Of a stretch of 64,000 nucleotides of DNA, positions 1-64,000 are shown piece after piece. Position numbers and translations under genes: made by a program. Every line of letters begins with the position of its first letter. Position 1 is the first letter of the stretch. Origin of the DNA: Picochlorum sp. 'celeri' (Eukaryota; Chlorophyta; Trebouxiophyceae); contig JAACMV010000004.1 of assembly GCA_010909725.1 (NCBI GenBank), positions 310,001-374,000 on the forward strand, read 5' to 3'. Below the pieces are notes generated by a model. It was not told the DNA's origin and searched no databases. It was given only the letters and a program-made list of their open reading frames with translations.

Positions 1-936
1 TATAGCAAGTGAAAATAAAGTACTTGTGGGGATAGCTGCGCTTCGAGTGGGTCATGAATGGATGCATCATACCAGCAGCGGTCTCTGGGCGACCCCGTTG
101 CTGTCGTCCGTCTTGGGACTGGCTCACCTTGGGGTTCGATCGAACGCATTCAGCGTATCGCTGAATCCGTATAGGATTTTAGGGAAGCATGAGTATTATA
201 GATTGCTGACGAGTGTGGTATCGCAGTCGTCAACGACGCAGTTTTTGAATTCTCTGGCAGATGTGTACAGTGCTGGGTGCCAGATGGAAGCCATGCTGGG
301 GGGTGTGGGCATGGTGGGCGGGATGGGTGTCGTCAGTCTGCTGGGTCAGGTATTCTATGGTATGTATGAATGGCGGTGATTGATAATTGTATTCTGATGA
401 CTCTCTCTCTATATATATATATCACTGCAGTGGCGGCAACCTCTTTGGCCACCATGGTGGCCCCTGCAGTGTCTCTGGCGCAAGAGTATTATAGATTCTC
501 AGTGGGCTTGTCCATTACAGCCATGGGAGCGCAGACGATGGTGGGATATTTGGATGATGCGAGAGAGTCGATGCGCACCAAGAGGATTCAGTGTGTCCAT
601 CGGTATGACTGGATCACCAAGATGCTTGCATCCGTGTCCCTGGCATCACTATCATCTCGATACTTGATGAACACAGGGTCAGAGATGACTGGCATGTTGG
701 AACAGCCATCCGTGTACGGACATGCCGCAGGTGTGATGGCTGGAATAATGACTGCGCATCTCATGATACCATCCACATCGTGGTTGGGAGGAAGAATAGG
801 GGGAGACGGGGGGGTGAGTGTCTTGGCCAGGGTGCAGGATGTCGCCATCCAATGTGGGCTCCTTGTCTTGACTGCTGCAGCTTCTGCGTCTTCCTCTCGA
901 TACCTCACGTATTCTTCTTCTTCTTCTTATTTCTGA
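1..936 (+). CDS. rhomboid-like multi-spanning membrane protein (3' part, 5' end off the window)
   Basis: Two exons, 1-359 and 431-936, joined by a 71-nt GTATGT...CAG intron; the junction codon becomes GTG and the frame continues to TGA at 934-936. The frame is open to the first base of the window, so the true start may lie upstream; the first in-frame ATG seen is at 62. The protein is hydrophobic with several likely membrane segments. Rhomboid-like elements in order are an N-terminal stretch NPYRILGKHEYYRLLTSVV, then GCQMEAMLG, then VGLSITAMGAQ where a rhomboid carries its GxSx serine, then YGHAAGVMAGIM where the catalytic histidine segment would be. The tail is serine-rich. It could be an active intramembrane protease, an inactive pseudo-rhomboid or a Derlin-like protein. 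The family call is from motif order only; the GLSI serine and GHAAG histidine are suggestive, not proof of activity. Confidence 0.55.
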
Positions 937-970
937 TGGTCGTAAGGAGGAGGAGGAGGAGGAGGAGGAG
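912..970. repeat. simple trinucleotide repeats (TTC)n and (AGG)n
   Basis: A TTC run at about 912-928 lies inside the last codons of the rhomboid-like gene and encodes its serine tail. About 16 bases later an AGG run at 945-970 lies just after its stop codon. The two runs are nearly complementary in composition. They are ordinary microsatellites. Confidence 0.8.
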
Positions 971-1201
971 TTGTTGTATGAGGAAGATCACGGAAGAATA
1001 AATAAATGGTGTCTTGGATTGATGATGATGATGCCTGTAGAGGAGGAGGAGAAGGATTTGGGGTGTTGTGGTACTGCGTTCTCATGATTATGGTACTGCG
1101 AATGGATGAGATTGAAATCTCATCCTGGTCGGCTGGGGATATGGGGACTCGACATGGCCCACCTCGTTACTACATTAATTCAATTAATTCATATAATCAA
1201 T
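937..1201. other. intergenic region upstream of psbR
   Basis: About 265 bases between the rhomboid-like stop and the psbR start. It should hold the 3' end of the first gene and the psbR promoter and 5' UTR. Apart from the AGG microsatellite and the palindrome at 1104-1125 I see no coding or RNA feature. An open frame from 1006 runs through the psbR exon 1/intron border in another frame and is not credible. Confidence 0.5.
1104..1125. promoter_or_regulatory. 22-nt perfect inverted repeat upstream of psbR
   Basis: Two 10-base arms, GGATGAGATT and AATCTCATCC, are separated by GA, 76 bases before the psbR ATG. The 12-mer GGATGAGATTGA recurs at 1435-1446 inside psbR intron 1. It could be a cis-regulatory site or a short 5' UTR hairpin. 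No known factor site is recognised. Confidence 0.35.
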
Positions 1202-1968
1202 ATGCAGTCTGCAACTATGTTCCAGAAGGTTTCTATTACCAAGCCAACTGCTGCTGTTCGGTACGTGAACATGACGATGTGATGAAACGGTCCTGTGTCG
1301 GTGGTCTCCCTCTGTTACACGGAGATAGCCTGGGTGGTATCATGGTGATGAATTATATATGTATTTTCCGAGGCTAGATGCCCTCGTTTGATGGCCATGC
1401 AAGGGCGAAGAAACGTCTTTTGGGAGATAGGGTAGGATGAGATTGAGTGGGATTGGATGGATGGAAGGAGCCTATCAAGGGTGGGGTTGGATGGGAATGC
1501 ATTGTCCATCATTGAATGATGGTTGTGGTTTTTCTTCCTTCTTCTTCTTCTTCTCCTCACTGATTTTTCTTTTTTAATTCAATGTGCAGCCCAGCTCAGC
1601 GTAGAGGAAATGCAGTCATCGTGGCATCTGGTGCCAAGAAGGTGGATATCAAGAAGCAGGGTCTCAACTCTGTTCAGAACGAGGTGGTCAAGAAGAACTT
1701 GATGGGAGTGTCCGAGTCCATGAAGAAGAGAGACTGGACTGATGCCAATGGACGCAAAGGAAAGGGATATGGAGTGTACAAGTTTGCAGACAAGTACGGA
1801 GCTAATGTGGATGGATACTCTCCAATCTACACCCCAGACACCTGGTCAGAGTCTGGTGAGTCATACAAGCTCGGAAAGGCTGGATTGATTGCCTGGGCTG
1901 GATTGATTGTGGTGCTCCTTGGCGTGGGATTGAACTTGATCGTCTCTACATCTGCTATTGGACAGTAA
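1202..1968 (+). CDS. psbR: photosystem II 10 kDa protein PsbR, chloroplast precursor
   Basis: Two exons, 1202-1260 and 1590-1968, with a 329-nt GTACGT...TGCAG intron; the junction codon is CGC and the protein is 145 residues. Exon 1 encodes a basic, serine/threonine-rich start (MQSATMFQKVSITKPTAAVR) typical of a chloroplast transit peptide, and the intron falls inside this targeting region. The mature part contains the PsbR stretches GAKKVDIKKQGLNSV and YGANVDGYSPIYTP, and ends in one hydrophobic helix (AGLIAWAGLIVVLLGVGLNL). PsbR is a lumen-exposed, membrane-anchored photosystem II subunit that supports assembly of the oxygen-evolving complex and exists only in green algae and plants. It is nuclear-encoded and converges with the giant PKS gene; only about 200 bases separate the two stop codons. 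Confidence 0.93.
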
Positions 1969-2035
1969 AGTAAGCATAATGGTTAGAGAAACGCGTGTAT
2001 TCTGTTTGTTTGCATGATGTTTCACACAGTTTGTA

Positions 2036-2040
2036 TGTAA
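2036..2040 (+). terminator. candidate poly(A) signal TGTAA for psbR
   Basis: TGTAA, the usual chlorophyte polyadenylation signal, lies about 70 bases after the psbR stop. Confidence 0.5.
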
Positions 2041-2086
2041 GACACACAATGAGTTTTGTATGGTACACACTGTGGACTGATGTTCG

Positions 2087-2091
2087 TTACA
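2087..2091 (-). terminator. candidate poly(A) signal TGTAA for the PKS gene
   Basis: TTACA on the + strand reads TGTAA on the minus strand, about 77 bases past the PKS stop codon (2168-2170). The signals of the two convergent genes are only about 50 bases apart. Confidence 0.45.
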
Positions 2092-2167
2092 CGATTCAGT
2101 CTTTTTTATATATAATGCATGGGAAAAAATAATGCAAATAGTTTCTTGATTGTCTTGATGATGATAG

Positions 2168-5100
2168 TTATCCTGTGCGCTTGAGAAGGTACTCTAGAGC
2201 GAGTGCCAGTTTCTCAGCAACATGTTGTCGTCCTTGTCTGCTCATGAGGCATTCTGTATGGCGTTCATCCACTGTCAGCGATAATGGTCCCTTTGGATCG
2301 TCAACGTATGGTGTGGACGCATCGAGGAGGGACTTTCCGACCCTGTCTTTTGGAACGATGATGGCTGTTGGGCCTTCGTATGTGTCTGTTCCTACATGTG
2401 GTTGGATGCCCATGCGCTTTAATGAAGCTGCTCTGTCCAATGTGGCATACACGGCTGTTTCCCATGCAGCGACGGGAACGCTCGGATCTGAAGGTTTGAA
2501 TGAGGTGATAAACTTCAACTGCTGCGTTGGTGATCCAGCTCCTTGCACGAAATCAACGAATTCTCCGATGCTTGATTGGAGAGATCCAATTTCTTTGAGG
2601 AGGTAGAACAGACCATACCATGTCGTATCATGGAGCGGGATATTTGGTGGACTAATGCATCCATCCAGCAATATTAATCCTGTTTGCTTTCCAGAATTGT
2701 GAAGATGGCGTGCCATTGCCTGCGCAATCACACATCCGGTGACGCTGGTTCCTGCCAAGAGATATGGACCAGATGGCTGCATCTCAATCATAGCTGCGCA
2801 GTATGAAGCTGCCAGTTCTTCTGTATCGGTGCACTCTTCTGCATCTGGTCCCAAAGCAAGACCATAACATGGAACTCTGAGCATGGCTGCGAGCTCTTTC
2901 TGTGCTCCACTAATGTCACCTCGCTCAGAATGCGTCATCCACAAGGGGATTCGTGCAAGTGGGGCAGACGCCATTTGTGCTGGGGTGCCCGTTTTTCCAA
3001 TATGACGCAGAATATACCTTCTCTCTGGACACAATCTATTCAATGGAGAAACAACGCAGACTGTGCTGAGTGATCCAATATCCTCATCCATGCTATCTGG
3101 CTGTGGTGATACATCATGCATTCGTGGTGACATCAATGGAAGTGCGCTTACGCCTGTAGCTCTTTGCTCGGCATCTTTACGCCTCCAAATTGCCTCAAGT
3201 ATGTGGCGGGTCAATGTTGATGCTGCATGGTGATCCTTTCGGTTCAAATAGTGGAATGTGACTGGTTGTACGAGGAACCTGATTGGTTCCCAGACATTAT
3301 TTGGCCCCTTGATGATGTGCGCTGCGTCTTCGTGGTCCATTTCTGATATCTGTGAGATGACTTCAGAAGATGAGAATACCAGGGATTGTCCAGGGAAGAT
3401 ATCCACAGGAGAGTAGCTATCTGACACTGTCTTGTAGTATCCCAATCTCGATAAGGTGACATCAACCTTGACGTCCCATTCAGCAACTGAAAGATTTTCG
3501 GGCCTGAATGAAGCCAAGTAATCAAGCTGCTCATCGAATGCAGGCGTTTCTGCGAGACGTATCACAATCTCATCCAAAGGTGGAGCCTTTGGACCCATGG
3601 TCTCCAAAATCAAGGGATACAGCGCAACTGCTGCTTGGCATGTGTCCACAGCTGCCTCCTCAGAGAGTAGTTGGGACACTTGCGTATTGTCCTTGATCGT
3701 GTATAATCCTTCAAATAATGCCAGTGTACAGACATTGTCGTTGAGGCCATCCAGGTGAAGCGCAAGCTCATGTGCAAGCAGTCCGCCAAAGCCAACACCG
3801 CCAACAACAACAGGCTTGTTCATCGGGATTGTCCTCTGGAGTGCTTTCATCGCAACTGTGGCAAGTTCGTTCAGGTCGGGAGCTTCCCAGAGAAGGTTGT
3901 CTTGAGGCAGGTGAACAGCGAATGCCGGAATGTCGACATTGCTGAGTATAGTCTCAAGCCCACCCAAGGTTCCATTTGCTTCACAGCACACAATCAGGAG
4001 AGCCTCGACATCGCCTGAGCCTGTCTGCTCTTGCCACGCCTTTCCAGCTCTATTAATTGGAGATATTTGATCTTTTGAGGATCCGGTGAATGCACTGCCA
4101 ACGCCTTCTTCGGTTGCATATGGCATGGCAACCTCCAGTCTTCGTCTGAGACCAGGATCATCCACTCCCATCTTCTTCAGATAAGAATCAATGTCTCTAA
4201 TCTCATTCGCTGAAACGGAGTATTGCGGTTTGTCTTCTCTACTGATTGTTTCAGACCAACCAAACGGTCCCAGGACCGTTTTCAGGCCTGTAACAAGAAT
4301 ATTCATGTCTTCCAAGTCTTGTCTCAACAATGAGAAATGGTCTCCAGGCACATCAATGACCCTGAGATCCAAGCACCTTTCATACCAACAGGCACCGTGG
4401 GGATACGGCACGTTTGGTCCCTTCCGATCATCAAAGTATGTACAGACACCTGGAACGAATGCTCTGAAGTATACAACAGGAGACAGCAGGTGGTGATTCG
4501 AGAACTCATGACCTCTGAGGTCAGAAATCTGTGATCCCTGCTTTGTTACTAAAGCCACATATTCAATTTGCTCCTTTACCTCTTCAACACTCATGTTGGA
4601 GTCTCTCATGACACGCCAAATGGGTGCAAAGAACTCATACTTTTGATCCATTGTCATGCCTTTCCACTCATCTGATTCCTTTGGATGGGCGATGGAGGAT
4701 CCCATGCCCAGAGCGTCCCTTCCAAGGGCACCCAAGATCATCTCCATGAGCTCCAAGCAATCCTCATCAGTCGCTTCAGTTGCTTCAGGCTTCTGCTCTC
4801 TAATTTGTGGTTTCAATGGAGTATCCATGATCAGTACTAGTCCGACCTCTTTTCCCCAACTTTCCAGCACCATTGCAATCTCCACAGCAACTGCTCCTCC
4901 ATATGAATGTCCTCCAACCAAATAAGGCCCTTCAGGCTGAATCAAAACAATATCCTCGGCATTCTGAAGTGCTAATGCTTTCAGGTCCAAGTCATTGTCT
5001 TTGTCAAGCACGTAAATTGGTTGTGTACTCCATTGCAGGAACATGGAGAAGGCGAAATAAGCGGATTGTGCATTTGCAACACCTGGTGCAGCCAGGAACA

Positions 5101-8100
5101 GCGGCCTGGCCTGAGCTGGAGGGCGCAATGTCTTCATAAGTTTTGACACTTGGGGCTGTGGTGCTCGCACATCCCTTCGTCCCTTTGCGACATATGCTTC
5201 CTCCGAATCCTCATCTGTACCAGGTGACAATGCTTTTTCTTCTGAGCTTGTGACCACCCCATTAATGTATCCGACAATATCCTCTATTGACTGGTAGTCA
5301 TACAGAAGGGTCACTGGAAGCTCCAATCCTAAAGATTCAGCAAGGATTCTTCTCAGCTCCATACCTCCTCTAGAGTCCAGTCCTGCTGTCATTAAAGGCT
5401 CTTCTGGATGAATGGCGTGGCCAACAACCTGCTTAACTTCATTCATCACTTGGGATTGTATGTGAATCAAACGTTCCTCTTCTGTCATCAACAGCAGAGG
5501 ATGATCTGCTGGGATTTGGTCAATCTCATCCTCCTCGTTCTCTGCAGCTCGAGGTGTCTGCGCTGAGAGAGGTCCAGGTGATGTAGGAGGCAGATCATGT
5601 TCACCGACTATCAGATTCTTCAGCGTAACAGCACTGTCAGATCCTGAAGCTCTTGCATTCGTGACTGCCCAGGAATCTTCCTCAGAGAGATCCATTGATA
5701 TGCTTTCCATACGCTCGTGAGATCCCAGATTGAATGAGATATGCTCAATTGTCCTGACCCAGGTCAGTGGCGATTGGAGAGGTGCCATGTGACTCGCAGT
5801 GAGGGCGACCACAGCTTCAACAACGCATGAATCAACATGATTGTCCATTGACCTAGAATTATAGTGCAGACAAGAGACAGAAGACGCTTGTCCCCTATGA
5901 AGCAGTCCAGATAGGAGTGCTGATGGCTTGTGCAGTTTTGGAGCAGCAGCCGATCGTGCAGATGGTACTGACATCCTTGCAGCCATCACCTTTTGTAAGG
6001 AGTGGGTCACCTCCAAATGACCGGTCAAAGGCTTGATGAGAATTGACACTGTACTCTCATCTGCAGTCATTCTCTTACTGGGCCGAGGCAATGGTAGAGG
6101 AGCTGGGAACGTCGCTGCTGCCACTCCACTAGCAATCAATGAAGAATCTGAGACAAGCATTTCCACCCCTGCCATGGTGCATGTCAACAGTGTAGAAGAT
6201 AACAGATGTGATCTTCCGTAAATCTGGTTGCATAGATACTCGAGATTCTTCGCGGAATTGATTTGACTTTCGAAAGTCACTGATCCAGTATTATTCTTTG
6301 ATCGTCGCCTTACCCAGGCAACATCAAGCAGTTTTGCCACCCTTGGAACGACCCACATTCTCTGGCACTCCCAATTAACCACGTCGCAATTAGGAGAGAT
6401 CACGGTTATCCCTCCTATTCCTTTAATAACTGCATGTGCGTTTGTTCCCTGTGCACCAAATGAACTGACTCCCAAGATAGCCTCACCACGTGAGACATCT
6501 GATGGAGTACCTATCTTGCCACTCCTTGCTATCAAGACTTTACTGTCTCTGATTGCGCCATATACGTGTGGATTCAAGTGACGCAAATGAAGTGCTGGAG
6601 CCATGCAATTTCGCGTTGCAACTTGCATTGCTTCACACAGACCGACTGCACCAGCAGCCGACTCCTGGTGCCCTGTGTATCCTTTGACTGTTGCAAGCAT
6701 GAATGGCAAATACCTATGACGAGATAACGCTACCGCCGAAATAGCCCCTATTTCGATTGGATCTCCAAGACTAGTACCGTTAGAATGTAATTGAATTCCA
6801 TTGACATCCTCTGGTCTCATGGAGCTGGCATACCAAGCCTCTCTCAACAATTGTTGCTGTGCTGGACCATTAGGAGCTGTCAAAGAGCTAGCTCTTCCAT
6901 TCGTATTGACTGAGCTCCCGCTAATTACCGCGATAACAGCTTCTATATCTTTTTGAGGATAGTTGGAACCGAGAATCAGCGTTCTTGCTGCTTCTCCTCT
7001 GGCGTACCCATCGGCAGAGGCATCCAGAGTCTTGGAGCGCCCTTCTGGAGAGATCATCTGTGCCCTTGTTAACATGAGGGTAGATTCAGGGACTAAGCAC
7101 AGCAAGACTCCAGCAGAAATAGCAGATTCCATTCGGGATTCCCTAAATGCTGAACAAGCCATATGTGTGGCGACCAGAGATGCAGAACATGCTGTATCAA
7201 CGCTCACCGCAGGGCCCTTGGCAGCAAACACGTATGCCAGCCGCCCACTTGAGACGCTTGGGGAGGCAGATGTGAAGCTAAATGCATTGATTGGCTGCCC
7301 GTTTCGATGACTCAAAGATTCATAGTCAGTCGCCGCAATTCCAACAAAGGCACCTGCCTGCTTTCCAAATACAATCTCAATGCCACCTGCTGTAGTCAGA
7401 GCAGATAATGTCTGCATCAATAAAAGTCTCTGCTGTGGGTCCATGCCAACAGCTTCTGATCTCATAAGGCCAAATAATTCTGCATCGAATAACTCGACAT
7501 CTGGAACGAAAACACCAAATTGAGATGGAATATTTCCCTCCCCATCAACGAGGAGAGGGGAATTGACATCCCATCTCTCAATAGGTACTCTGATCGATGC
7601 ATCTCCTTGCACCCAATCCTGCAGAATCTCTGTTTGCCCAGACACTCCTAATACATTGATATCGGATCCTGAGAAGTTTGCATTGGCTACCAAAGCATCT
7701 TCTGCATCGCCAATCGGCCCACCGTCGCCACTCAATGCCTGGCTCAAAAATTCACTCATTGCGTCAATTGTGGGGTAGTCAAACACAAGTGTCGACGGCA
7801 ATTCAATCGAAAGCTCATCTTGAAGCTTTTGCTGCAATTCAGTTGCTCCTAAAGAATCAATTCCAGCTTCCATTAGAGGCTCGTCAGGCTTTACAGACTC
7901 GCCAACAATGGATTCAATTGCCTCTGTGACAATCAAACGAACAGTGTCCGGGTCAATTCCTGCCTGGACTGGCTTAGAAGCCTCCAAAACTCTATAATCT
8001 TGATCGAACACTGATGATGAGTAGTCCTGGGCACTCGGGCTGAGTATGAGAGGCGTGTATGGACTTCTTGGTGTCAATGCAGTTGAGCCTGGATCTGCCT

Positions 8101-11100
8101 TTGGTCTTTCAGTCAGCAGCCTCCTTGTCTCGACCTCACTGAGTGAAACTTTGCAAACGCCTTCTGCATTCACGGACTGCTCCACGTATCGTTCATCTTT
8201 GCTGAGAACACTTGAGGTCCATGCATCACTCAAACTGGTTTCAAGAGGAGAGGTCTCAATCATGCCAATTTTGGCAGCAACGCGGATAGTAGAATGGCTG
8301 AAATTATGCGCTGTGCACACAGTTCCAGACGATTCTGAAATTGCTGGGTGCATTCTGAATCCATTAGAATCGACTGCCGTTGTTGACACACATGCCAGAT
8401 TGGATTTGATCTTTGTTCCCTTTTCCATCACCGCACCAATGGTTGAGGACGTGCCTGGCTGCTTCTGCATCGGCTTCTCTTCAATGCTCGCTGCAGATGC
8501 ATAGAAATGCACTCTGTTTGAATGCGACAAAATCTCCATGGAACTTGTCGAGACATTGATCATCAAAATCAAGTTCACGCTCTGTAAAGCCTTCTCAATA
8601 AATATTGGTGCAGAGAACAAACCATCTTGCAGATACACACTTGATTTCTGGTTGAGAAGTGAAGATACTCCAGACGCTGAGCATTCAATCATTGATGAGG
8701 CCGATACAATGCAGCGCCCTTGGATCACGTGATCAAACATGAAACTTCCTCTTGACGAGACGAGAGTACAATTGAACATTGCTTGCTTTCCTCGCCTAGT
8801 TTTAAAGACAGATGCTGTGTGAAGAAGTGTGCTAGGGAGTGGTGCCACCCAGATCCTAGCATTCTTCCAAGGAAGGTCCCTCTTGGCCGCAATAGGGCCT
8901 GTATAGTTTGCCTTTCTAACAATGGCATGTGCATTGGTTCCTTGGAATGCAAAAGAGCTGATTCCAGTGTACAATCTGGAACCTTCAGCCATCCCACTGG
9001 CACACCTTGGAGCAAGCCAAAATTGCTGCTTTGTCTTCATGGCCTGCATTTCCATCACCGTTTCGATGTGACTATTTAGTTTGGATAAATGCGAGATTCC
9101 TTGGACAAATACTGCAGAAGCCGCTATACTAGCGTGCACTAATCCAGTTGCTCCAGCTGCTGCCTCTGTATGACCAATCCAGGCCTTTGCAGTGCTGGCA
9201 GAGACAAAGCTACGCCTAGATGAATGATCTACCAGCACAGCATTGGCTGCACCAAGTTCAATTGGATCGCCAAGAGGTGTACCAGTTCCATGCATTTGAA
9301 GGTTTGAGATCTCTCCAGGGAGAGTCTCGCTGAATCTTAGGCATGCCCTCATCACCTCAGACTGACTTGGCCCATTGGGTGCTGTTAGAGAGGCGGAGCT
9401 TCCATCCTGGTTGACTGCTGTACCTACCAAGACAGCTACTGCTTCTAACGAAGCATTTGAATCACTGACCGCATAGTACAAGACTGCTGCAGATTCACCT
9501 CTCACGTATCCGTCGGCAGCACTATCTAGAGTTTTACACCTTCCGTCAGCTGACAGCATTCCTGCCTTTTGGAACATTGCTGTGGAATCTGGATTCAGTA
9601 AGAGTCCGATACCAGCCGTCAAAGCCGCGGATGAGCTTCCTGACCAGATCGCGTTCGCTGCAACATGAGATCCGACCAAGGATGACGAACAAGCTGTATC
9701 TACACTCATTGCCTGCCCTTTGAACCCAAACGTGTATGAGATTCTACCACTAGCAACACTCAATGCACCACCTGTCGCACTGTAGGCACTCACTCCGCTG
9801 GTATGCCTTGCGACAACGTAATTATTGTACTCAGCGCTCGCAATTCCGACGGATACAGCCACATTGGACTGAGCACTGTAGCCTCTAGATTGAGAATCCG
9901 AGATGACTTCTTTCGACAGCTGCAAAATAATCCTTTGTTGGGCATCAATCAGGAGAGCTTCTGTGGAGGAGAAACCAAATGCCTCAATATCAAACTCATC
10001 GATATTCGACAAGTATCCACCGAACCGTGCAGGTGAGTAGTCCTTGGAAAGATACTCAACATCCCATCTCTCCACCGGAATTGTGGTAATGGCATCGATT
10101 GTGTTTATGCATGATATTGACATCGGCGTCTTGAATGCCGCAGACATCAAATGCAGTGGTGTATTGGATGATTTAAGATTGAGTTCCAGTGTTGGCTCAA
10201 TGTCTTTGACTTCCTCTGTGTCAGGGATTGAATCTGGAAGCTGAGTCTCAAGGAATGAAACCAACGCAGATGGTGTAGGATAGTCAAATACGAGGGTTCC
10301 TGGTAGCTGTAGACCCATACGAGACTCCAACGCATTCTTCAATTCAACTGCACCAAGAGAATCTAGACCAGCATTCATCAGTGATTCATCCATTCCAACA
10401 GTTGCTCCTGTGATGGATTGAATGGCATCTAAAACTTCAGTTTGGATTGCTTCCGTGGATTTAATCACACTTGTTTGAATACCGGCAGCTTTTCCACTTG
10501 AAGATTCTAGCTTCTTTTGAACAAAATTCTTAAAGAACACTGGTGGGCTAGATCCCAGTCGCTTCATCATCTTCTCCCAAATGAAGAGATTTGCTGAAGT
10601 AACCGGTTCGTTTGCTCTACAAGACACCACACTCTCCAAGACTCGCAGGCCTAAGTTCGGATCAAGCAGTCCCATACCAGTTCTTTCAACCCTGATTTGC
10701 GTAGAGGAATCATTTGCAGCCATACCAGAACCAGCCCAAGCGCCCCACTGGATGCTGTGAGAAGTCAAGCCAATTGCCTGGAGATGGGCTGACATTGCGT
10801 CAATGACTGCATTTGCAGCACTGTAGTTTGTCTGCCCAGGAGAGCCAAGTAAGGCAGCCACAGATGAAAACATAATTTGGAACGAAGTTGGGTGCTCCGT
10901 GGAGAACCTATTAATCAGGTTGACGCTCTCAACCTTAGCTCCGAACACCTGGGCAACTGACTTAATTGTCTGGGAACCAATGGTGCCATCCCTGAGTACT
11001 CCTCCAGCATGAACAATACCCAGAAGTTTACTGCAGTATATCTTCGAGGTATCTGCCCTGGTGGATGTGTCACAGGATGTTGACGTGCACATAGATCCAA

Positions 11101-14100
11101 AGATACTGTCAGATACACAAGAAAAGTCAACTGGCGAGCCTGTGGTAGGTAGCCCAGTTCTGCCAAGCAACACAATATTCAGCATATTTTGACTGGCAGC
11201 CCAATTTGCCACTTGGAACCCAAGTGTACCCATTCCACCAGTGATGACAATAGCATTTTCTGTTCCTGTATCCTCACGTTGGGACATATGAGAAGCACTG
11301 ACAACAATCTTTCCAACATGCCTTGCCTGAGACATTTGTCTCAGCGCTGACGACACATTGCTCATGCTATGTGATACGAATGGAAGAGGTTTCAGATAAC
11401 CTTCAGCAGCTCCTGCAGAAACAGACATCAAAGCAGAATGCAGTGCATCCTCCGGCATAAAGTCAACTGCCAGGAGAGAATATTGAATATCTGGCCTTTC
11501 CTGCGATGATCTGCTGGAGCTCCAAATATCTCGCTTGCTGATTTCAACAAATCTCCCACCCATATCTATCGCTGCCAGGGACGCAGCCACCATGCCACTC
11601 GAAGTCAAGCTGTTAAGCACAACATTAACTGGTCCACAGAGCATCACATCAGATGCAAATATTGTATCTCGCGATCCTAGTGCATCTGAAACTCCTAGGC
11701 TACGTACCAAGAAACGCTTGTTTGAGCTTCCGGCAGTAGCAACTGTCCTTGCACCTTTGGATGTGGCCATTTGAATAGCAGCAAGTCCTACACCCCCTGC
11801 AGCTGCATGCATCAATAGAGTCTCTCCTTTTTGAATTGCAGCGATCTTATTCAGGGCTGTATCCACAGTTATGAAGACAGTTGGCATTGTAGCAGCTTCT
11901 TGGAAAGTGATTCCCTCTGGGATGGGGACCAATGTCTTTTCAGATGCTAAAACATGGCTTCCTAAGCTTCCAGCTGCCAAACCAAATACCCGTTGCCCAA
12001 TCGTAAGAATGGATCCATCAGGAGAAACTCTTGTAACAACTCCTGAACAGTCACCACCAGGATCTCCAGGATCCCCAGGGTACATGCCCAGAACGTTGAG
12101 GACGTCTCTAAAGTTGATTCCAACAGATTGTACCTGTATCTCAACCTTACCAACAGCGACTGCATCAATTTCCACAGGTTCTGGAACCAGATTACCAAAT
12201 GCACCTCTTGGTCGAGGCATGAGGTGGTATGCAGGAGGCTTTTGGCGCTGAGTGCTCTCCAACAGTACAGCTAGATCTGCAGCATTGCCGCTGACGAGGC
12301 TTCCATATCCATCAGAGACAGAAGGTTCAGATAGAATGGAAATCTCTGTACCATGTTTCTTTTTCATGTTGATATCCGTAAGATAGCCAGTATTTGTCAA
12401 ACCTGGCATCTCAGCAGCAAGGGATCGAATCATACCCCAATCTCCCTGAGCTTGTTCTCCAAACTTGTTATTGCCATGTGTAGAATTGACAGAAACTGCC
12501 AACTCCTCCCCGGTGGCAATACATTTCAGAGCTGAAAGCATGTTACCAGCATGTTGCGTTGCATGATCCTGATATTTTACCGATATGAGATTGCCTTGTA
12601 TCTCAACCCCATGGTGAACGTGGTCAACTTGTCTCTGTACAGTGTACGTGATATTTTCATTCACAACTCTTCTAGAAACTTGTCGGCCAGAGGATGTCAT
12701 AGGCTTTGCAAGGAGACCTTGAAGATACATTATATCCGCACCATCGCTTGTCTGCAGCCGATGATCGCGAAGCGTGCCTCCCAGATGCTCACTTGACCTT
12801 GCCTTTGACTGGGCCATGATCTGCTCCCTGTTGTGGACTGAATCCACGACAACGAAAGCATCTATGGCAGCAGGCACGAATGTCTCATCTTTAGAAACTC
12901 CATCCTCTTCGATCACCGCGCCAAGTTGGAATGCATTGTCCAGCACGCTTGGGTGAATTTTGTATCCTGTTGTGATATTCGTAGCATCTCCTACCACAAT
13001 CTGTGAACAGGCATCTGTTCTATTTCCATGGATATTGCGCATTCTCCTAAATGCAGGTCCATAATGAAGACCTGCTGAGTTCATTTCACTGTAGATGTGT
13101 CGAGAATCTCTTGGTAGACTGCACTGTGCCCTGGCTACTTCCATTGATTTGCTTGAACCAGTTTCAAGATTCCTGCGGCCATTTCTGTCAATCTGTACTG
13201 CTTGATTAAACTGTGCACTCAAGTGACTGGTCTCGTTGGACTTATTACGAGATATAATATTCATCTTGAAGTCATCTAGGCTCAATTGAAGAACGAGGGA
13301 CACGCCTCCTTGACTGTCAGATGCTATCACTAGTGGTGCACTGATGGATGCATTGGCAACACAAGCAACAGGCGAAGGTAGCTTCGTCAAAGATGAATTA
13401 GACGCCACCGCAAGCTCAAGGTATGCTGCTCCTGGCAAAATGGCTGAACCGTTAATTTGGTGGTCCCTCAGATCAGCCAAACAAGGAGAATCAAGCTGAC
13501 AAGAGAGTTCTACTGAACGACCCATTTTAACACTCTGGAGCAGGAATGGGTGGTAACTCGTCAAAACTTCAACATGGGATCTCAAAGTAGAGCGCCACTC
13601 AAACTGGTGATCTGTTTCAAATCCATCTAGGCTAGAAATGATGGCATGAGCGTTCACTCCACTCATGCCGAATGAACTTGTACCAGAGAATGTTGCATCA
13701 CTTGGAGAGCTCTGAATCGGCAACCGATGTGCCTTATTCCACCCGGTAAACGAATTCTTGACATATTCGTTCATGTTTCTATAGCGCAGGGGATGTGCAT
13801 ACTGATATGCCAGTTGGACTCTGCAAAGCATGAGGCCTGCCAGACCGGCTGTTCCTTCCAGGTGTCCTGTCAAAGTCTTGGATGCCCCAACCGTGAAGGA
13901 TTCGTTAGATTTGCTGGTGGAAATCGCTTTCCTGAGGGCTCCAGTCTCTATTGGATCACCCAATGGGGTACCTGTTCCATGTGATGCAACATAGCCCAAA
14001 TTGTGAATATGTGCCTGTTGCATGGATTGAATGATCAGGTTTTGCTGAGATGGTCCGTGAGGCGCAGTCAAACCAGCGCTTCGGCCATCTTGGTTCACAG

Positions 14101-17100
14101 AAGATCCTGCGACTCTAGCCAAAGCATCAGAATTGCACTGATCCAAACGCTGAAGCACAAGAGAAACAAAACCTTCTCCTCTACCATAACCGTCTGCTTC
14201 AGCTCCAAATGCTTTACATCTTCCATCTGGTGACAAGGCATGGACTTGGGTCATTGCAGAGCTTGCTGCTCTGGGGAGAAGCATGGCATTTACTCCTGAT
14301 GGGGTTGCTTGCAAACAGTCTTCTAAAGCAATGCCTCTTGAAGCTAGATGATAAGCCACGAGGGACGAAGAGCAGGCTGTGTTCGTCGGGACACATGGTC
14401 CGACCAGACCAAACGTGTATGAGATTCTTCCTGACATAAATGCCAGGCCATTTCCAGTTACCATGTGTGCTCCTGTGGGAATATTCAACGAAGACAGCAA
14501 ATCGCCGTACTCAAGCCATATGCAACCAACATAAACGCCAGTTGAACTGCCAGAGAGATTTCTAGAAGATAAATTTGCAGACTGGAAGGCATTTTGAGTT
14601 TCTTCAAGAAGAATACGCTGCTGCGGATCCATTAGCGAAGCTTCACCCACTGGAAGGCCGAACATTTGCTCATCAAATTTGAAGAGCGATTCCACATAGG
14701 TTCCTATGCGTGTGGACACTCTGCCTGCTCCACCACTTGGATGATACCAAATTTCAGTATCCCATCTGGATAGTGGGCTTGGCTGATGAAGCTCTGTGCA
14801 TCCATCAAATGCCTCATGCAGTTCTTTTTCGGAAGTGATTCTCCCAGCAAATCGCATCGACATGCCACTAATGACAATGTCACCACGTACTGGTGAGATG
14901 AATTCTGGTTCTGCAGCCAGAATCTCCATCGTACTCTCTTGTCCACCCAATGCATCCATAATATATTCCCCTATGGCTTCCTGGGTGGGATAGTCAAATG
15001 TCAATGTTGATGGCAGCTCCAAGCCAAATTCTTTGCCTAATGCATTCCTGAGCTCTACTGCACCAAGAGAGTCTAAACCAGCCTCCATCAGAGAGGCAGA
15101 TGCAGGAACAGAAGTACCAATGACAGCAGCAGTCAAATCAGAAATCTTGCTCATGATCGTATCTTTATTGATCGAGGGATTTGCTGATTTTCTCGGTGCG
15201 GTGTCCACATGCGCACCAGGAACTTCTGCGCTTTCCTTCAAGGTGGCTTCAAGGTAGTCCACAATGGCCTCTTGTGTCGGATAATCAAAGGTTAATGTGG
15301 CCGGCAACTCTAAGCCAAACTCTTTGCCCAATGAATTCCTGAGCTCCACTGCGCCGAGAGAGTCTAATCCAGCTTCCATCAGTGAGGCAGATGCAGGAAC
15401 AGAGGTGCCGATGACTGCACTGGTGACAGTGGCAACCTTGCTCATAATCGCATCCTTGCTCACCAAGCTTGATGGTTGTGGCACCACCGAGGAAGCACCC
15501 CGAGAAGCGCGTAAATTTCGTGCTTCTTGTGGCGTAAAGTTCTCAAACAAGGTTGTTCGAGATCTGAGGCGCTTGGTGAAGATCGACCAATTGAATGGAT
15601 TGGCACCTATCACTGGCTTGCTGAATGTAGAGACTACACCTTCCAATACTCTCAGACCTTTGTCCGGCTGGACCATTCCCATTCCCATCCTCTTGACTCG
15701 CAATTCAGTCTCTTTCGAAGCCATTCCACCACTTGACCAAGCTCCCCATTGGATACTTACTGCTCTACAGCCCAATGATTGAAGATTGCTTGCTAATGTG
15801 TCCAGGGCAGCATTTGCTCCACTGTAGTTGAGCTGCCCAGGGGCACCCAGGAGAGATGCCACCGAAGAAAACATGACTTGATTGTGCAAAGGAAGCTGTG
15901 GTGCAACACCTAGCAATTCCTGTGCTGGAATCAATTTGGATCCATATACTGTTCTGAAGCCTCCAAGGGACTGCCGACTGATTGTTGCATCTGCAAGTAC
16001 ACCTGCTGCATGAAGCAGCATTGAATGTGGTACTTTGTCTTCTAATGAGAATTCAGTCTCTAATACATTGCGAAGATCTTCTGTGAGACCCATATCACTC
16101 TTGACGATATGAATCTCCACTGTATGATCTTCAGGCATATTGGTAGCACTGAATGCTCCTGTTCTACCAATCAGTGTCACTGTTTCAGCTCCTTTTCGAA
16201 CTGCCCAGCTAGTCGCTATCTGGCCAAGGCTGCCAGTGCCTCCTGTGATTAAAGTATTTCGAATTTGAGTGTTCAAGTCAACATTTGGATTTTCGACCAC
16301 AATCTTGCCTACATGTCTCGCCTGAGACATCTGCCGCAAAGCTGCACCAACATGCGTTAGATGGTGGCATGCCAAAGGCAATGGCTTCAGATCATTCCTT
16401 GCGACACCTTCGGCGACCCTGAGCAATGACTTATGCAGGGCATCTTCAGACATGAAGTCAACTGCCACAAGCGAATAGGAAATATCTGGTCTTTCCTGCA
16501 GAATTCTCTGCGCAGGCCAGATATCGCGTTTACTGATTTCAACCACTCGCGCCCCTAAGTTAGACAATGACAAGCTTGCTGCAACAAAGCCTGCTGATGT
16601 GAGAGTGTTCAGGGCAATGTCAACAGATCCGACGCTCTCCATAAATGTTTCAACGAATGATAAATCCCTTGATGTAGCCGTATGTCCTACCCCAAGGGTT
16701 CGCAATAGATTGCGCTTGCTGGGATTTCCAGCAGTAGCCACTATTGTGGCACCAGCTGCCTTCACTACTTGCAATGCAGCCAAACCAACTCCTCCAGCTG
16801 CTGCATGGATCAGAACTTTATCATTCGATGTAATCGATGCTGCTCTATGCAAAACTGCATCTACTGTAACAAATACAGTTGGCATAGTCGCTGCAGATGC
16901 AAAGGAAACATTATCTGGTTTGGGGACCAGTGTCTTACTCGAGGCCAACACATGGCTACCTAAGCTGCCAGCAGCCAGGCCAAACACGTGCTGACCAACT
17001 TTCAGATTAGATCCAGCAGGGGATTCTATGATAGTTCCAGCGCAATCACCTCCTGGAGGGCCAGGATCTCCGGGATACATTCCGAGAACATTGAGGACAT

Positions 17101-20100
17101 CTCTGAAATTAATGCCGACAGCATGAACTTGGAGAAGAACCTCCCCACTCCTGGGATTCAAGGATTCGAGTGCAAATGGCTTCAAATTCTTCAAGCTTCC
17201 TCTAGGATCTGGAATAAGTTGGTATGGTCCTTGGATACGATTTAACGTAGCTCTGGCCATCGATGGGGTAAAATCAACCTTCGAGTAGGAGGAAACTCCA
17301 TAGCCATCAAATGGCACCTGCTCTGAGCTTTCTTGTGACACCGCTACCAGTGCACATGCGCGATGAGATGTCTCAATCGGGTCGGTTCTGTGACAAGACA
17401 CATTTGATACCGCAGATTCTTGTGCAAATGTCCTCAGCATTCCAAAGAGCTGCCCCCCTTCGTTGGAGGCTGCTGGCTTGGGCACAACATGCCCATCATG
17501 TACCACAGTGTCGAGTGAAACTCCATTAATCAAATGGGCGTGCTGCAAAATATTTGCCAAAGAACTCGAATTTTCCACATTATCATGAGTATCGACAAAT
17601 TTGAAAGTCGAGTTAAGGCTCTTAGCCTTGTTAGTCAAAGTAGATGCAGTGGATGCACACCAATCAATTGAGTATGCCATGTCCTCCTCCACTGTCTTTC
17701 TTGTCCTAGAAGCAGACGAGCTAATTTTGCGAGATTCCAAACAGTTTAGACTACAAATCTCGTTGCCCTTTGAGTCAACCAAAAGCAAATCCCTTGAGAT
17801 GGTGGTGGTAGACTCTTCCATGCCAGCAGATTTCTTTGCGAGGCCAATAACAGTGATCTCAGTGATTCTGTCTTTTACGCTCATGGCCTTCAAGGAGGCA
17901 GGAATCATTGTTTCCTTAGCTCTGGTTGTCTGTATCAATCCTCCAAGTTGTAAAGTGCAGTCAAGCACAGTAGGATTCAAGATACATTCTGTCCTATTGT
18001 GGCTTTGGTCTTGACGCAACTTTGCTGCAGCTGATTCCTTTCCAGCCTTGACCGATCTCATTAGTCTGAAGTGTTCACCATACTCTAAACCGGCACTTGA
18101 AAACTTGGAGTAGATGTAATTCGTCGCAATTGGTTCGCATGTTTTCACCATCATCAATTCAGGTGAGGCGATTGCTTTGTTCTCGGGGTCTTGGACAAGA
18201 CTCCGAGAAACCTGGCCTGCAATATGCTTCGAGGGTGATTGGATACTCATCGTCCCATCTGATAGTTCAATGACTATCTTGGCATACAGCCTTCTGGAGT
18301 GTTCCATGTTCATTAGGAGAGGTGAGGCAAAAACAATGTCATTGAAGACACTTCCAGGAAGTGCTCCAAGTACAGAAACAGCCTCTGCCATAATTTCCAT
18401 GTAACCGGCTCCAGGGAACACGGAATTGCCTGAAACTATGTGAGACTTGATGTGAGCATGCAACGGTCGGGATAAATTTACCTCAAATGACACTTTGCCA
18501 CCAGTGCATTCTGTCTTTGTCAGGAAAGGCATAGCAACAGGCAACACTGACACGTGTACCATTTCCCAAGGAACATACAGGTCGCTAACCTCCATCGTTT
18601 GTACTCCACCCCGAACAATAACATGTGCATTTGTACCTTGGAATGCAAATGAACTAATTCCTGCATAGCATCCCATGAGTGATGTCTTTGGGTTTCCTGC
18701 TGCGATTCTTGGCAGGCCAAACTTCAAGGAGTTTTGTGAGAGTGATGCTCTGGCATAGGAATTAGCTTCTGTCAGGTGCATTATCGGTTGCAGTGCCATG
18801 AAATTTGAGGCTGTGTATGCATGAAGGACTCCCAGTAATCCTGCTGATGGTTCTGTATGACCAAATGATGTCTTTCCTGCCATTAATGACAGGTTTTCAT
18901 TGTTTCCACTATGGACTGCTGATATAGCTCCAACCTCAATAGGGTCTCCGAGAGGAGTGCCAGTACCGTGCATCTGTATAAATGATATCTCTTTGGCGAG
19001 TATATTACCAGCCATCAATGCATCTTTCATCACAGTCTGTTGAGCTGGACCATTTGGTGCAGTCAATGCACTGGACTTGCCATCCTGGTTGACTCCAGTG
19101 CCGATAATATGGCATTCACATCCCTCTCTCTCTTCCGAGATCTGCTCAACAATGAGAGTTATGCCAGCTTCTCCTCTTACGTAGCCATTTGCGCCATCAT
19201 CAAGCGTCTTACACCTGCCATCTGCTGCCAACATACCGGCTCTGTTGAACATTGCTGATGTCTCTGGAGTAAGTATCAGCTTAATGCCAGAAACAATGCT
19301 AGAGTGGTATGGCGAATTCTGCATGGACGAGCATGCCATGTGCATTCCTACCATAGAGGAAGAGCAGGCGGTGTCAATGCTGACTGCAGGACCATTTAGA
19401 TTGTACAAGAAGGCTAATCGACCAGATGCAACACTAAGTGCACTTCCAGTGGCACTATATGTACTGATACTACTGTACACTTTTGCAATATCTGCGAAAT
19501 CTGGTGTAGAAATACCTACATAGGTCCCTACATTAGAGCCTTTCCAAGCATTTTTTGATCTCAACTGTGATATCGCTTCTTCTACCATTTGAAGAATGAG
19601 CCTTTGTTGAGGATCCATCAACGCAGCTTCTGAAATTGAAGTACCAAAGACCTGGTGATCGAACATGAAGACATTCTGCAAGAAAGCTCCAAACCTCACG
19701 GACAAATCCTCCGTCAAATGGATCTCCGAGTCCCATCTTGATGTCGGTATCATTGATATATTGTCCTGGTAGTCTATGATGCCATCTGTGCCTGGCAAAC
19801 GGCATGCGGAGCTGGTTACTCCAAGTGAAACCTTGGTGAAATTGCTCAGTTGCTGGCCCAATTCTTCATGTATCTCCAGGGTCTCATCCGGGCGAAGCAC
19901 ACTATCAATATACCCAGAGATTGATGATATTGTAGGATAATCGAACACGAGCGTCGACGGAAGTTCCATGCCCAAGCGAGACTCCAAGCCATTTCTCAAT
20001 TCAACTGCCCCCAAAGAATCAAGACCAGCTGCCATGAGCGGTTCTTCAGGCCCAACTTCACCACCGATTATAGACCATGCAACCTCCTCAACCTCTGCCT

Positions 20101-23100
20101 GAATTTTCTGCGCATCAATGGCTATTGTCGGACGCGAAGTGGAGGCATTAGTCACCCCCAACATGGTATCACTGGTCCACTTCTGCTGCTTGTATAAGTC
20201 AAAGAAGAATGGAACCTCATCTTTGGTATTTTCCAGGAATTTGGGCCAATCAATTGGCGATATAGCAATGTTTGCTTTGGCATGTTCTGGCGTGCTCCAC
20301 GCAATGCTTTTGAGAACAGCTGATAAACTGGACATCCCAGATTTTGCTGAGAGAGCACCAAGTCCCATGGCTTCCATTTTCGACGAGGTTTCCGACGCCA
20401 TTCCTCCAGATTTCCAGGCTCCAAATTGTGCACTCACTGTCATAATTCCCATCAACTGGTCAGCGTCAGCCAGACTATCCAGCCAAGAATTAGCTGCACT
20501 GTAGTTCATCTGCCCTATGGATCCCAGTAGAGATGCCATAGATGAGAAGAAGAAACGCAATTGGAATGGTTCATAGGCCATGAAAGAATCAATGTTATTT
20601 GCTCCTTGAGTTTTAGGAGCAAAAACCTGACGAATGCTTGTCGCAGACTGATTGTATATCGTAGCATCACTCAGAACTCCACCGGCATGGAAAAGGCTTG
20701 AAAAGTGCTGTGATGCCTCACCTCTGAAGGCTTGAACATCGGCGAAGATGGACGTATCGCTCTTCATGATTGTCAATAAGTTCCTATGAAGTTTTGCGAA
20801 TTCTGGTGAAGTCCGGTAGGCCCCAGTTCTGGCTGAGATTGTGACATACCCGCTCTTTTGGTCCATGAGCCATTTAGTTACAAGAGATCCCAGGGCTCCT
20901 GTGCCACCAGTAACCAGGGATTGGCCGAGCTCGATGCTTGACTGCAGTAACAATGGTCTCACGACGATCTTCCCGATGTGCCGAGCTTGAGACATCTGTC
21001 TAAGAGCATCAATGATTGATGCCATATTATGGCTTATTAGTGGGAGTGGGAACAGCTTGCTCCGTGCTACTCCATCGGAAACCCTCATCAATGCATTGTG
21101 TATTGCTTGAGCGGACATGAAATCAACTGCTAACAGATTATAATCGATGTCCGGCCTCTCTTGCAACATCCTCTCAGTACACCAGATATCTCTTTTGCTG
21201 ATTTCCACAAATCCACCTCCACGAGCAAGAGTTGAGAGCGTAGCAGCAACAAACCCGGGAGATGTAAGTGTATTGATGACTGATGTAGCACCTTGGGAGC
21301 ATACAATCAAGTCTTCTGCGAAGGATGGAGATCGGGAGTTGACAGTGCAATTAGCTCCGATTCCCCGAAGCATTTCTCGCTTTGAGACATTTCCCGCTGT
21401 GACGACAGGCACTGCGGCCGCAGCTGCAATTACTTGCATTGCAGCTAGGCCAACACCCCCCGCTGCTCCGTGAATCAACACCTTATCCTTGGACTTAATG
21501 TTCAATGTGCGATTCATTGCAACATCAACAGTGACAAAGACTGTGGGCATGGTTGACGCTTGTTCGAATGTGATGTTATCTGGCATTGGTACCAGCGTTT
21601 GGCTGGAAGCATATACGTGACTGGCAAGGCATCCTCCGGCCAGACCGAATACTGCATCTCCGGGGCTGGCAATGATTTCACCATTATGCTTCAGGTGCCC
21701 CTCTAACAGCACTCCTGCACAGTCACCACCTGGATCCCCAGGGTCGCCAGGATACATCCCGAGCACATTCAAGACATCTCTGAAATTAATTCCAACTGAT
21801 TTGACCTCAACAAGCACTTGGTCATCCGAAAAAGGCAAGTCCAAGGTGAGAGGTTGGGGTTTCAGATCAGAAAGAGCACCTCTGGGCAGAGGCAGCAGCT
21901 GATATGTTGAATGCATCTCTGTGGCTTCCGAATCAACCATTTGAGGTCTGTACAGAATATTACCTTCAATACTCTCTCCAAATTGATCGACGTTTCCCAC
22001 CGAATCTTTTCTCATACCAACGGCTTGGTTATGCTGCAAAGTGCTCCGATACCTGATTCCCCAAGAAATCTGCGGAACTTCCTGGCCCAAAGTCCTGAAG
22101 AATCCCCCCAAGGCTCTTGTAGAAAGATAGTTACTATATAGAGAAGCAGGTCCGGCTGGTGATGCATGAGAAATGCCAGAGGACAAAGTTTCAAAGAGCA
22201 GTCCTTTCCCTGACGTCTGCAGCATGGATGATCTGATGCCTTCCAAAGTCGCTGTTGCTAGGTCTGAGGGATTTCGGGACGCCAAGAGTTTCCAGCAAAA
22301 GTCCTCATGCATATCTTCACTCCCTTTGGCAGGTTCATAACCGACAAGACCACATGCATAGAGAGTGCGCTCTACCTTCATAGGCTGCACCAGTTTCTGA
22401 TGAGATCCCATGCTCTTTGCCTCCAAGCTCTTCACTGAGCAAATTGATTCAAATACTTTCTGCTTCATTGCATAGTCACTTTTCATACCATCTTCTGAAG
22501 GAAGGGGTACAGTCACTCCCCAAGCAGATTCGTTAGATGTGGTCAGGTCTTTTGCTCCTGATCCAGTAGCGATGCAACCAACAGATGCAGGAACGTAGAC
22601 ATCTGAGCCATCTACAAATACCTGTCCAAGCTGAAGGAATGAATCAAATACCGCCGGATCGAGATACATTGACGATCTCTCTGTCTTGCTATTCAGGCGA
22701 CACACAGCAGGTTTGCTGAAAATATCTGTCATTGGCTGTACCAAGGTCCAATGCGTTGGGTGATTGAGATTCTCCTGAGTACTTCGAACAAAGCGGCCTA
22801 GGCAACCATGCATATGCGTTTGACTTGTGCCATGTTGGTACGATTGTATTGTTGTTGTCCCGCTGCACAGTTCAACTGCAGTCTCCAGGATTTGAATTTC
22901 CTCCGTGTGACTCAGCATCAAGGGTGCAGGGATGGACACTTCTTGGATACTCATCTCTGACATGCTGGCAATGCACATAAGTCTTCCGGCAGCAAGTGAT
23001 GCCTCGAAATATCCTGCTCCAGGGAAGATATTCTTCTCCAGTACTGTATGATCATATAAGTAGGCCATTGGTGGAGAATCTAATCGAGCTTGGAGCCGCG

Positions 23101-26100
23101 TCGTATCCTTGCTTCCTATTGTTACTGAGTCCAGGAACAGATGAATGAGCGGAACCACATAGTGCAAAGAACGAGAATATGGTATCTTTTCATCTAATAC
23201 ACAATGTGCAGAGTCGCTTCCCGTTAGAACAGCGTGAGCATTTGTTCCTTGGAAGGCAAAAGCACTAACTCCCATGTTCTGGGAGGCAACAGCTTGGGTT
23301 TGTGCAGACTTCTCCCTGGGAAGCAGAACACAATCTTTCCTCGAGAGGTTTGACTCGACATACGGATTCAGATTTCGCAGGTGAGTCAACTGAATGAGTT
23401 TGGAGAATGACAAGCTGGCTGTCGCGAGGAAGAGCCCAGCCATCCCTGCAGCTGGTTCACCATGACCAACCCATGCTTTGCTTGCCATGAAGGTGAATGG
23501 ATCACTAGTATGTTTTCCATAAGCAGCAATTGCTGCCCCAATTTCAATAGGGTCTCCAAGGGATGTCCCTGTACCGTGCATAGACAAGCCTTGGATATCT
23601 GAAGGCACCAAGCCAGCCTGTTGGGTTGCAGCTAGGATCACAGAAGTTTGTGATGGCCCATTTGGTGCTGTCAATGAGCTTGATCTGCCATCCTGATTCA
23701 CTGCACTCCCACATATCGTGACATTCAGGGATGTTTTGTCTGAATCAATGTTGTCGTTTGCTTCAAGAGTTAAGCAGGCACACATCTCTCCCCTCACATA
23801 CCCATCTGCACTAGCATCCAATGCTTTACACCTTCCAGATGGAGTGAGCATACTGGCCGCCCAAACATATGATGTCGAGGTGACAGTGCATTGCACATGG
23901 GCTCCTGATGCATATGACAGGGCACTTCTGCCACTAGCAATGTCTCTTGCTGCAATATGGGTGGCAACAAGAGAAGCTGAGCAAGCAGTGTCAATGCTCA
24001 AACTGGGACCTTGGAAGCCAAATGTATACGAAATACGTCCACAGGCCACAGACAGAGCATTTGAAGTTGCATGAAATGCGCCTTTCTCGGCATATGCATG
24101 TACAAGGGATCCATAGTCTGAGCTGGCCAAGCCAATGTAGACTCCTCTATGCGAGCCTGCCTCAGAAGACTGATACGCTATCAAGGAGCTACCAATAAGC
24201 TCTAACAGCAAACGCTGCTGGGGATCAATCAGCGAAGCCTCTGATTGAGAGATCGAGAATGCCGTGGTATCGAAAAAGCCAATATCTTTCAGGAACGCCC
24301 CAAACCTTGCACTTGTAGAACCGTGTTGCTCAATATTCCACCTGTCAAACGGTACTGTGCCGACGACATCTACTGATTCATCGAAAAGGAGACCACTATC
24401 TGGTGAATTTTCGTTGTAGTGAGCGATTCCAACACGAGAGTCATACGCTGATGCTTTGACGACCAACTTTTCTTTCTCTGCTGTGATCACCTCAGGCTCA
24501 AACAATGTTTGGATGAACTGCGACATGGATTGTACGGTGGGATAATCGAATACAATAGTGGATGGAAGTTGTACCTCGAATGCTGTTTCGAGAGCATTAC
24601 GAAGTTCAACAGCACCCAAGGAGTCCAATCCAGATGCCATAAGTGGCTCCGATAATCCTACAGAAGATCCTATGATTCTCTCAACGGATTTCGCGACAAC
24701 ATCGGTAATTTCGGTTGCCTTTCTTTCTGTAAGAGCTGGCCTCATAGTATGCTCCACTTCTTCTACATTCACTTCAGCTACAGCGAAGTCCTCGATGAAA
24801 GAATGCAGACCATGTGCATGCCCCTTGCCAAACTTATTCCAGTCAAATGGTACGGCACCGACCACCGGTTGCGACAGATCAAAAATCTTCTCAAACATTC
24901 TCAGACCATTTTCAATCGACAAGACGCCGATACCCATGCGTTCAAGGCGAATGCTCGTTGATTTGTCCCGTGTAGCCATTCCTGCTGAGGCCCATGCCCC
25001 CCACTGAACACTTTTTGAAGAATATCCCTGATTTTCTAATGAAGCTGCATAGTAATCCAGGGCTGCATTAGCCGCAGAATAGCTGATTTGTCCTGGAGAT
25101 CCCATCATTGAGGCGATTGATGAGTACATGACATATGATGACAATCTGCTATTTCTGGTTGCATCAAATATTTTGTGGACAGCGACAGATTTGGGAGCAG
25201 CTACCAATCTAAAATCTCGAAGAGACTGGTTTGTGATTGTAGAATCTCTCAAAATTCCTCCTGCAATATGTAGGCAGCCTTCTATGTCTTCAAGCAACAC
25301 CAAGTCACTGTTGTGCGATGCGTCACACTTGCTTGAAGATAAGGCACCCTCAAATGTTGATAGGCCACGCATTGAACCAGGTATGCTTCCGGATCGACTT
25401 GAAAGGTGAATGGTATTAGCTTGATCAGATAAAAGCCAGCCTACCATTGTTCCGGCAAGAGCCCCAGACCCGCCTGTAATATGGTGCACCTTGCCCATCC
25501 TACTCCTAGACAACGGTTCTGCCTCTTCTTTCTTGCAACGGCATATTTGAGGTTTCTTGACAACAGACCCATATACAGCTCCACCATATATTCCATATCC
25601 TGGATTTGCTCGGTCCATTATCTGCCACCTTGTCTTTTGCAAAGTACTGAATCCCATAGCAATGTGATTCCCTGGATGCTCCTGAGCATAGGACTTGAGC
25701 ATTCCATGCAATTGAAGAGCACTTGGATTGTAATGATTTTGGCAGATTGATGTTGCCTGATCTGGAACGAAGCATCCTGATGCACTGAAGTCCTGATCAA
25801 GTTGATCCATTTGCTGCATTGCTGCCAGTGCAGATTCCGGGCTCTGACCCTTAACACACCAGCCAAACTCTTGGCTTGTCTGCTCAGGCTCTGTTGCCCT
25901 CCATTCGATGTGATACATATGTTCATCTTTACTTCTTCCAGAGAATGCAGAGGGTATTTGGCTTCTCGACGTGATAACGCCATCCACTGCCAGCAGATTA
26001 TCTGATTCTTGTTTCAAGGAGGAATGATCAAACGATAAGAACGAAGGCTCTGCGCCATGTGATTGTCTGCCTGATGCCATTATATCAAATGAAACAACGA

Positions 26101-29100
26101 TTCCGGCTGTTGACACACAAGATAAGGCTGCATCCAAAGATACAGACGGGTCTCCACCAACATAATGACAGATTTTCCTGCCTGCCTTTCTCTGTCTTGG
26201 CAACATCATTCCAGAAGTGGCTCCAGCAGACACCTGCTCTGTTGCACGATGAGACAGATCAGTCCATTTTAAGGCCCTGAACTCGCCGATTCCAAATCCT
26301 GCCTGGCCATCCCTGATTTTAATGATTCCTTCGGGATATATTGCGACAGTCATATGCGGTGGGTAGGAACCATAAACAGCACGGAGAACTGCATCTCCTA
26401 AACTGCACTCACCAACTGATCTGGACGCAAACATGCTCTTTAGACACTGTTCTGTTATGTAGGAAAGTGCCCCTAGGGAAACAATTGGCTCGCCATTTAC
26501 TTTTACACCATCGTTGATGTTTGCAAGCCTGGGTTGTCGAGAATGAACTTCAAACAAGGCAGAGCTTCCCTTACTCACTGCAGTGCAAAGTACGTTAGGA
26601 ATTTCTGGGTGGACCCAGTGGCGAGACTTTTCCCAGTAACCCTGAAGAGGAACTGATGCAGGTACCACGCCTACTGCGACACCTTTTGATATGATTGCAT
26701 GTGCATTAGTGCCTTGGAAGGCAAATGAGCTCACACCCATGTGGGATACTATGTCTTCGCTAATCACAGATTTTCCATGAGGTGCCACTGACCTGGGAAT
26801 AAACCAGGCACTTTGTGCCAGGACCGGTATTGTGTGTGAATTTAATGCCCTCAGATGCAAAATAGGCAGAACTGCTTCATTGGAAACAGCTGTTTGAATA
26901 TGAGCCAGACCCATCATTCCAGCAGCTGGCTCTGAATGTCCAACAAGTGATTTTCCTGCCGCAAGAACTTTGGGAGATGCAACACCTTGCAGAAGAGCAC
27001 TCAAAGCACCAACCTCAATAGGATCACCTAGTCCAGTACCAGTTCCATGCATTTCAAAGGTATCAATCTCCCAGGGATGCAACACAGCATCCTTCAGAGC
27101 AGATTTAATAACCCTTGTTTGCGCAGGTCCATTTGGCGCAGTCAGAGAACTAGATCGGCCATCTTGGTTCAGTGCAGTTCCACTTAATATACTGAATACA
27201 TCTGGTACTGTTGCTGTTTCTGCTAGCAGTTGCTGGATGTAAAATGCACCCCCAGCTTCTGCTCTGACGTATCCATCGGCTGCTGAATCAAGCGTTTTGC
27301 ATCTTCCATCCTGAGATAGCATCCCTGACTTCGCGAATGCCGCTGGAGTATCAACTGAGAGCATCAGGTTGGCCCCAGCATTCAGCGCACCCTCACACTG
27401 GCCTAATTTCAGGGAATTGCTTGCAGCATGAAGACTGACAAGGGACGATGAGCATGCTGTATCAACTGTAAGGGTTGGACCCTTCAGATCAAACGCAAAA
27501 CTAACTCGACCAGAAGCGACACTCAGAGTGTTACCAGTTGCAGTATATGCCGTGATACCCTTCACATGCTTTGCCATGACCTTTGCGTAATCGGTGGAAG
27601 ACAAACCAACAAACATGCCGGTCTCCCTCTCGTAGGCACCATTTTGCTGTGACTTGCAGAAAAGAATTTCAGCGACCAATTCCATTAGCATCCTTTGTTG
27701 TGGGTCCATTAATGCTGCTTCTGCATCAGAGATGCTCATACAAAGGGGATCAAACATCTCAATGTCTCCAAGAGTGGGTGCAAACCTTACAGGTAATCCG
27801 CTGAACATGTGAGCGTGTGATTCAATATCCCATCTTGACAGAGGAATAATACCAGATGCATCTTTTGCTTCGATAAATGCCAATGCATTGCACGAAGACC
27901 GTATATTTGCATCTCGAATCACCATGCATCCTCCAGACGTTTTGACCAATTGATCATTCCCAATGGTGATTGAAATCTCGCTTTCAGTTTCAACTTCTTC
28001 AGAACTGACCAAGGTGCTGATAAACGCAGCAATACTTGATGATGTTGGATAATCAAAGACCAAAGTTCCTGGTAATTCAATGCCAAATTTGCTCTCTAAG
28101 TCATTCCTGAATTCTACTGCACTAAGAGAGTCAAGCCCAGCAGACATTAATGGCTCATTTGCACTGATTTCTCCACCCAGAATCAACGACACAGCTTCTT
28201 GTACAGTTGCAAGAACCTCTTCTTCGGCAAATTTGTCTGATACATTCTTCTGCTGCCTCGACTTCACATTTCGCTTCTTTTCTTTCGATGCATGTGATGC
28301 TGTGGCAAAGTTTGAGAACATCAGAGGTACTTGTGAATCCTTATACTGAGTATTGATGAACACATTCCAATTGAATGGAATGCACGTGACTGTACTCGAT
28401 CCTGTAAATTTATTCACCAGGCTCGACATTGCACCAATACCAGTGTTAACATCGACAAGACCTAGGCCAGTCCTTTCAACTCTTGCCTTTGTAGAGGCAT
28501 CATTAGCTGCCATACCTGTCCCAGCCCATGCCCCAAACTGTATGCTGACACAAGGAAGTCCTTGCGATACCTGCTTTGCTGACATATCATCCAACGCACT
28601 GTTTGCTGAACTGTAATTCATTTGCCCTGGCGAGCCCAGCAGAGAGGCTACTGAAGAGAATAGCACACTTACTCCTTCTGGGTGTAAGCCAAGGTGTGAC
28701 GCGAGGTGTTCCATGGCCACGACCTTGGGTGCAAACACCTTTCGGATGCCAGAAATACTCTGATTTGCGAGTGTCGCGTCCACCAAAACTCCACTCGCAT
28801 GGAAAAGGCCGGACAGAGCACGCTCTGAACACAGGCTCGCTCCATCCTCCTGCATCGATGCATCTGCAGTCACAAGCGTTACTGGATGATTGTTGCCGCC
28901 AGCAATGAGATCAGAAAGATCATTCCAAGATCTGAGGCGTCCGGTTCGCCCGGTTGCAACGACGCTTACTTGGCCTGATTTCAAGAGCCAGCAAGCAGTC
29001 AACGACCCCAGGGTGCCCAGGCCGCCAGTCACAAGCATGGCACCGCTCTTTTCAGGGCAGGGGGGTACCTGTGACTCGGGTCTATTCGTCACAATTTTGC

Positions 29101-32100
29101 CCACATGACGAGCCTGAGACATTTGACGCAGGGCAGCCTGCACGTCGTGCAGACGATGGGTGACTTGAGGCAGAGGATTCACAACGCCATCCGACAGCAG
29201 TCCTCCGAGGCGTACGAGGGCTGCCTGCACAGCCATATCTGGGAGGAAATCTACCGCCACCAGGGTGTACCCAACGTCAGGACGCTCCTGGCACACACGG
29301 GAGCCACTCCAAATGTCACGCTTGCTGATCTCAATGAAGCGGCCTCCTGGACGAAGCACAGAAAGAGATCCAGAAACCATCCCGCTGGACGTCAAGCTGT
29401 TCAGAACAATGTCAACGCCCCCGAGCTCCGCCACCTCAGACACAAACTGGGTGTCGCGAGAGCCAAACGCGTGGCAAACACCCATGCCGCGCACCAACGA
29501 GCGCTTGTTAGGACCACCAGCAGTCGCCACAACAACCCCTCCAAGAGCAGCCACTTGCTGGATGGCAGCGAGGCCAACTCCTCCCGCAGCACCGTGCACC
29601 AGAGCCCGTTCACCAGGCTGGCAGCCCGCAGCCTGGCGGAAGGCCGCGTCTACAGTGATGAACACAGTTGGGCAAGTCGCAGCTGCCTCAAATGAAAGGT
29701 TGGGAGGCATCGGGGCCATGCGTGGGGCGGACACGTGGACGTGAGAACCAAGGCTTCCACCAGCCAGCCCAAACACAGCATCTCCTGGCTGAAGCGAGTC
29801 AACGCCTTGCCCACAGGAAACCACCACACCTGAGCAATCACCTCCAGGGGGCCCAGGGTCTCCAGGATACATCCCCAGGACATTCAGAACGTCACGGAAG
29901 TTGATGCCCACGGCGCGCACTTCAACCACCACAGTCCCCTTGGTAGCTGCAGTACTGACAGGCAGGGCTTTCAGGTTATTCAAAGCACCACGGGGAACAG
30001 GCATCAGATGGTAAGAGGGCAATGGTTGAGGAATAGATGATGCCTGCAATACTGCTCTGAATATTGCTCCACATGAAATTCCAGATGGGAAATGTGTGGC
30101 AGAGCTCATTTCCCCTGACAGAGAAACCCTTCCATTTGAATCTTGCTCATTGTTGAAAACACATGAAACCCGCATTTGAGATAGCTCTGCCTTGAGACTC
30201 TTCATCATGCCAAATATGCATGATTTCGACCCTTGATCTCTATTCCCTTCGATCATGCTGGTCTGGATGAGGGGTGCATCGACATTCATCAAAATTCCAG
30301 ATTTCTTTAAGGCCGGTGAGTCTTTCAACAGCCCTATAGCATTTGCAATTAAGGAGGTAGACTGACCACACAGTGACACATTCCATGAATCGTTCGTGGT
30401 TAGACTGATATTAGATACATCATCCACCGACCAAATCTCCTCATACAGTACATCAGTTGCATGGATGGGTTCCACTCTCGACTCACGTCTCTGCAGTGAG
30501 GCTGACGATAAGCTTTCAATTTTCAGGCAACCACCTGATATTGGATTAGATAGCATGTAGTTAGCTGTGCTTTCGTTAATATATTCACTAGATGCGCTAA
30601 GGAAACGTGGGCGACCAAACTGAGCTGAATGGAGGGCGCCAAAGCCAGACGGTACTCTAAGCTCATTCAAGGTGCAAGCTGCGAGCTGAAGGCAATTATC
30701 GAGCGATGCCATGTTCACTTGCTCAGCCGGGTCGTGGTGAGCATTTTGAACAGAAGCTGTCGATTGATTGACAAATCGAATACCAAAGTTCAGTATTGGG
30801 TGAATCTGTTTCACCTCCTTCGCGATGTCCCTTTCTGACAAGGACCCAACAATACATGAGAAATGGCAATCGTTGGCATGTGAGAAGATACTCAGACTAT
30901 TCTCTTTGATGAGACATGATAGTGTGGACCGCTGACTAGAATCCAAAGCACTCAAGGGCATCGCTGTAGGAATCGAGCCACCGAGAAGCACTGGTTGCTT
31001 TGACCCTCTCTCTGCAAGACAGGAGGCCGCTGAGATTGCCATTTGGAAATAACCAGCTCCTGGAAAGATTGGCTTTCCATTGACCTGATGATCCCAAACA
31101 TAACTGAGTCTTGGAGAAGCACTCAAATCGCATTCGAATCTTCCTTTGGAGGTCATGAAGCGCGTCAAAAGAAGCTGAGGGTCACACGTAACCCAAAACC
31201 TGGTGTATTTACACAAACCGGAGCCCATCGTGTCATTATAAGACCCTTGCAAACTATCTTGGACCACAATTACGTGAGCGTTTGTTCCTTGGAATGCAAA
31301 TGCACTCACGCCACTCAGCTTGATTGAGTTGGGATCACTGCATGACTGTCGAGGGAGTACCCATGACTCTGATTCTCCAGCACCAAGGCTAGATACCACA
31401 TGCTGATTCAAAGCTCTAAGATGCGATATTCCGAGGATCTTTTCATGCCTTAGGCCTCTTGACAGGTGAAGAAGACCAGTCATTCCCGCAGCAGGTTCTC
31501 CGTGCCCAACCCACGATTTGGAAGCAAACAAAGTGACTGGATTCTTTCTTCGTATCCCATCAACAAAAACTGCTGATATGGCTCCAATCTCAATCGGATC
31601 TCCAAGAGGTGTACCTGTCCCATGCATTTGAATGTTTGACATTGAACTAGGCTTTTCCGATGCACTGTGCAAAGCATTCCGGAGGACTTCCTGCTGACTG
31701 GGTCCGTTGGGGGCAGTCAGAGTGGCACTCCTTCCAGCCTGATTCACAGCTGTGCCCTTAATCAATCCAACATTTTCTTGGTGATCACTAGAAAGCAAAC
31801 ACGTGACTACAGCTTCACCTCTCACGTATCCGTCAGCAGATGCATCCAGAGTCTTACATCTTCCGTTCAGTGTTGTCATGCCAGCTCTTTGGAACATGGC
31901 AGGTGTTTCGGGAGCAAGTGTGAGATTGACACCACTATTAAAGGCATATAGCGATTGATCGCTGATCACACTACTGTAAGCCATATGCATGCTAACCAGT
32001 GATGATGAGCATGCAGTATCAACAGTTGCTGCCGGCCCACGCAACCTGAATGAATATGAGACCCTTCCAGATACAACACTCATAGCTGTACCTGTGGCTG

Positions 32101-35100
32101 AATATGCCGTAACTCCTTTCAGATGTTTTGAAGAGATCTTAGCGTAATCATTGGACGATACTCCAACAAAGACGCCCCAATTTGCCCTATTCTGCTCCTC
32201 AGACATCTCAAGAGACCTTTGTGTAGCTATGTCAAAGGCAGTTTCCAAGAGAAGGCGCTGCTGAGGATCGATGAGTACAGATTCTGTTTCTGAAAGTCCA
32301 AATAGACTATTATCGAACATATCCACGTGATCAAGGAATACTCCGAACGGTACTGGCAATCCTCCACACAAGTCCACTTGTTTTTCAAGGTCCCAGCGGC
32401 TCAAGGGGACGTGTTCCACACAGTCGGATGGCTCCTCCGTGATGAAATCACGATGTGTTTTCGAAGAAAAGCATAAAATTTGAACATCACGTGCACCCCC
32501 TGACGGTATCAAAGCGTGTTCAACATCTGCAAGGGACAAGTCATCACCTGACTCAGAGAAATCTGATGATATCTGTGTGCTCAAATAATTTGACAGTGCC
32601 CCTACGGTTGGATAATCGAACACAAGAGTCGATGGAAGCGATATACCGAATGACGACTCAAGAGCATTCTTTAGCTCAACAGTTCCCAGGGAGTCCAAAC
32701 CGGCAGCCATCAATGGTTCCTCAGAGTCGACTGGCTTGCCCAACACTGCCTTCACTGCCTCCTGGACCTGTGGCTCAAAGTCACCGATTCTTGGTCTCGG
32801 TGTGGATTTTACAGATTTTCTCCTTCTTCTTCTATCCACCTTGGATTGGTTTTCTTCTACGGATTCGTCATCAGATGATAGTTCCTGTTGTTTTCCACCG
32901 TGCAGGGAAGCAGTTGTTTCTAGATATTTTGACAGTGCCCCTACAGTTGGATAATCGAACACAAGAGTCGATGGAAGCGATATACCGAATGACGACTCAA
33001 GAGCATTCTTCAGCTCAACAGTTCCCAGGGAGTCCAAACCGGCAGCCATCAATGGTTCCTCAGAGTCGACTGGCTTGCCCAACACTGCCTTCACTGCCTC
33101 CTGGACCTGTGGCTCAAAGTCAACACCACTTGAATTAGTGATTGCTTTGAAGCCCTTACGGGCCTTAGGTTTTCGTTCTTTAGGCCTTTGTATCACGTCG
33201 TGAGTGGATGAAGATGGAAGGGCACCAGGGCTCCAGAATTCAGCAAAGTTGCCAAACATAGGTGGGATTTCACGGAATTGCCTCAGGAAGTTTTCCCAGA
33301 TGAATGGAACGACAGAAATGACCGATTTAGTCATAGCACCGAACATTACGGAACTAAAGGCCGAAATACCTTGATTTGGCTTCACCATGCCCATGCCCAG
33401 TCTCTCAACTGCAAGGCGAGTCTTTTCGTTAGCCATACCCCCTCTGCCCAAGCGCCCCATTGGATGCTCAACGCGGGAGACCCGTGGTTGAGCTGAAGGT
33501 CAGCGATCACATCAATGGTGGCGTTTGCTGCGCTGTAGTTTGTCTGACCAGGCGATCCAAGTAGAGATGCCACTGAAGAAAAGAGAACAGCATTTGAAAG
33601 TGGGTAGTTCCGAACACTATTCTTCCAGATCAGAGCACTGCTAGATTTTGGCCCTGATACGGTCCTTACGCGAGAAAGATTCTGGTTAATTGCCATTGCG
33701 TCAGACAGAACGCCTCCAGAATGAATTAATCCCTGCAAGCAGAAAAAAAAAGTAGCTTGGTTATGAACACTTTAATATAGCAGTCAAGTAAGTAAGATGA
33801 CATACCATTACTGGCTTTGATGAACTGAAGAGCGAGACAATGCCTGCAACATTCTCCGAAGACGTTATATCACATTTACAGGCGGAAACCTCTGATGTTG
33901 TTCCATTATTTGTGATACTTCTCACGGCAGTGTTGTCTCCTCTTCCAGTGCGGCTGAGAGTACAATGTGTTCAACATTGTTGGAAGACATCCAGGTTCCC
34001 ACCAACGATCCTATCATACCCAAACCACCAGTTACAAACCAAAACCCTGATAGTCCATGCGAGTCTGACAGTCTCGCTCTTCTTGTCACAATCTTTCCAA
34101 TGTGTCTGGCCTGTGACATCTGTCGCAAAGCTGACCGTACAGAGTTCAAGCTATGATTCACAGATGGCAACGGTTTCAGGGATCCAACTGAGAGATTCCA
34201 TGCCAGCCTGGTGAGATACCTGTTGACAGCCATATCTGGGAGGAAATCTACCGCCACCAGGTGGTACCCAACGTCAGGACGCTCCTGGCACACACGGGAG
34301 CCACTCCAAATGTCACGCTTGCTGATCTCAATGAAGCGGCCTCCTGGACGAAGCACAGAAAGAGATCCAGAAACCATCCCGCTGGACGTCCAAGCTGTTC
34401 AGAACAATGTCAACGCCCCCGAGCTCCGCCACCTCAGACACAACTGGGTGTCGCGAGAGCCAAACGCGTGGCAAACACCATGCCGCGCACCAACGAGCGC
34501 TTGTTAAGGACCACCAGCAGTCGCCACAAAACCCCTCCAAGAGCAGCCACTTGCTGGATGGCAGCGAGGCCAACCCTCCCGCAGCACACCGTGCACCAGA
34601 GCCCGTTCACCAGGCTGGCAGCCCGCAGCCTGGCGGAAGTGCCGCATCTACAGTGATGAACACAGTTGGGGCAAGTCGCAGCTGCCTCAAATGAAAAGGT
34701 GGGGAGGCATCGGGGCCATGCGTGGGGCGGACACGTGGACGTGAGAACCAAGGCTTCCACCAGCCAGCCCAAAACAGCGTCTCCTGGCTGAAGCGAGTCA
34801 CGCCTTGCCCACAGGAAACCACCACACCTGAGCAATCACCTCCAGGGGGCCCAGGGTCTCCAGGATACATCCCCAGGAACATTCAGAACGTCACGGAAGT
34901 TGATGCCCACAGACTTGACGTCAATGACAATCTCACCGTCTCGAACAGTAGAAATATCAAGCGCCTCTGGCCGCAGGTTGTTCAAAGCCCCCCTTGGCTG
35001 GGGAAGTAACTGATATGCTGGTCTTTGATGGCCTCACATATGATTCCCTCTAGGGTCTGGGAGAGGACGGTTCTGTTCCTGAATGCTGATTGGGTATTGC

Positions 35101-38100
35101 TTGTTGCCCAATTTTGAACCACTGGCCCTCAGTGTTGGTATTTAAACTTTGAGATGCTCAACGGCATATCCAACAGAGGCGAAAGAACATATCTGAAAAT
35201 TCTTGAGCCATTGATCGCATCAGCCTTGAAGGACTGCTTGTCTTACTACCTGATCAGTCATTTCTGTGGATCTCAGTCGACCACGTTGGTGTAAGCGTGG
35301 GCAGGGTGACTTGCTTTGGAAGCAGAAAGTGCTACTGCTGACCAGACAGTCCAGACTGCTATGGCAATGCTTATGGTCATTTCCAGTGACCTTTCAAGGA
35401 GAGTCTTTGATTCGAGAGCTTCGTCTGGAAGGACTTGATCTGCGAGCCATGACTGTTCATTTACATCTGCTTGATGATGCTCCTGATGCTGAGGTCCTCC
35501 TCTGGTGCCCCTCGTCTTTCCAATAGATTTGCCAACAAGGTGCTTGATTGAGCCTCCGATATCTCCATCAAGCTGCATTAAAATGTCGACAGTGTTCTTT
35601 CGGCAGCTTCAAAACCGGCAAGCCACTGCGTGAAGGCTACGTGCAGACTTTCTCGGCAACACCATCGATTTGAGGCCTGCAGGGATGAATAGAGGATCCC
35701 CTGGTTTTCCACCAATGGCACAAGCTGCCAACGTGTGCCAGTCCATGGCTGATGGTTGACTATAACATAAGTAGACTCATTCATGCACCGGATCTGCGAT
35801 ATCAGCGAATATAAAGTGCATCTTGTTGCTGCTGGTGGTGGGTGGTGGTGGGCAGTCAAGAAAATATGCCGTGAGGATGACGTCTGTCGTCTCCTCTCAT
35901 TTTTGCTGAGTGCGATGCCAACTTGTCCCAAGAAATGGGGCTCGGCAACACATTGTTTGATTGATGAACCCTATTTCCAATATTCCTGAATGTGGAAGGA
36001 GATTGATTATGATGAGTTCACTCTGTACCTTCTCTGCTGGGTTCATTACTAAAGCACTTGGAAATGGAGGAGTCCAACAGCGCAATAGTTGATGACTTCA
36101 CCAGTTAAAAGCCTGGCTGTGAGTTTGACATCTCAAAATATCCCAGCACCCGGGAAGATTATGCCTGTCCTTGAACCATGTGGTCCCACAAGTAGGAGTT
36201 CTGCCGAGGCTTCTCAAATCCACTGATAGAATTGTAGCCTTCTCCTACATGTAGTTCTTTGCAAAAACCTAAACACAGACGGCACAAGCCACAAGTGCTT
36301 CTTCTGTAACATTAAGTTTCGTTTGTTCTCCAACTAATTTGGGCTTAGATTTACTTGCATATCTATCAGTGGAGGAGAGAATAACATGGGCATTAGTACC
36401 TTGGAATGCAAATGCACTTGTTCCGATGACTGATAGGTTCGTTCCGGCAGATCTGCCTTGATATTGACACGGATTGCTCTGCACTGTCAAACACTGCTGA
36501 CACGTAAGGATTCATATGTACCAAGTGCAACATTGGAAGTGACAAATCAGCCCCAGTTGCAGTTTGTGCATGTACCAACCTGCAAGGCCAGCAGCAGGCT
36601 CAGCATGGCCCATCCAAGACTTTGATGACATCAAGGCCAGTGGCTTCGTCCTTGCAGAACCAGACAGGCTCGTATTTGCAGCTCCAATCTCGATAGGGTC
36701 GCCCAGAGCCGTGCCAGTGCCGTGCATTTGCAGTGCACATATTTCCTCGTACGACATGCCTGCGAGTCCCCATGGCAGACTGGATCACAGTGCTCTGTGC
36801 AGGCCCATTTGGTGCCGTCAAGGCACTAGATCTGCCATCTTGATTGACAAAACTTCCACAGATGAAGCCAGAACAATCCGAAATTTTAATGTCGCCACTA
36901 TAGAGAAGGATAGACCCTATTGCCTCAGCCCTAACATACCCATCAGCTGTAGCATTCAATGTCTTGCATCGGCCATCATATGTTAGCATTCCTGCCTTTT
37001 GAAGAGTTGCTAATGTTGTTGGATGCAGGATAATATTTGCACCCGAACTGGAAGCAGTTTCGCATTGACCCATGTCCAAACAATTGTATGCCATGTGCAA
37101 TCCCACCAGTGATGATGAGCATGCTGTATCAATTGTCATTGCTGGCCCCTGAAGTCCGAACGTTGAAACTAAGTCTTCCTGACACGACACTGGACGATGT
37201 GCCTGTTCCTGTGTATGCTGTTATCCCTCCAAATGCCAAAGACATTTTCAGATAGTCTTGAGCAGAGCAGCCGACAAAAACACCACATTGCTTGGAGTTT
37301 GAGGGGTGGAATTGAGAAAACGTCTCTGCCACTGTTTCCATAACTAATCGCTGCTGTGGATCCATCATCATCGCTTCTTTATCTGCAAGCCAGAAGGCAT
37401 CTGCATCAAAGTGACCTATGTCATCCAACAAACCTGCAAAGCACACTGCTCGATCTCCTGTGAGTTTGTCCTGACACTCTGTGTTCCACCTGCCTTCGTA
37501 AATATTGACGCTGCCGTCAACAGGGTCGAATTTTTTGTTCTGCAAAGCACCCCCTGGAAGCATGGCAGCCATTCCCACGACCGCAATGATGGATGAGGAT
37601 TTTCTCTTCTGACTGATTTCCACACTCATAATGGTTTGATCCGTGGGTTCATCTTCAATGGAGACAGATTGCACAATGTCTAACGGAGTCACCATAAGGT
37701 ATTGAACTAGTTGCTCCGGCGTCGAACACTTGTTTAGCATATCAGGTGGTAACACCACCCCCAGCCTAGCTGCCAAGGCTCTCACGAATCTCTGCTGTGC
37801 AGTCTCGTCCGCCGCATCAGCAATCCGGTCAGATGGGGAAAGTTGCCTTCTCAGTACAGAATTTATTGTGGAATATACCACGTCAGATACTAAAGTATGG
37901 TCATCAGCATCCGATCTTGGCTTCTCACTTTTATCAGACATAGACAAGCCCACCACAAAGTTGCCAATAGATTCAGCATTGGGATAATCAAAGACAAGGG
38001 TAGATGGCAATTGTACTCCAATCTGGGTTTCAAGAGCATTTTAAACTCCACAGAAGTCAAGGAGTCCATACCGGCTGACATAAGAGGCTCATCTGGCAAT

Positions 38101-41100
38101 ATGTCTCTTCCAAGGATCGAAGAAGCAATTGAAACAACTTGCTCGACTACTCCAGCTGAATCAACAGATTGGGACTCGGGTGGATTTCGTCTGACCCTCC
38201 CTTTTGGGAATTTACGATGTATTCACTGATTGCTTCAACTGTTGGATAATCAACACCAGTGTAGATGCAAGAGATAATCCCACCCTAGCTTCGAGGGAAT
38301 TTCGGAACTCAACGGATGTCAGAGAGTCCAATCCTGCAGACATAAACGGCTCGTTGGGCTCTACTTCTCTGCCCAAAATAGATTTCACAACACTAGATAC
38401 TATTACCACCATCTGCTCTTGTGATACAGAAGCTTTCGGGCGTGAAGAACCAACCTTGGACTTCCTCTTCTTCCGCAGCAATGAGGAAACAAGTACTTGT
38501 GAGGATACTTGTGCAGCATCATGCACTTCCTTCCTTGGAACATATTTATCAAACAGTCTCGGTACGTTGGGCTGCAATCTCGATACTAATTTATCCCACA
38601 AGAATGGCACCGCAGCAATATTGCTTGGGAAACTGTTGCCTTGGAGAAGCATTTCAATCAAGGACAGCCCTTCCTCTGGTCTGATCATCCTCATCCCAAG
38701 CCTTTCGACCCTGGTTGCTGTCGAATTATCTTGGGCAGCCATCCCGGCTCCAAGCCAGGCCCCCCATTGCGTGCTCACACTATAGATGCCTGCCGTCTGT
38801 CCAGAAGATGCTATTGCGTCAAGTAGACTATTCGCAGCACTGTAGTTTGCTTGGCCAGCGGAGCCAATGAGTGATGCAACAGAAGAGAATAATACTTCTG
38901 CAAGGATCCCATTGCCGAATAATGCATTTCTTAGCTTATCCCATGAAACTATCTTTGAAGAAAATACCTTCACTATCTTTTCATGGCTTTGTGTTTGAAT
39001 TAAGCCATCTTGCAAAGCTCCTCCTGCATGAATGACATGCACAAAAGGTCTTGCCAAGTCTTGCTCTTCTGCAATTTTGGAATCTTCTGAAACAGAGAAA
39101 TCTGCCATATGCAGGACAACCAATTTTGAACTGTTAAGAATGGAAAGAGATACGGAGCTTTTCACCTTTCCACTTCTACCTGCTAGTCTCACATCATCAA
39201 TCATGCTCGTATTTGCGAGTAAATTTGCTACGAGGGAACCGAGAGAACCTGTACCCCCAGTGATGATGCAAGATGCAGGAATGTTCAATGCAATATTGTT
39301 TCTTTGCTGGAGTTCAGATAAAGAGGCAAACTTCTGAAGATTCGCAGACTCTTTGAACCCATACGCGGTGGATGAATCGTTCTGATGCTTGGATTTCCTG
39401 ATGAAATACGTGGTATTTTTTGTTGGACAATCACGAACAAAGTCAATGGCAGACGGAGCCTCAAGATTTATTGAACGCATTAGGCCCCACAGCAGTGTAA
39501 ACTGAGATCTTTCTGTTTTGGCATATCTCAAATCCAGAACTGAGTGCGTTGCCTGTAGTCAAAGCTAAGCTACATGATCCTATTTGCTGCAACATAGATA
39601 TTGATGTCGAGCACAAGTTTGCTGGGAGTCCTTCTTTCAATGTAACTTTCACATCATTGACTTGGTCAGGATGGGCTCCTGGCGCTGGTTGGTCAACCAG
39701 CCAATCTATTTGATACTTGAATGATGTACTCTGCGTGGCTGCCTTTGGAGAGCTTTTTGAAGGCGCAACTAGAGGCTTTGCCAACAGATCCTGAATTGAC
39801 TGACAATTACCCTCTCCTGGGAAGATGTAATAGTCCAGATATGACTGCAGGCGTGACCTGGACTTCTCTAAGCAAGTTCCTGTTACCTGATTTGGGACAC
39901 TTGATCTGCCGATGAAGCAGCCAACTCCTGTAGGGACCTGCATTCCCATGCCCCGATCACTGCTTGGTATAGCACCCAATTGCAGACAGCAGTCTATCTG
40001 CGCTGGAGACATGTTCACATCAGATGCTTCGTGGAACTTTCCATTTGAGATGCTTCCAATGCAGCTATGGAGTTCGTTATTGGTATCATTACGCATCAAT
40101 ATGCGTGTTGAGGAGTCTTCCCGTTGGTGCATCTCATCAAGACATGGAGAAGTTACCAGGGGTCCAAGGACACCTTGTAAGCAAAGAGTGCCATTCTGAC
40201 CCAGAGAAATCGCTCCATCAGTCCGTTTTAGATAAATAGACAACAAATCCGATCCAGGCTGCTGGGCATCCAGCTGGAATGGCGAAGGTATGATGGCACT
40301 TTGGAGGAGAATGGCTGATGCTCTATCTCTACTTCCCATGTTTCCAACAGCAGCAGCAAGCTCCATAAATGCTGCACCTGGAACCAGAATTCTATTCATC
40401 ACCTTATGGTCCATGAGATACGCTCCTCTTTTCCCCCGAAGCAAATGCGCTTCGAATCGCAAGGAATCGCTTTCAGAGGAGGCAGAAGAAAGTGACGAAT
40501 GCACAGGTCCTGCTATCCAGCAAATGGAGTGATGCCAAGGAACATCCAGGTTGACAGGAGAGTCAATCACACTCCCCTGCTTCACTAGACTGTGAGCGTT
40601 TGTTCCTTGGAATGCAAAAGCACTAATTCCAGCGACACTTGATGTACCTTCCTCAACACTTGGTGACTTCTGTCTTGCTGCTGACCAACACGATCCCGCA
40701 TTTGAAAGGTATTTGTTTAGGTTTCTCAGATGCAATACTTCGATCAGAAGTGATTCTGATACCATGTGAGAGGCATGTTGGAGTCCTACGACACCAGCTC
40801 CTGCTTCTGAATGACCAGCCCATGACTTCGATGCAGTCAGGCTGACTGGCATGGATCTTGCCTGCCCAATTACCCCAGATATAGCCCCAACTTCGATGGG
40901 GTCTCCCAGAGGAGTGCCAGTTCCATGCATTTGCATTATTCCAATATCATCAGGTGACAGGGCATCTTGTTTCAACGCAGCTCGGATAACACTCTGCTGA
41001 GCTGGGCCATTTGGAGCAGTCAAAGATGACGATCTACCATCTTGATTCACCGCAGTACCACAAATCGCCATCGAATATTGTTGTACATCCATTGAGGTAA

Positions 41101-44100
41101 TAAACATCATGCCGCAGGAATCTGCTCTGACATAACCATCGGCAGCAGAAGATAAGGTCTTGCATCTGCCATCAGGTGCGAGCATACCTGCCTTCTGGAA
41201 CATGGCAGTGGTACTTGGTGTGAGCAACATGTTCACACCACCACTCAATGCGCTTATACACTGTCCAAGATTGATACTGTTCGCAGATGTATGGAGAGCG
41301 ACAAGTGAAGAAGAGCAAGCAGTTTCTACTGGCACTGCAGGACCTTGGAATCCAAATGTGAAGGACACTCTCCCAGCTGCAACACTTATTGATAGTGTTC
41401 CTGTTGCAGAAAGAGGAGAGTAACCATTGATGTGATCATGGACAACTTTTCGATACTCTGTCGATGCAATTCCGACAAACACTCCTGAAGACACCATGTC
41501 AGAAAGCGAGTCCATGTTAGCAAGGGATTCAAATGCACATTCCAGAAGGTTACGATGTTGAGGATCAATAATCGAGGCTTCATTCTTCGAAAGGCTGAAC
41601 AGCTCAGTGTCGAATGCATCTATATTATCCAAAAACATAGAAAACCTGATTGGTGCAGTGCCCAGAACCAGTTCCTCATGAGAAAGATCCCATCTGCATA
41701 GGGGGACTATTCCAGCCGCATCCTCTGCTAGGTACAGTCCACGTGGATTCAGACCTGGTACTTTGGATGACATCGAAACGACTTTTAGATTCATTCCTCT
41801 CGAAAGATTGCTACCACGAACTAAAGTATCTGAAAAGACTGGCTCTTCTTCTGAGGCTGCCCGAGTTGGCTCCACGTGCTTGGCAACATATGCAGACATT
41901 GCCTGGACTGTTGGATAATCAAAGACAAACGTGGAAGGAAGCTCAACATTCAGCATTCGCTGTAGGCTATTCTGTAACTCAACGGCCCCAAGAGAGTCCA
42001 ATCCTGCGGCCATCAATGGATCGCTAGGGTTGATATCAGCCCCTAGAATCTCCATAACACACTTCCCAATTTCCCCAACGAAGTAGTCCTCTGATAGAGC
42101 ATTTGGAGCGGCAGATTGCCGAGAAGATGAAGCAATGAATTTTGAGATGGATGAAATATTGGGGTAATCGAAGATCAAAGTTGATGGAAGCTGGACCGCA
42201 AGTTTCGCCTCTAATGCATTCTTGAACTCAACTGATGCCAAAGAGTCCAATCCTGAGGCCATCAGGGGATCGTCATCACCAACCTCTGCGCTGAGAACAT
42301 CTTGCAAAATCTCGCGTACAATTTGTTTCATGCTTTCCTGGCTCGATGCGATTTTAACTTGTTTAGTTGAATCCACTTTAATCCTAGACGATGCACTTGA
42401 TTTGATGCTGATGGGTCCTAGGAGTGCATCAAACAGAGGAGGAACACTTCGCCCTTCTGTAGCCTGAATTTTCATTTTGTTCAAATCGAAAGGAACCAAT
42501 GCTTTGATAGGATCATGTAAAGATGAAACAGCTTTTCTCAATGCAACTATCCCAGCTCTTGGAGAGATCATCTTCATGTTTTGCCTCTCAACTGCTCGTT
42601 TAATAGCAGCATCACCTGCTGCCATTCCAGTGCCAGACCAAGCCCCCCATTGTACGCTCACACAGCTATGCCCCATCGCGGAAATCTCGCACGACTTTGA
42701 GTCCAGCCAAGAGTTTGCAACAGAGTAATTAGCCTGACCTGGCGAGCCCAGCAGAGAGGCTACTGAAGAGAATAGCACACTTACTCCTTCTGGGTGTAAG
42801 CCAAGGTGTGACGCGAGGTGTTCCATGGCCACGACCTTGGGTGCAAACACCTTTCGGATGCCAGAAATACTCTGATTTGCGAGTGTCGCGTCCACCAAAA
42901 CTCCACTCGCATGGAAAAGGCCGGACAGAGCACGCTCTGAACACAGGCTCGCTCCATCCTCCTGCATCGATGCATCTGCAGTCACAAGCGTTACTGGATG
43001 ATTGTTGCCGCCAGCAATGAGATCAGAAAGATCATTCCAAGATCTGAGGCGTCCGGTTCGCCCGGTTGCAACGACGCTTACTTGGCCTGATTTCAAGAGC
43101 CAGCAAGCAGTCAACGACCCCAGGGTGCCCAGGCCGCCAGTCACAAGCATGGCACCGCTCTTTTCAGGGCAGGGGGGTACCTGTGACTCGGGTCTATTCG
43201 TCACAATTTTGCCCACATGACGAGCCTGAGACATTTGACGCAGGGCAGCCTGCACGTCGTGCAGACGATGGGTGACTTGAGGCAGAGGATTCACAACGCC
43301 ATCCGACAGCAGTCCTCCGAGGCGTACGAGGGCTGCCTGCACAGCCATATCTGGGAGGAAATCTACCGCCACCAGGGTGTACCCAACGTCAGGACGCTCC
43401 TGGCACACACGGGAGCCACTCCAAATGTCACGCTTGCTGATCTCAATGAAGCGGCCTCCTGGACGAAGCACAGAAAGAGATCCAGAAACCATCCCGCTGG
43501 ACGTCAAGCTGTTCAGAACAATGTCAACGCCCCCGAGCTCCGCCACCTCAGACACAAACTGGGTGTCGCGAGAGCCAAACGCATGGCAAACACCCATGCC
43601 GCGCACCAACGAGCGCTTGTTAGGACCACCAGCAGTCGCCACAACAACCCCTCCAAGAGCAGCCACTTGCTGGATGGCAGCGAGGCCAACTCCTCCCGCA
43701 GCACCGTGCACCAGAGCCCGTTCACCAGGTTGGCAGCCCGCCGCCTGGCGGAAGGCCGCGTCTACAGTGATGAACACAGTTGGGCAAGTCGCAGCTGCCT
43801 CAAATGAAAGGTTGGGAGGCATCGGGGCCATGCGTGGGGCGGACACGTGGACGTGAGAACCAAGGCTTCCACCAGCCAGCCCAAACACAGCATCTCCTGG
43901 CTGAAGCGAGTCAACGCCTTGCCCACAGGAAACCACCACACCTGAGCAATCACCTCCAGGGGGACCAGGGTCTCCAGGATACATCCCCAGGACATTCAGA
44001 ACGTCACGGAAGTTGATGCCCACGGCGCGCACTTCAACCACCACAGTCCCCTTGGTAGCTGCAGTACTGACAGGCAGGGCTTTCAGGTTATTCAAAGCAC

Positions 44101-47100
44101 CACGGGGAACAGGCATCAGATGATGAGCATCTAGACTTTCCATTTCCTTCTCTGATGAAATGACGTTCAACTGCGGCTTGAAAGCCACGCCAGCCTTTTT
44201 AATATGACCAAATGCTGACTCTCCCTTGGTTTTGGCACCGAAAACTATAGATGAGCGATCCACTGGGAGCATCTCTGTCGAAAACTTACGGGACTTGTCT
44301 TCCATGCTCATTGATTTGACAAGTCCATACAGCATACTGCTGGGTCCACTGGATCTTCCAATTTCCGCTCCATTTAGTGCATTCTGAGAAGTTGTGACAG
44401 AGCAATCGGTACTGCTGGACTGCATTACCTCCACAGCCAAACTACACACCCGAGAAGGAGTTTGGCCTTTGAAACCAAACTTTGGAATTCCAGTGGCAGC
44501 AGCAGCACTATTTGAGCAATCGCTTGCCTCCCATACTAAACCATACTCTGGGAATATCTCGGTCTGTTTCGTTGCATTGATCGTTTCTTTTCCTGCGAAA
44601 GATTTGGCTACCATTTCGTATACATGACTGGAAACGTGCCCCCTTGCAATCATGCAGTAATTGTGTGTCTGATGCTTGGATGATTCGTCGAGCAAAAGGC
44701 TTGAGCCATGAATTTCCGAAGCAATTCCGCAGTTCTTACTTCTGAAAGCTGATACAGATGATGGGACTTTGAGCTCAAATTTCGCTGATGTGTCTGGTTG
44801 GACAGCCCCAAGATGAAAAGATGAATCAATGATAGATGGATCGATACCTGAATACTTAAAGTCAGACTTGAGACGATCGCAAATATCTCCAATGACAGCT
44901 CCATTGCGGAAGAAAGAGCTGCCGAAAAATACTGAGAAATGATCAGGACTCTTATTGCATTCAGATATGTCAGATAGATCCGCTATCCTATCAATGCTTC
45001 CATGCATGTGCATATTATCCTTTTGGGCCGAGTTTATGTGAATCTTCCCACTAAAGGTATCCAAGGAAAGTGTGAGAGAGCCCCTATTGTCTTTATTAAG
45101 CGCACAAGGCCGCATGATTGCAATCTTGGTAATGACATACTCTCCACTTCCCAATGCAGCCATGGCTCCTGAAGAGAACTCAAGGAATCCCGCTCCGGGA
45201 AATAGAATCTGATCCAAAACTTTATGATCGAAGAAGAATGAATTTCTGGCATAATTCAAGTCCATATGAAATGCGACCTGGTTAGAAGGTGCTGGTACAG
45301 TAGACATGACCAACGGATGGATTGGATTGCTGTACCAGATACGGGAGCCATATAGAGGACGTTCTCGGAAATAAGCAGAAGATCCTAGGCCTTCCACGCG
45401 AGAAAGCACTGCATGGGCATTTGTACCCTGAAATGCGAACGCACTAACTCCCCATTGCTGCTCACCCAGCAATCCAGTCCCTTCTTCCCTGGGAACAGCA
45501 ATTCCCCCTTGAAATACATTGTCCAAGTAGTGATTGAGTGACGTCAAATGCAGTATGGGCTCTTTAAAGCCGTTTTCAATAGCTTGGTAAAGGAAAGAAA
45601 GTCCTACTAGACCTGATGCTGGCTCTGAATGTCCAACAGATGTTTTGCTGGCAAAAAAGGTGAAAGAAGATCTGCCTTTCTTCCCAATATTGAAGCAAGC
45701 ACTTGCTGCACCAATCTCAATTGGATCTCCCAATCCAGTCCCTGTGCCGTGCGTCTGCAAGCCATCGACTTGACTAGAGGACAAATCTGACATAGAAAGG
45801 GCGTCTTTAACAACTGCTTGTTGACTTGGACCATTCGGAGCTGTCAGTGAACTAGACCTGCCGTCTTGATTGACAGCCGCCCCTCGGAGGAGCACAGCCG
45901 ATTTTGGGTCATCCGAGTTATTGCATGACAGCAAGAGGGATACACATGCTTCAGAACGAACATATCCGTCTGCCTTGTCATCAAATGCTTTGCATCTGCC
46001 ATCAGCAGAAAGCATGCCAGCTTTTTTAAACATCTGAGTTGTCTCCGGCCTCAGCATCATGTTGATCCCTGACACAAGGGACCCTGACAAACTCTTGTTG
46101 CACGTATTCATGAGCAGCAGATGTGGCTACACAACTCGAAGAGCAAGCAGTATCCATAGCTACAGAGGGGACCTTTCAAACCGAAATGGTATGAAACATC
46201 GTCCTGGACAGACCACTCAGTACTGCACCCTGCGCTGTTTAGGCTGCTGTTGATAGAAAGGTCGGCACAATAAAGAGTATTCAGTCCAAGATATACCCAC
46301 AAAGACACCGGTTGAGGAGGCACTAAGGTCTTCTGCGCAAGTTATATAGGATCTGACCAGACATTTCAAGTATTATCCTGTGCTGGGGATCCATTGCAAC
46401 CGCCTCTGGATGGCTTATTGAATATCCAGCCGCATCAAATTGCTCGATTCCGTGCATAAATGCTCCAAATTGGGCGGAAAGGTTAGTGCTATCCCCTAAT
46501 GACCCATCAGCATATTCAACGTCCCATCTCCCCCAAAGGAATAGGTTTGATGAAATCAACCATTCCTCCAGTTTGTTTGATTGGCGTATTCTGCGGCCTC
46601 GCACTGGCTTTTTTGATATGCTTGAACATTTACTGACCTGACAAAAATTGCTGGACGTGCGCTCTGCGTCGATATTGCTGATACCTGGATGGGTGCACTT
46701 TGTTCCTCCACAAGGTCTTCTTCAGATGAATCATCTTCTGTGTTAGGCACTTGATCCATCAAAAAATTCTGCAATAGACCTGACAGATGGGTAGTCAAAC
46801 ACAAGAGTTGCTGGCATCTGCAAGCTGAATTTTGCGCCACACATTCGCAAATTCAACAGAGCCAAGGGAATCCAGCCCGGCTGACATGAGGGGCTCATCG
46901 GTGTCCACATCCGACCCAACAACTTGTATTACTGCATCATGGACAGATGCAAGAACAACCTCAATAGACATTTTCTCCTTTTTCTTGGCTGATGACAGCC
47001 TTGCTCCGGAGGACTTTGTGCCTTTTACCTCTTGAGTGCCTACAAAATCGCAAACAAACAAATTCAGAAAAGTGGTTGCAGCAAAATACCAGTCAACAAT

Positions 47101-50100
47101 GACTCACCCTTGTCATAAAACTCGGAGAAAATACCAGGATGCTCAAAATTCTTCAGATAGGTTTTCCAATCAAATCCATTGACTGTAAGCACTGGTCTTG
47201 GATGATTCATTGACAATGACAGGATGGACCTCATTGCCGACAGCCCTTGCTCAGCAGTTATCAAGCCCTGGCCAATCCTGTTAAGGCGCTTCAGAACAGA
47301 TTCAGATGCCATTCCTGATGAAGCCCAGGCTCCCCATTGAATCGCTTTCACATTGAATCCCATATTTTGAGCAGCCAGCGCTGAACTATCGAGACAGGAA
47401 TTCGCAGCTGCATAATTACCTTGTCCAGCGCCCCCCAGAAGGCTGGCAACAGAGGAGAAAAGTGTAAGATTCTCTATCGGCAATGCAGCGAAGTTTCCCT
47501 GAAGAATGGCAGTCTTGGGTGCAAAGACCTGCTTAAATGATGTAAGAGTCTGCTTTTCCAGCAATGAATCTCTTAATATACCGCTGGCATGCACAAAATT
47601 CACAGCGGGGGTGTTCTGAAGCAGGGCTTCAATATCCTCTGCACTGCTTGTGTCAACCAGGGCAACCATGATTTTCGCCCCAGAATCCATCAGCTGTTTC
47701 CATATAGAAGATACCTGAACTTTACCAGATCTACCAAGGAGATTAATTGCACAATTGGTGTATCTTCTGCTGATCCAATCGGTCAACATGACTCCAAGAC
47801 CACCAACACCACCAGATATAGTGAGAGTTGGATTTTGACCAAATCCATCCCTATCCCCCAAAGTATCCACTGTTGTCACAACTTTGCCAACATGAGTAGC
47901 TTGGGAAAGTTGACGCATTGCATTCGCAACGGATCCCATTGGATGGCTTATCTGCCGGAGTGGCTTGATCTGGCCAGTAGCCAATTCATTTGCAATCTTT
48001 TGTAGTGTGGAATTAAGGACTGATGGTGGCAGGAAATCTACAGCGAGCAGTGCATAGTTTATATCTCCTCTTTCCTGCTGGAATCTCGAGGTACTCCAGA
48101 TATCCCTTTACTGATTTCGACGAACCTTCCTCCACGGTTCAGGGATGCGACAGATGCTCCTATCATTCCACTGGAAGTAAGACTATTCAGAACAACGTCA
48201 GCACCACCTAGCATGCAAATATCCTCTGGCAAAGTTTGTATCTCGTGATCCAAGAACGTGTTTGACTCCCAGATTATGGAGAAGACTTCGCTTTCCTGGT
48301 CCACCGGCAGTACTGATAACTTCAGCTCCCATTGAATTTGCAATCTGTACACCAGCAAGGCCAACACCACCAGCAGATGCGTGAATCAAAACTTTTTCAC
48401 CTTTCTGCAGATTTGCGCTAGCATCAAACGCGATGTGAACTGTTGTGAAAAACAGTTGGTATAGTGGCTGCCTCGACAAAAGAAAGATTCGAGGGCATTT
48501 GGACAACCATTGCAGCTGGCCCTGCGACAGCTGTTCCCAGACAACCATGCGCCAAACCAAACACCGCATCCCCTCTCTTGAGATGAGCAACATTATCTCC
48601 AGTTTCCAAAACAACACCAGCACAGTCGCTTCCAGGAGGTCCTGGGTCCCCTGGATACATACCTAGCACGTTCAAGACATCTCTGAAATTGATTCCAACA
48701 GCTTTCACTGAAATGGATACGTCATTTGGACGGATCTTTGTTTGTTCAAAAGCTTGGCAGGCGAGGTTATTGAGAGATCCTCGTGGATTTGAACGAAGCT
48801 GCACCAAATCTTGTGATGGCATGAGGGCTCTGCTTCTCAAAAGCATTGGCTGGCTTAGTGAGTTTTGCCAGAGCTTAAGGGAGGCCTGCTTCCCACTCTG
48901 CAGCATGGGCATGCGAGCATCATTTTCATGTGTACTGGTCAGACTTTGTTTTGATCCTCTCCTTTCTGAGGCAAACACTCGCAAGAGTCCCTCAATAGCT
49001 GCTTCAGGATTCTTATCTCCCTGGCCAGGAGAAACAGATGATACATTAACACTGTCCATCATGCATGCATGCATGCTTTTCACCCCGTTTTGATCAATAC
49101 CCTGAATCACTGAAAGCATGGAAGCACAACCCAAATACGGGATTTCCTCACTAGCACAGATAGAGAATTTGGATTGGCTACCATCTTCATCTCCCAGGAC
49201 AACCACAGGATTGCTGGGCACTGAGGACTGATATTCCTGCTGTGCTGGTTCACAGATTTGGTGATACTCGAGTTCATAAAGATAGTCCGCTAAAGGCGCA
49301 GGCTTGACCTTTCTACCTGCTTTACCCATGAGTTTTGTTTCAATGTTCTGGATATAGGTAGAGGGCCCAAGTTGCTCATTTCCTGAGATTGAAAATGAAG
49401 ATGTGTCAAAGTCTGATGTTGGAACTATGTATTTTGAGGTCGTGGATGCAAAACAATACGTAGAATTGTTTATTTTAGCTCCTAATCCAAAACGCTCAAC
49501 CTTGACAGGGACTTTAGCCGGACAATTGGGGACTGATACTCCCAAATGCAGGCAGGCATCAGCTACAGAGGGTGGAACTCTATATGAATCAACTTCAACG
49601 CCACTGGGCATACGTAAGCACCCGACTGGACCTGATTCCGCAATTGCGTTCATACTGAATGCATTAAAACTCCTCAATAACGCCGCCTTGGGAGAATGTA
49701 CGGAGCTCGTCGCCATCTCTTTGATGTAATTGCCAGCTGCATGTGAAGTTAAGGCAGATCCTGATCTGCTCTCAAGGGTGCAGTTCCCATTCAATACATC
49801 CACTTGCATAATGAGGTCCGGAATCTTCTGTGATTCGATCAACGTGATGACCAACGGTGCACTGATCGTCACATCTTGGACATGCAGGTTTCCTTCCCCA
49901 TCGAACATGCTGAAGCCAGTAGCAAGCAAAATCTCGAGCATTGCAGTTGCAGGCAACAGAACTCGTCCTAAAACAACGTGATCATTTAAGTGATTTAATC
50001 TTTGCGCTGCTAGTGTGCCTTCAAGTCTAGCAGATCCAGATTTCCTCGTGAGCCCTGCAAAATTATGCAAGAAGGGACTTGGAGAGGGGAGAACCCAGTA

Positions 50101-53100
50101 CCTGGAGAATTCAAGATCCACGGTATCTTCCAAGCGTTTGAGCCCAGTGCAAACTTGGTTTTGTATCATTGCATGGGCATTGGTGCCTTGAAACGCAAAA
50201 GCACTGACTCCCCCGAAAGCAGAGGCGCGATTCGAACCGGTTGGCATGACCTGGCGAGGGCCAAATGCAGGTGTTTGCCCTCTTGACTCAAGCGTTGCGC
50301 TGACATGAGGGTTCATATTTCTCAACGACACGAATGGATCGATAGATACATCGCACATCATCAAAGTAAGTTTACTGAGTCCGACGATACCTGCAGCCGG
50401 TTCTGCATGCCCCATGAATGATTTAGCAGAAGTCAATTCCAATGGCGAAACCCGATCAGATGCCTTATTCAGCAGCACAGCCGTGGCAGCACCCAGTTCA
50501 ATAGGATCGCCAAGAGGCGTTCCAGTGCCATGCATTTGCAAATGCTTGATATCTCCAGCCGCCAATCCACCAGAAAGGAGTGAGCTCCTGATGACATCTT
50601 GCTGGCTTGGGCCATTAGGTGCAGTAAGGGCACTTGACCGACCATCCTGGTTGACTGCTGTACCCACCAAAAATGCTTTCACCCTCTGCGCATTATCTTT
50701 TCCATGGTTGGATTCAAGTATCATGGACATGGCGGCCTCTGCCCGCACATAGCCATCTGCAAACAAAGAATTGAAGCATGTTGGTGACACGACCTAATTT
50801 GCATAAACAATTGCAATTCCCTTCGCACCTGCTGAAGCATCCAAAGTTTTGCATCGACCGTCGTCAGCGAGCATTCCAGCCCTAAGACAAGCCCTCGTCC
50901 AGGAGTGAACCAATGCTAAGTTCGTTCCCATAGTGGCAGAAACTGTGCACAGTCCTTCCTGCATAGAGTTTGCTGCCAAATGTGTGCTGACAAGAGAGGA
51001 AGAGCAAGCTGTATCCACAGTCATAGCAGGCCCTTTAAGCCCAAAGGAGTACGAAATCCTTCCAGAAGTCACACTGAGATGTGCCCCCGTTGCATAGTAT
51101 GTGTTGAGGGCACTTCCTGTCTCGTAGGCAATTCTGGCGTAATCCAATTGAGAAACACCCACAAAAATCCCAGTGTGACGTGTGAACTCCCTCTCAATCA
51201 AAAACTCGTTCCACGAATGCAGAAAATATGTCAAAAGCAGTCTTTGCTGCGGGTCCATGAGGACTGCCTCAGCAGGGGAAATGTTGAATACCTTTGCATC
51301 CAAGAGATCTGCCCCTTCGATGAATGATCCGAATTGTAAATTCAATTCCTTGAAATTATCAGTCGGCGGTTGATCAATATCCCATCTCTCAAGAGGAACC
51401 TGTGTGATCCTGTCGTTACCTTTGTACGAGGTATGACTCAAATCACCCCCAGGAACAACACCTGCAATGGAAACAATCGAACAAATACCTGCAGTTACGG
51501 TAGAGGGCACCAAGGCACTGGGTTCGGGCGCATTATACTCCAATGTCTGACCAGAGACACTGCAGATATACTCCGATATTTCCCTAATAGTGGGATAGTC
51601 AAAAAGCAATGTTCCTGGAAGATCCTCACCAACAATGGCTTCGAGACTGGAGACCAACTGCACAGCCATTGTTGAATTCACTCCCATGCTCATCAGAGGT
51701 GCATCCACGTCGGGATTATCTTCGGATATTGCCTCTGAGATGATATTTTTGACGGATTCAATCACTTGACCTTGCATCTGCACATTGGAAATCCTTCCTT
51801 TGTTAGATGAATCTTTAGCAAATACACGTACCTTTGAAACACCTCTTGCAGTTGGCATCGACTCTCGCATCTGATCTGATTCGAGAGATAACTCCTTTTC
51901 AAAATACTCAACAAGTTCGTTGAGAGTTGGATAATCAAATATGACTGTCCCTGGGACACTGATGCCCAGGTTCTCCTCAAGAGCTCCTACAACTTGGACT
52001 GCCATTGTTGAGTTAACACCAGCTGACATAAATGGCTCTCCAGACGAGAGCTGCTCTACCACATCTTCTTGGAGCATCTTTGCCAAAGCTCCCAAGACAA
52101 GCCCGCGAATGTCTCGCTGAGGATGCTCAGCAGCTCCCACTTCTTCTGTGGATGAGTACAATATGGCAGCAAATGGTGGCACCTTTGTCCTGGCAGCCGA
52201 CAATGCTGTCCTCACAAGCCTGTCATTCTCACACTCAAACAAAGACGTTGGCAAGCACAGAAGAACCACATTCGCACTTGGCAGCAATGCCTTAAGCCTT
52301 AGCGATGCTTCATGGTCTGGTTTACTTAGGCAAAGTACAACCACATCCTGAATTCCAAGGTGACCAAGATTTTCCAGTACGCTCCAAGATGCTGCCAAGG
52401 ATTGTACCACCAAGACATAAGATGCGCCTTGAATGACACGTGGGCCAAAAGTGGACATGTCAGACTGCAGGTCAATTTGTTCCAAGCTGCCTCCAGCCAT
52501 CTTTGCGATATATTTCACCATGTCTGAGAGTCCCTTGGGAGCAACGAAGCTGGTTTTAGACGAGGAAACCTCCACCGGCTTGTCAGTTGAAAACATTTTT
52601 CTCAACTCGGTTTTCAAAATTTTCCCAGATCCTGTCGTCGGAAGAGCGTCCACAACATGCACGGTGATTGGCACCTTGTACTCTGCTAGACGCTCTCTGC
52701 ACCACACGACCAAATCTTTCCCAAGAGTGGAGCTAGTCACTGCTTCCGGCTTGACTGTAACAGCAGCGGTAACGAGCTCCCCCATAACCTTGTTCTCAAC
52801 CCCAAAAACAGCAGCCTGGTGCACAGCTGGATGATTGTGGAGAACATCCTCAACCTCTGTCGTGTAGACATTTTCACCCCCAACAAGAAGCATGTCTTTC
52901 TTCCTGTCAACCACACTGAGGTAGCCATTGGGGTGATGAAGAGCCAAATCTCCAGTATGGAACCATTCACCATCGAAAGCGTCTTCATTTGCTTCCTTCA
53001 AACCTCTGTATCCTGCGAAAACAGTTGGTCCAGAGATAATAACCTCACCAATACTCTTGCCATCCTGAGGAACATCCTGCAGATTTTCGTCCACAATGCG

Positions 53101-54261
53101 AACATTGATCAGCTTGAAAGGCCTTCCACTGGTGCATACAAGATCCAATTGCTGCTCTGGTGTCAGAGAATCCTTATCCTCGGGCAGAATACTCATAGAA
53201 ATCTTCCCACAGCACTCTGTCATTCCATACGAGACAAAAAACTCACACCCAAACAAAGCAATGGCTCGCATGACAATCGACTTTGACTGGGGAGAACCTC
53301 CACATGACAGCAGCCTGAGAGCAGAAAAGTCCACAACATCAGCAAGGGGGTTGTTCACCATCATCGCAACCATCGTCGAAGCAACGTTTGCAACTGAAAC
53401 GCATTCTGATTCCATCATAATCAATGCATCAGATGCAGAGAATACAGGCATGGTGACATGCCTGCCTCCAACCAAGGTAATTGCATATATAGCAAACACA
53501 TCAACCAAATGAAACATTGGAGCCATGTGGCCCCACACGTCCAATGAATTCAACTTCATTTCCTTCACAGTACCAATCGCATGATACACAACTATACGAT
53601 GGCTCAACTCAACAGGCTTTGGTTTTCCAGTAGTCCCAGATGTATAATACAAATGAAACGTGTCATCCAAAGAGTTTTCAGGCATATCAGCAAGTCCAAT
53701 AGCTGATCCTTTGGATGCAATGCACTTGTCAAACTCATAGCCCATATCTGATTCCTCCTGTGGCTGCTTGACCTCAGAGTCAACATGAACCCACACCATG
53801 TCCAAACTGGATCCAGTTTGTCCAATGACGGCTGCACGTGCTTCAATCAAAGCAGACGCGACTCCAGTATCAACGAAACACATTGTAGCTCCAGAATCCA
53901 AGAGAATGTATTCCAATTCTCTTGCAGCCAGGTTGATATTGAGATTGACAATGACAAGATGCAATGCTGCAGCTGCAAAGTGAATTTTCATCACAGCACT
54001 GCTATTACGACAATGAACGGCAATTGCATCTCCTCTTCTCAACCCTTTCTCATGCAACCACGAGGCTAATGCAGTTGCCTCCTGAAAAAGCTCTGCGTAC
54101 GTCAGGATTGAGTCATTTCCCCTATCAACAACAGCAATAGAGTCAGGGAAATGAATCGCAGCCAATTCCAAAATATGCCATGTATCATAATTACATGGAA
54201 CATCCGATTCCGTAGCAGATACACTCTGGGAGGGCTTGAGTTGCCCTTCCCCTGCCATCAT
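2168..54261 (-). CDS. giant multimodular trans-AT type I polyketide synthase
   Basis: One gene of about 52.1 kb, read from ATG 54261 (or the adjacent ATG 54258) to TAA at 2168-2170, encoding roughly 17,300 residues. The open frame extends upstream to a TTG at 54300, but the first two ATGs precede the ligase domain. Order: acyl ligase, two ACPs, then eleven KS-based modules, then three thioesterase-like domains. KS active sites appear as DTACSSS or close variants, followed by HGTGT and GHxE motifs. ACPs carry GLDSLG with the phosphopantetheine serine. No acyltransferase domain follows any KS, so malonyl transfer must come from a separate protein; this is known for algal multimodular PKSs. Three short introns are supported (33733-33805, 47040-47107, 50757-50828). 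Further frame breaks at 33.4-38.25, 39.5, 46.1-46.85 and 48.1-48.45 kb are probably consensus errors. The neighbours are housekeeping genes, so no wider cluster is visible. An alternative is that the breaks separate two or more genes, but domain order continues across all of them. Confidence 0.85.
2171..5110 (-). other. PKS C-terminus: three tandem thioesterase-like (alpha/beta hydrolase) domains
   Basis: Domain TE1, about 5110-4270, follows the last ACP and has an intact nucleophile elbow GGHSYGGAVA at about 4891-4915. TE2, about 4015-3250, has GGVGFGGLLAHELAL at about 3785-3810, where the nucleophile serine is replaced by phenylalanine. TE3, about 3000-2180, has AGTSVTGCVIAQAMA at about 2730-2750, which keeps a serine but not the closing glycine of GxSxG. 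A PKS thioesterase releases the chain by hydrolysis or cyclisation. On sequence, TE1 is the likely catalyst, TE2 is likely inactive and TE3 is uncertain. The repeated 'PSGPYLLAG'/'PEGPYLVGG' context before the serine in TE1 and TE3 supports common origin by duplication. Confidence 0.75.
5265..7570 (-). other. PKS module 11: KS, decayed DH-like region, ACP
   Basis: KS11, about 7570-6330, has the active cysteine in VDTACSASLVATHMA near 7190, but the usual HGTGT is HSNGTSLGDPIE near 6755-6795; the histidine is kept and the glycine-threonine changed. The following 700 bases encode a poorly conserved dehydratase-sized region with no HxxxGxxxxP motif. ACP11, about 5450-5265, has GLDSRG with the serine at about 5373. 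There is no ER or KR, so this module should leave a beta-keto group. Confidence 0.75.
7740..10090 (-). other. PKS module 10: KS, decayed DH, ACP
   Basis: KS10, about 10090-8880, has VDTACSSSLVGSHVA near 9700 and QMHGTGTPLGDPIELG near 9280. A dehydratase-like region follows (FMFDHVIQGRCIVSAS near 8720), in which the histidine is kept but the proline of HxxxGxxxxP is serine, and the rest is eroded. ACP10, about 7960-7740, has EAGIDSLGATELQ. There is no ketoreductase or enoylreductase between them. This is the second consecutive non-reducing module before the thioesterases. Confidence 0.75.
10230..14890 (-). other. PKS module 9: KS-DH-ER-KR-ACP
   Basis: KS9, about 14890-13640, is unlike the others: it starts with a canonical-looking IVISGMSMRFAG segment, has TNTACSSSLVAYHLA near 14370, and ASHGTGTPLGDPIET. 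DH9 (about 13550-12700) has DHQINGSAILPGAAY and VLDNAFQLGA, so both halves of the dehydratase site look intact. ER9 (12225-11290) has HAAAGGVGLAAIQ for NADPH binding. KR9 (11270-10570) has TGGMGTLG and FSSVAALLGSPGQTNYSAAN with the serine and tyrosine. ACP9 is at about 10450-10230. Full reduction is predicted. Confidence 0.82.
14960..19780 (-). other. PKS module 8: KS-DH-ER-KR-ACP-ACP
   Basis: KS8 (about 19780-18620) has IDTACSSSMVGMHMA near 19370. DH8 has SHIVSGNSVFPGAGY and VLDCTLQLGG. ER8 (17230-16290) has AAAGGVGLAALQV. KR8 (16270-15540) has TGGTGSLG and FSSVASLLGAPGQLNYSGAN. Two very similar ACPs follow (about 15440-15240 and 15150-14960), both with EAGLDSLGAVELRN and FGLELP, separated by a short linker. 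The tandem carriers look like a recent duplication. Confidence 0.82.
19890..24380 (-). other. PKS module 7: KS-DH-ER-KR-ACP
   Basis: KS7 (about 24380-23220) has IDTACSASLVATHIA near 23990. DH7 has DHTVLEKNIFPGAGYFEA, where the glycine of HxxxGxxxxP is glutamate, and VFDSFLQLGQ. ER7 (21900-20960) has GAAGGVGLAAMQV. KR7 (20930-20170) has TGGTGALG and FSSMASLLGSIGQMNYSAAN. ACP7 is at about 20110-19890 with AAGLDSLGAVELRN. Full reduction is predicted, provided that the changed DH motif still works. Confidence 0.8.
24500..27860 (-). other. PKS module 6: KS, decayed DH, KR, ACP
   Basis: KS6 (about 27860-26690) has VDTACSSSLVSLHAA near 27450. The dehydratase-sized region (about 26560-25880) has no catalytic histidine motif: the equivalent stretch reads NINDGVKVNGEPIVSLGA. 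No ER is present. KR6 (25500-24760) has TGGSGALAG and YSSIASMMGSPGQISYSAAN. ACP6 is at about 24730-24500 with ASGLDSLGAVELRN. The module should stop at a beta-hydroxyl. Confidence 0.78.
28010..32440 (-). other. PKS module 5: KS-DH-ER-KR-ACP (contains cassette copy A)
   Basis: KS5 (about 32440-31260) has VDTACSSSLVSMHMA near 32000. DH5 has WDHQVNGKPIFPGAGYF and SLDNCLQLAA. ER5 (30010-29090) has HGAAGGVGLAAIQ. KR5 (29060-28330) has TGGLGTLG and FSSVASLLGSPGQMNYSSAN. ACP5 (28220-28010) has SAGLDSLSAVEFRN. ER5 and most of KR5 lie in the G+C-rich 1385-bp cassette that is almost identical in module 2. Confidence 0.82.
28626..30010 (-). repeat. G+C-rich ER-KR cassette, copy A (module 5)
   Basis: 1385 bp that align base for base, without net indel, to copy B at 42738-44122 (constant offset 14112). 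Four substitutions were noted by eye, so identity is about 99.7%. Sampled lines are 58-73% G+C against about 40-50% in neighbouring PKS sequence. It encodes the whole ER and the front half of KR in frame. No terminal inverted repeats or target duplications are seen, so this is a duplicated or converted coding segment, not a transposon. Confidence 0.9.
32589..32783 (-). repeat. ACP tandem duplication, copy 2 (module 4)
   Basis: 195 bp encoding an ACP core, repeated at 32928-33122 with an offset of 339 and only a couple of base differences noted. Both carry AAGLDSLGTVELKN. Confidence 0.88.
32928..33122 (-). repeat. ACP tandem duplication, copy 1 (module 4)
   Basis: Partner of 32589-32783. The 144-bp linker between them encodes a charged stretch with an arginine run (DRRRRRK). 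Confidence 0.88.
33733..33805 (-). other. PKS intron in KR4
   Basis: 73 nt with donor GTATGT and acceptor TTTCTGCTTGCAG after a long T-run. Splicing joins ...SSSKPVM to GLIHSGGVLSDA in phase 0, restoring the KR sequence. Size matches the other introns. Confidence 0.85.
34226..34910 (-). repeat. ER cassette, copy C (module 4), indel-rich
   Basis: About 685 bp matching about 29229-29919 of copy A and the same part of copy B. It covers the N-terminal two-thirds of ER. Differences are mostly single-base insertions or deletions, several in homopolymers, with few substitutions. The match ends sharply at both sides and module-specific ER sequence resumes. Confidence 0.88.
37690..37930 (-). other. 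degenerate ACP-like segment between modules 3 and 4
   Basis: After the two ACPs of module 3 there is a further carrier-sized segment with the helical pattern of an ACP (STINSVLRRQLSPSD, then FVRALAARLGVVLPPDML, then STPEQLVQYLM). Where GLDSL should be it reads AADETAQ, so the phosphopantetheine serine is missing. It is either a dead ACP or a docking-like linker. Confidence 0.45.
37960..41760 (-). other. PKS module 3: KS-DH-KR-ACP-ACP (no ER)
   Basis: KS3 (about 41760-40570) has VETACSSSLVALHTS near 41320 and QMHGTGTPLGDPIEVG. DH3 has MDHKVMNRILVPGAAF, with asparagine replacing the glycine of HxxxGxxxxP, and QIDCCLQLGA. KR3 (39290-38540) has ITGGTGSLGSLVAN and FSSVASLIGSAGQANYSAAN. No ER lies between them. 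Two ACPs follow (38420-38230 and about 38130-37960). A one-base frame break lies near 39.53 kb and others near 38.24 and 38.04 kb. Predicted output is an alkene, or a hydroxyl if DH3 is weak. Confidence 0.75.
41890..46600 (-). other. PKS module 2: KS-DH-ER-KR-ACP-ACP (contains cassette copy B)
   Basis: KS2 (about 46600-45400) is frame-broken at its N-terminal third (46.1-46.6 kb), then reads normally through TQMFKKAGMLSADGRCK and THGTGTGLGDPIEIG. DH2 has FFDHKVLDQILFPGAGF, with aspartate in place of the motif glycine. ER2 (44120-43200) and the front of KR2 are copy B of the G+C-rich cassette. KR2 continues with the module-specific SPGQANYSVANSWLD. Two distinct ACPs follow, about 42330-42150 (ASGLDSLASVEFKN) and 42090-41890 (AAGLDSLGAVELQN). 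Full reduction is predicted. Confidence 0.75.
42738..44122 (-). repeat. G+C-rich ER-KR cassette, copy B (module 2)
   Basis: Partner of copy A at 28626-30010, same length, four base differences noted. The boundaries fall inside coding sequence: on one side in the KR after FSSVASLLGSPGQ, on the other just before HLMPVPRGALNNL. Beyond these points the two modules diverge at once. Confidence 0.9.
46108..46850 (-). other. second patch of frame breaks (KS2 start, ACP1 end)
   Basis: At least four frame changes in about 740 bases. ACP1 reads AGLDSLGSVEFAN in one frame and its continuation (CQQLLCLTT... out of frame for FDYP) in the next; a T-run one base too long near 46763-46768 causes another shift. 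KS2 motifs such as FGAFMHGIEQFDAAG and AVAMDPQHR are intact in the intermediate frame. Probable consensus error. Confidence 0.6.
47040..47107 (-). other. PKS intron in the KR1-ACP1 linker
   Basis: 68 nt, donor GTGAGT, acceptor TTTTGTAG. Splicing joins ...EFYDK to GTQEVKG with the glycine codon split, keeping the frame. Confidence 0.85.
50757..50828 (-). other. PKS intron in KS1
   Basis: 72 nt, donor GTGCGA, acceptor TTTGTTTGCAG. Splicing restores the invariant KS segment LDASADGYVRAEA exactly, with the aspartate codon split. Confidence 0.92.
51560..52120 (-). other. PKS loading carrier domains: two ACPs with GVNS motif
   Basis: Two carriers lie between the ligase and KS1, at about 52120-51890 and 51770-51560. 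Both have GVNSTMAVQ where the extension modules have GLDSLG, so the serine that takes phosphopantetheine is kept and the preceding aspartate is asparagine. Both end in the usual PGT(V/L)(I/L)FDYPT segment. They should receive the starter acyl group from the adjoining ligase. Confidence 0.75.
52590..54261 (-). other. PKS loading domain: acyl-CoA/fatty acyl-AMP ligase
   Basis: About 560 residues of the AMP-forming (ANL) superfamily. Visible motifs: YYTSGTTGKPKPVELSHR (ATP-binding loop), SYGMTECCGK, EWFHTGDLALHHPNG, DRKKDMLLVGGENVYTTEVE and PTTGSGKILKTELRK with the C-terminal catalytic lysine. It activates a carboxylic acid as the adenylate and passes it to the loading ACPs. The sequence looks closer to fatty-acid/coumarate CoA ligases than to amino-acid adenylation domains; which acid it takes cannot be read from the motifs. 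Confidence 0.85.
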
Positions 54262-55154
54262 GCACTGTACCGACAAAGACCTTTCTGTGCAACAAGACAA
54301 GAAGACGAACGGTTCGATTACTATACACGTCTACTTTAATTTTTTTTTTCTCTATTTTTCTATATGTGTGGTATCTGATGTCTGATCGCGTGTCTCAACA
54401 CTGCAAACACCATGGACATGTTTAGGATCCTCCACACACACACTGTGACTGATAACAACAGCGCCGCTGCAGTCAACGCAGACATCCAACGCTACCCACC
54501 CATTCCCAACCCACAACGGGTACCATTAATTAAACATTTTAATCGATTTTAAATTCAATTCACACCGCCACTGTCCCCATCATTCGCTTTCTGACGAGTG
54601 ATCTCCCCGGACATGGACCGCATTCGAAGACCAAGTCAACTCCTAAACCTCAAATCCTCCCCATACCAAAATTTTCACCACAGTCCCAGAAATAAACACA
54701 GATTAGGTATAAAACAGATAATACATGATTCTGATTGCAACATGAATCACAATAAAAACCGGCCCAAGAGTCTCGTCTGACGACGCAGTGGAATGGCACA
54801 TACACCGACGTCAATCACGCACGCACCTAGACAATTGTATATCGGATGATAATAATCACCAATTTGAGTATCAGAATCAGTAGTGGCTCGGTCCACGGTG
54901 AGAGCCGGAATTTCAAACACACGTCAATCAATATCCTTTGGGCGCCTTCGAGAATGTTGAGTCCACCATTGACTCGGCATTTGACAGGACGCATTCTATG
55001 TGCAACCCTAGGCACGATCGGGCCCCATCAATCACATCACCAATGGGATGATACGAGCGTCAAGGCTATATACCTTGCTGATGCTCCCCATCCATCAGCA
55101 TCCTCAATTATTTCTATTATTTATTCGCCATACTGAGAAATATATATCTAACTC
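54262..55154. other. intergenic region between the divergent PKS and ESSS genes
   Basis: About 890 bases, the largest gap in the window. It must hold both promoters and 5' UTRs. It is A+T-rich near 54336-54370 (T-run) and 54525-54560. Small open frames on both strands have no recognisable product. I see no RNA gene. Confidence 0.5.
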
Positions 55155-55499
55155 ATGGCGAGTAGGAGAGGAGGAGGGCTGTGTCGTCGATTGCATTCCC
55201 TCTTGTCTCAGCAGCAGCAGCAGAATGGAGTCGTGAGTCAGGTTCGATCGACAGCAATAAAGCGAGGAGGAGGATCAAAAGAAAGCTTTTTCTCAGAGGG
55301 AAAGAACGACCCTGGGGGTTTACTATTCAACGAATCTCCACCGGCGGATGGAGTCAGACAATGGGAATCGTGGGAAGCTCCGTGGTACTTTGCCATTGGA
55401 GCTGCAACTGCAATACTAACGATTGGATTATCAGCCAAACCAGATACCAGTCTCGTAGCATGGGCTGAGAGGGAAGCTCTGGCGCGACGGGAATCATAA
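55155..55499 (+). CDS. mitochondrial complex I subunit ESSS / NDUFB11-like
   Basis: Single exon, 114 residues. The N-terminus (residues 1-40) is rich in arginine, serine and glutamine, as expected for mitochondrial import. The family signature follows: GGLLFNESPPADG at about 54-66, WESWEAPWY at 70-78, one membrane helix at about 76-94 (FAIGAATAILTIGL), then SAKPDTSLVAWAEREALAR. Plant ESSS proteins show the same GLLFNE...W..WE...NAKPD...WA...AL order. It is an accessory subunit of the membrane arm of NADH:ubiquinone oxidoreductase. It converges with the SDHB gene; only 76 bases separate the stops, so two respiratory-chain genes sit tail to tail. Confidence 0.85.
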   Translation: MASRRGGGLCRRLHSLLSQQQQQNGVVSQVRSTAIKRGGGSKESFFSEGKNDPGGLLFNESPPADGVRQWESWEAPWYFAIGAATAILTIGLSAKPDTSLVAWAEREALARRES

Positions 55500-55502
55500 A
55501 TG

Positions 55503-55507
55503 TTACA
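55503..55507 (-). terminator. candidate poly(A) signal TGTAA for SDHB
   Basis: TTACA on the + strand, about 70 bases past the SDHB stop and only a few bases after the ESSS stop, so the 3' ends of the two genes probably overlap. Confidence 0.45.
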
Positions 55508-55575
55508 AACACCTGACTGATTTGTTCATGTACACAACAATAGAATGTTACCAACAAAAGTAATAATACGCATCA

Positions 55576-56436
55576 TCATGCAGTCGTAGCTACATCGCCC
55601 TCCCCTTTGGCTGCTACAAGCTGTTTAATCTTACTGATGGCGACAGATGGCTGCAGATGCTTTGGACACACGGCAGTGCAGTTGTTGATTGTGTGACATC
55701 TGTACAACTTGTACTGGTCATCCAAATCTGCGAGCCGCTGCTCGGTGAAATCATCTCTACTATCAATGATCCATCTATACGCGTTCAGTAGAACGGCTGG
55801 GCCAAGATATTTATCCGACGCCCACCAATAGGATGGGCATGATGTGGAACAGCAGGCACACAGGATGCATTCATACAGTCCATCCAGCTTTGCCCTGTCT
55901 TCTTTGCTCTGCAGATTCTCCTTACCAGGCTCCGGCGGAGTCGTCTTCTGTAGATATGGCTTGATACTTTTATACTGTGCGTAAAAGTTGGACATATCCA
56001 CCACCAAATCCTTGACCACAAACATGTGTGGGAGGGGTGCCACCCTTGTCACTTTGGAGACGTCCTTCTCCACCCGAGTGAGGCATGCCAAGCCATTCGT
56101 TCCGTCAATGTTCATGGCACATGAACCACAAATACCCTCTCTACAAGATCGACGCAGGGCCAGCGTGGAATCCTGTTCATCTTTAATCTTGAGCAACACA
56201 TCCAACATCATCGGTCCACACGAGTTCAGGTCAACCTTGTAACTCTGATATTTGGGTTTGTCCTCATTTTCTGGATCCCATCTGTATATTAAAAATTCTT
56301 TTTCTACCACGGGTTTCTTTTCCGTTCCAACGGAATACTGCTGCATGGATGAGTGCGTTACGCCTCTGAGTGACCAGAGGCGTGAGTCGGACAAAAGCCC
56401 TCGTCGCTTGGATACAGTTTGCAGTAATGATTGCAT
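55576..56436 (-). CDS. SDHB: succinate dehydrogenase iron-sulfur subunit, mitochondrial
   Basis: 286 residues from ATG 56436; the open frame extends to a TTG at 56460 but the ATG fits better. An N-terminal basic presequence (about 1-40) precedes the conserved core from [11 protein letters not shown]. The 2Fe-2S cluster cysteines are in [10 protein letters not shown] and the later GLACL. The 4Fe-4S and 3Fe-4S cysteines are in [18 protein letters not shown] and [17 protein letters not shown]. The protein carries electrons from the flavoprotein to ubiquinone in respiratory complex II and the citric acid cycle. Length and motif spacing match the eukaryotic family. The gene diverges from the acidic-protein gene on its right. 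Confidence 0.96.
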
Positions 56437-56754
56437 CCTTTCTAACAAAACATTCTTCAATAGAAATGGCCAAGGGTCTGCTGAGTGCCACGCTCGTATG
56501 TGTGATGCCTTGGCCCTAGGGTCTACCTATTGAAGAGGATGCTTGATGGGAGATGATTGTTCTTGGACAATTCATCGACATGGCGCCCCATCATGGATGC
56601 ATGTTTCGTATTTGTTATTACATACACTAAAAGGTTTATTATTAAAAAGCCAATGCTGCGACCATGGTGCATGCGTGGTGTGAGACTGGGTACACCATGC
56701 AGCAGGCATGGCTGGTCGAGCCAGATGTTCTTCGATTCAGTACATTGCAGTGTG

Positions 56755-57648
56755 ATGAGAGTATCCCTCAGGCAGACTAGAGTGAATTACAGTGGCTCTG
56801 CGAAAGGGCTGGTGTGTTGCTGCACGCATGGCGGTGAAGGTCCCATGACTGCAGTGGACACTTTGGTGGAACGTCTTGTTGAAGATCGGGAGCGAGGATA
56901 TCGTGCCATCGATGCGTGGTTAGAAGATAATGATGTAACATTACGGGTTTTGCAGTATATAGAGGATTGTGTTGTGGCATGTGAGGATGAAGGGAGGAGG
57001 TATGCATTGGATATAGTTGGGGAGCGGTTGGCTGCCAGTCTTCTAGGGCTGTCTACATGTCTTGATGTGGGAGAGGTACAGAGAGGTGAGGAGGAGATGG
57101 GTGAACGAGCCTCACTCAAGGGGCAGCGTGGGGGAGGAGTAGATGAAGGTTTCAGTGTGGCCAAAGGAGGAGTTGCTTCTGAACTGCAGTTGAGCACGCA
57201 AGGTATGCAATTGCTTCAGCAGCAAGCCGTGGCGTTGGAGGCGACCATAGGTATTCGGAAAGCGGAATCAATTGTACAAATTTTAGGCAGAAAGCGTGTG
57301 ACTGATGATGACATGAAGACAGTTGCGATTCCAGAGAAGGGTGATGCATGGAGAATACTGGAAGTTTTGGTGCAGGTGCAAGATAGGGTGGAGCGTCGAG
57401 ATATGTTACATGAAGCATTTGTACCTATTGATGAGACTGAGGATGAAGAGTATGGGGAGGAGGAAGCATTGTCCACGACGCCTTTTGCATTGCTTCAGAT
57501 TGTTCAGACATGTTTGGCATCACAGACCGAGCTAGACAATATGTGTCGTGGTATTTCTGCCGCATACTCGCATGATGATGTTGTGCATGTGTTGGAAGAA
57601 GTGAGGGAAGACATTATCGAATCAATCGATGGCAATGTATCATGTTGA
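56755..57648 (+). CDS. unrecognised acidic, helix-rich protein
   Basis: I do not recognise the family. From ATG 56755 the protein has 297 residues; in-frame ATGs also occur at 56653 and 56557, and 56848 is possible. I chose 56755 because the start then reads MRVSLRQTRVNYSGSAKG followed by LVCCC, which resembles a chloroplast transit peptide with a cleavage site. The body is rich in Glu, Asp, Leu and Val and predicted to be helical (TAVDTLVERLVEDRERGY; ALLQIVQTCLASQTELDN). An acidic patch DETEDEEYGEEE lies near residue 230. No cysteine or metal motif or membrane helix is obvious. Its stop is only 49 bases from the convergent LYR gene stop. Confidence 0.6.
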   Translation: MRVSLRQTRVNYSGSAKGLVCCCTHGGEGPMTAVDTLVERLVEDRERGYRAIDAWLEDNDVTLRVLQYIEDCVVACEDEGRRYALDIVGERLAASLLGLSTCLDVGEVQRGEEEMGERASLKGQRGGGVDEGFSVAKGGVASELQLSTQGMQLLQQQAVALEATIGIRKAESIVQILGRKRVTDDDMKTVAIPEKGDAWRILEVLVQVQDRVERRDMLHEAFVPIDETEDEEYGEEEALSTTPFALLQIVQTCLASQTELDNMCRGISAAYSHDDVVHVLEEVREDIIESIDGNVSC

Positions 57649-57697
57649 ACCCCACACATGATGTTTCAACGTGGTCCCAGATGCATGTATTACGTGT

Positions 57698-58357
57698 TCA
57701 TGGTTGCCTGTTTCCCTCATCTGTATTATTATTATGTATACTATTTCTTTTCTGAAGGAACTTCTCTGCAACCTGATGTACAGCATCTCTACCGACAACA
57801 AGCAATCTGTTTACAACCTCTGGATCCTGTTCATATCTGGCCTCCTCAAACTCTTGTCGAGCACTCGCGCGAAGCACGTCTCTCCTACAATATAGCCATT
57901 TAGCATGATGATGATGATCGGTGTGCAAGATTGTTATAGCATTGATGCATGCAGACATACCATAAAACCCCCTGTTCATTTGGCCAGTCAAACAAGGCAG
58001 TGATTCTCATAATTTCTCGGTACAGTGATAATGCCTCTCGTCTCGTGGTTAGAACCTGTCTTCCTTCATCATCTTTTCGTCGAAAGCTTGTTTTCTCCTG
58101 TAGATCACGGGTGGCGCTCAGGAGATGAACCAAGTCTCACAGAGAATTTCTTTTTTTCAAACACGTACCAAATTTGCTTCGATGATGTAGTCTATATTTG
58201 AATCGTTTGATGAATATTGACGATATTCTTGAATTTCAGTATCTATTCCAGCGCTCCAAGGAGTGACAGGGAGCGTGTTCTCTAAGGAGCACCCAGGCTG
58301 CTGTCGTGCCCAAGGCCCTCCTCGTTGCCTGCATACCCGTACAACGTGCGATAGCAT
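57698..58357 (-). CDS. LYR-motif protein (complex 1 LYR family), three exons
   Basis: Exons 58357-58169, 58097-57961 and 57884-57698, with introns of 71 nt (GTACGT...CTACAG) and 76 nt (GTATGT...TTGTAG). Both junctions keep the frame; the product is about 170 residues. The LYR core is in exons 2-3: REALSLYREIMRITALFDWP, then GVLWRDVLRASARQEFEEAR, then NRLLVVGRDAVHQVAEKF. LYR proteins are small mitochondrial factors that help assemble respiratory complexes or Fe-S enzymes, often with mitochondrial acyl carrier protein. The 63-residue N-terminal exon is unusual, since most LYR proteins are about 80-120 residues; it may be a targeting extension or partly 5' UTR. The exact paralogue (LYRM2-, 4-, 7- or 9-like) cannot be assigned. 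Confidence 0.75.
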
Positions 58358-58633
58358 TTGATACTCTATGCCATACTAGTTGATGAATAGAATTCAGATT
58401 AAGCAGCAGACTTTTACAAAAATAAAAATGTACATGTTGAAATGACCAATGCCATCTTTGTGGCAGAGGCGGATGAATAAAAATAAAGGCTTGATATTAT
58501 TTTGTGAAAAATCTACTGCTGCACTCAACCAACTCTCTTTTGCTCTTTTTTAACGCTTGATCCAATCAGCGCTTTTATCGACAAGAAAAATAAAGAAACG
58601 AACTAAAGGGAAAAAGTGTAGAGAAAATGAACG
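58358..58633. other. intergenic region, LYR 5' end and bZIP 3' end
   Basis: About 276 bases between two minus-strand genes. A TGTAA signal (minus strand, 58414-58418) lies about 216 bases past the bZIP stop and may end that transcript. Nothing else is recognised. Confidence 0.45.
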
Positions 58634-60047
58634 CTAATTTTCCTTGATCATCTTGGCAGCGGGCATGTTTGTGGCATCTTCTGAATATTCGCCTTCCAGC
58701 CGGTGCTTCCCCTGCTGGTTGTTCGCTATTACTGTAGCGATTTGATACACATCTGGATAGAAGGGATATGATTGAACAATGGCCCTGGCTTTTTGGAGAG
58801 GACTCAGGATTGTCTTGAAAACAGTCCCAATAAACTCCACAGAGCACAAATGTTCCTCCTGCAGATTCGCTTTCAGCAATTGCGTCCCTTCATTCACCTT
58901 GAGTGTTTCACAAATCACACTTTGGAGTGCAATGAGGCGTTCTGGGACAGCAACAGATCGAAGCTGGCTCAAAATCCTATGCCGTGACTCCATGATGTGT
59001 TTGATTCTTGTAGTAAATATGTCTTTGAGGGCCAGGATATGGGCTTCTTGGTCTTCTTGAAGCATCAGGCTCTCAGCCACTGACGTCCAAAATGATTTGT
59101 CATCGGCAGAAATGCCACTTCGACCTCCATCGAGAGTTGATGCCACCAAGTACTGCATATTGGTTGGATGGAGGATTGCACTCTGCATACACAGCTGGCC
59201 TCCTTTATCCAGTGCAGCACAGATCTTTTTCACCACGTCCTCTCTGTCACCAGGTTTCGACGATGGAATACTGTCATGATGCACCAGCAAATTGCCGAGC
59301 TCCCTGACCAACTTTTTCCAGTATGATAAAAGTTCGGACCCAGACATTGTCTTGACTAACGAGGGATTGATAAGTTCCAAGGGCTTTGCATCCTGCTTGT
59401 CTTCCTCCATCGCATCACCCTTCCTCTCATCAGACGTGTCCTGGAGCAACGCTGCAGCACTGTGATACTGCTTTCCAAGGTCAAACAATTGCTGCTCGTC
59501 CTGCAACATACGGATGTGATCGTCTCGAAGAGACAACACCTTTTCAAGTATCTCATTCCTGTTCAGTAGAGTCGTATTCTCTTCTTTCAAACGACTCAAT
59601 TCCTCGTTGATTTCTTCCAATTGACTGGTCATATCCTTCATTTTCGCCTTCTGCCGCTCTCTGAACCTCTTCTGTGCCCTCCTGTTCTTCTCTTGGATTG
59701 AAGTGTTGCGCCTTTCTGACCCATCCGCATCAGACATTCCGAAATCCGTCGGGATATCTATAGAACTGAATAAGTTAGCTGCCTCAGCAGGGCGTTGAGA
59801 TCCTGCCTCTCTATTGGAAGAATCATGGAAGGTTGTATACAGCGAGGCTGCCGTGTCCATGGCATTGTTGGAGTTTGTCAAATAATCTGCGCAGAACCAG
59901 TGCCGAGGGTCAGTACCAACAATAATAATTATAATTACAAAATTATAGCAGAAATATAACACGCCACGCACTCAGTAGCCGTTCAACGTCGATAGAGTCC
60001 ATCTCGGGGGTAAGGCCAGGTCTCCCGTTAGAGATTCTGTTATCCAT
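58634..60047 (-). CDS. bZIP transcription factor, two exons
   Basis: Exon 1 60047-59972 and exon 2 59886-58634, with an 85-nt intron (GTGCGT...GCGCAG); the junction gives an asparagine codon and a 442-residue protein. The basic region is at about residues 88-108 (QEKNRRAQKRFRERQKAK), with the N-x7-R spacing of bZIP DNA contacts. A leucine-rich coiled coil follows (about 111-145). The basic region resembles the stress-response (PAP1/YAP-like) type more than the plant ACGT-binding type. The C-terminal 250 residues are helical, contain WKKLVRELGNLL and HILALKDIFTTRIKHIMESR, and are not assigned to a known domain. The target genes cannot be inferred from the window. Confidence 0.88.
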
Positions 60048-60315
60048 TGTGAACGCGTTTTTCTTTACAGATATCTACAGTGATTCGAGAGAAATGGAAG
60101 ATTTGAACAACCCGGTCCCTAGGGAAGCACGCCCTACTTGGGAGAATCCTCGTGCAGAAAGGCGCGATTTCTGAGCACGTAGCGTCATCAGTTCGTAATA
60201 CACTGTAGGTATGATCCAGCGCATGGCATTGCCAGATTTCCCCTCGCGTCATGTCCAGTTCTCAGAGAACACTTCTTTATGATGCATGATGAATCTCCAT
60301 GTGTGTGTTACAGGA
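60048..60315. other. intergenic region upstream of the bZIP gene
   Basis: About 268 bases. It holds the bZIP 5' UTR/promoter and the NUP42-like 3' end. TTACA at 60308-60312 (TGTAA on the minus strand) lies four bases past the NUP42-like stop. A small minus-strand open frame here overlaps the bZIP start in another frame and is probably UTR. Confidence 0.45.
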
Positions 60316-61813
60316 TTAGCACACGTGAGGAGGGGGCGCAGAGAGGGGAATCCCTTTCCTTTCAAATGTGTCCGTCATCCACAAGGCCTTTTCTTCATCA
60401 GTCAGAGGTTTGGTTTCTGTTGGAGCCTGAATGGTCCCGGGCGTGGCATTGCTATTATTCATCTGCAAACTTGAATTTATTTGACCAAAGGGAGAGGCAG
60501 AACTAAATTGTCCAAAGCCTGATGAAGGCTGCGAGTTTGTTTGACCAAATGTTCCTCCAAATCCAGTACCAGTACCTGCTGCCGCTGCGCCGAAAGGAGT
60601 CTGTGATCCTTGAGCCACTTGACCAAATGGAGACACGCTGCTAGATTGGGCAGGCTGCTGCCCAAATGTTCCTCCAAAACCACCACCGCTACCTGGTGCT
60701 GATGCAGCTCCGAAAGGAGCCTGTGATCCTTGAGTCGCTTGACCAAATGGAGATGCAGTGCTAGCTTGGCCAAAGCCTGATGAAGCTTGAGCAGGCTGCT
60801 GCCCAAATCTTCCTCCAAATCCAGTACTACTACTACTACCTGCTGTTGATGTTGTTGTTGCCGCTGCTGCTCCAAAAGCATTTTGTCCAGCTTGACCAAA
60901 ACGAGATGCAGTGCTAGGTTGGCCAAAAACAGATGAAGCTTGAGCAGGCTGCTGCCCAAATGTTCCTCCAAAGCCACCGCCGCTACCTGGTGCTGATGCA
61001 GCTCCGAAAGGAGTCTGTGATCCTTGAGCCACTTGACCAAAGGGAGATGCAGTGCTAGATTGGCCAAAGCCTGATGAAGCTTGAGCAGGTTGTTGCCCAA
61101 ATGTTCCTCCAAAGCCACTACTACTACCACCTGCTGCTGTTGCTGTTGTTGTTGCTGCTGCTCCTCCTCCTCCTCCTCCAAAAGCGTTTTGTCCTACCTG
61201 ACTTGCTTGACCAAAGGGAGATGCAGTGCTAGGTTGGCCAAAACCAGAAGAAGGCTGAATTCCTGTTTGGCCAAAAGATGCACCCATGCCCTGTGCAGAA
61301 TGCCCTTGGATCACCCAGGACATATTTTTAATCCCATCCATTCGCGCCATCATGGGCCGACCTTCTATACTAGGCGCCTGACGTCGGCGAGTCAAGCCCT
61401 GGAAGACATCTACCCGCTCCCTTGTAGCCTTCCTAAACTCGTCCTTGAGGGTGCTCACATGAACACCTTGCTGCAACGACAACATATTTGCATATCGAAC
61501 TTCTTCCGGAGATATATCTCCAACGACATCATTGTCCTTTTCCCTTTGGTGCGCATACGACGTCAAATTCCATTTCGGTCGTTCATTAACAGACCTGTCG
61601 AATTTGACAGTCTCATACCAAGGCTCTTTCCTCGAGCCCCCCTGTCCCCTTCCAAACTGTTGTTGCTGTCTATGTGAGCTTCCCCATCCTCCCTATGGTA
61701 TAATAAAAAGACGTGCGTAAGCAGTCAAGAATGTAGACACATGTGGAACGGAAGCACTTGTAAGCGTCCCAATCCAAGCATGCAGCACAAGCACGTACCT
61801 GATACGGAGCCAT
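60316..61813 (-). CDS. NUP42-like FG-repeat nucleoporin, two exons
   Basis: A 15-nt exon 1 (61813-61799, MAPYQ) and exon 2 (61692-60316) joined in phase 0 across a 106-nt GTACGT...CATAG intron; 463 residues. The N-terminal part has WNLTSYAHQREKDNDVVGDI followed by SPEEVRYANML, the element found in NUP42 and plant CCCH-type relatives. The middle is about 280 residues of FG repeats (GFGGTFGQQPAQ, ASPFGQ, GSGGGFGG). The C-terminus (LTDEEKALWMTDTFERKGIP) resembles the GLE1-binding tail of NUP42. It should sit on the cytoplasmic side of the nuclear pore and work in mRNA export. The N-terminal CCCH zinc finger of animal and plant NUP42 is not seen; it may be lost or in an exon I missed. Confidence 0.75.
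60480..61260. repeat. imperfect tandem repeats encoding FG repeats
   Basis: Units of roughly 150-170 bases recur several times, each with CCAAATGTTCCTCC-like and GGAGATGCAGTGCTAG-like blocks (+ strand), plus simple triplet runs at about 61110-61175 encoding Gly, Ala and Thr. Copies encode the FG repeats of the nucleoporin and create long meaningless open frames in other frames. Confidence 0.8.
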
Positions 61814-62188
61814 CACGTTATATCTAGTCAAATGTTATTTTTCATATGACTTGTATATCCTGCACACAATACATCCACGGCAAAATACATGTGTCTCCTT
61901 CATTAAAACATTTGGTACAATTTCCGTATATAAATATTAAAGTGAGGGGAAAAGTGGCGCCACCCGATGACAACAAACACGCTCTCAGAAGCAATGGACA
62001 TAAAGGATCCTCCAATTGATTAAAATTTATAGAGATAAGAAACATCTGTGTAAGGAGGAAACCCCCGTGGGGATTGACGTGTGGCAGTCGAGTGCCTTGA
62101 CGGTTGGAGAACGACCACCCTTGGTCACTCAAGCATATTTGCCAATTTGATTGCTTATCTAGATGTATATGCTATATATTAAAATATA
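61814..62188. other. divergent promoter region, NUP42-like and MKK3
   Basis: About 375 bases between the two divergent start codons. A+T-rich stretches near 61900-61945 and 62150-62190. No further coding or RNA feature is recognised. Confidence 0.5.
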
Positions 62189-63839
62189 ATGCCACCAAAG
62201 CTGACTTTACAAGTAGATACGGCCTCAATTAGGGCTGATCCTGCGGTCAAGGGAGGAGAGCAGGTGCGTTCGGTTGCGTCGTCGTGTTCCTGTTTTCTGT
62301 CTCATAGCCTTCTATATCATGTAGAATGAAGTTCCATCGATTGAAATAGGTTCCAATGGGACTCTGAAACTGATCAAATCGTATCAGGCCTTTGAGTTCA
62401 ATAATACTGGTATGAAGAGAAATGCAATAACGTCTCCTCTGGCGACTGGAGCGGCCACAATGCATCAGTCATACCAGATATCTGAAAAGGATGTAATTTT
62501 TATGGAGACCTTGGGACAAGGTGCCAGTGGTGTTGTTCATAAAGCATTTTGGCCAGCTAAAGCAGAGTTTGTTGCAGTCAAAAAGATTAGTATTCTGGAA
62601 AGAGAGAAGAGGCATCAGTTGATGAATGATATTAAAGCGCTGTGCAATATACCCGATGTGAAAGGTTTGATTCGCTTTTGTGGAGCATATCATTGCGCCG
62701 ATAAGGGCCAGGTTGCCGTTGCATTGGAGTATATGGATGCTGGTTCATTGGCAGATTTGTGTCAAGCAAAGGGCTGCGTGGATCAGAATGTTCTCGCGGG
62801 TATTACGGAGCGGGTGCTGCAAGGACTTTCATATTTACATAGCAACCATACGGTGCATCGGGATATTAAACCTGCAAACATTCTGCTGTCAACACAAGGA
62901 GAGGCCAAAGTATCAGATTTTGGAATCTCTGCATTTGTCGATAATACTTTAGCCCAATGCCATACATTCTTGGGTACAGTTACATATATGTCTCCAGAAA
63001 GGATTGATGGCCAACCGTATTCATTTCCTGCTGATATTTGGGCCCTTGGTCTGACATTGCTCGAGTGCTGCACTGGGTCATACCCATATGATGCCAGTCA
63101 AGGCACCATGCAGCTGATGATCCAACTGATGGAAGATGATTGTCCCTTACCAGATGTCGGATACAATGTCTCTCCGGCCTTGAGAGACTTTATCCAACGG
63201 TGTATGCATAAGAGTCCCATGAAACGAGCAACTGCAGTGGAACTATTACGGCATCCATTCCTCAAGCAAGCTGAAGGCGCTGATTTGAAGGCATACATGG
63301 GGTGCATGTTTGTAGAAAATAGCCAGATTCATGATGCTGCTCTGATAATAACAACCAAATTCTACAATAATTTGAGCTACAACTGGTCAGACAGTGATGT
63401 CACTGCATCCTTCTTTGATGCTGATGTCAGGTTTAGTAGCAGGGCAGCAGATGGCTCATCGCAGCCAGTCATGTTTAAAGGACAATATACAGTCGCAGCG
63501 CATTTCCATGACCTTGTCAGGCAGATTGGACCAAAGGCGTCCTTCCGTGCATCCATGAAGAAGATGAGGTACAAGGAAAAGCAAGGGTCATACCTTGTCA
63601 ACATTGTCCAGAGAGTAAGCATTTTTAATTCCCACACCAGTCCAGTCAATGAGCAATCTGCTATAGGTACCTATGAAGAAAATCTAATCATGGAGATCAC
63701 GTCGATCAGCAGACTGAGTCCAGGGAAGAGCTTCCGATTCGTCTCCCAGGACATTTCGTGGTCAAAACCATTTGCTCAATCCATGAGGGGAGGAGGACAA
63801 GTCACCTCACCATCCCCTGGGAAATGTAGACAGCAATAA
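62189..63839 (+). CDS. MKK3: MAP kinase kinase of the plant MKK3 type, with NTF2-like domain
   Basis: Exon 1 62189-62263 and exon 2 62325-63839, with a 61-nt intron (GTGCGT...CATGTAG); 529 residues. The open frame also offers ATG 62412, but upstream sequence after splicing (GSNGTLKLIKSYQAFEFNN) matches the N-terminal element of plant MKK3, which fixes the longer start. The kinase domain (about 80-335) has the glycine loop LGQGASGVV, VAVKK, HRDIKPANIL, DFG and SPERI. The activation loop has TLAQCHT, the S/T-x5-S/T spacing of plant MAPKKs. A C-terminal NTF2-like domain (about 345-490, from AALIITTKFYNNLSYNW) is the mark of MKK3. The gene relays MAPK signals in the cytosol or nucleus. TGTAA at 63862-63866 is a likely poly(A) signal. 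Confidence 0.92.
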
Positions 63840-63861
63840 AATAAATTCTATAGAAATAGAT

Positions 63862-63866
63862 TGTAA
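63862..63866 (+). terminator. candidate poly(A) signal TGTAA for MKK3
   Basis: TGTAA 23 bases after the MKK3 stop and 30 bases before the next ATG; very compact spacing between genes on one strand. Confidence 0.5.
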
Positions 63867-63896
63867 ATCCGAGTGCGTTCCCCTGCTCCAACAACC

Positions 63897-64000
63897 ATGA
63901 GCGGAGGTGAGCCTCCTAAGGAGATTAAAGACGCCCTGAGCGCTCTTTTCCTCGACGATTCACGACCAAAGGATAAATATCAGTTTTGGGAGACGCAACC
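63897..64000 (+). CDS. NMT: glycylpeptide N-tetradecanoyltransferase (N-myristoyltransferase), 5' part
   Basis: ATG at 63897 opens a frame that runs off the window after 34-35 codons. The last residues seen, DKYQFWETQP, match the conserved KFWxTQPV start of the NMT catalytic domain, and the short charged N-terminus before it is usual for algal and plant NMTs. The enzyme transfers myristate from myristoyl-CoA to N-terminal glycines. It lies 57 bases after the MKK3 stop on the same strand. The call rests on about ten diagnostic residues. Confidence 0.72.
   Translation, partial: MSGGEPPKEIKDALSALFLDDSRPKDKYQFWETQ

What the first reader, a model, noticed from the sequence alone, without database searches (positions are those of the whole stretch)
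2168..54261. One 52-kb gene for an eleven-module trans-AT polyketide synthase in a green alga
Eleven ketosynthases, seven enoylreductases, nine ketoreductases, a ligase loading domain and three thioesterase-like domains lie on one strand in one continuous domain order, predicting a protein of about 17,300 residues. No acyltransferase domain is present. Trans-AT architecture of algal multimodular PKSs is established, but this domain string and its product are, as far as I can tell, uncharacterised.
Basis: partly seen in the sequence, partly recalled or inferred. Interest (0 to 1): 0.88.

Follow-up and report, generated by a model that had tools for sequence, protein, structure and literature searches.

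The report
Giant green-alga polyketide synthase gene
A tiny marine green alga carries one 52,000-letter gene for an eleven-step assembly line that builds a long fatty molecule, probably for its wall; such giant genes are already known in green algae, but the helper enzyme, the shortened sister gene and the module swapping seen here give new things to test.

Summary
The minus strand from 54261 to 2168 encodes one predicted 17,281-residue protein: ligase loading domain, 11 KS, 9 KR, 7 ER, 17 ACP, three tandem thioesterase-like domains, no AT. It needs only three introns (72, 68, 72 bp); the last exon is 31.6 kb. The window's other frame breaks are mostly single-base indels that the second assembly copy lacks: sequencing errors. 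The assembly fits Picochlorum celeri. The enzyme is of a known kind, the chlorophyte 10-11-module trans-AT synthase (Chlamydomonas PKS1 type); its two unreduced last modules and possible pyrone product are in print (PMC7073580). Not seen in my literature searches: (1) a sister gene with the same loading unit and modules 1-3, then only a terminal module; (2) a roughly 10-kb tract of modules 1-3 nearly identical between the genes (dS about 0.02) while their ends differ (dS 0.6-1.5), pointing to gene conversion; (3) a middle thioesterase with its Ser replaced by Gly in 11 of 11 readable sequences; (4) a strong trans-AT candidate, an ankyrin-malonyltransferase fusion widespread in green algae.

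The parts
2168..54261 (-). whole gene (PKS-A), ATG to stop; predicted 17,281 aa after splicing
   Evidence: frame continuous, no stop in the spliced model
50829..54261 (-). exon 1 (3,433 bp): AMP-ligase, two loading ACPs, first half of KS1
50757..50828 (-). intron 1 (72 bp, GTGCGA...TTTGCAG, holds an in-frame TAG); its removal restores the KS motif DASADGY
   Evidence: one TAG inside this KS in all four copies, C4, C30, C3, C23
47108..50756 (-). exon 2: rest of KS1, DH, ER, KR of module 1 (window frame broken by indels; copy C30 is open)
47040..47107 (-). intron 2 (68 bp, GTGAGT...TTTTGTAG), same sequence in the sister gene on C3
33806..47039 (-). exon 3: ACP of module 1 to first half of KR4 (window frame broken by indels; copy C30 is open for 4,435 codons)
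33733..33805 (-). intron 3 (72 bp in C30, 73 in the window), inside KR4
2168..33732 (-). exon 4, 31.6 kb: second half of KR4 to the end (open frame 33499-2171 in the window)
52537..54162 (-). loading ligase (PF00501 + PF13193), closest in profile to long-chain-fatty-acid-CoA ligases
31421..32446 (-). KS5
24989..27883 (-). KS6 to KR6: module with KR but no ER and no DH motifs
7745..10117 (-). module 10: KS10, degenerate DH, ACP; no KR or ER
5264..7606 (-). module 11: KS11 with HSNGT motif and ACP17 (DSRGG); no DH, ER or KR found
4214..5104 (-). TE1 (end approximate), GHSYGG with later Asp and His
3134..4093 (-). TE2, thioesterase-like with Ser replaced by Gly (GVGFGG)
   Evidence: (25.0 bits, cut-off 26.4)
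2171..3043 (-). TE3, GTSVTG
38500..49500 (-). tract at least 98.4% identical per 500 bp (gaps left out) to the sister gene on C3 (modules 1-3)
28623..30010 (-). ER-KR tract of module 5, 99.6% identical to that of module 2 (42735-44122), compared window against C30

Best explanation
This is the Picochlorum celeri member of the chlorophyte giant trans-AT modular type I PKS kind (Chlamydomonas PKS1 type). The N-terminal ligase adenylates a carboxylic acid, most likely a long-chain fatty acid, and loads it on the tandem ACPs. Malonyl units are placed on every ACP by an AT supplied in trans, most likely the ankyrin-malonyltransferase fusion at C3:1172794, and the ACPs are primed by the Sfp-like phosphopantetheinyl transferase at C4:460580. 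Eleven extensions follow: modules 1, 2, 4, 5, 7, 8 and 9 fully reduce, module 3 leaves a double bond, module 6 leaves a hydroxyl, and modules 10 and 11 leave ketones. The chain (starter plus 22 carbons, 3,5-dioxo-13-hydroxy-18-ene) is released by TE1 and/or TE3 as a 4-hydroxy-6-alkyl-2-pyrone or a diketo acid, and serves as a wall or surface lipid. SHOWN by sequence: the domain order, absence of AT, active-site motifs, intron structure, conservation of the C-terminal half in relatives. INFERRED: starter, trans-AT partner, product, role.
For: Domain order and counts. KS Cys-His-His readable in all 11 KS: 10 of 11 by pattern, KS11 by reading (DTACSAS, HSNGT, KGYTGH). KR Ser and Tyr-Asn motifs in 9 of 9; both DH motifs in M1-M5 and M7-M9, with the Gly of HxxxGxxxxP changed in M2, M3 and M7; absent or broken in M6, M10 and M11. 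KS tree: KS7-KS11 pair by position with KS of other algae; KS9- and KS10-like KS follow each other in Haematococcus P0138, Trebouxia P0130 and P0137. P0001 keeps the order M7-M11-TE1-TE2-TE3 at 62% over 7,432 columns. Two KR-less last modules are plain in 6 of 13 relatives (P0001, P0002, P0129, P0135, P0136, P0137). Only two AT genes found in the genome, no type III PKS found. Low dN/dS between PKS-A and its sister: 0.08-0.24 for ligase, terminal KS, TE1 and TE2. Published: PMC7073580 (section 2.2.1 read) makes the same pyrone proposal for this family; PMC6912462 (passage) reports the wall phenotype of the Chlamydomonas pks1 mutant.
Against: No product, transcript or protein was seen. Modules 1-6 have no relative from another species in my data except part of module 6 in P0002, so their order is untested by comparison. 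Of the other 7 relatives, P0128 and P0131-P0134 start too late to show module 10, P0130 shows two KS with no KR but no ACP between them, and P0138 shows only one KR-less KS before its TE (gene models may be partial). The place of the Pavlova-type terminal KS (P0131, P0133) beside KS11 has support of only 0.2. Picochlorum zygospores are not documented in what I read, so a zygote-wall role may not carry over. The HSNGT motif of KS11 and the altered DH motifs could mean skipped steps. The starter cannot be read from the ligase: its best NCBIfam hit (long-chain-fatty-acid-CoA ligase, 419.7 bits) is under that model's cut-off of 476, and the second of the two best PDB hits is a feruloyl-CoA synthetase. 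The ankyrin-AT also occurs in rows whose labels I read as Mesostigma and Chlorokybus and in non-photosynthetic Prototheca, so it may have another main duty. In P. renovo, genes named as PKS fell in high salt (PMC6811619, passages), which says nothing direct on wall function.
Confidence: 0.85

Rival explanations
1. The locus is a decaying or multi-gene remnant: the frame breaks are real mutations or the string is several genes.
For: The window frame is broken within 33.3-38.3 and 46.0-48.5 kb and the copy C30 within 11.4-24.9 kb.
Against: In the gene the two copies differ by 258 indels, 246 of them of one base, and by 43 mismatches, clustered in patches; each break apart from the introns is open in the other copy. 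In the clean stretches (9.4, 8.4, 7.7 and 5.8 kb) there are 4 mismatches and 3 indels in all. PMC7225527 states that no short-read polishing was done. dN/dS against the sister gene is low, and a relative has 7,398 C-terminal residues as one predicted protein.
Confidence: 0.06
2. The product is a diffusible bioactive polyketide rather than a wall or surface lipid.
For: Modular PKSs often make such compounds (general knowledge); the genome holds three more loci with clusters of KS, C3/C23, C8/C17 and C1/C21 (C1/C21 only counted).
Against: Mostly fully reducing modules with a fatty-acid-type ligase predict a long aliphatic chain; the family member with a phenotype is needed for the zygospore wall (PMC6912462, passage).
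Confidence: 0.2
3. The trans-AT is the plastid-type FabD at C7:1111599-1112532, shared with fatty acid synthesis, not the ankyrin fusion.
For: Both match FabD (TIGR00128); the two exons of this one score 202.6 and 84.9 bits, while the ankyrin fusion scores 249.8, under the cut-off of 260.9.
Against: In the seven relatives of the ankyrin fusion that I read the protein starts almost at the repeats, with nothing like a transit peptide by eye, so it should share the cytosol with the PKS. The true start of the P. celeri protein was not settled (opens it at a TTG), and targeting of neither was tested.
Confidence: 0.35
4. It is a fatty-acid or PUFA synthase working iteratively.
For: Reducing modules and tandem ACPs.
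Against: Eleven KS of different clades, those of modules 7-11 conserved by position across algae, and modules of different reduction level.
Confidence: 0.03

Closest known systems
Chlamydomonas reinhardtii PKS1 (CHLRE_10g449750v5) and the conserved chlorophyte megasynthase (PMC7073580; PMC4661987)
   Same: N-terminal adenylation/ligase domain, 11 KS, no AT, reducing modules, two last modules without reduction, thioesterase end, terminal KS with the changed motif (HANGT there, HSNGT here).
   Different: I could not compare sequences (not held; the PKS1 paper itself is not held). Here the KS-ACP end is followed by three TE-like domains, the last exon is 31.6 kb, and the organism has a shortened sister gene; how many TE domains Chlamydomonas PKS1 has I could not see.
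Chlorella variabilis CvaPKS1 (PMC4661987)
   Same: Chlorella relative, about 12 modules, N-terminal ligase, trans-AT.
   Different: 1.2 MDa subunit there; 17,281 residues here (roughly 1.8 MDa by estimate).
PKS models from Myrmecia (P0129), Trebouxia (P0130), Apatococcus (P0135), Pedinophyceae (P0136), Haematococcus (P0138), Pavlova lutheri (P0132, P0133)
   Same: Terminal KS-ACP-TE cassette. Over PKS-A, its sister and all 13 relatives examined, the terminal KS has HSNGT or HANGT in 13 of 15 (not found in P0136, P0138) and the last ACP has DSRxxxE in 14 of 15 (not in P0138).
   Different: 34-59% identity to the query stretch over 23-95% of it for these seven; most are partial gene models.
Modular PKS clusters listed for Picochlorum oculate UTEXLB1998 and P. 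soloecismus DOE101 (PMC10794256, one passage seen)
   Same: Same genus, modular PKS.
   Different: Only table rows were seen; no domain order to compare.
Prymnesium PKZILLA toxin synthases (recalled, not looked up)
   Same: Giant single-gene algal PKS.
   Different: Far larger and in a haptophyte; no evidence here of a toxin.

Membership tests
Chlorophyte giant trans-AT type I PKS (CrePKS1 type) | N-terminal AMP-ligase/adenylation domain followed by ACP | tested here: met
   PF00501 4.9e-71 and two ACPs
Chlorophyte giant trans-AT type I PKS (CrePKS1 type) | 10-11 KS modules in one gene | tested here: met
   11 KS in one spliced frame; single transcript not tested
Chlorophyte giant trans-AT type I PKS (CrePKS1 type) | no integrated AT | tested here: met
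Chlorophyte giant trans-AT type I PKS (CrePKS1 type) | last two modules lack reducing domains | tested here: met
Chlorophyte giant trans-AT type I PKS (CrePKS1 type) | terminal KS with changed HGTGT motif | tested here: met
   HSNGT; HANGT in CrePKS1 per PMC4661987 (passage)
Chlorophyte giant trans-AT type I PKS (CrePKS1 type) | direct sequence orthology with CrePKS1 | not tested
   CrePKS1 sequence not held; nearest test is Haematococcus P0138 in the KS tree
Chlorophyte giant trans-AT type I PKS (CrePKS1 type) | role in zygospore wall | not testable with these tools
   needs a mutant
cis-AT modular PKS | AT domain in each module | tested here: not met
Bacterial trans-AT PKS | KS that group with bacterial trans-AT KS | not tested
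   the tree held only two outgroup proteins, P0003 and P0139
PUFA synthase | one iterative module with tandem ACPs (recalled) | tested here: not met
   eleven modules of different make-up
FabD malonyltransferase (for the trans-AT candidate) | TIGR00128 above its cut-off | tested here: inconclusive
   249.8 bits against a cut-off of 260.9, over residues 236-528; PF00698 met

The most novel reading that the evidence does not exclude
P. celeri runs a long and a short assembly line that share one loading unit and the same first three modules, kept alike by gene conversion between chromosomes, and end in the same terminal cassette. The two make a matched pair of wall lipids of starter+22 and starter+8 carbons. 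Both are fed by a dedicated cytosolic ankyrin-malonyltransferase whose ankyrin repeats dock on the PKS. Whole modules thus move between eukaryotic assembly lines by gene conversion, and the Ser-less TE2 is a conserved non-catalytic part of the release unit.
Probability: 0.25. Interest if true: 0.68.

Novelty: new member of a known kind. Interest (0 to 1): 0.45.

Why it matters
As of 2020 the product of this green-algal enzyme family had not been isolated (PMC7073580). P. celeri is small-genomed, diploid and, by the titles of two papers in the listing (PMC10808502, PMC12301381), editable with Cas9, so it could be a good place to find that product. The report gives a corrected gene model, a predicted mass class, a named candidate for the missing acyltransferase, and a shortened sister enzyme that could serve as a simpler test case. 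The near-identical three-module tract is a natural experiment in module exchange, which PKS engineers try to copy.

Tried and rejected
Introns as the cause of the breaks at 33-38 and 46-48 kb (other than introns 2 and 3): rejected, copy C30 is open there. In-frame TAG at 50794 as a stop, recoding or pseudogene sign: rejected, it lies in a 72-bp GT-AG intron. Low difference between the copies (4 mismatches in 31.3 kb of clean stretches, against 0.8% SNPs genome-wide in PMC7225527) as loss of heterozygosity: not claimed, because the assembly was written in pseudohap form, which can copy one unphased sequence into both phases (my reading). That the A/B tract is an assembly artefact: thought unlikely, since the two loci differ by substitutions and have different flanks, but mixed read mapping may have raised the identity. 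My own idea that the two unreduced last modules make a pyrone turned out to be in print, so I do not count it as new. Structure model of the module-11 linker failed (mean pLDDT 35.7): unused. Model of TE2-TE3 was fair (70.4) and the listed Foldseek hits are thioesterase domains or proteins that hold one, but the table does not say which of the two domains matched, so it supports the fold only in general. The domain profiles were trained on pieces of this same protein that Pfam had marked, so the counts rest on Pfam as well. dS and dN were computed by a plain Nei-Gojobori count of my own; values above 1 are near saturation. Literature searches for the ankyrin-malonyltransferase, PKS gene conversion in green algae and tandem thioesterases showed nothing on point in the listed titles and abstracts (12 of 13, 4 of 4, 8 of 231 and 7 of 7 papers listed); of these I read parts of PMC4661987, PMC7073580 and passages of PMC12633428 only. 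No search was aimed at a shortened sister PKS beyond. Of the 15 papers listed for Picochlorum and PKS I read passages of five. A scan for promoter- and terminator-like sites upstream uses bacterial consensus and gave nothing of use. The KS cluster on C1/C21 was only counted, not read.
Full report
WHERE IT IS. The window is contig C4:310001-374000 of a genome of 27,412,692 bases in 30 contigs. PMC7225527 (first of two parts read) describes the phased diploid genome of Picochlorum celeri as 27.43 Mb in two sets of 15 scaffolds, 46% G+C, assembled from PacBio reads, polished with long reads only, contigs output in pseudohap form. I take it to be P. celeri; the record itself is unnamed. C30 is the other phase of C4.

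ONE GENE, THREE INTRONS, MANY SEQUENCING ERRORS. Window and C30 align at 99.2% over 61 kb with 295 gaps and 136 mismatches. Inside the gene there are 258 indels, 246 of one base, and 43 mismatches, nearly all indels in three patches: 11.4-24.9 kb (166 indels), 33.3-38.3 kb (77) and 46.0-48.5 kb (14). In the first patch the window is open and C30 broken; in the other two it is the reverse. Between patches the copies are almost identical. These are therefore assembly errors, not introns. Three breaks are shared and are true introns: 50828-50757 (72 bp, with an in-frame TAG; its removal restores the KS motif DASADGY), 47107-47040 (68 bp; also in the sister gene) and 33805-33733 (72 bp in C30, 73 in the window, inside KR4). 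Reading each stretch from the copy that is open, the spliced frame has 17,281 codons and no stop. Exon 4 is 31.6 kb long.

DOMAINS. Pfam on 19 pieces and profiles trained on its hits give: ligase-ACP-ACP; M1 KS-DH-ER-KR-ACP; M2 KS-DH-ER-KR-ACP-ACP; M3 KS-DH-KR-ACP-ACP; M4 KS-DH-ER-KR-ACP-ACP; M5 KS-DH-ER-KR-ACP; M6 KS-KR-ACP; M7 KS-DH-ER-KR-ACP; M8 KS-DH-ER-KR-ACP-ACP; M9 KS-DH-ER-KR-ACP; M10 KS-(dead DH)-ACP; M11 KS-ACP; TE1-TE2-TE3. That is 11 KS, 7 ER, 9 KR and 17 ACP. No AT: none in the pieces, and a six-frame search of the whole genome finds AT at two other loci only (the same search rings in 10 of 14 control genomes). Active sites: the KS triad is readable in all 11, KR Ser and Tyr-Asn motifs in 9 of 9; the DH His and Asp motifs are present in M1-M5 and M7-M9 (Gly of HxxxGxxxxP changed in M2, M3, M7), broken or absent in M6, M10, M11. 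TE1 keeps GHSYGG and the later Asp and His; TE2 reads GVGFGG; TE3 reads GTSVTG with Asp and His (motifs judged by eye from recalled consensus). TE2 scores 25.0 bits for Pfam Thioesterase, just below the cut-off of 26.4. A fair AlphaFold model of TE2-TE3 (pLDDT 70.4) matches solved thioesterase domains.

RELATIVES. Two searches with the C-terminal part (7 and 37 hits) gave 13 algal or alga-like proteins that I examined (P0001, P0002, P0128-P0138); the other hits are mostly bacterial PKS or NRPS with short matches. P0001 has the order M7-M11-TE1-TE2-TE3 at 62% over 7,432 columns; P0002 has KR-only M6, M7, M8, then a KS9-like KS joined to the end of module 10, then M11-TE1-TE2. Counting PKS-A, its sister and these 13, HSNGT or HANGT occurs in the terminal KS of 13 of 15 (not found in P0136 and P0138) and DSRxxxE in the last ACP of 14 of 15 (not in P0138). 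Two KR-less last modules are plain in 6 of 13 relatives; P0128 and P0131-P0134 start too late to tell, P0130 lacks a visible ACP between its last two KS, and P0138 shows one KR-less KS only. The Ser of TE2 is Gly in 11 of 11 sequences where the place could be read (PKS-A, sister, P0001, P0002, P0128, P0130-P0134, P0136); in P0129, P0135, P0137 and P0138 no TE2 could be aligned at that place. The KS tree (49 KS; FastTree supports) pairs KS7 to KS11 of PKS-A with the KS at the same place in relatives, with supports from 0.73 to 1.0 for most groups but 0.2 for the Pavlova-type KS beside KS11. So the order of modules 7-11 is old and inherited; for modules 1-5 I have no relatives from other species.

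THE SISTER GENE. C3 and C23 carry, on the plus strand near C3:959.8-981 kb, ligase-ACP-ACP, M1, M2, M3 (two clear ACPs and one weak), then a KR-less module with HSNGT KS, ACP, TE1 and TE2. Its last KS is sister to KS11 of PKS-A (support 0.857). Compared with PKS-A it lacks modules 4-10 and TE3. Its exon 1 has a frame change between the two loading ACPs in both phases, which I did not resolve; it may be an intron, an error or a defect, so I cannot say that the sister gene works. Divergence is a mosaic: dS 0.63 in the ligase, 0.04-0.09 in KS1 and DH1, 0.004-0.025 from ER1 to KR3, 0.2-0.3 in the ACPs of module 3, and 1.3-1.5 in the terminal KS and TEs. So two old paralogues share a young tract of about 10 kb that covers most of three modules. 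Gene conversion between chromosomes is the plain reading. The ER-KR of modules 2 and 5 are 99.6% identical over 1,388 bp, compared window against C30. dN/dS is 0.11 (ligase), 0.08 (terminal KS), 0.14 (TE1) and 0.24 (TE2), so even the Ser-less TE2 is kept.

THE MISSING ACYLTRANSFERASE. The search found two AT genes, each in both phases. One, at C7, is split by an intron and is FabD-like. The other, at C3:1172794, is a 539-residue fusion of ankyrin repeats and a malonyltransferase. Of the best 120 of 7,890 hits listed (P0008-P0127), 105 carry an ankyrin Pfam domain beside the AT and 15 the AT alone; those with both include Chlorella, Micractinium, Parachlorella, Auxenochlorella, Prototheca, Trebouxia, Bryopsis, Dunaliella and Chlamydomonas by name, and Tetraselmis, Mesostigma and Chlorokybus by my reading of labels; the named Coccomyxa row has the AT alone. 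The seven I read begin almost at the repeats, with nothing like a transit peptide by eye. I propose it as the trans-AT; co-occurrence with the PKS was not tested. One phosphopantetheinyl transferase gene lies at C4:460580; I read it as Sfp-like from motifs recalled.

WHAT IT MAKES. By collinearity the chain is starter+22 carbons, 3,5-dioxo-13-hydroxy-18-enoyl, open to closure as a 4-hydroxy-6-alkyl-2-pyrone. PMC7073580 (section 2.2.1 read) already proposes a hydroxypyrone from the two unreduced last modules of the Chlamydomonas enzyme, and calls the 11-module trans-AT PKS a chlorophyte feature (passage). PMC6912462 (passage) reports that the Chlamydomonas pks1 mutant lacks normal zygospore wall structures. 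No type III PKS was found in the genome (the same search rings in 4 of 14 controls), so no plant-type pyrone synthase is in sight. The starter is open: long-chain acyl-CoA ligases are the best profile match, under cut-off.

VERDICT. The enzyme is a new member of a known kind. The fresh and testable points are the sister gene, the young three-module tract, the conserved Ser-less thioesterase and the ankyrin-AT.

Noticed in passing
G000:C3:959800-981000 and C23:939700-960900: Shortened sister PKS with the same loading unit and modules 1-3 and one terminal module; frame change in exon 1 between the two loading ACPs in both phases.
   Followed up: partly
G000:C8:145000-176212 (and C17), C1:106744-126802 (and C21): Two further clusters of KS; C8 holds nine KS with several KRs and one clear ER, and seven of its KS sit on long branches among those of PKS-A in the tree. 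C1/C21 was only counted.
   Followed up: partly
G000:C3:1172794-1173654 and C23:1151200-1152060: Ankyrin repeat-malonyltransferase fusion, widespread in green algae; nothing on it in the listings of two searches.
   Followed up: partly
window 55579-56526: Upstream neighbour on the same strand has 2Fe-2S and 4Fe-4S domains as in a succinate dehydrogenase iron-sulphur subunit (name recalled).
   Followed up: no
window 62325-63836: Protein kinase open frame on the plus strand; 58637-59971 has a weak bZIP match.
   Followed up: no
window 2168-54261 versus flanks: The two phases are almost identical in the gene (4 mismatches in 31.3 kb of clean stretches) but differ in the flank (32 mismatches in 54.3-60.6 kb); probably an unphased stretch copied to both phases.
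   Followed up: partly
P0002, residues 4427-5233: In this relative a KS9-like KS is joined directly to the end of module 10, as if one module had been lost by a deletion between two modules.
   Followed up: no
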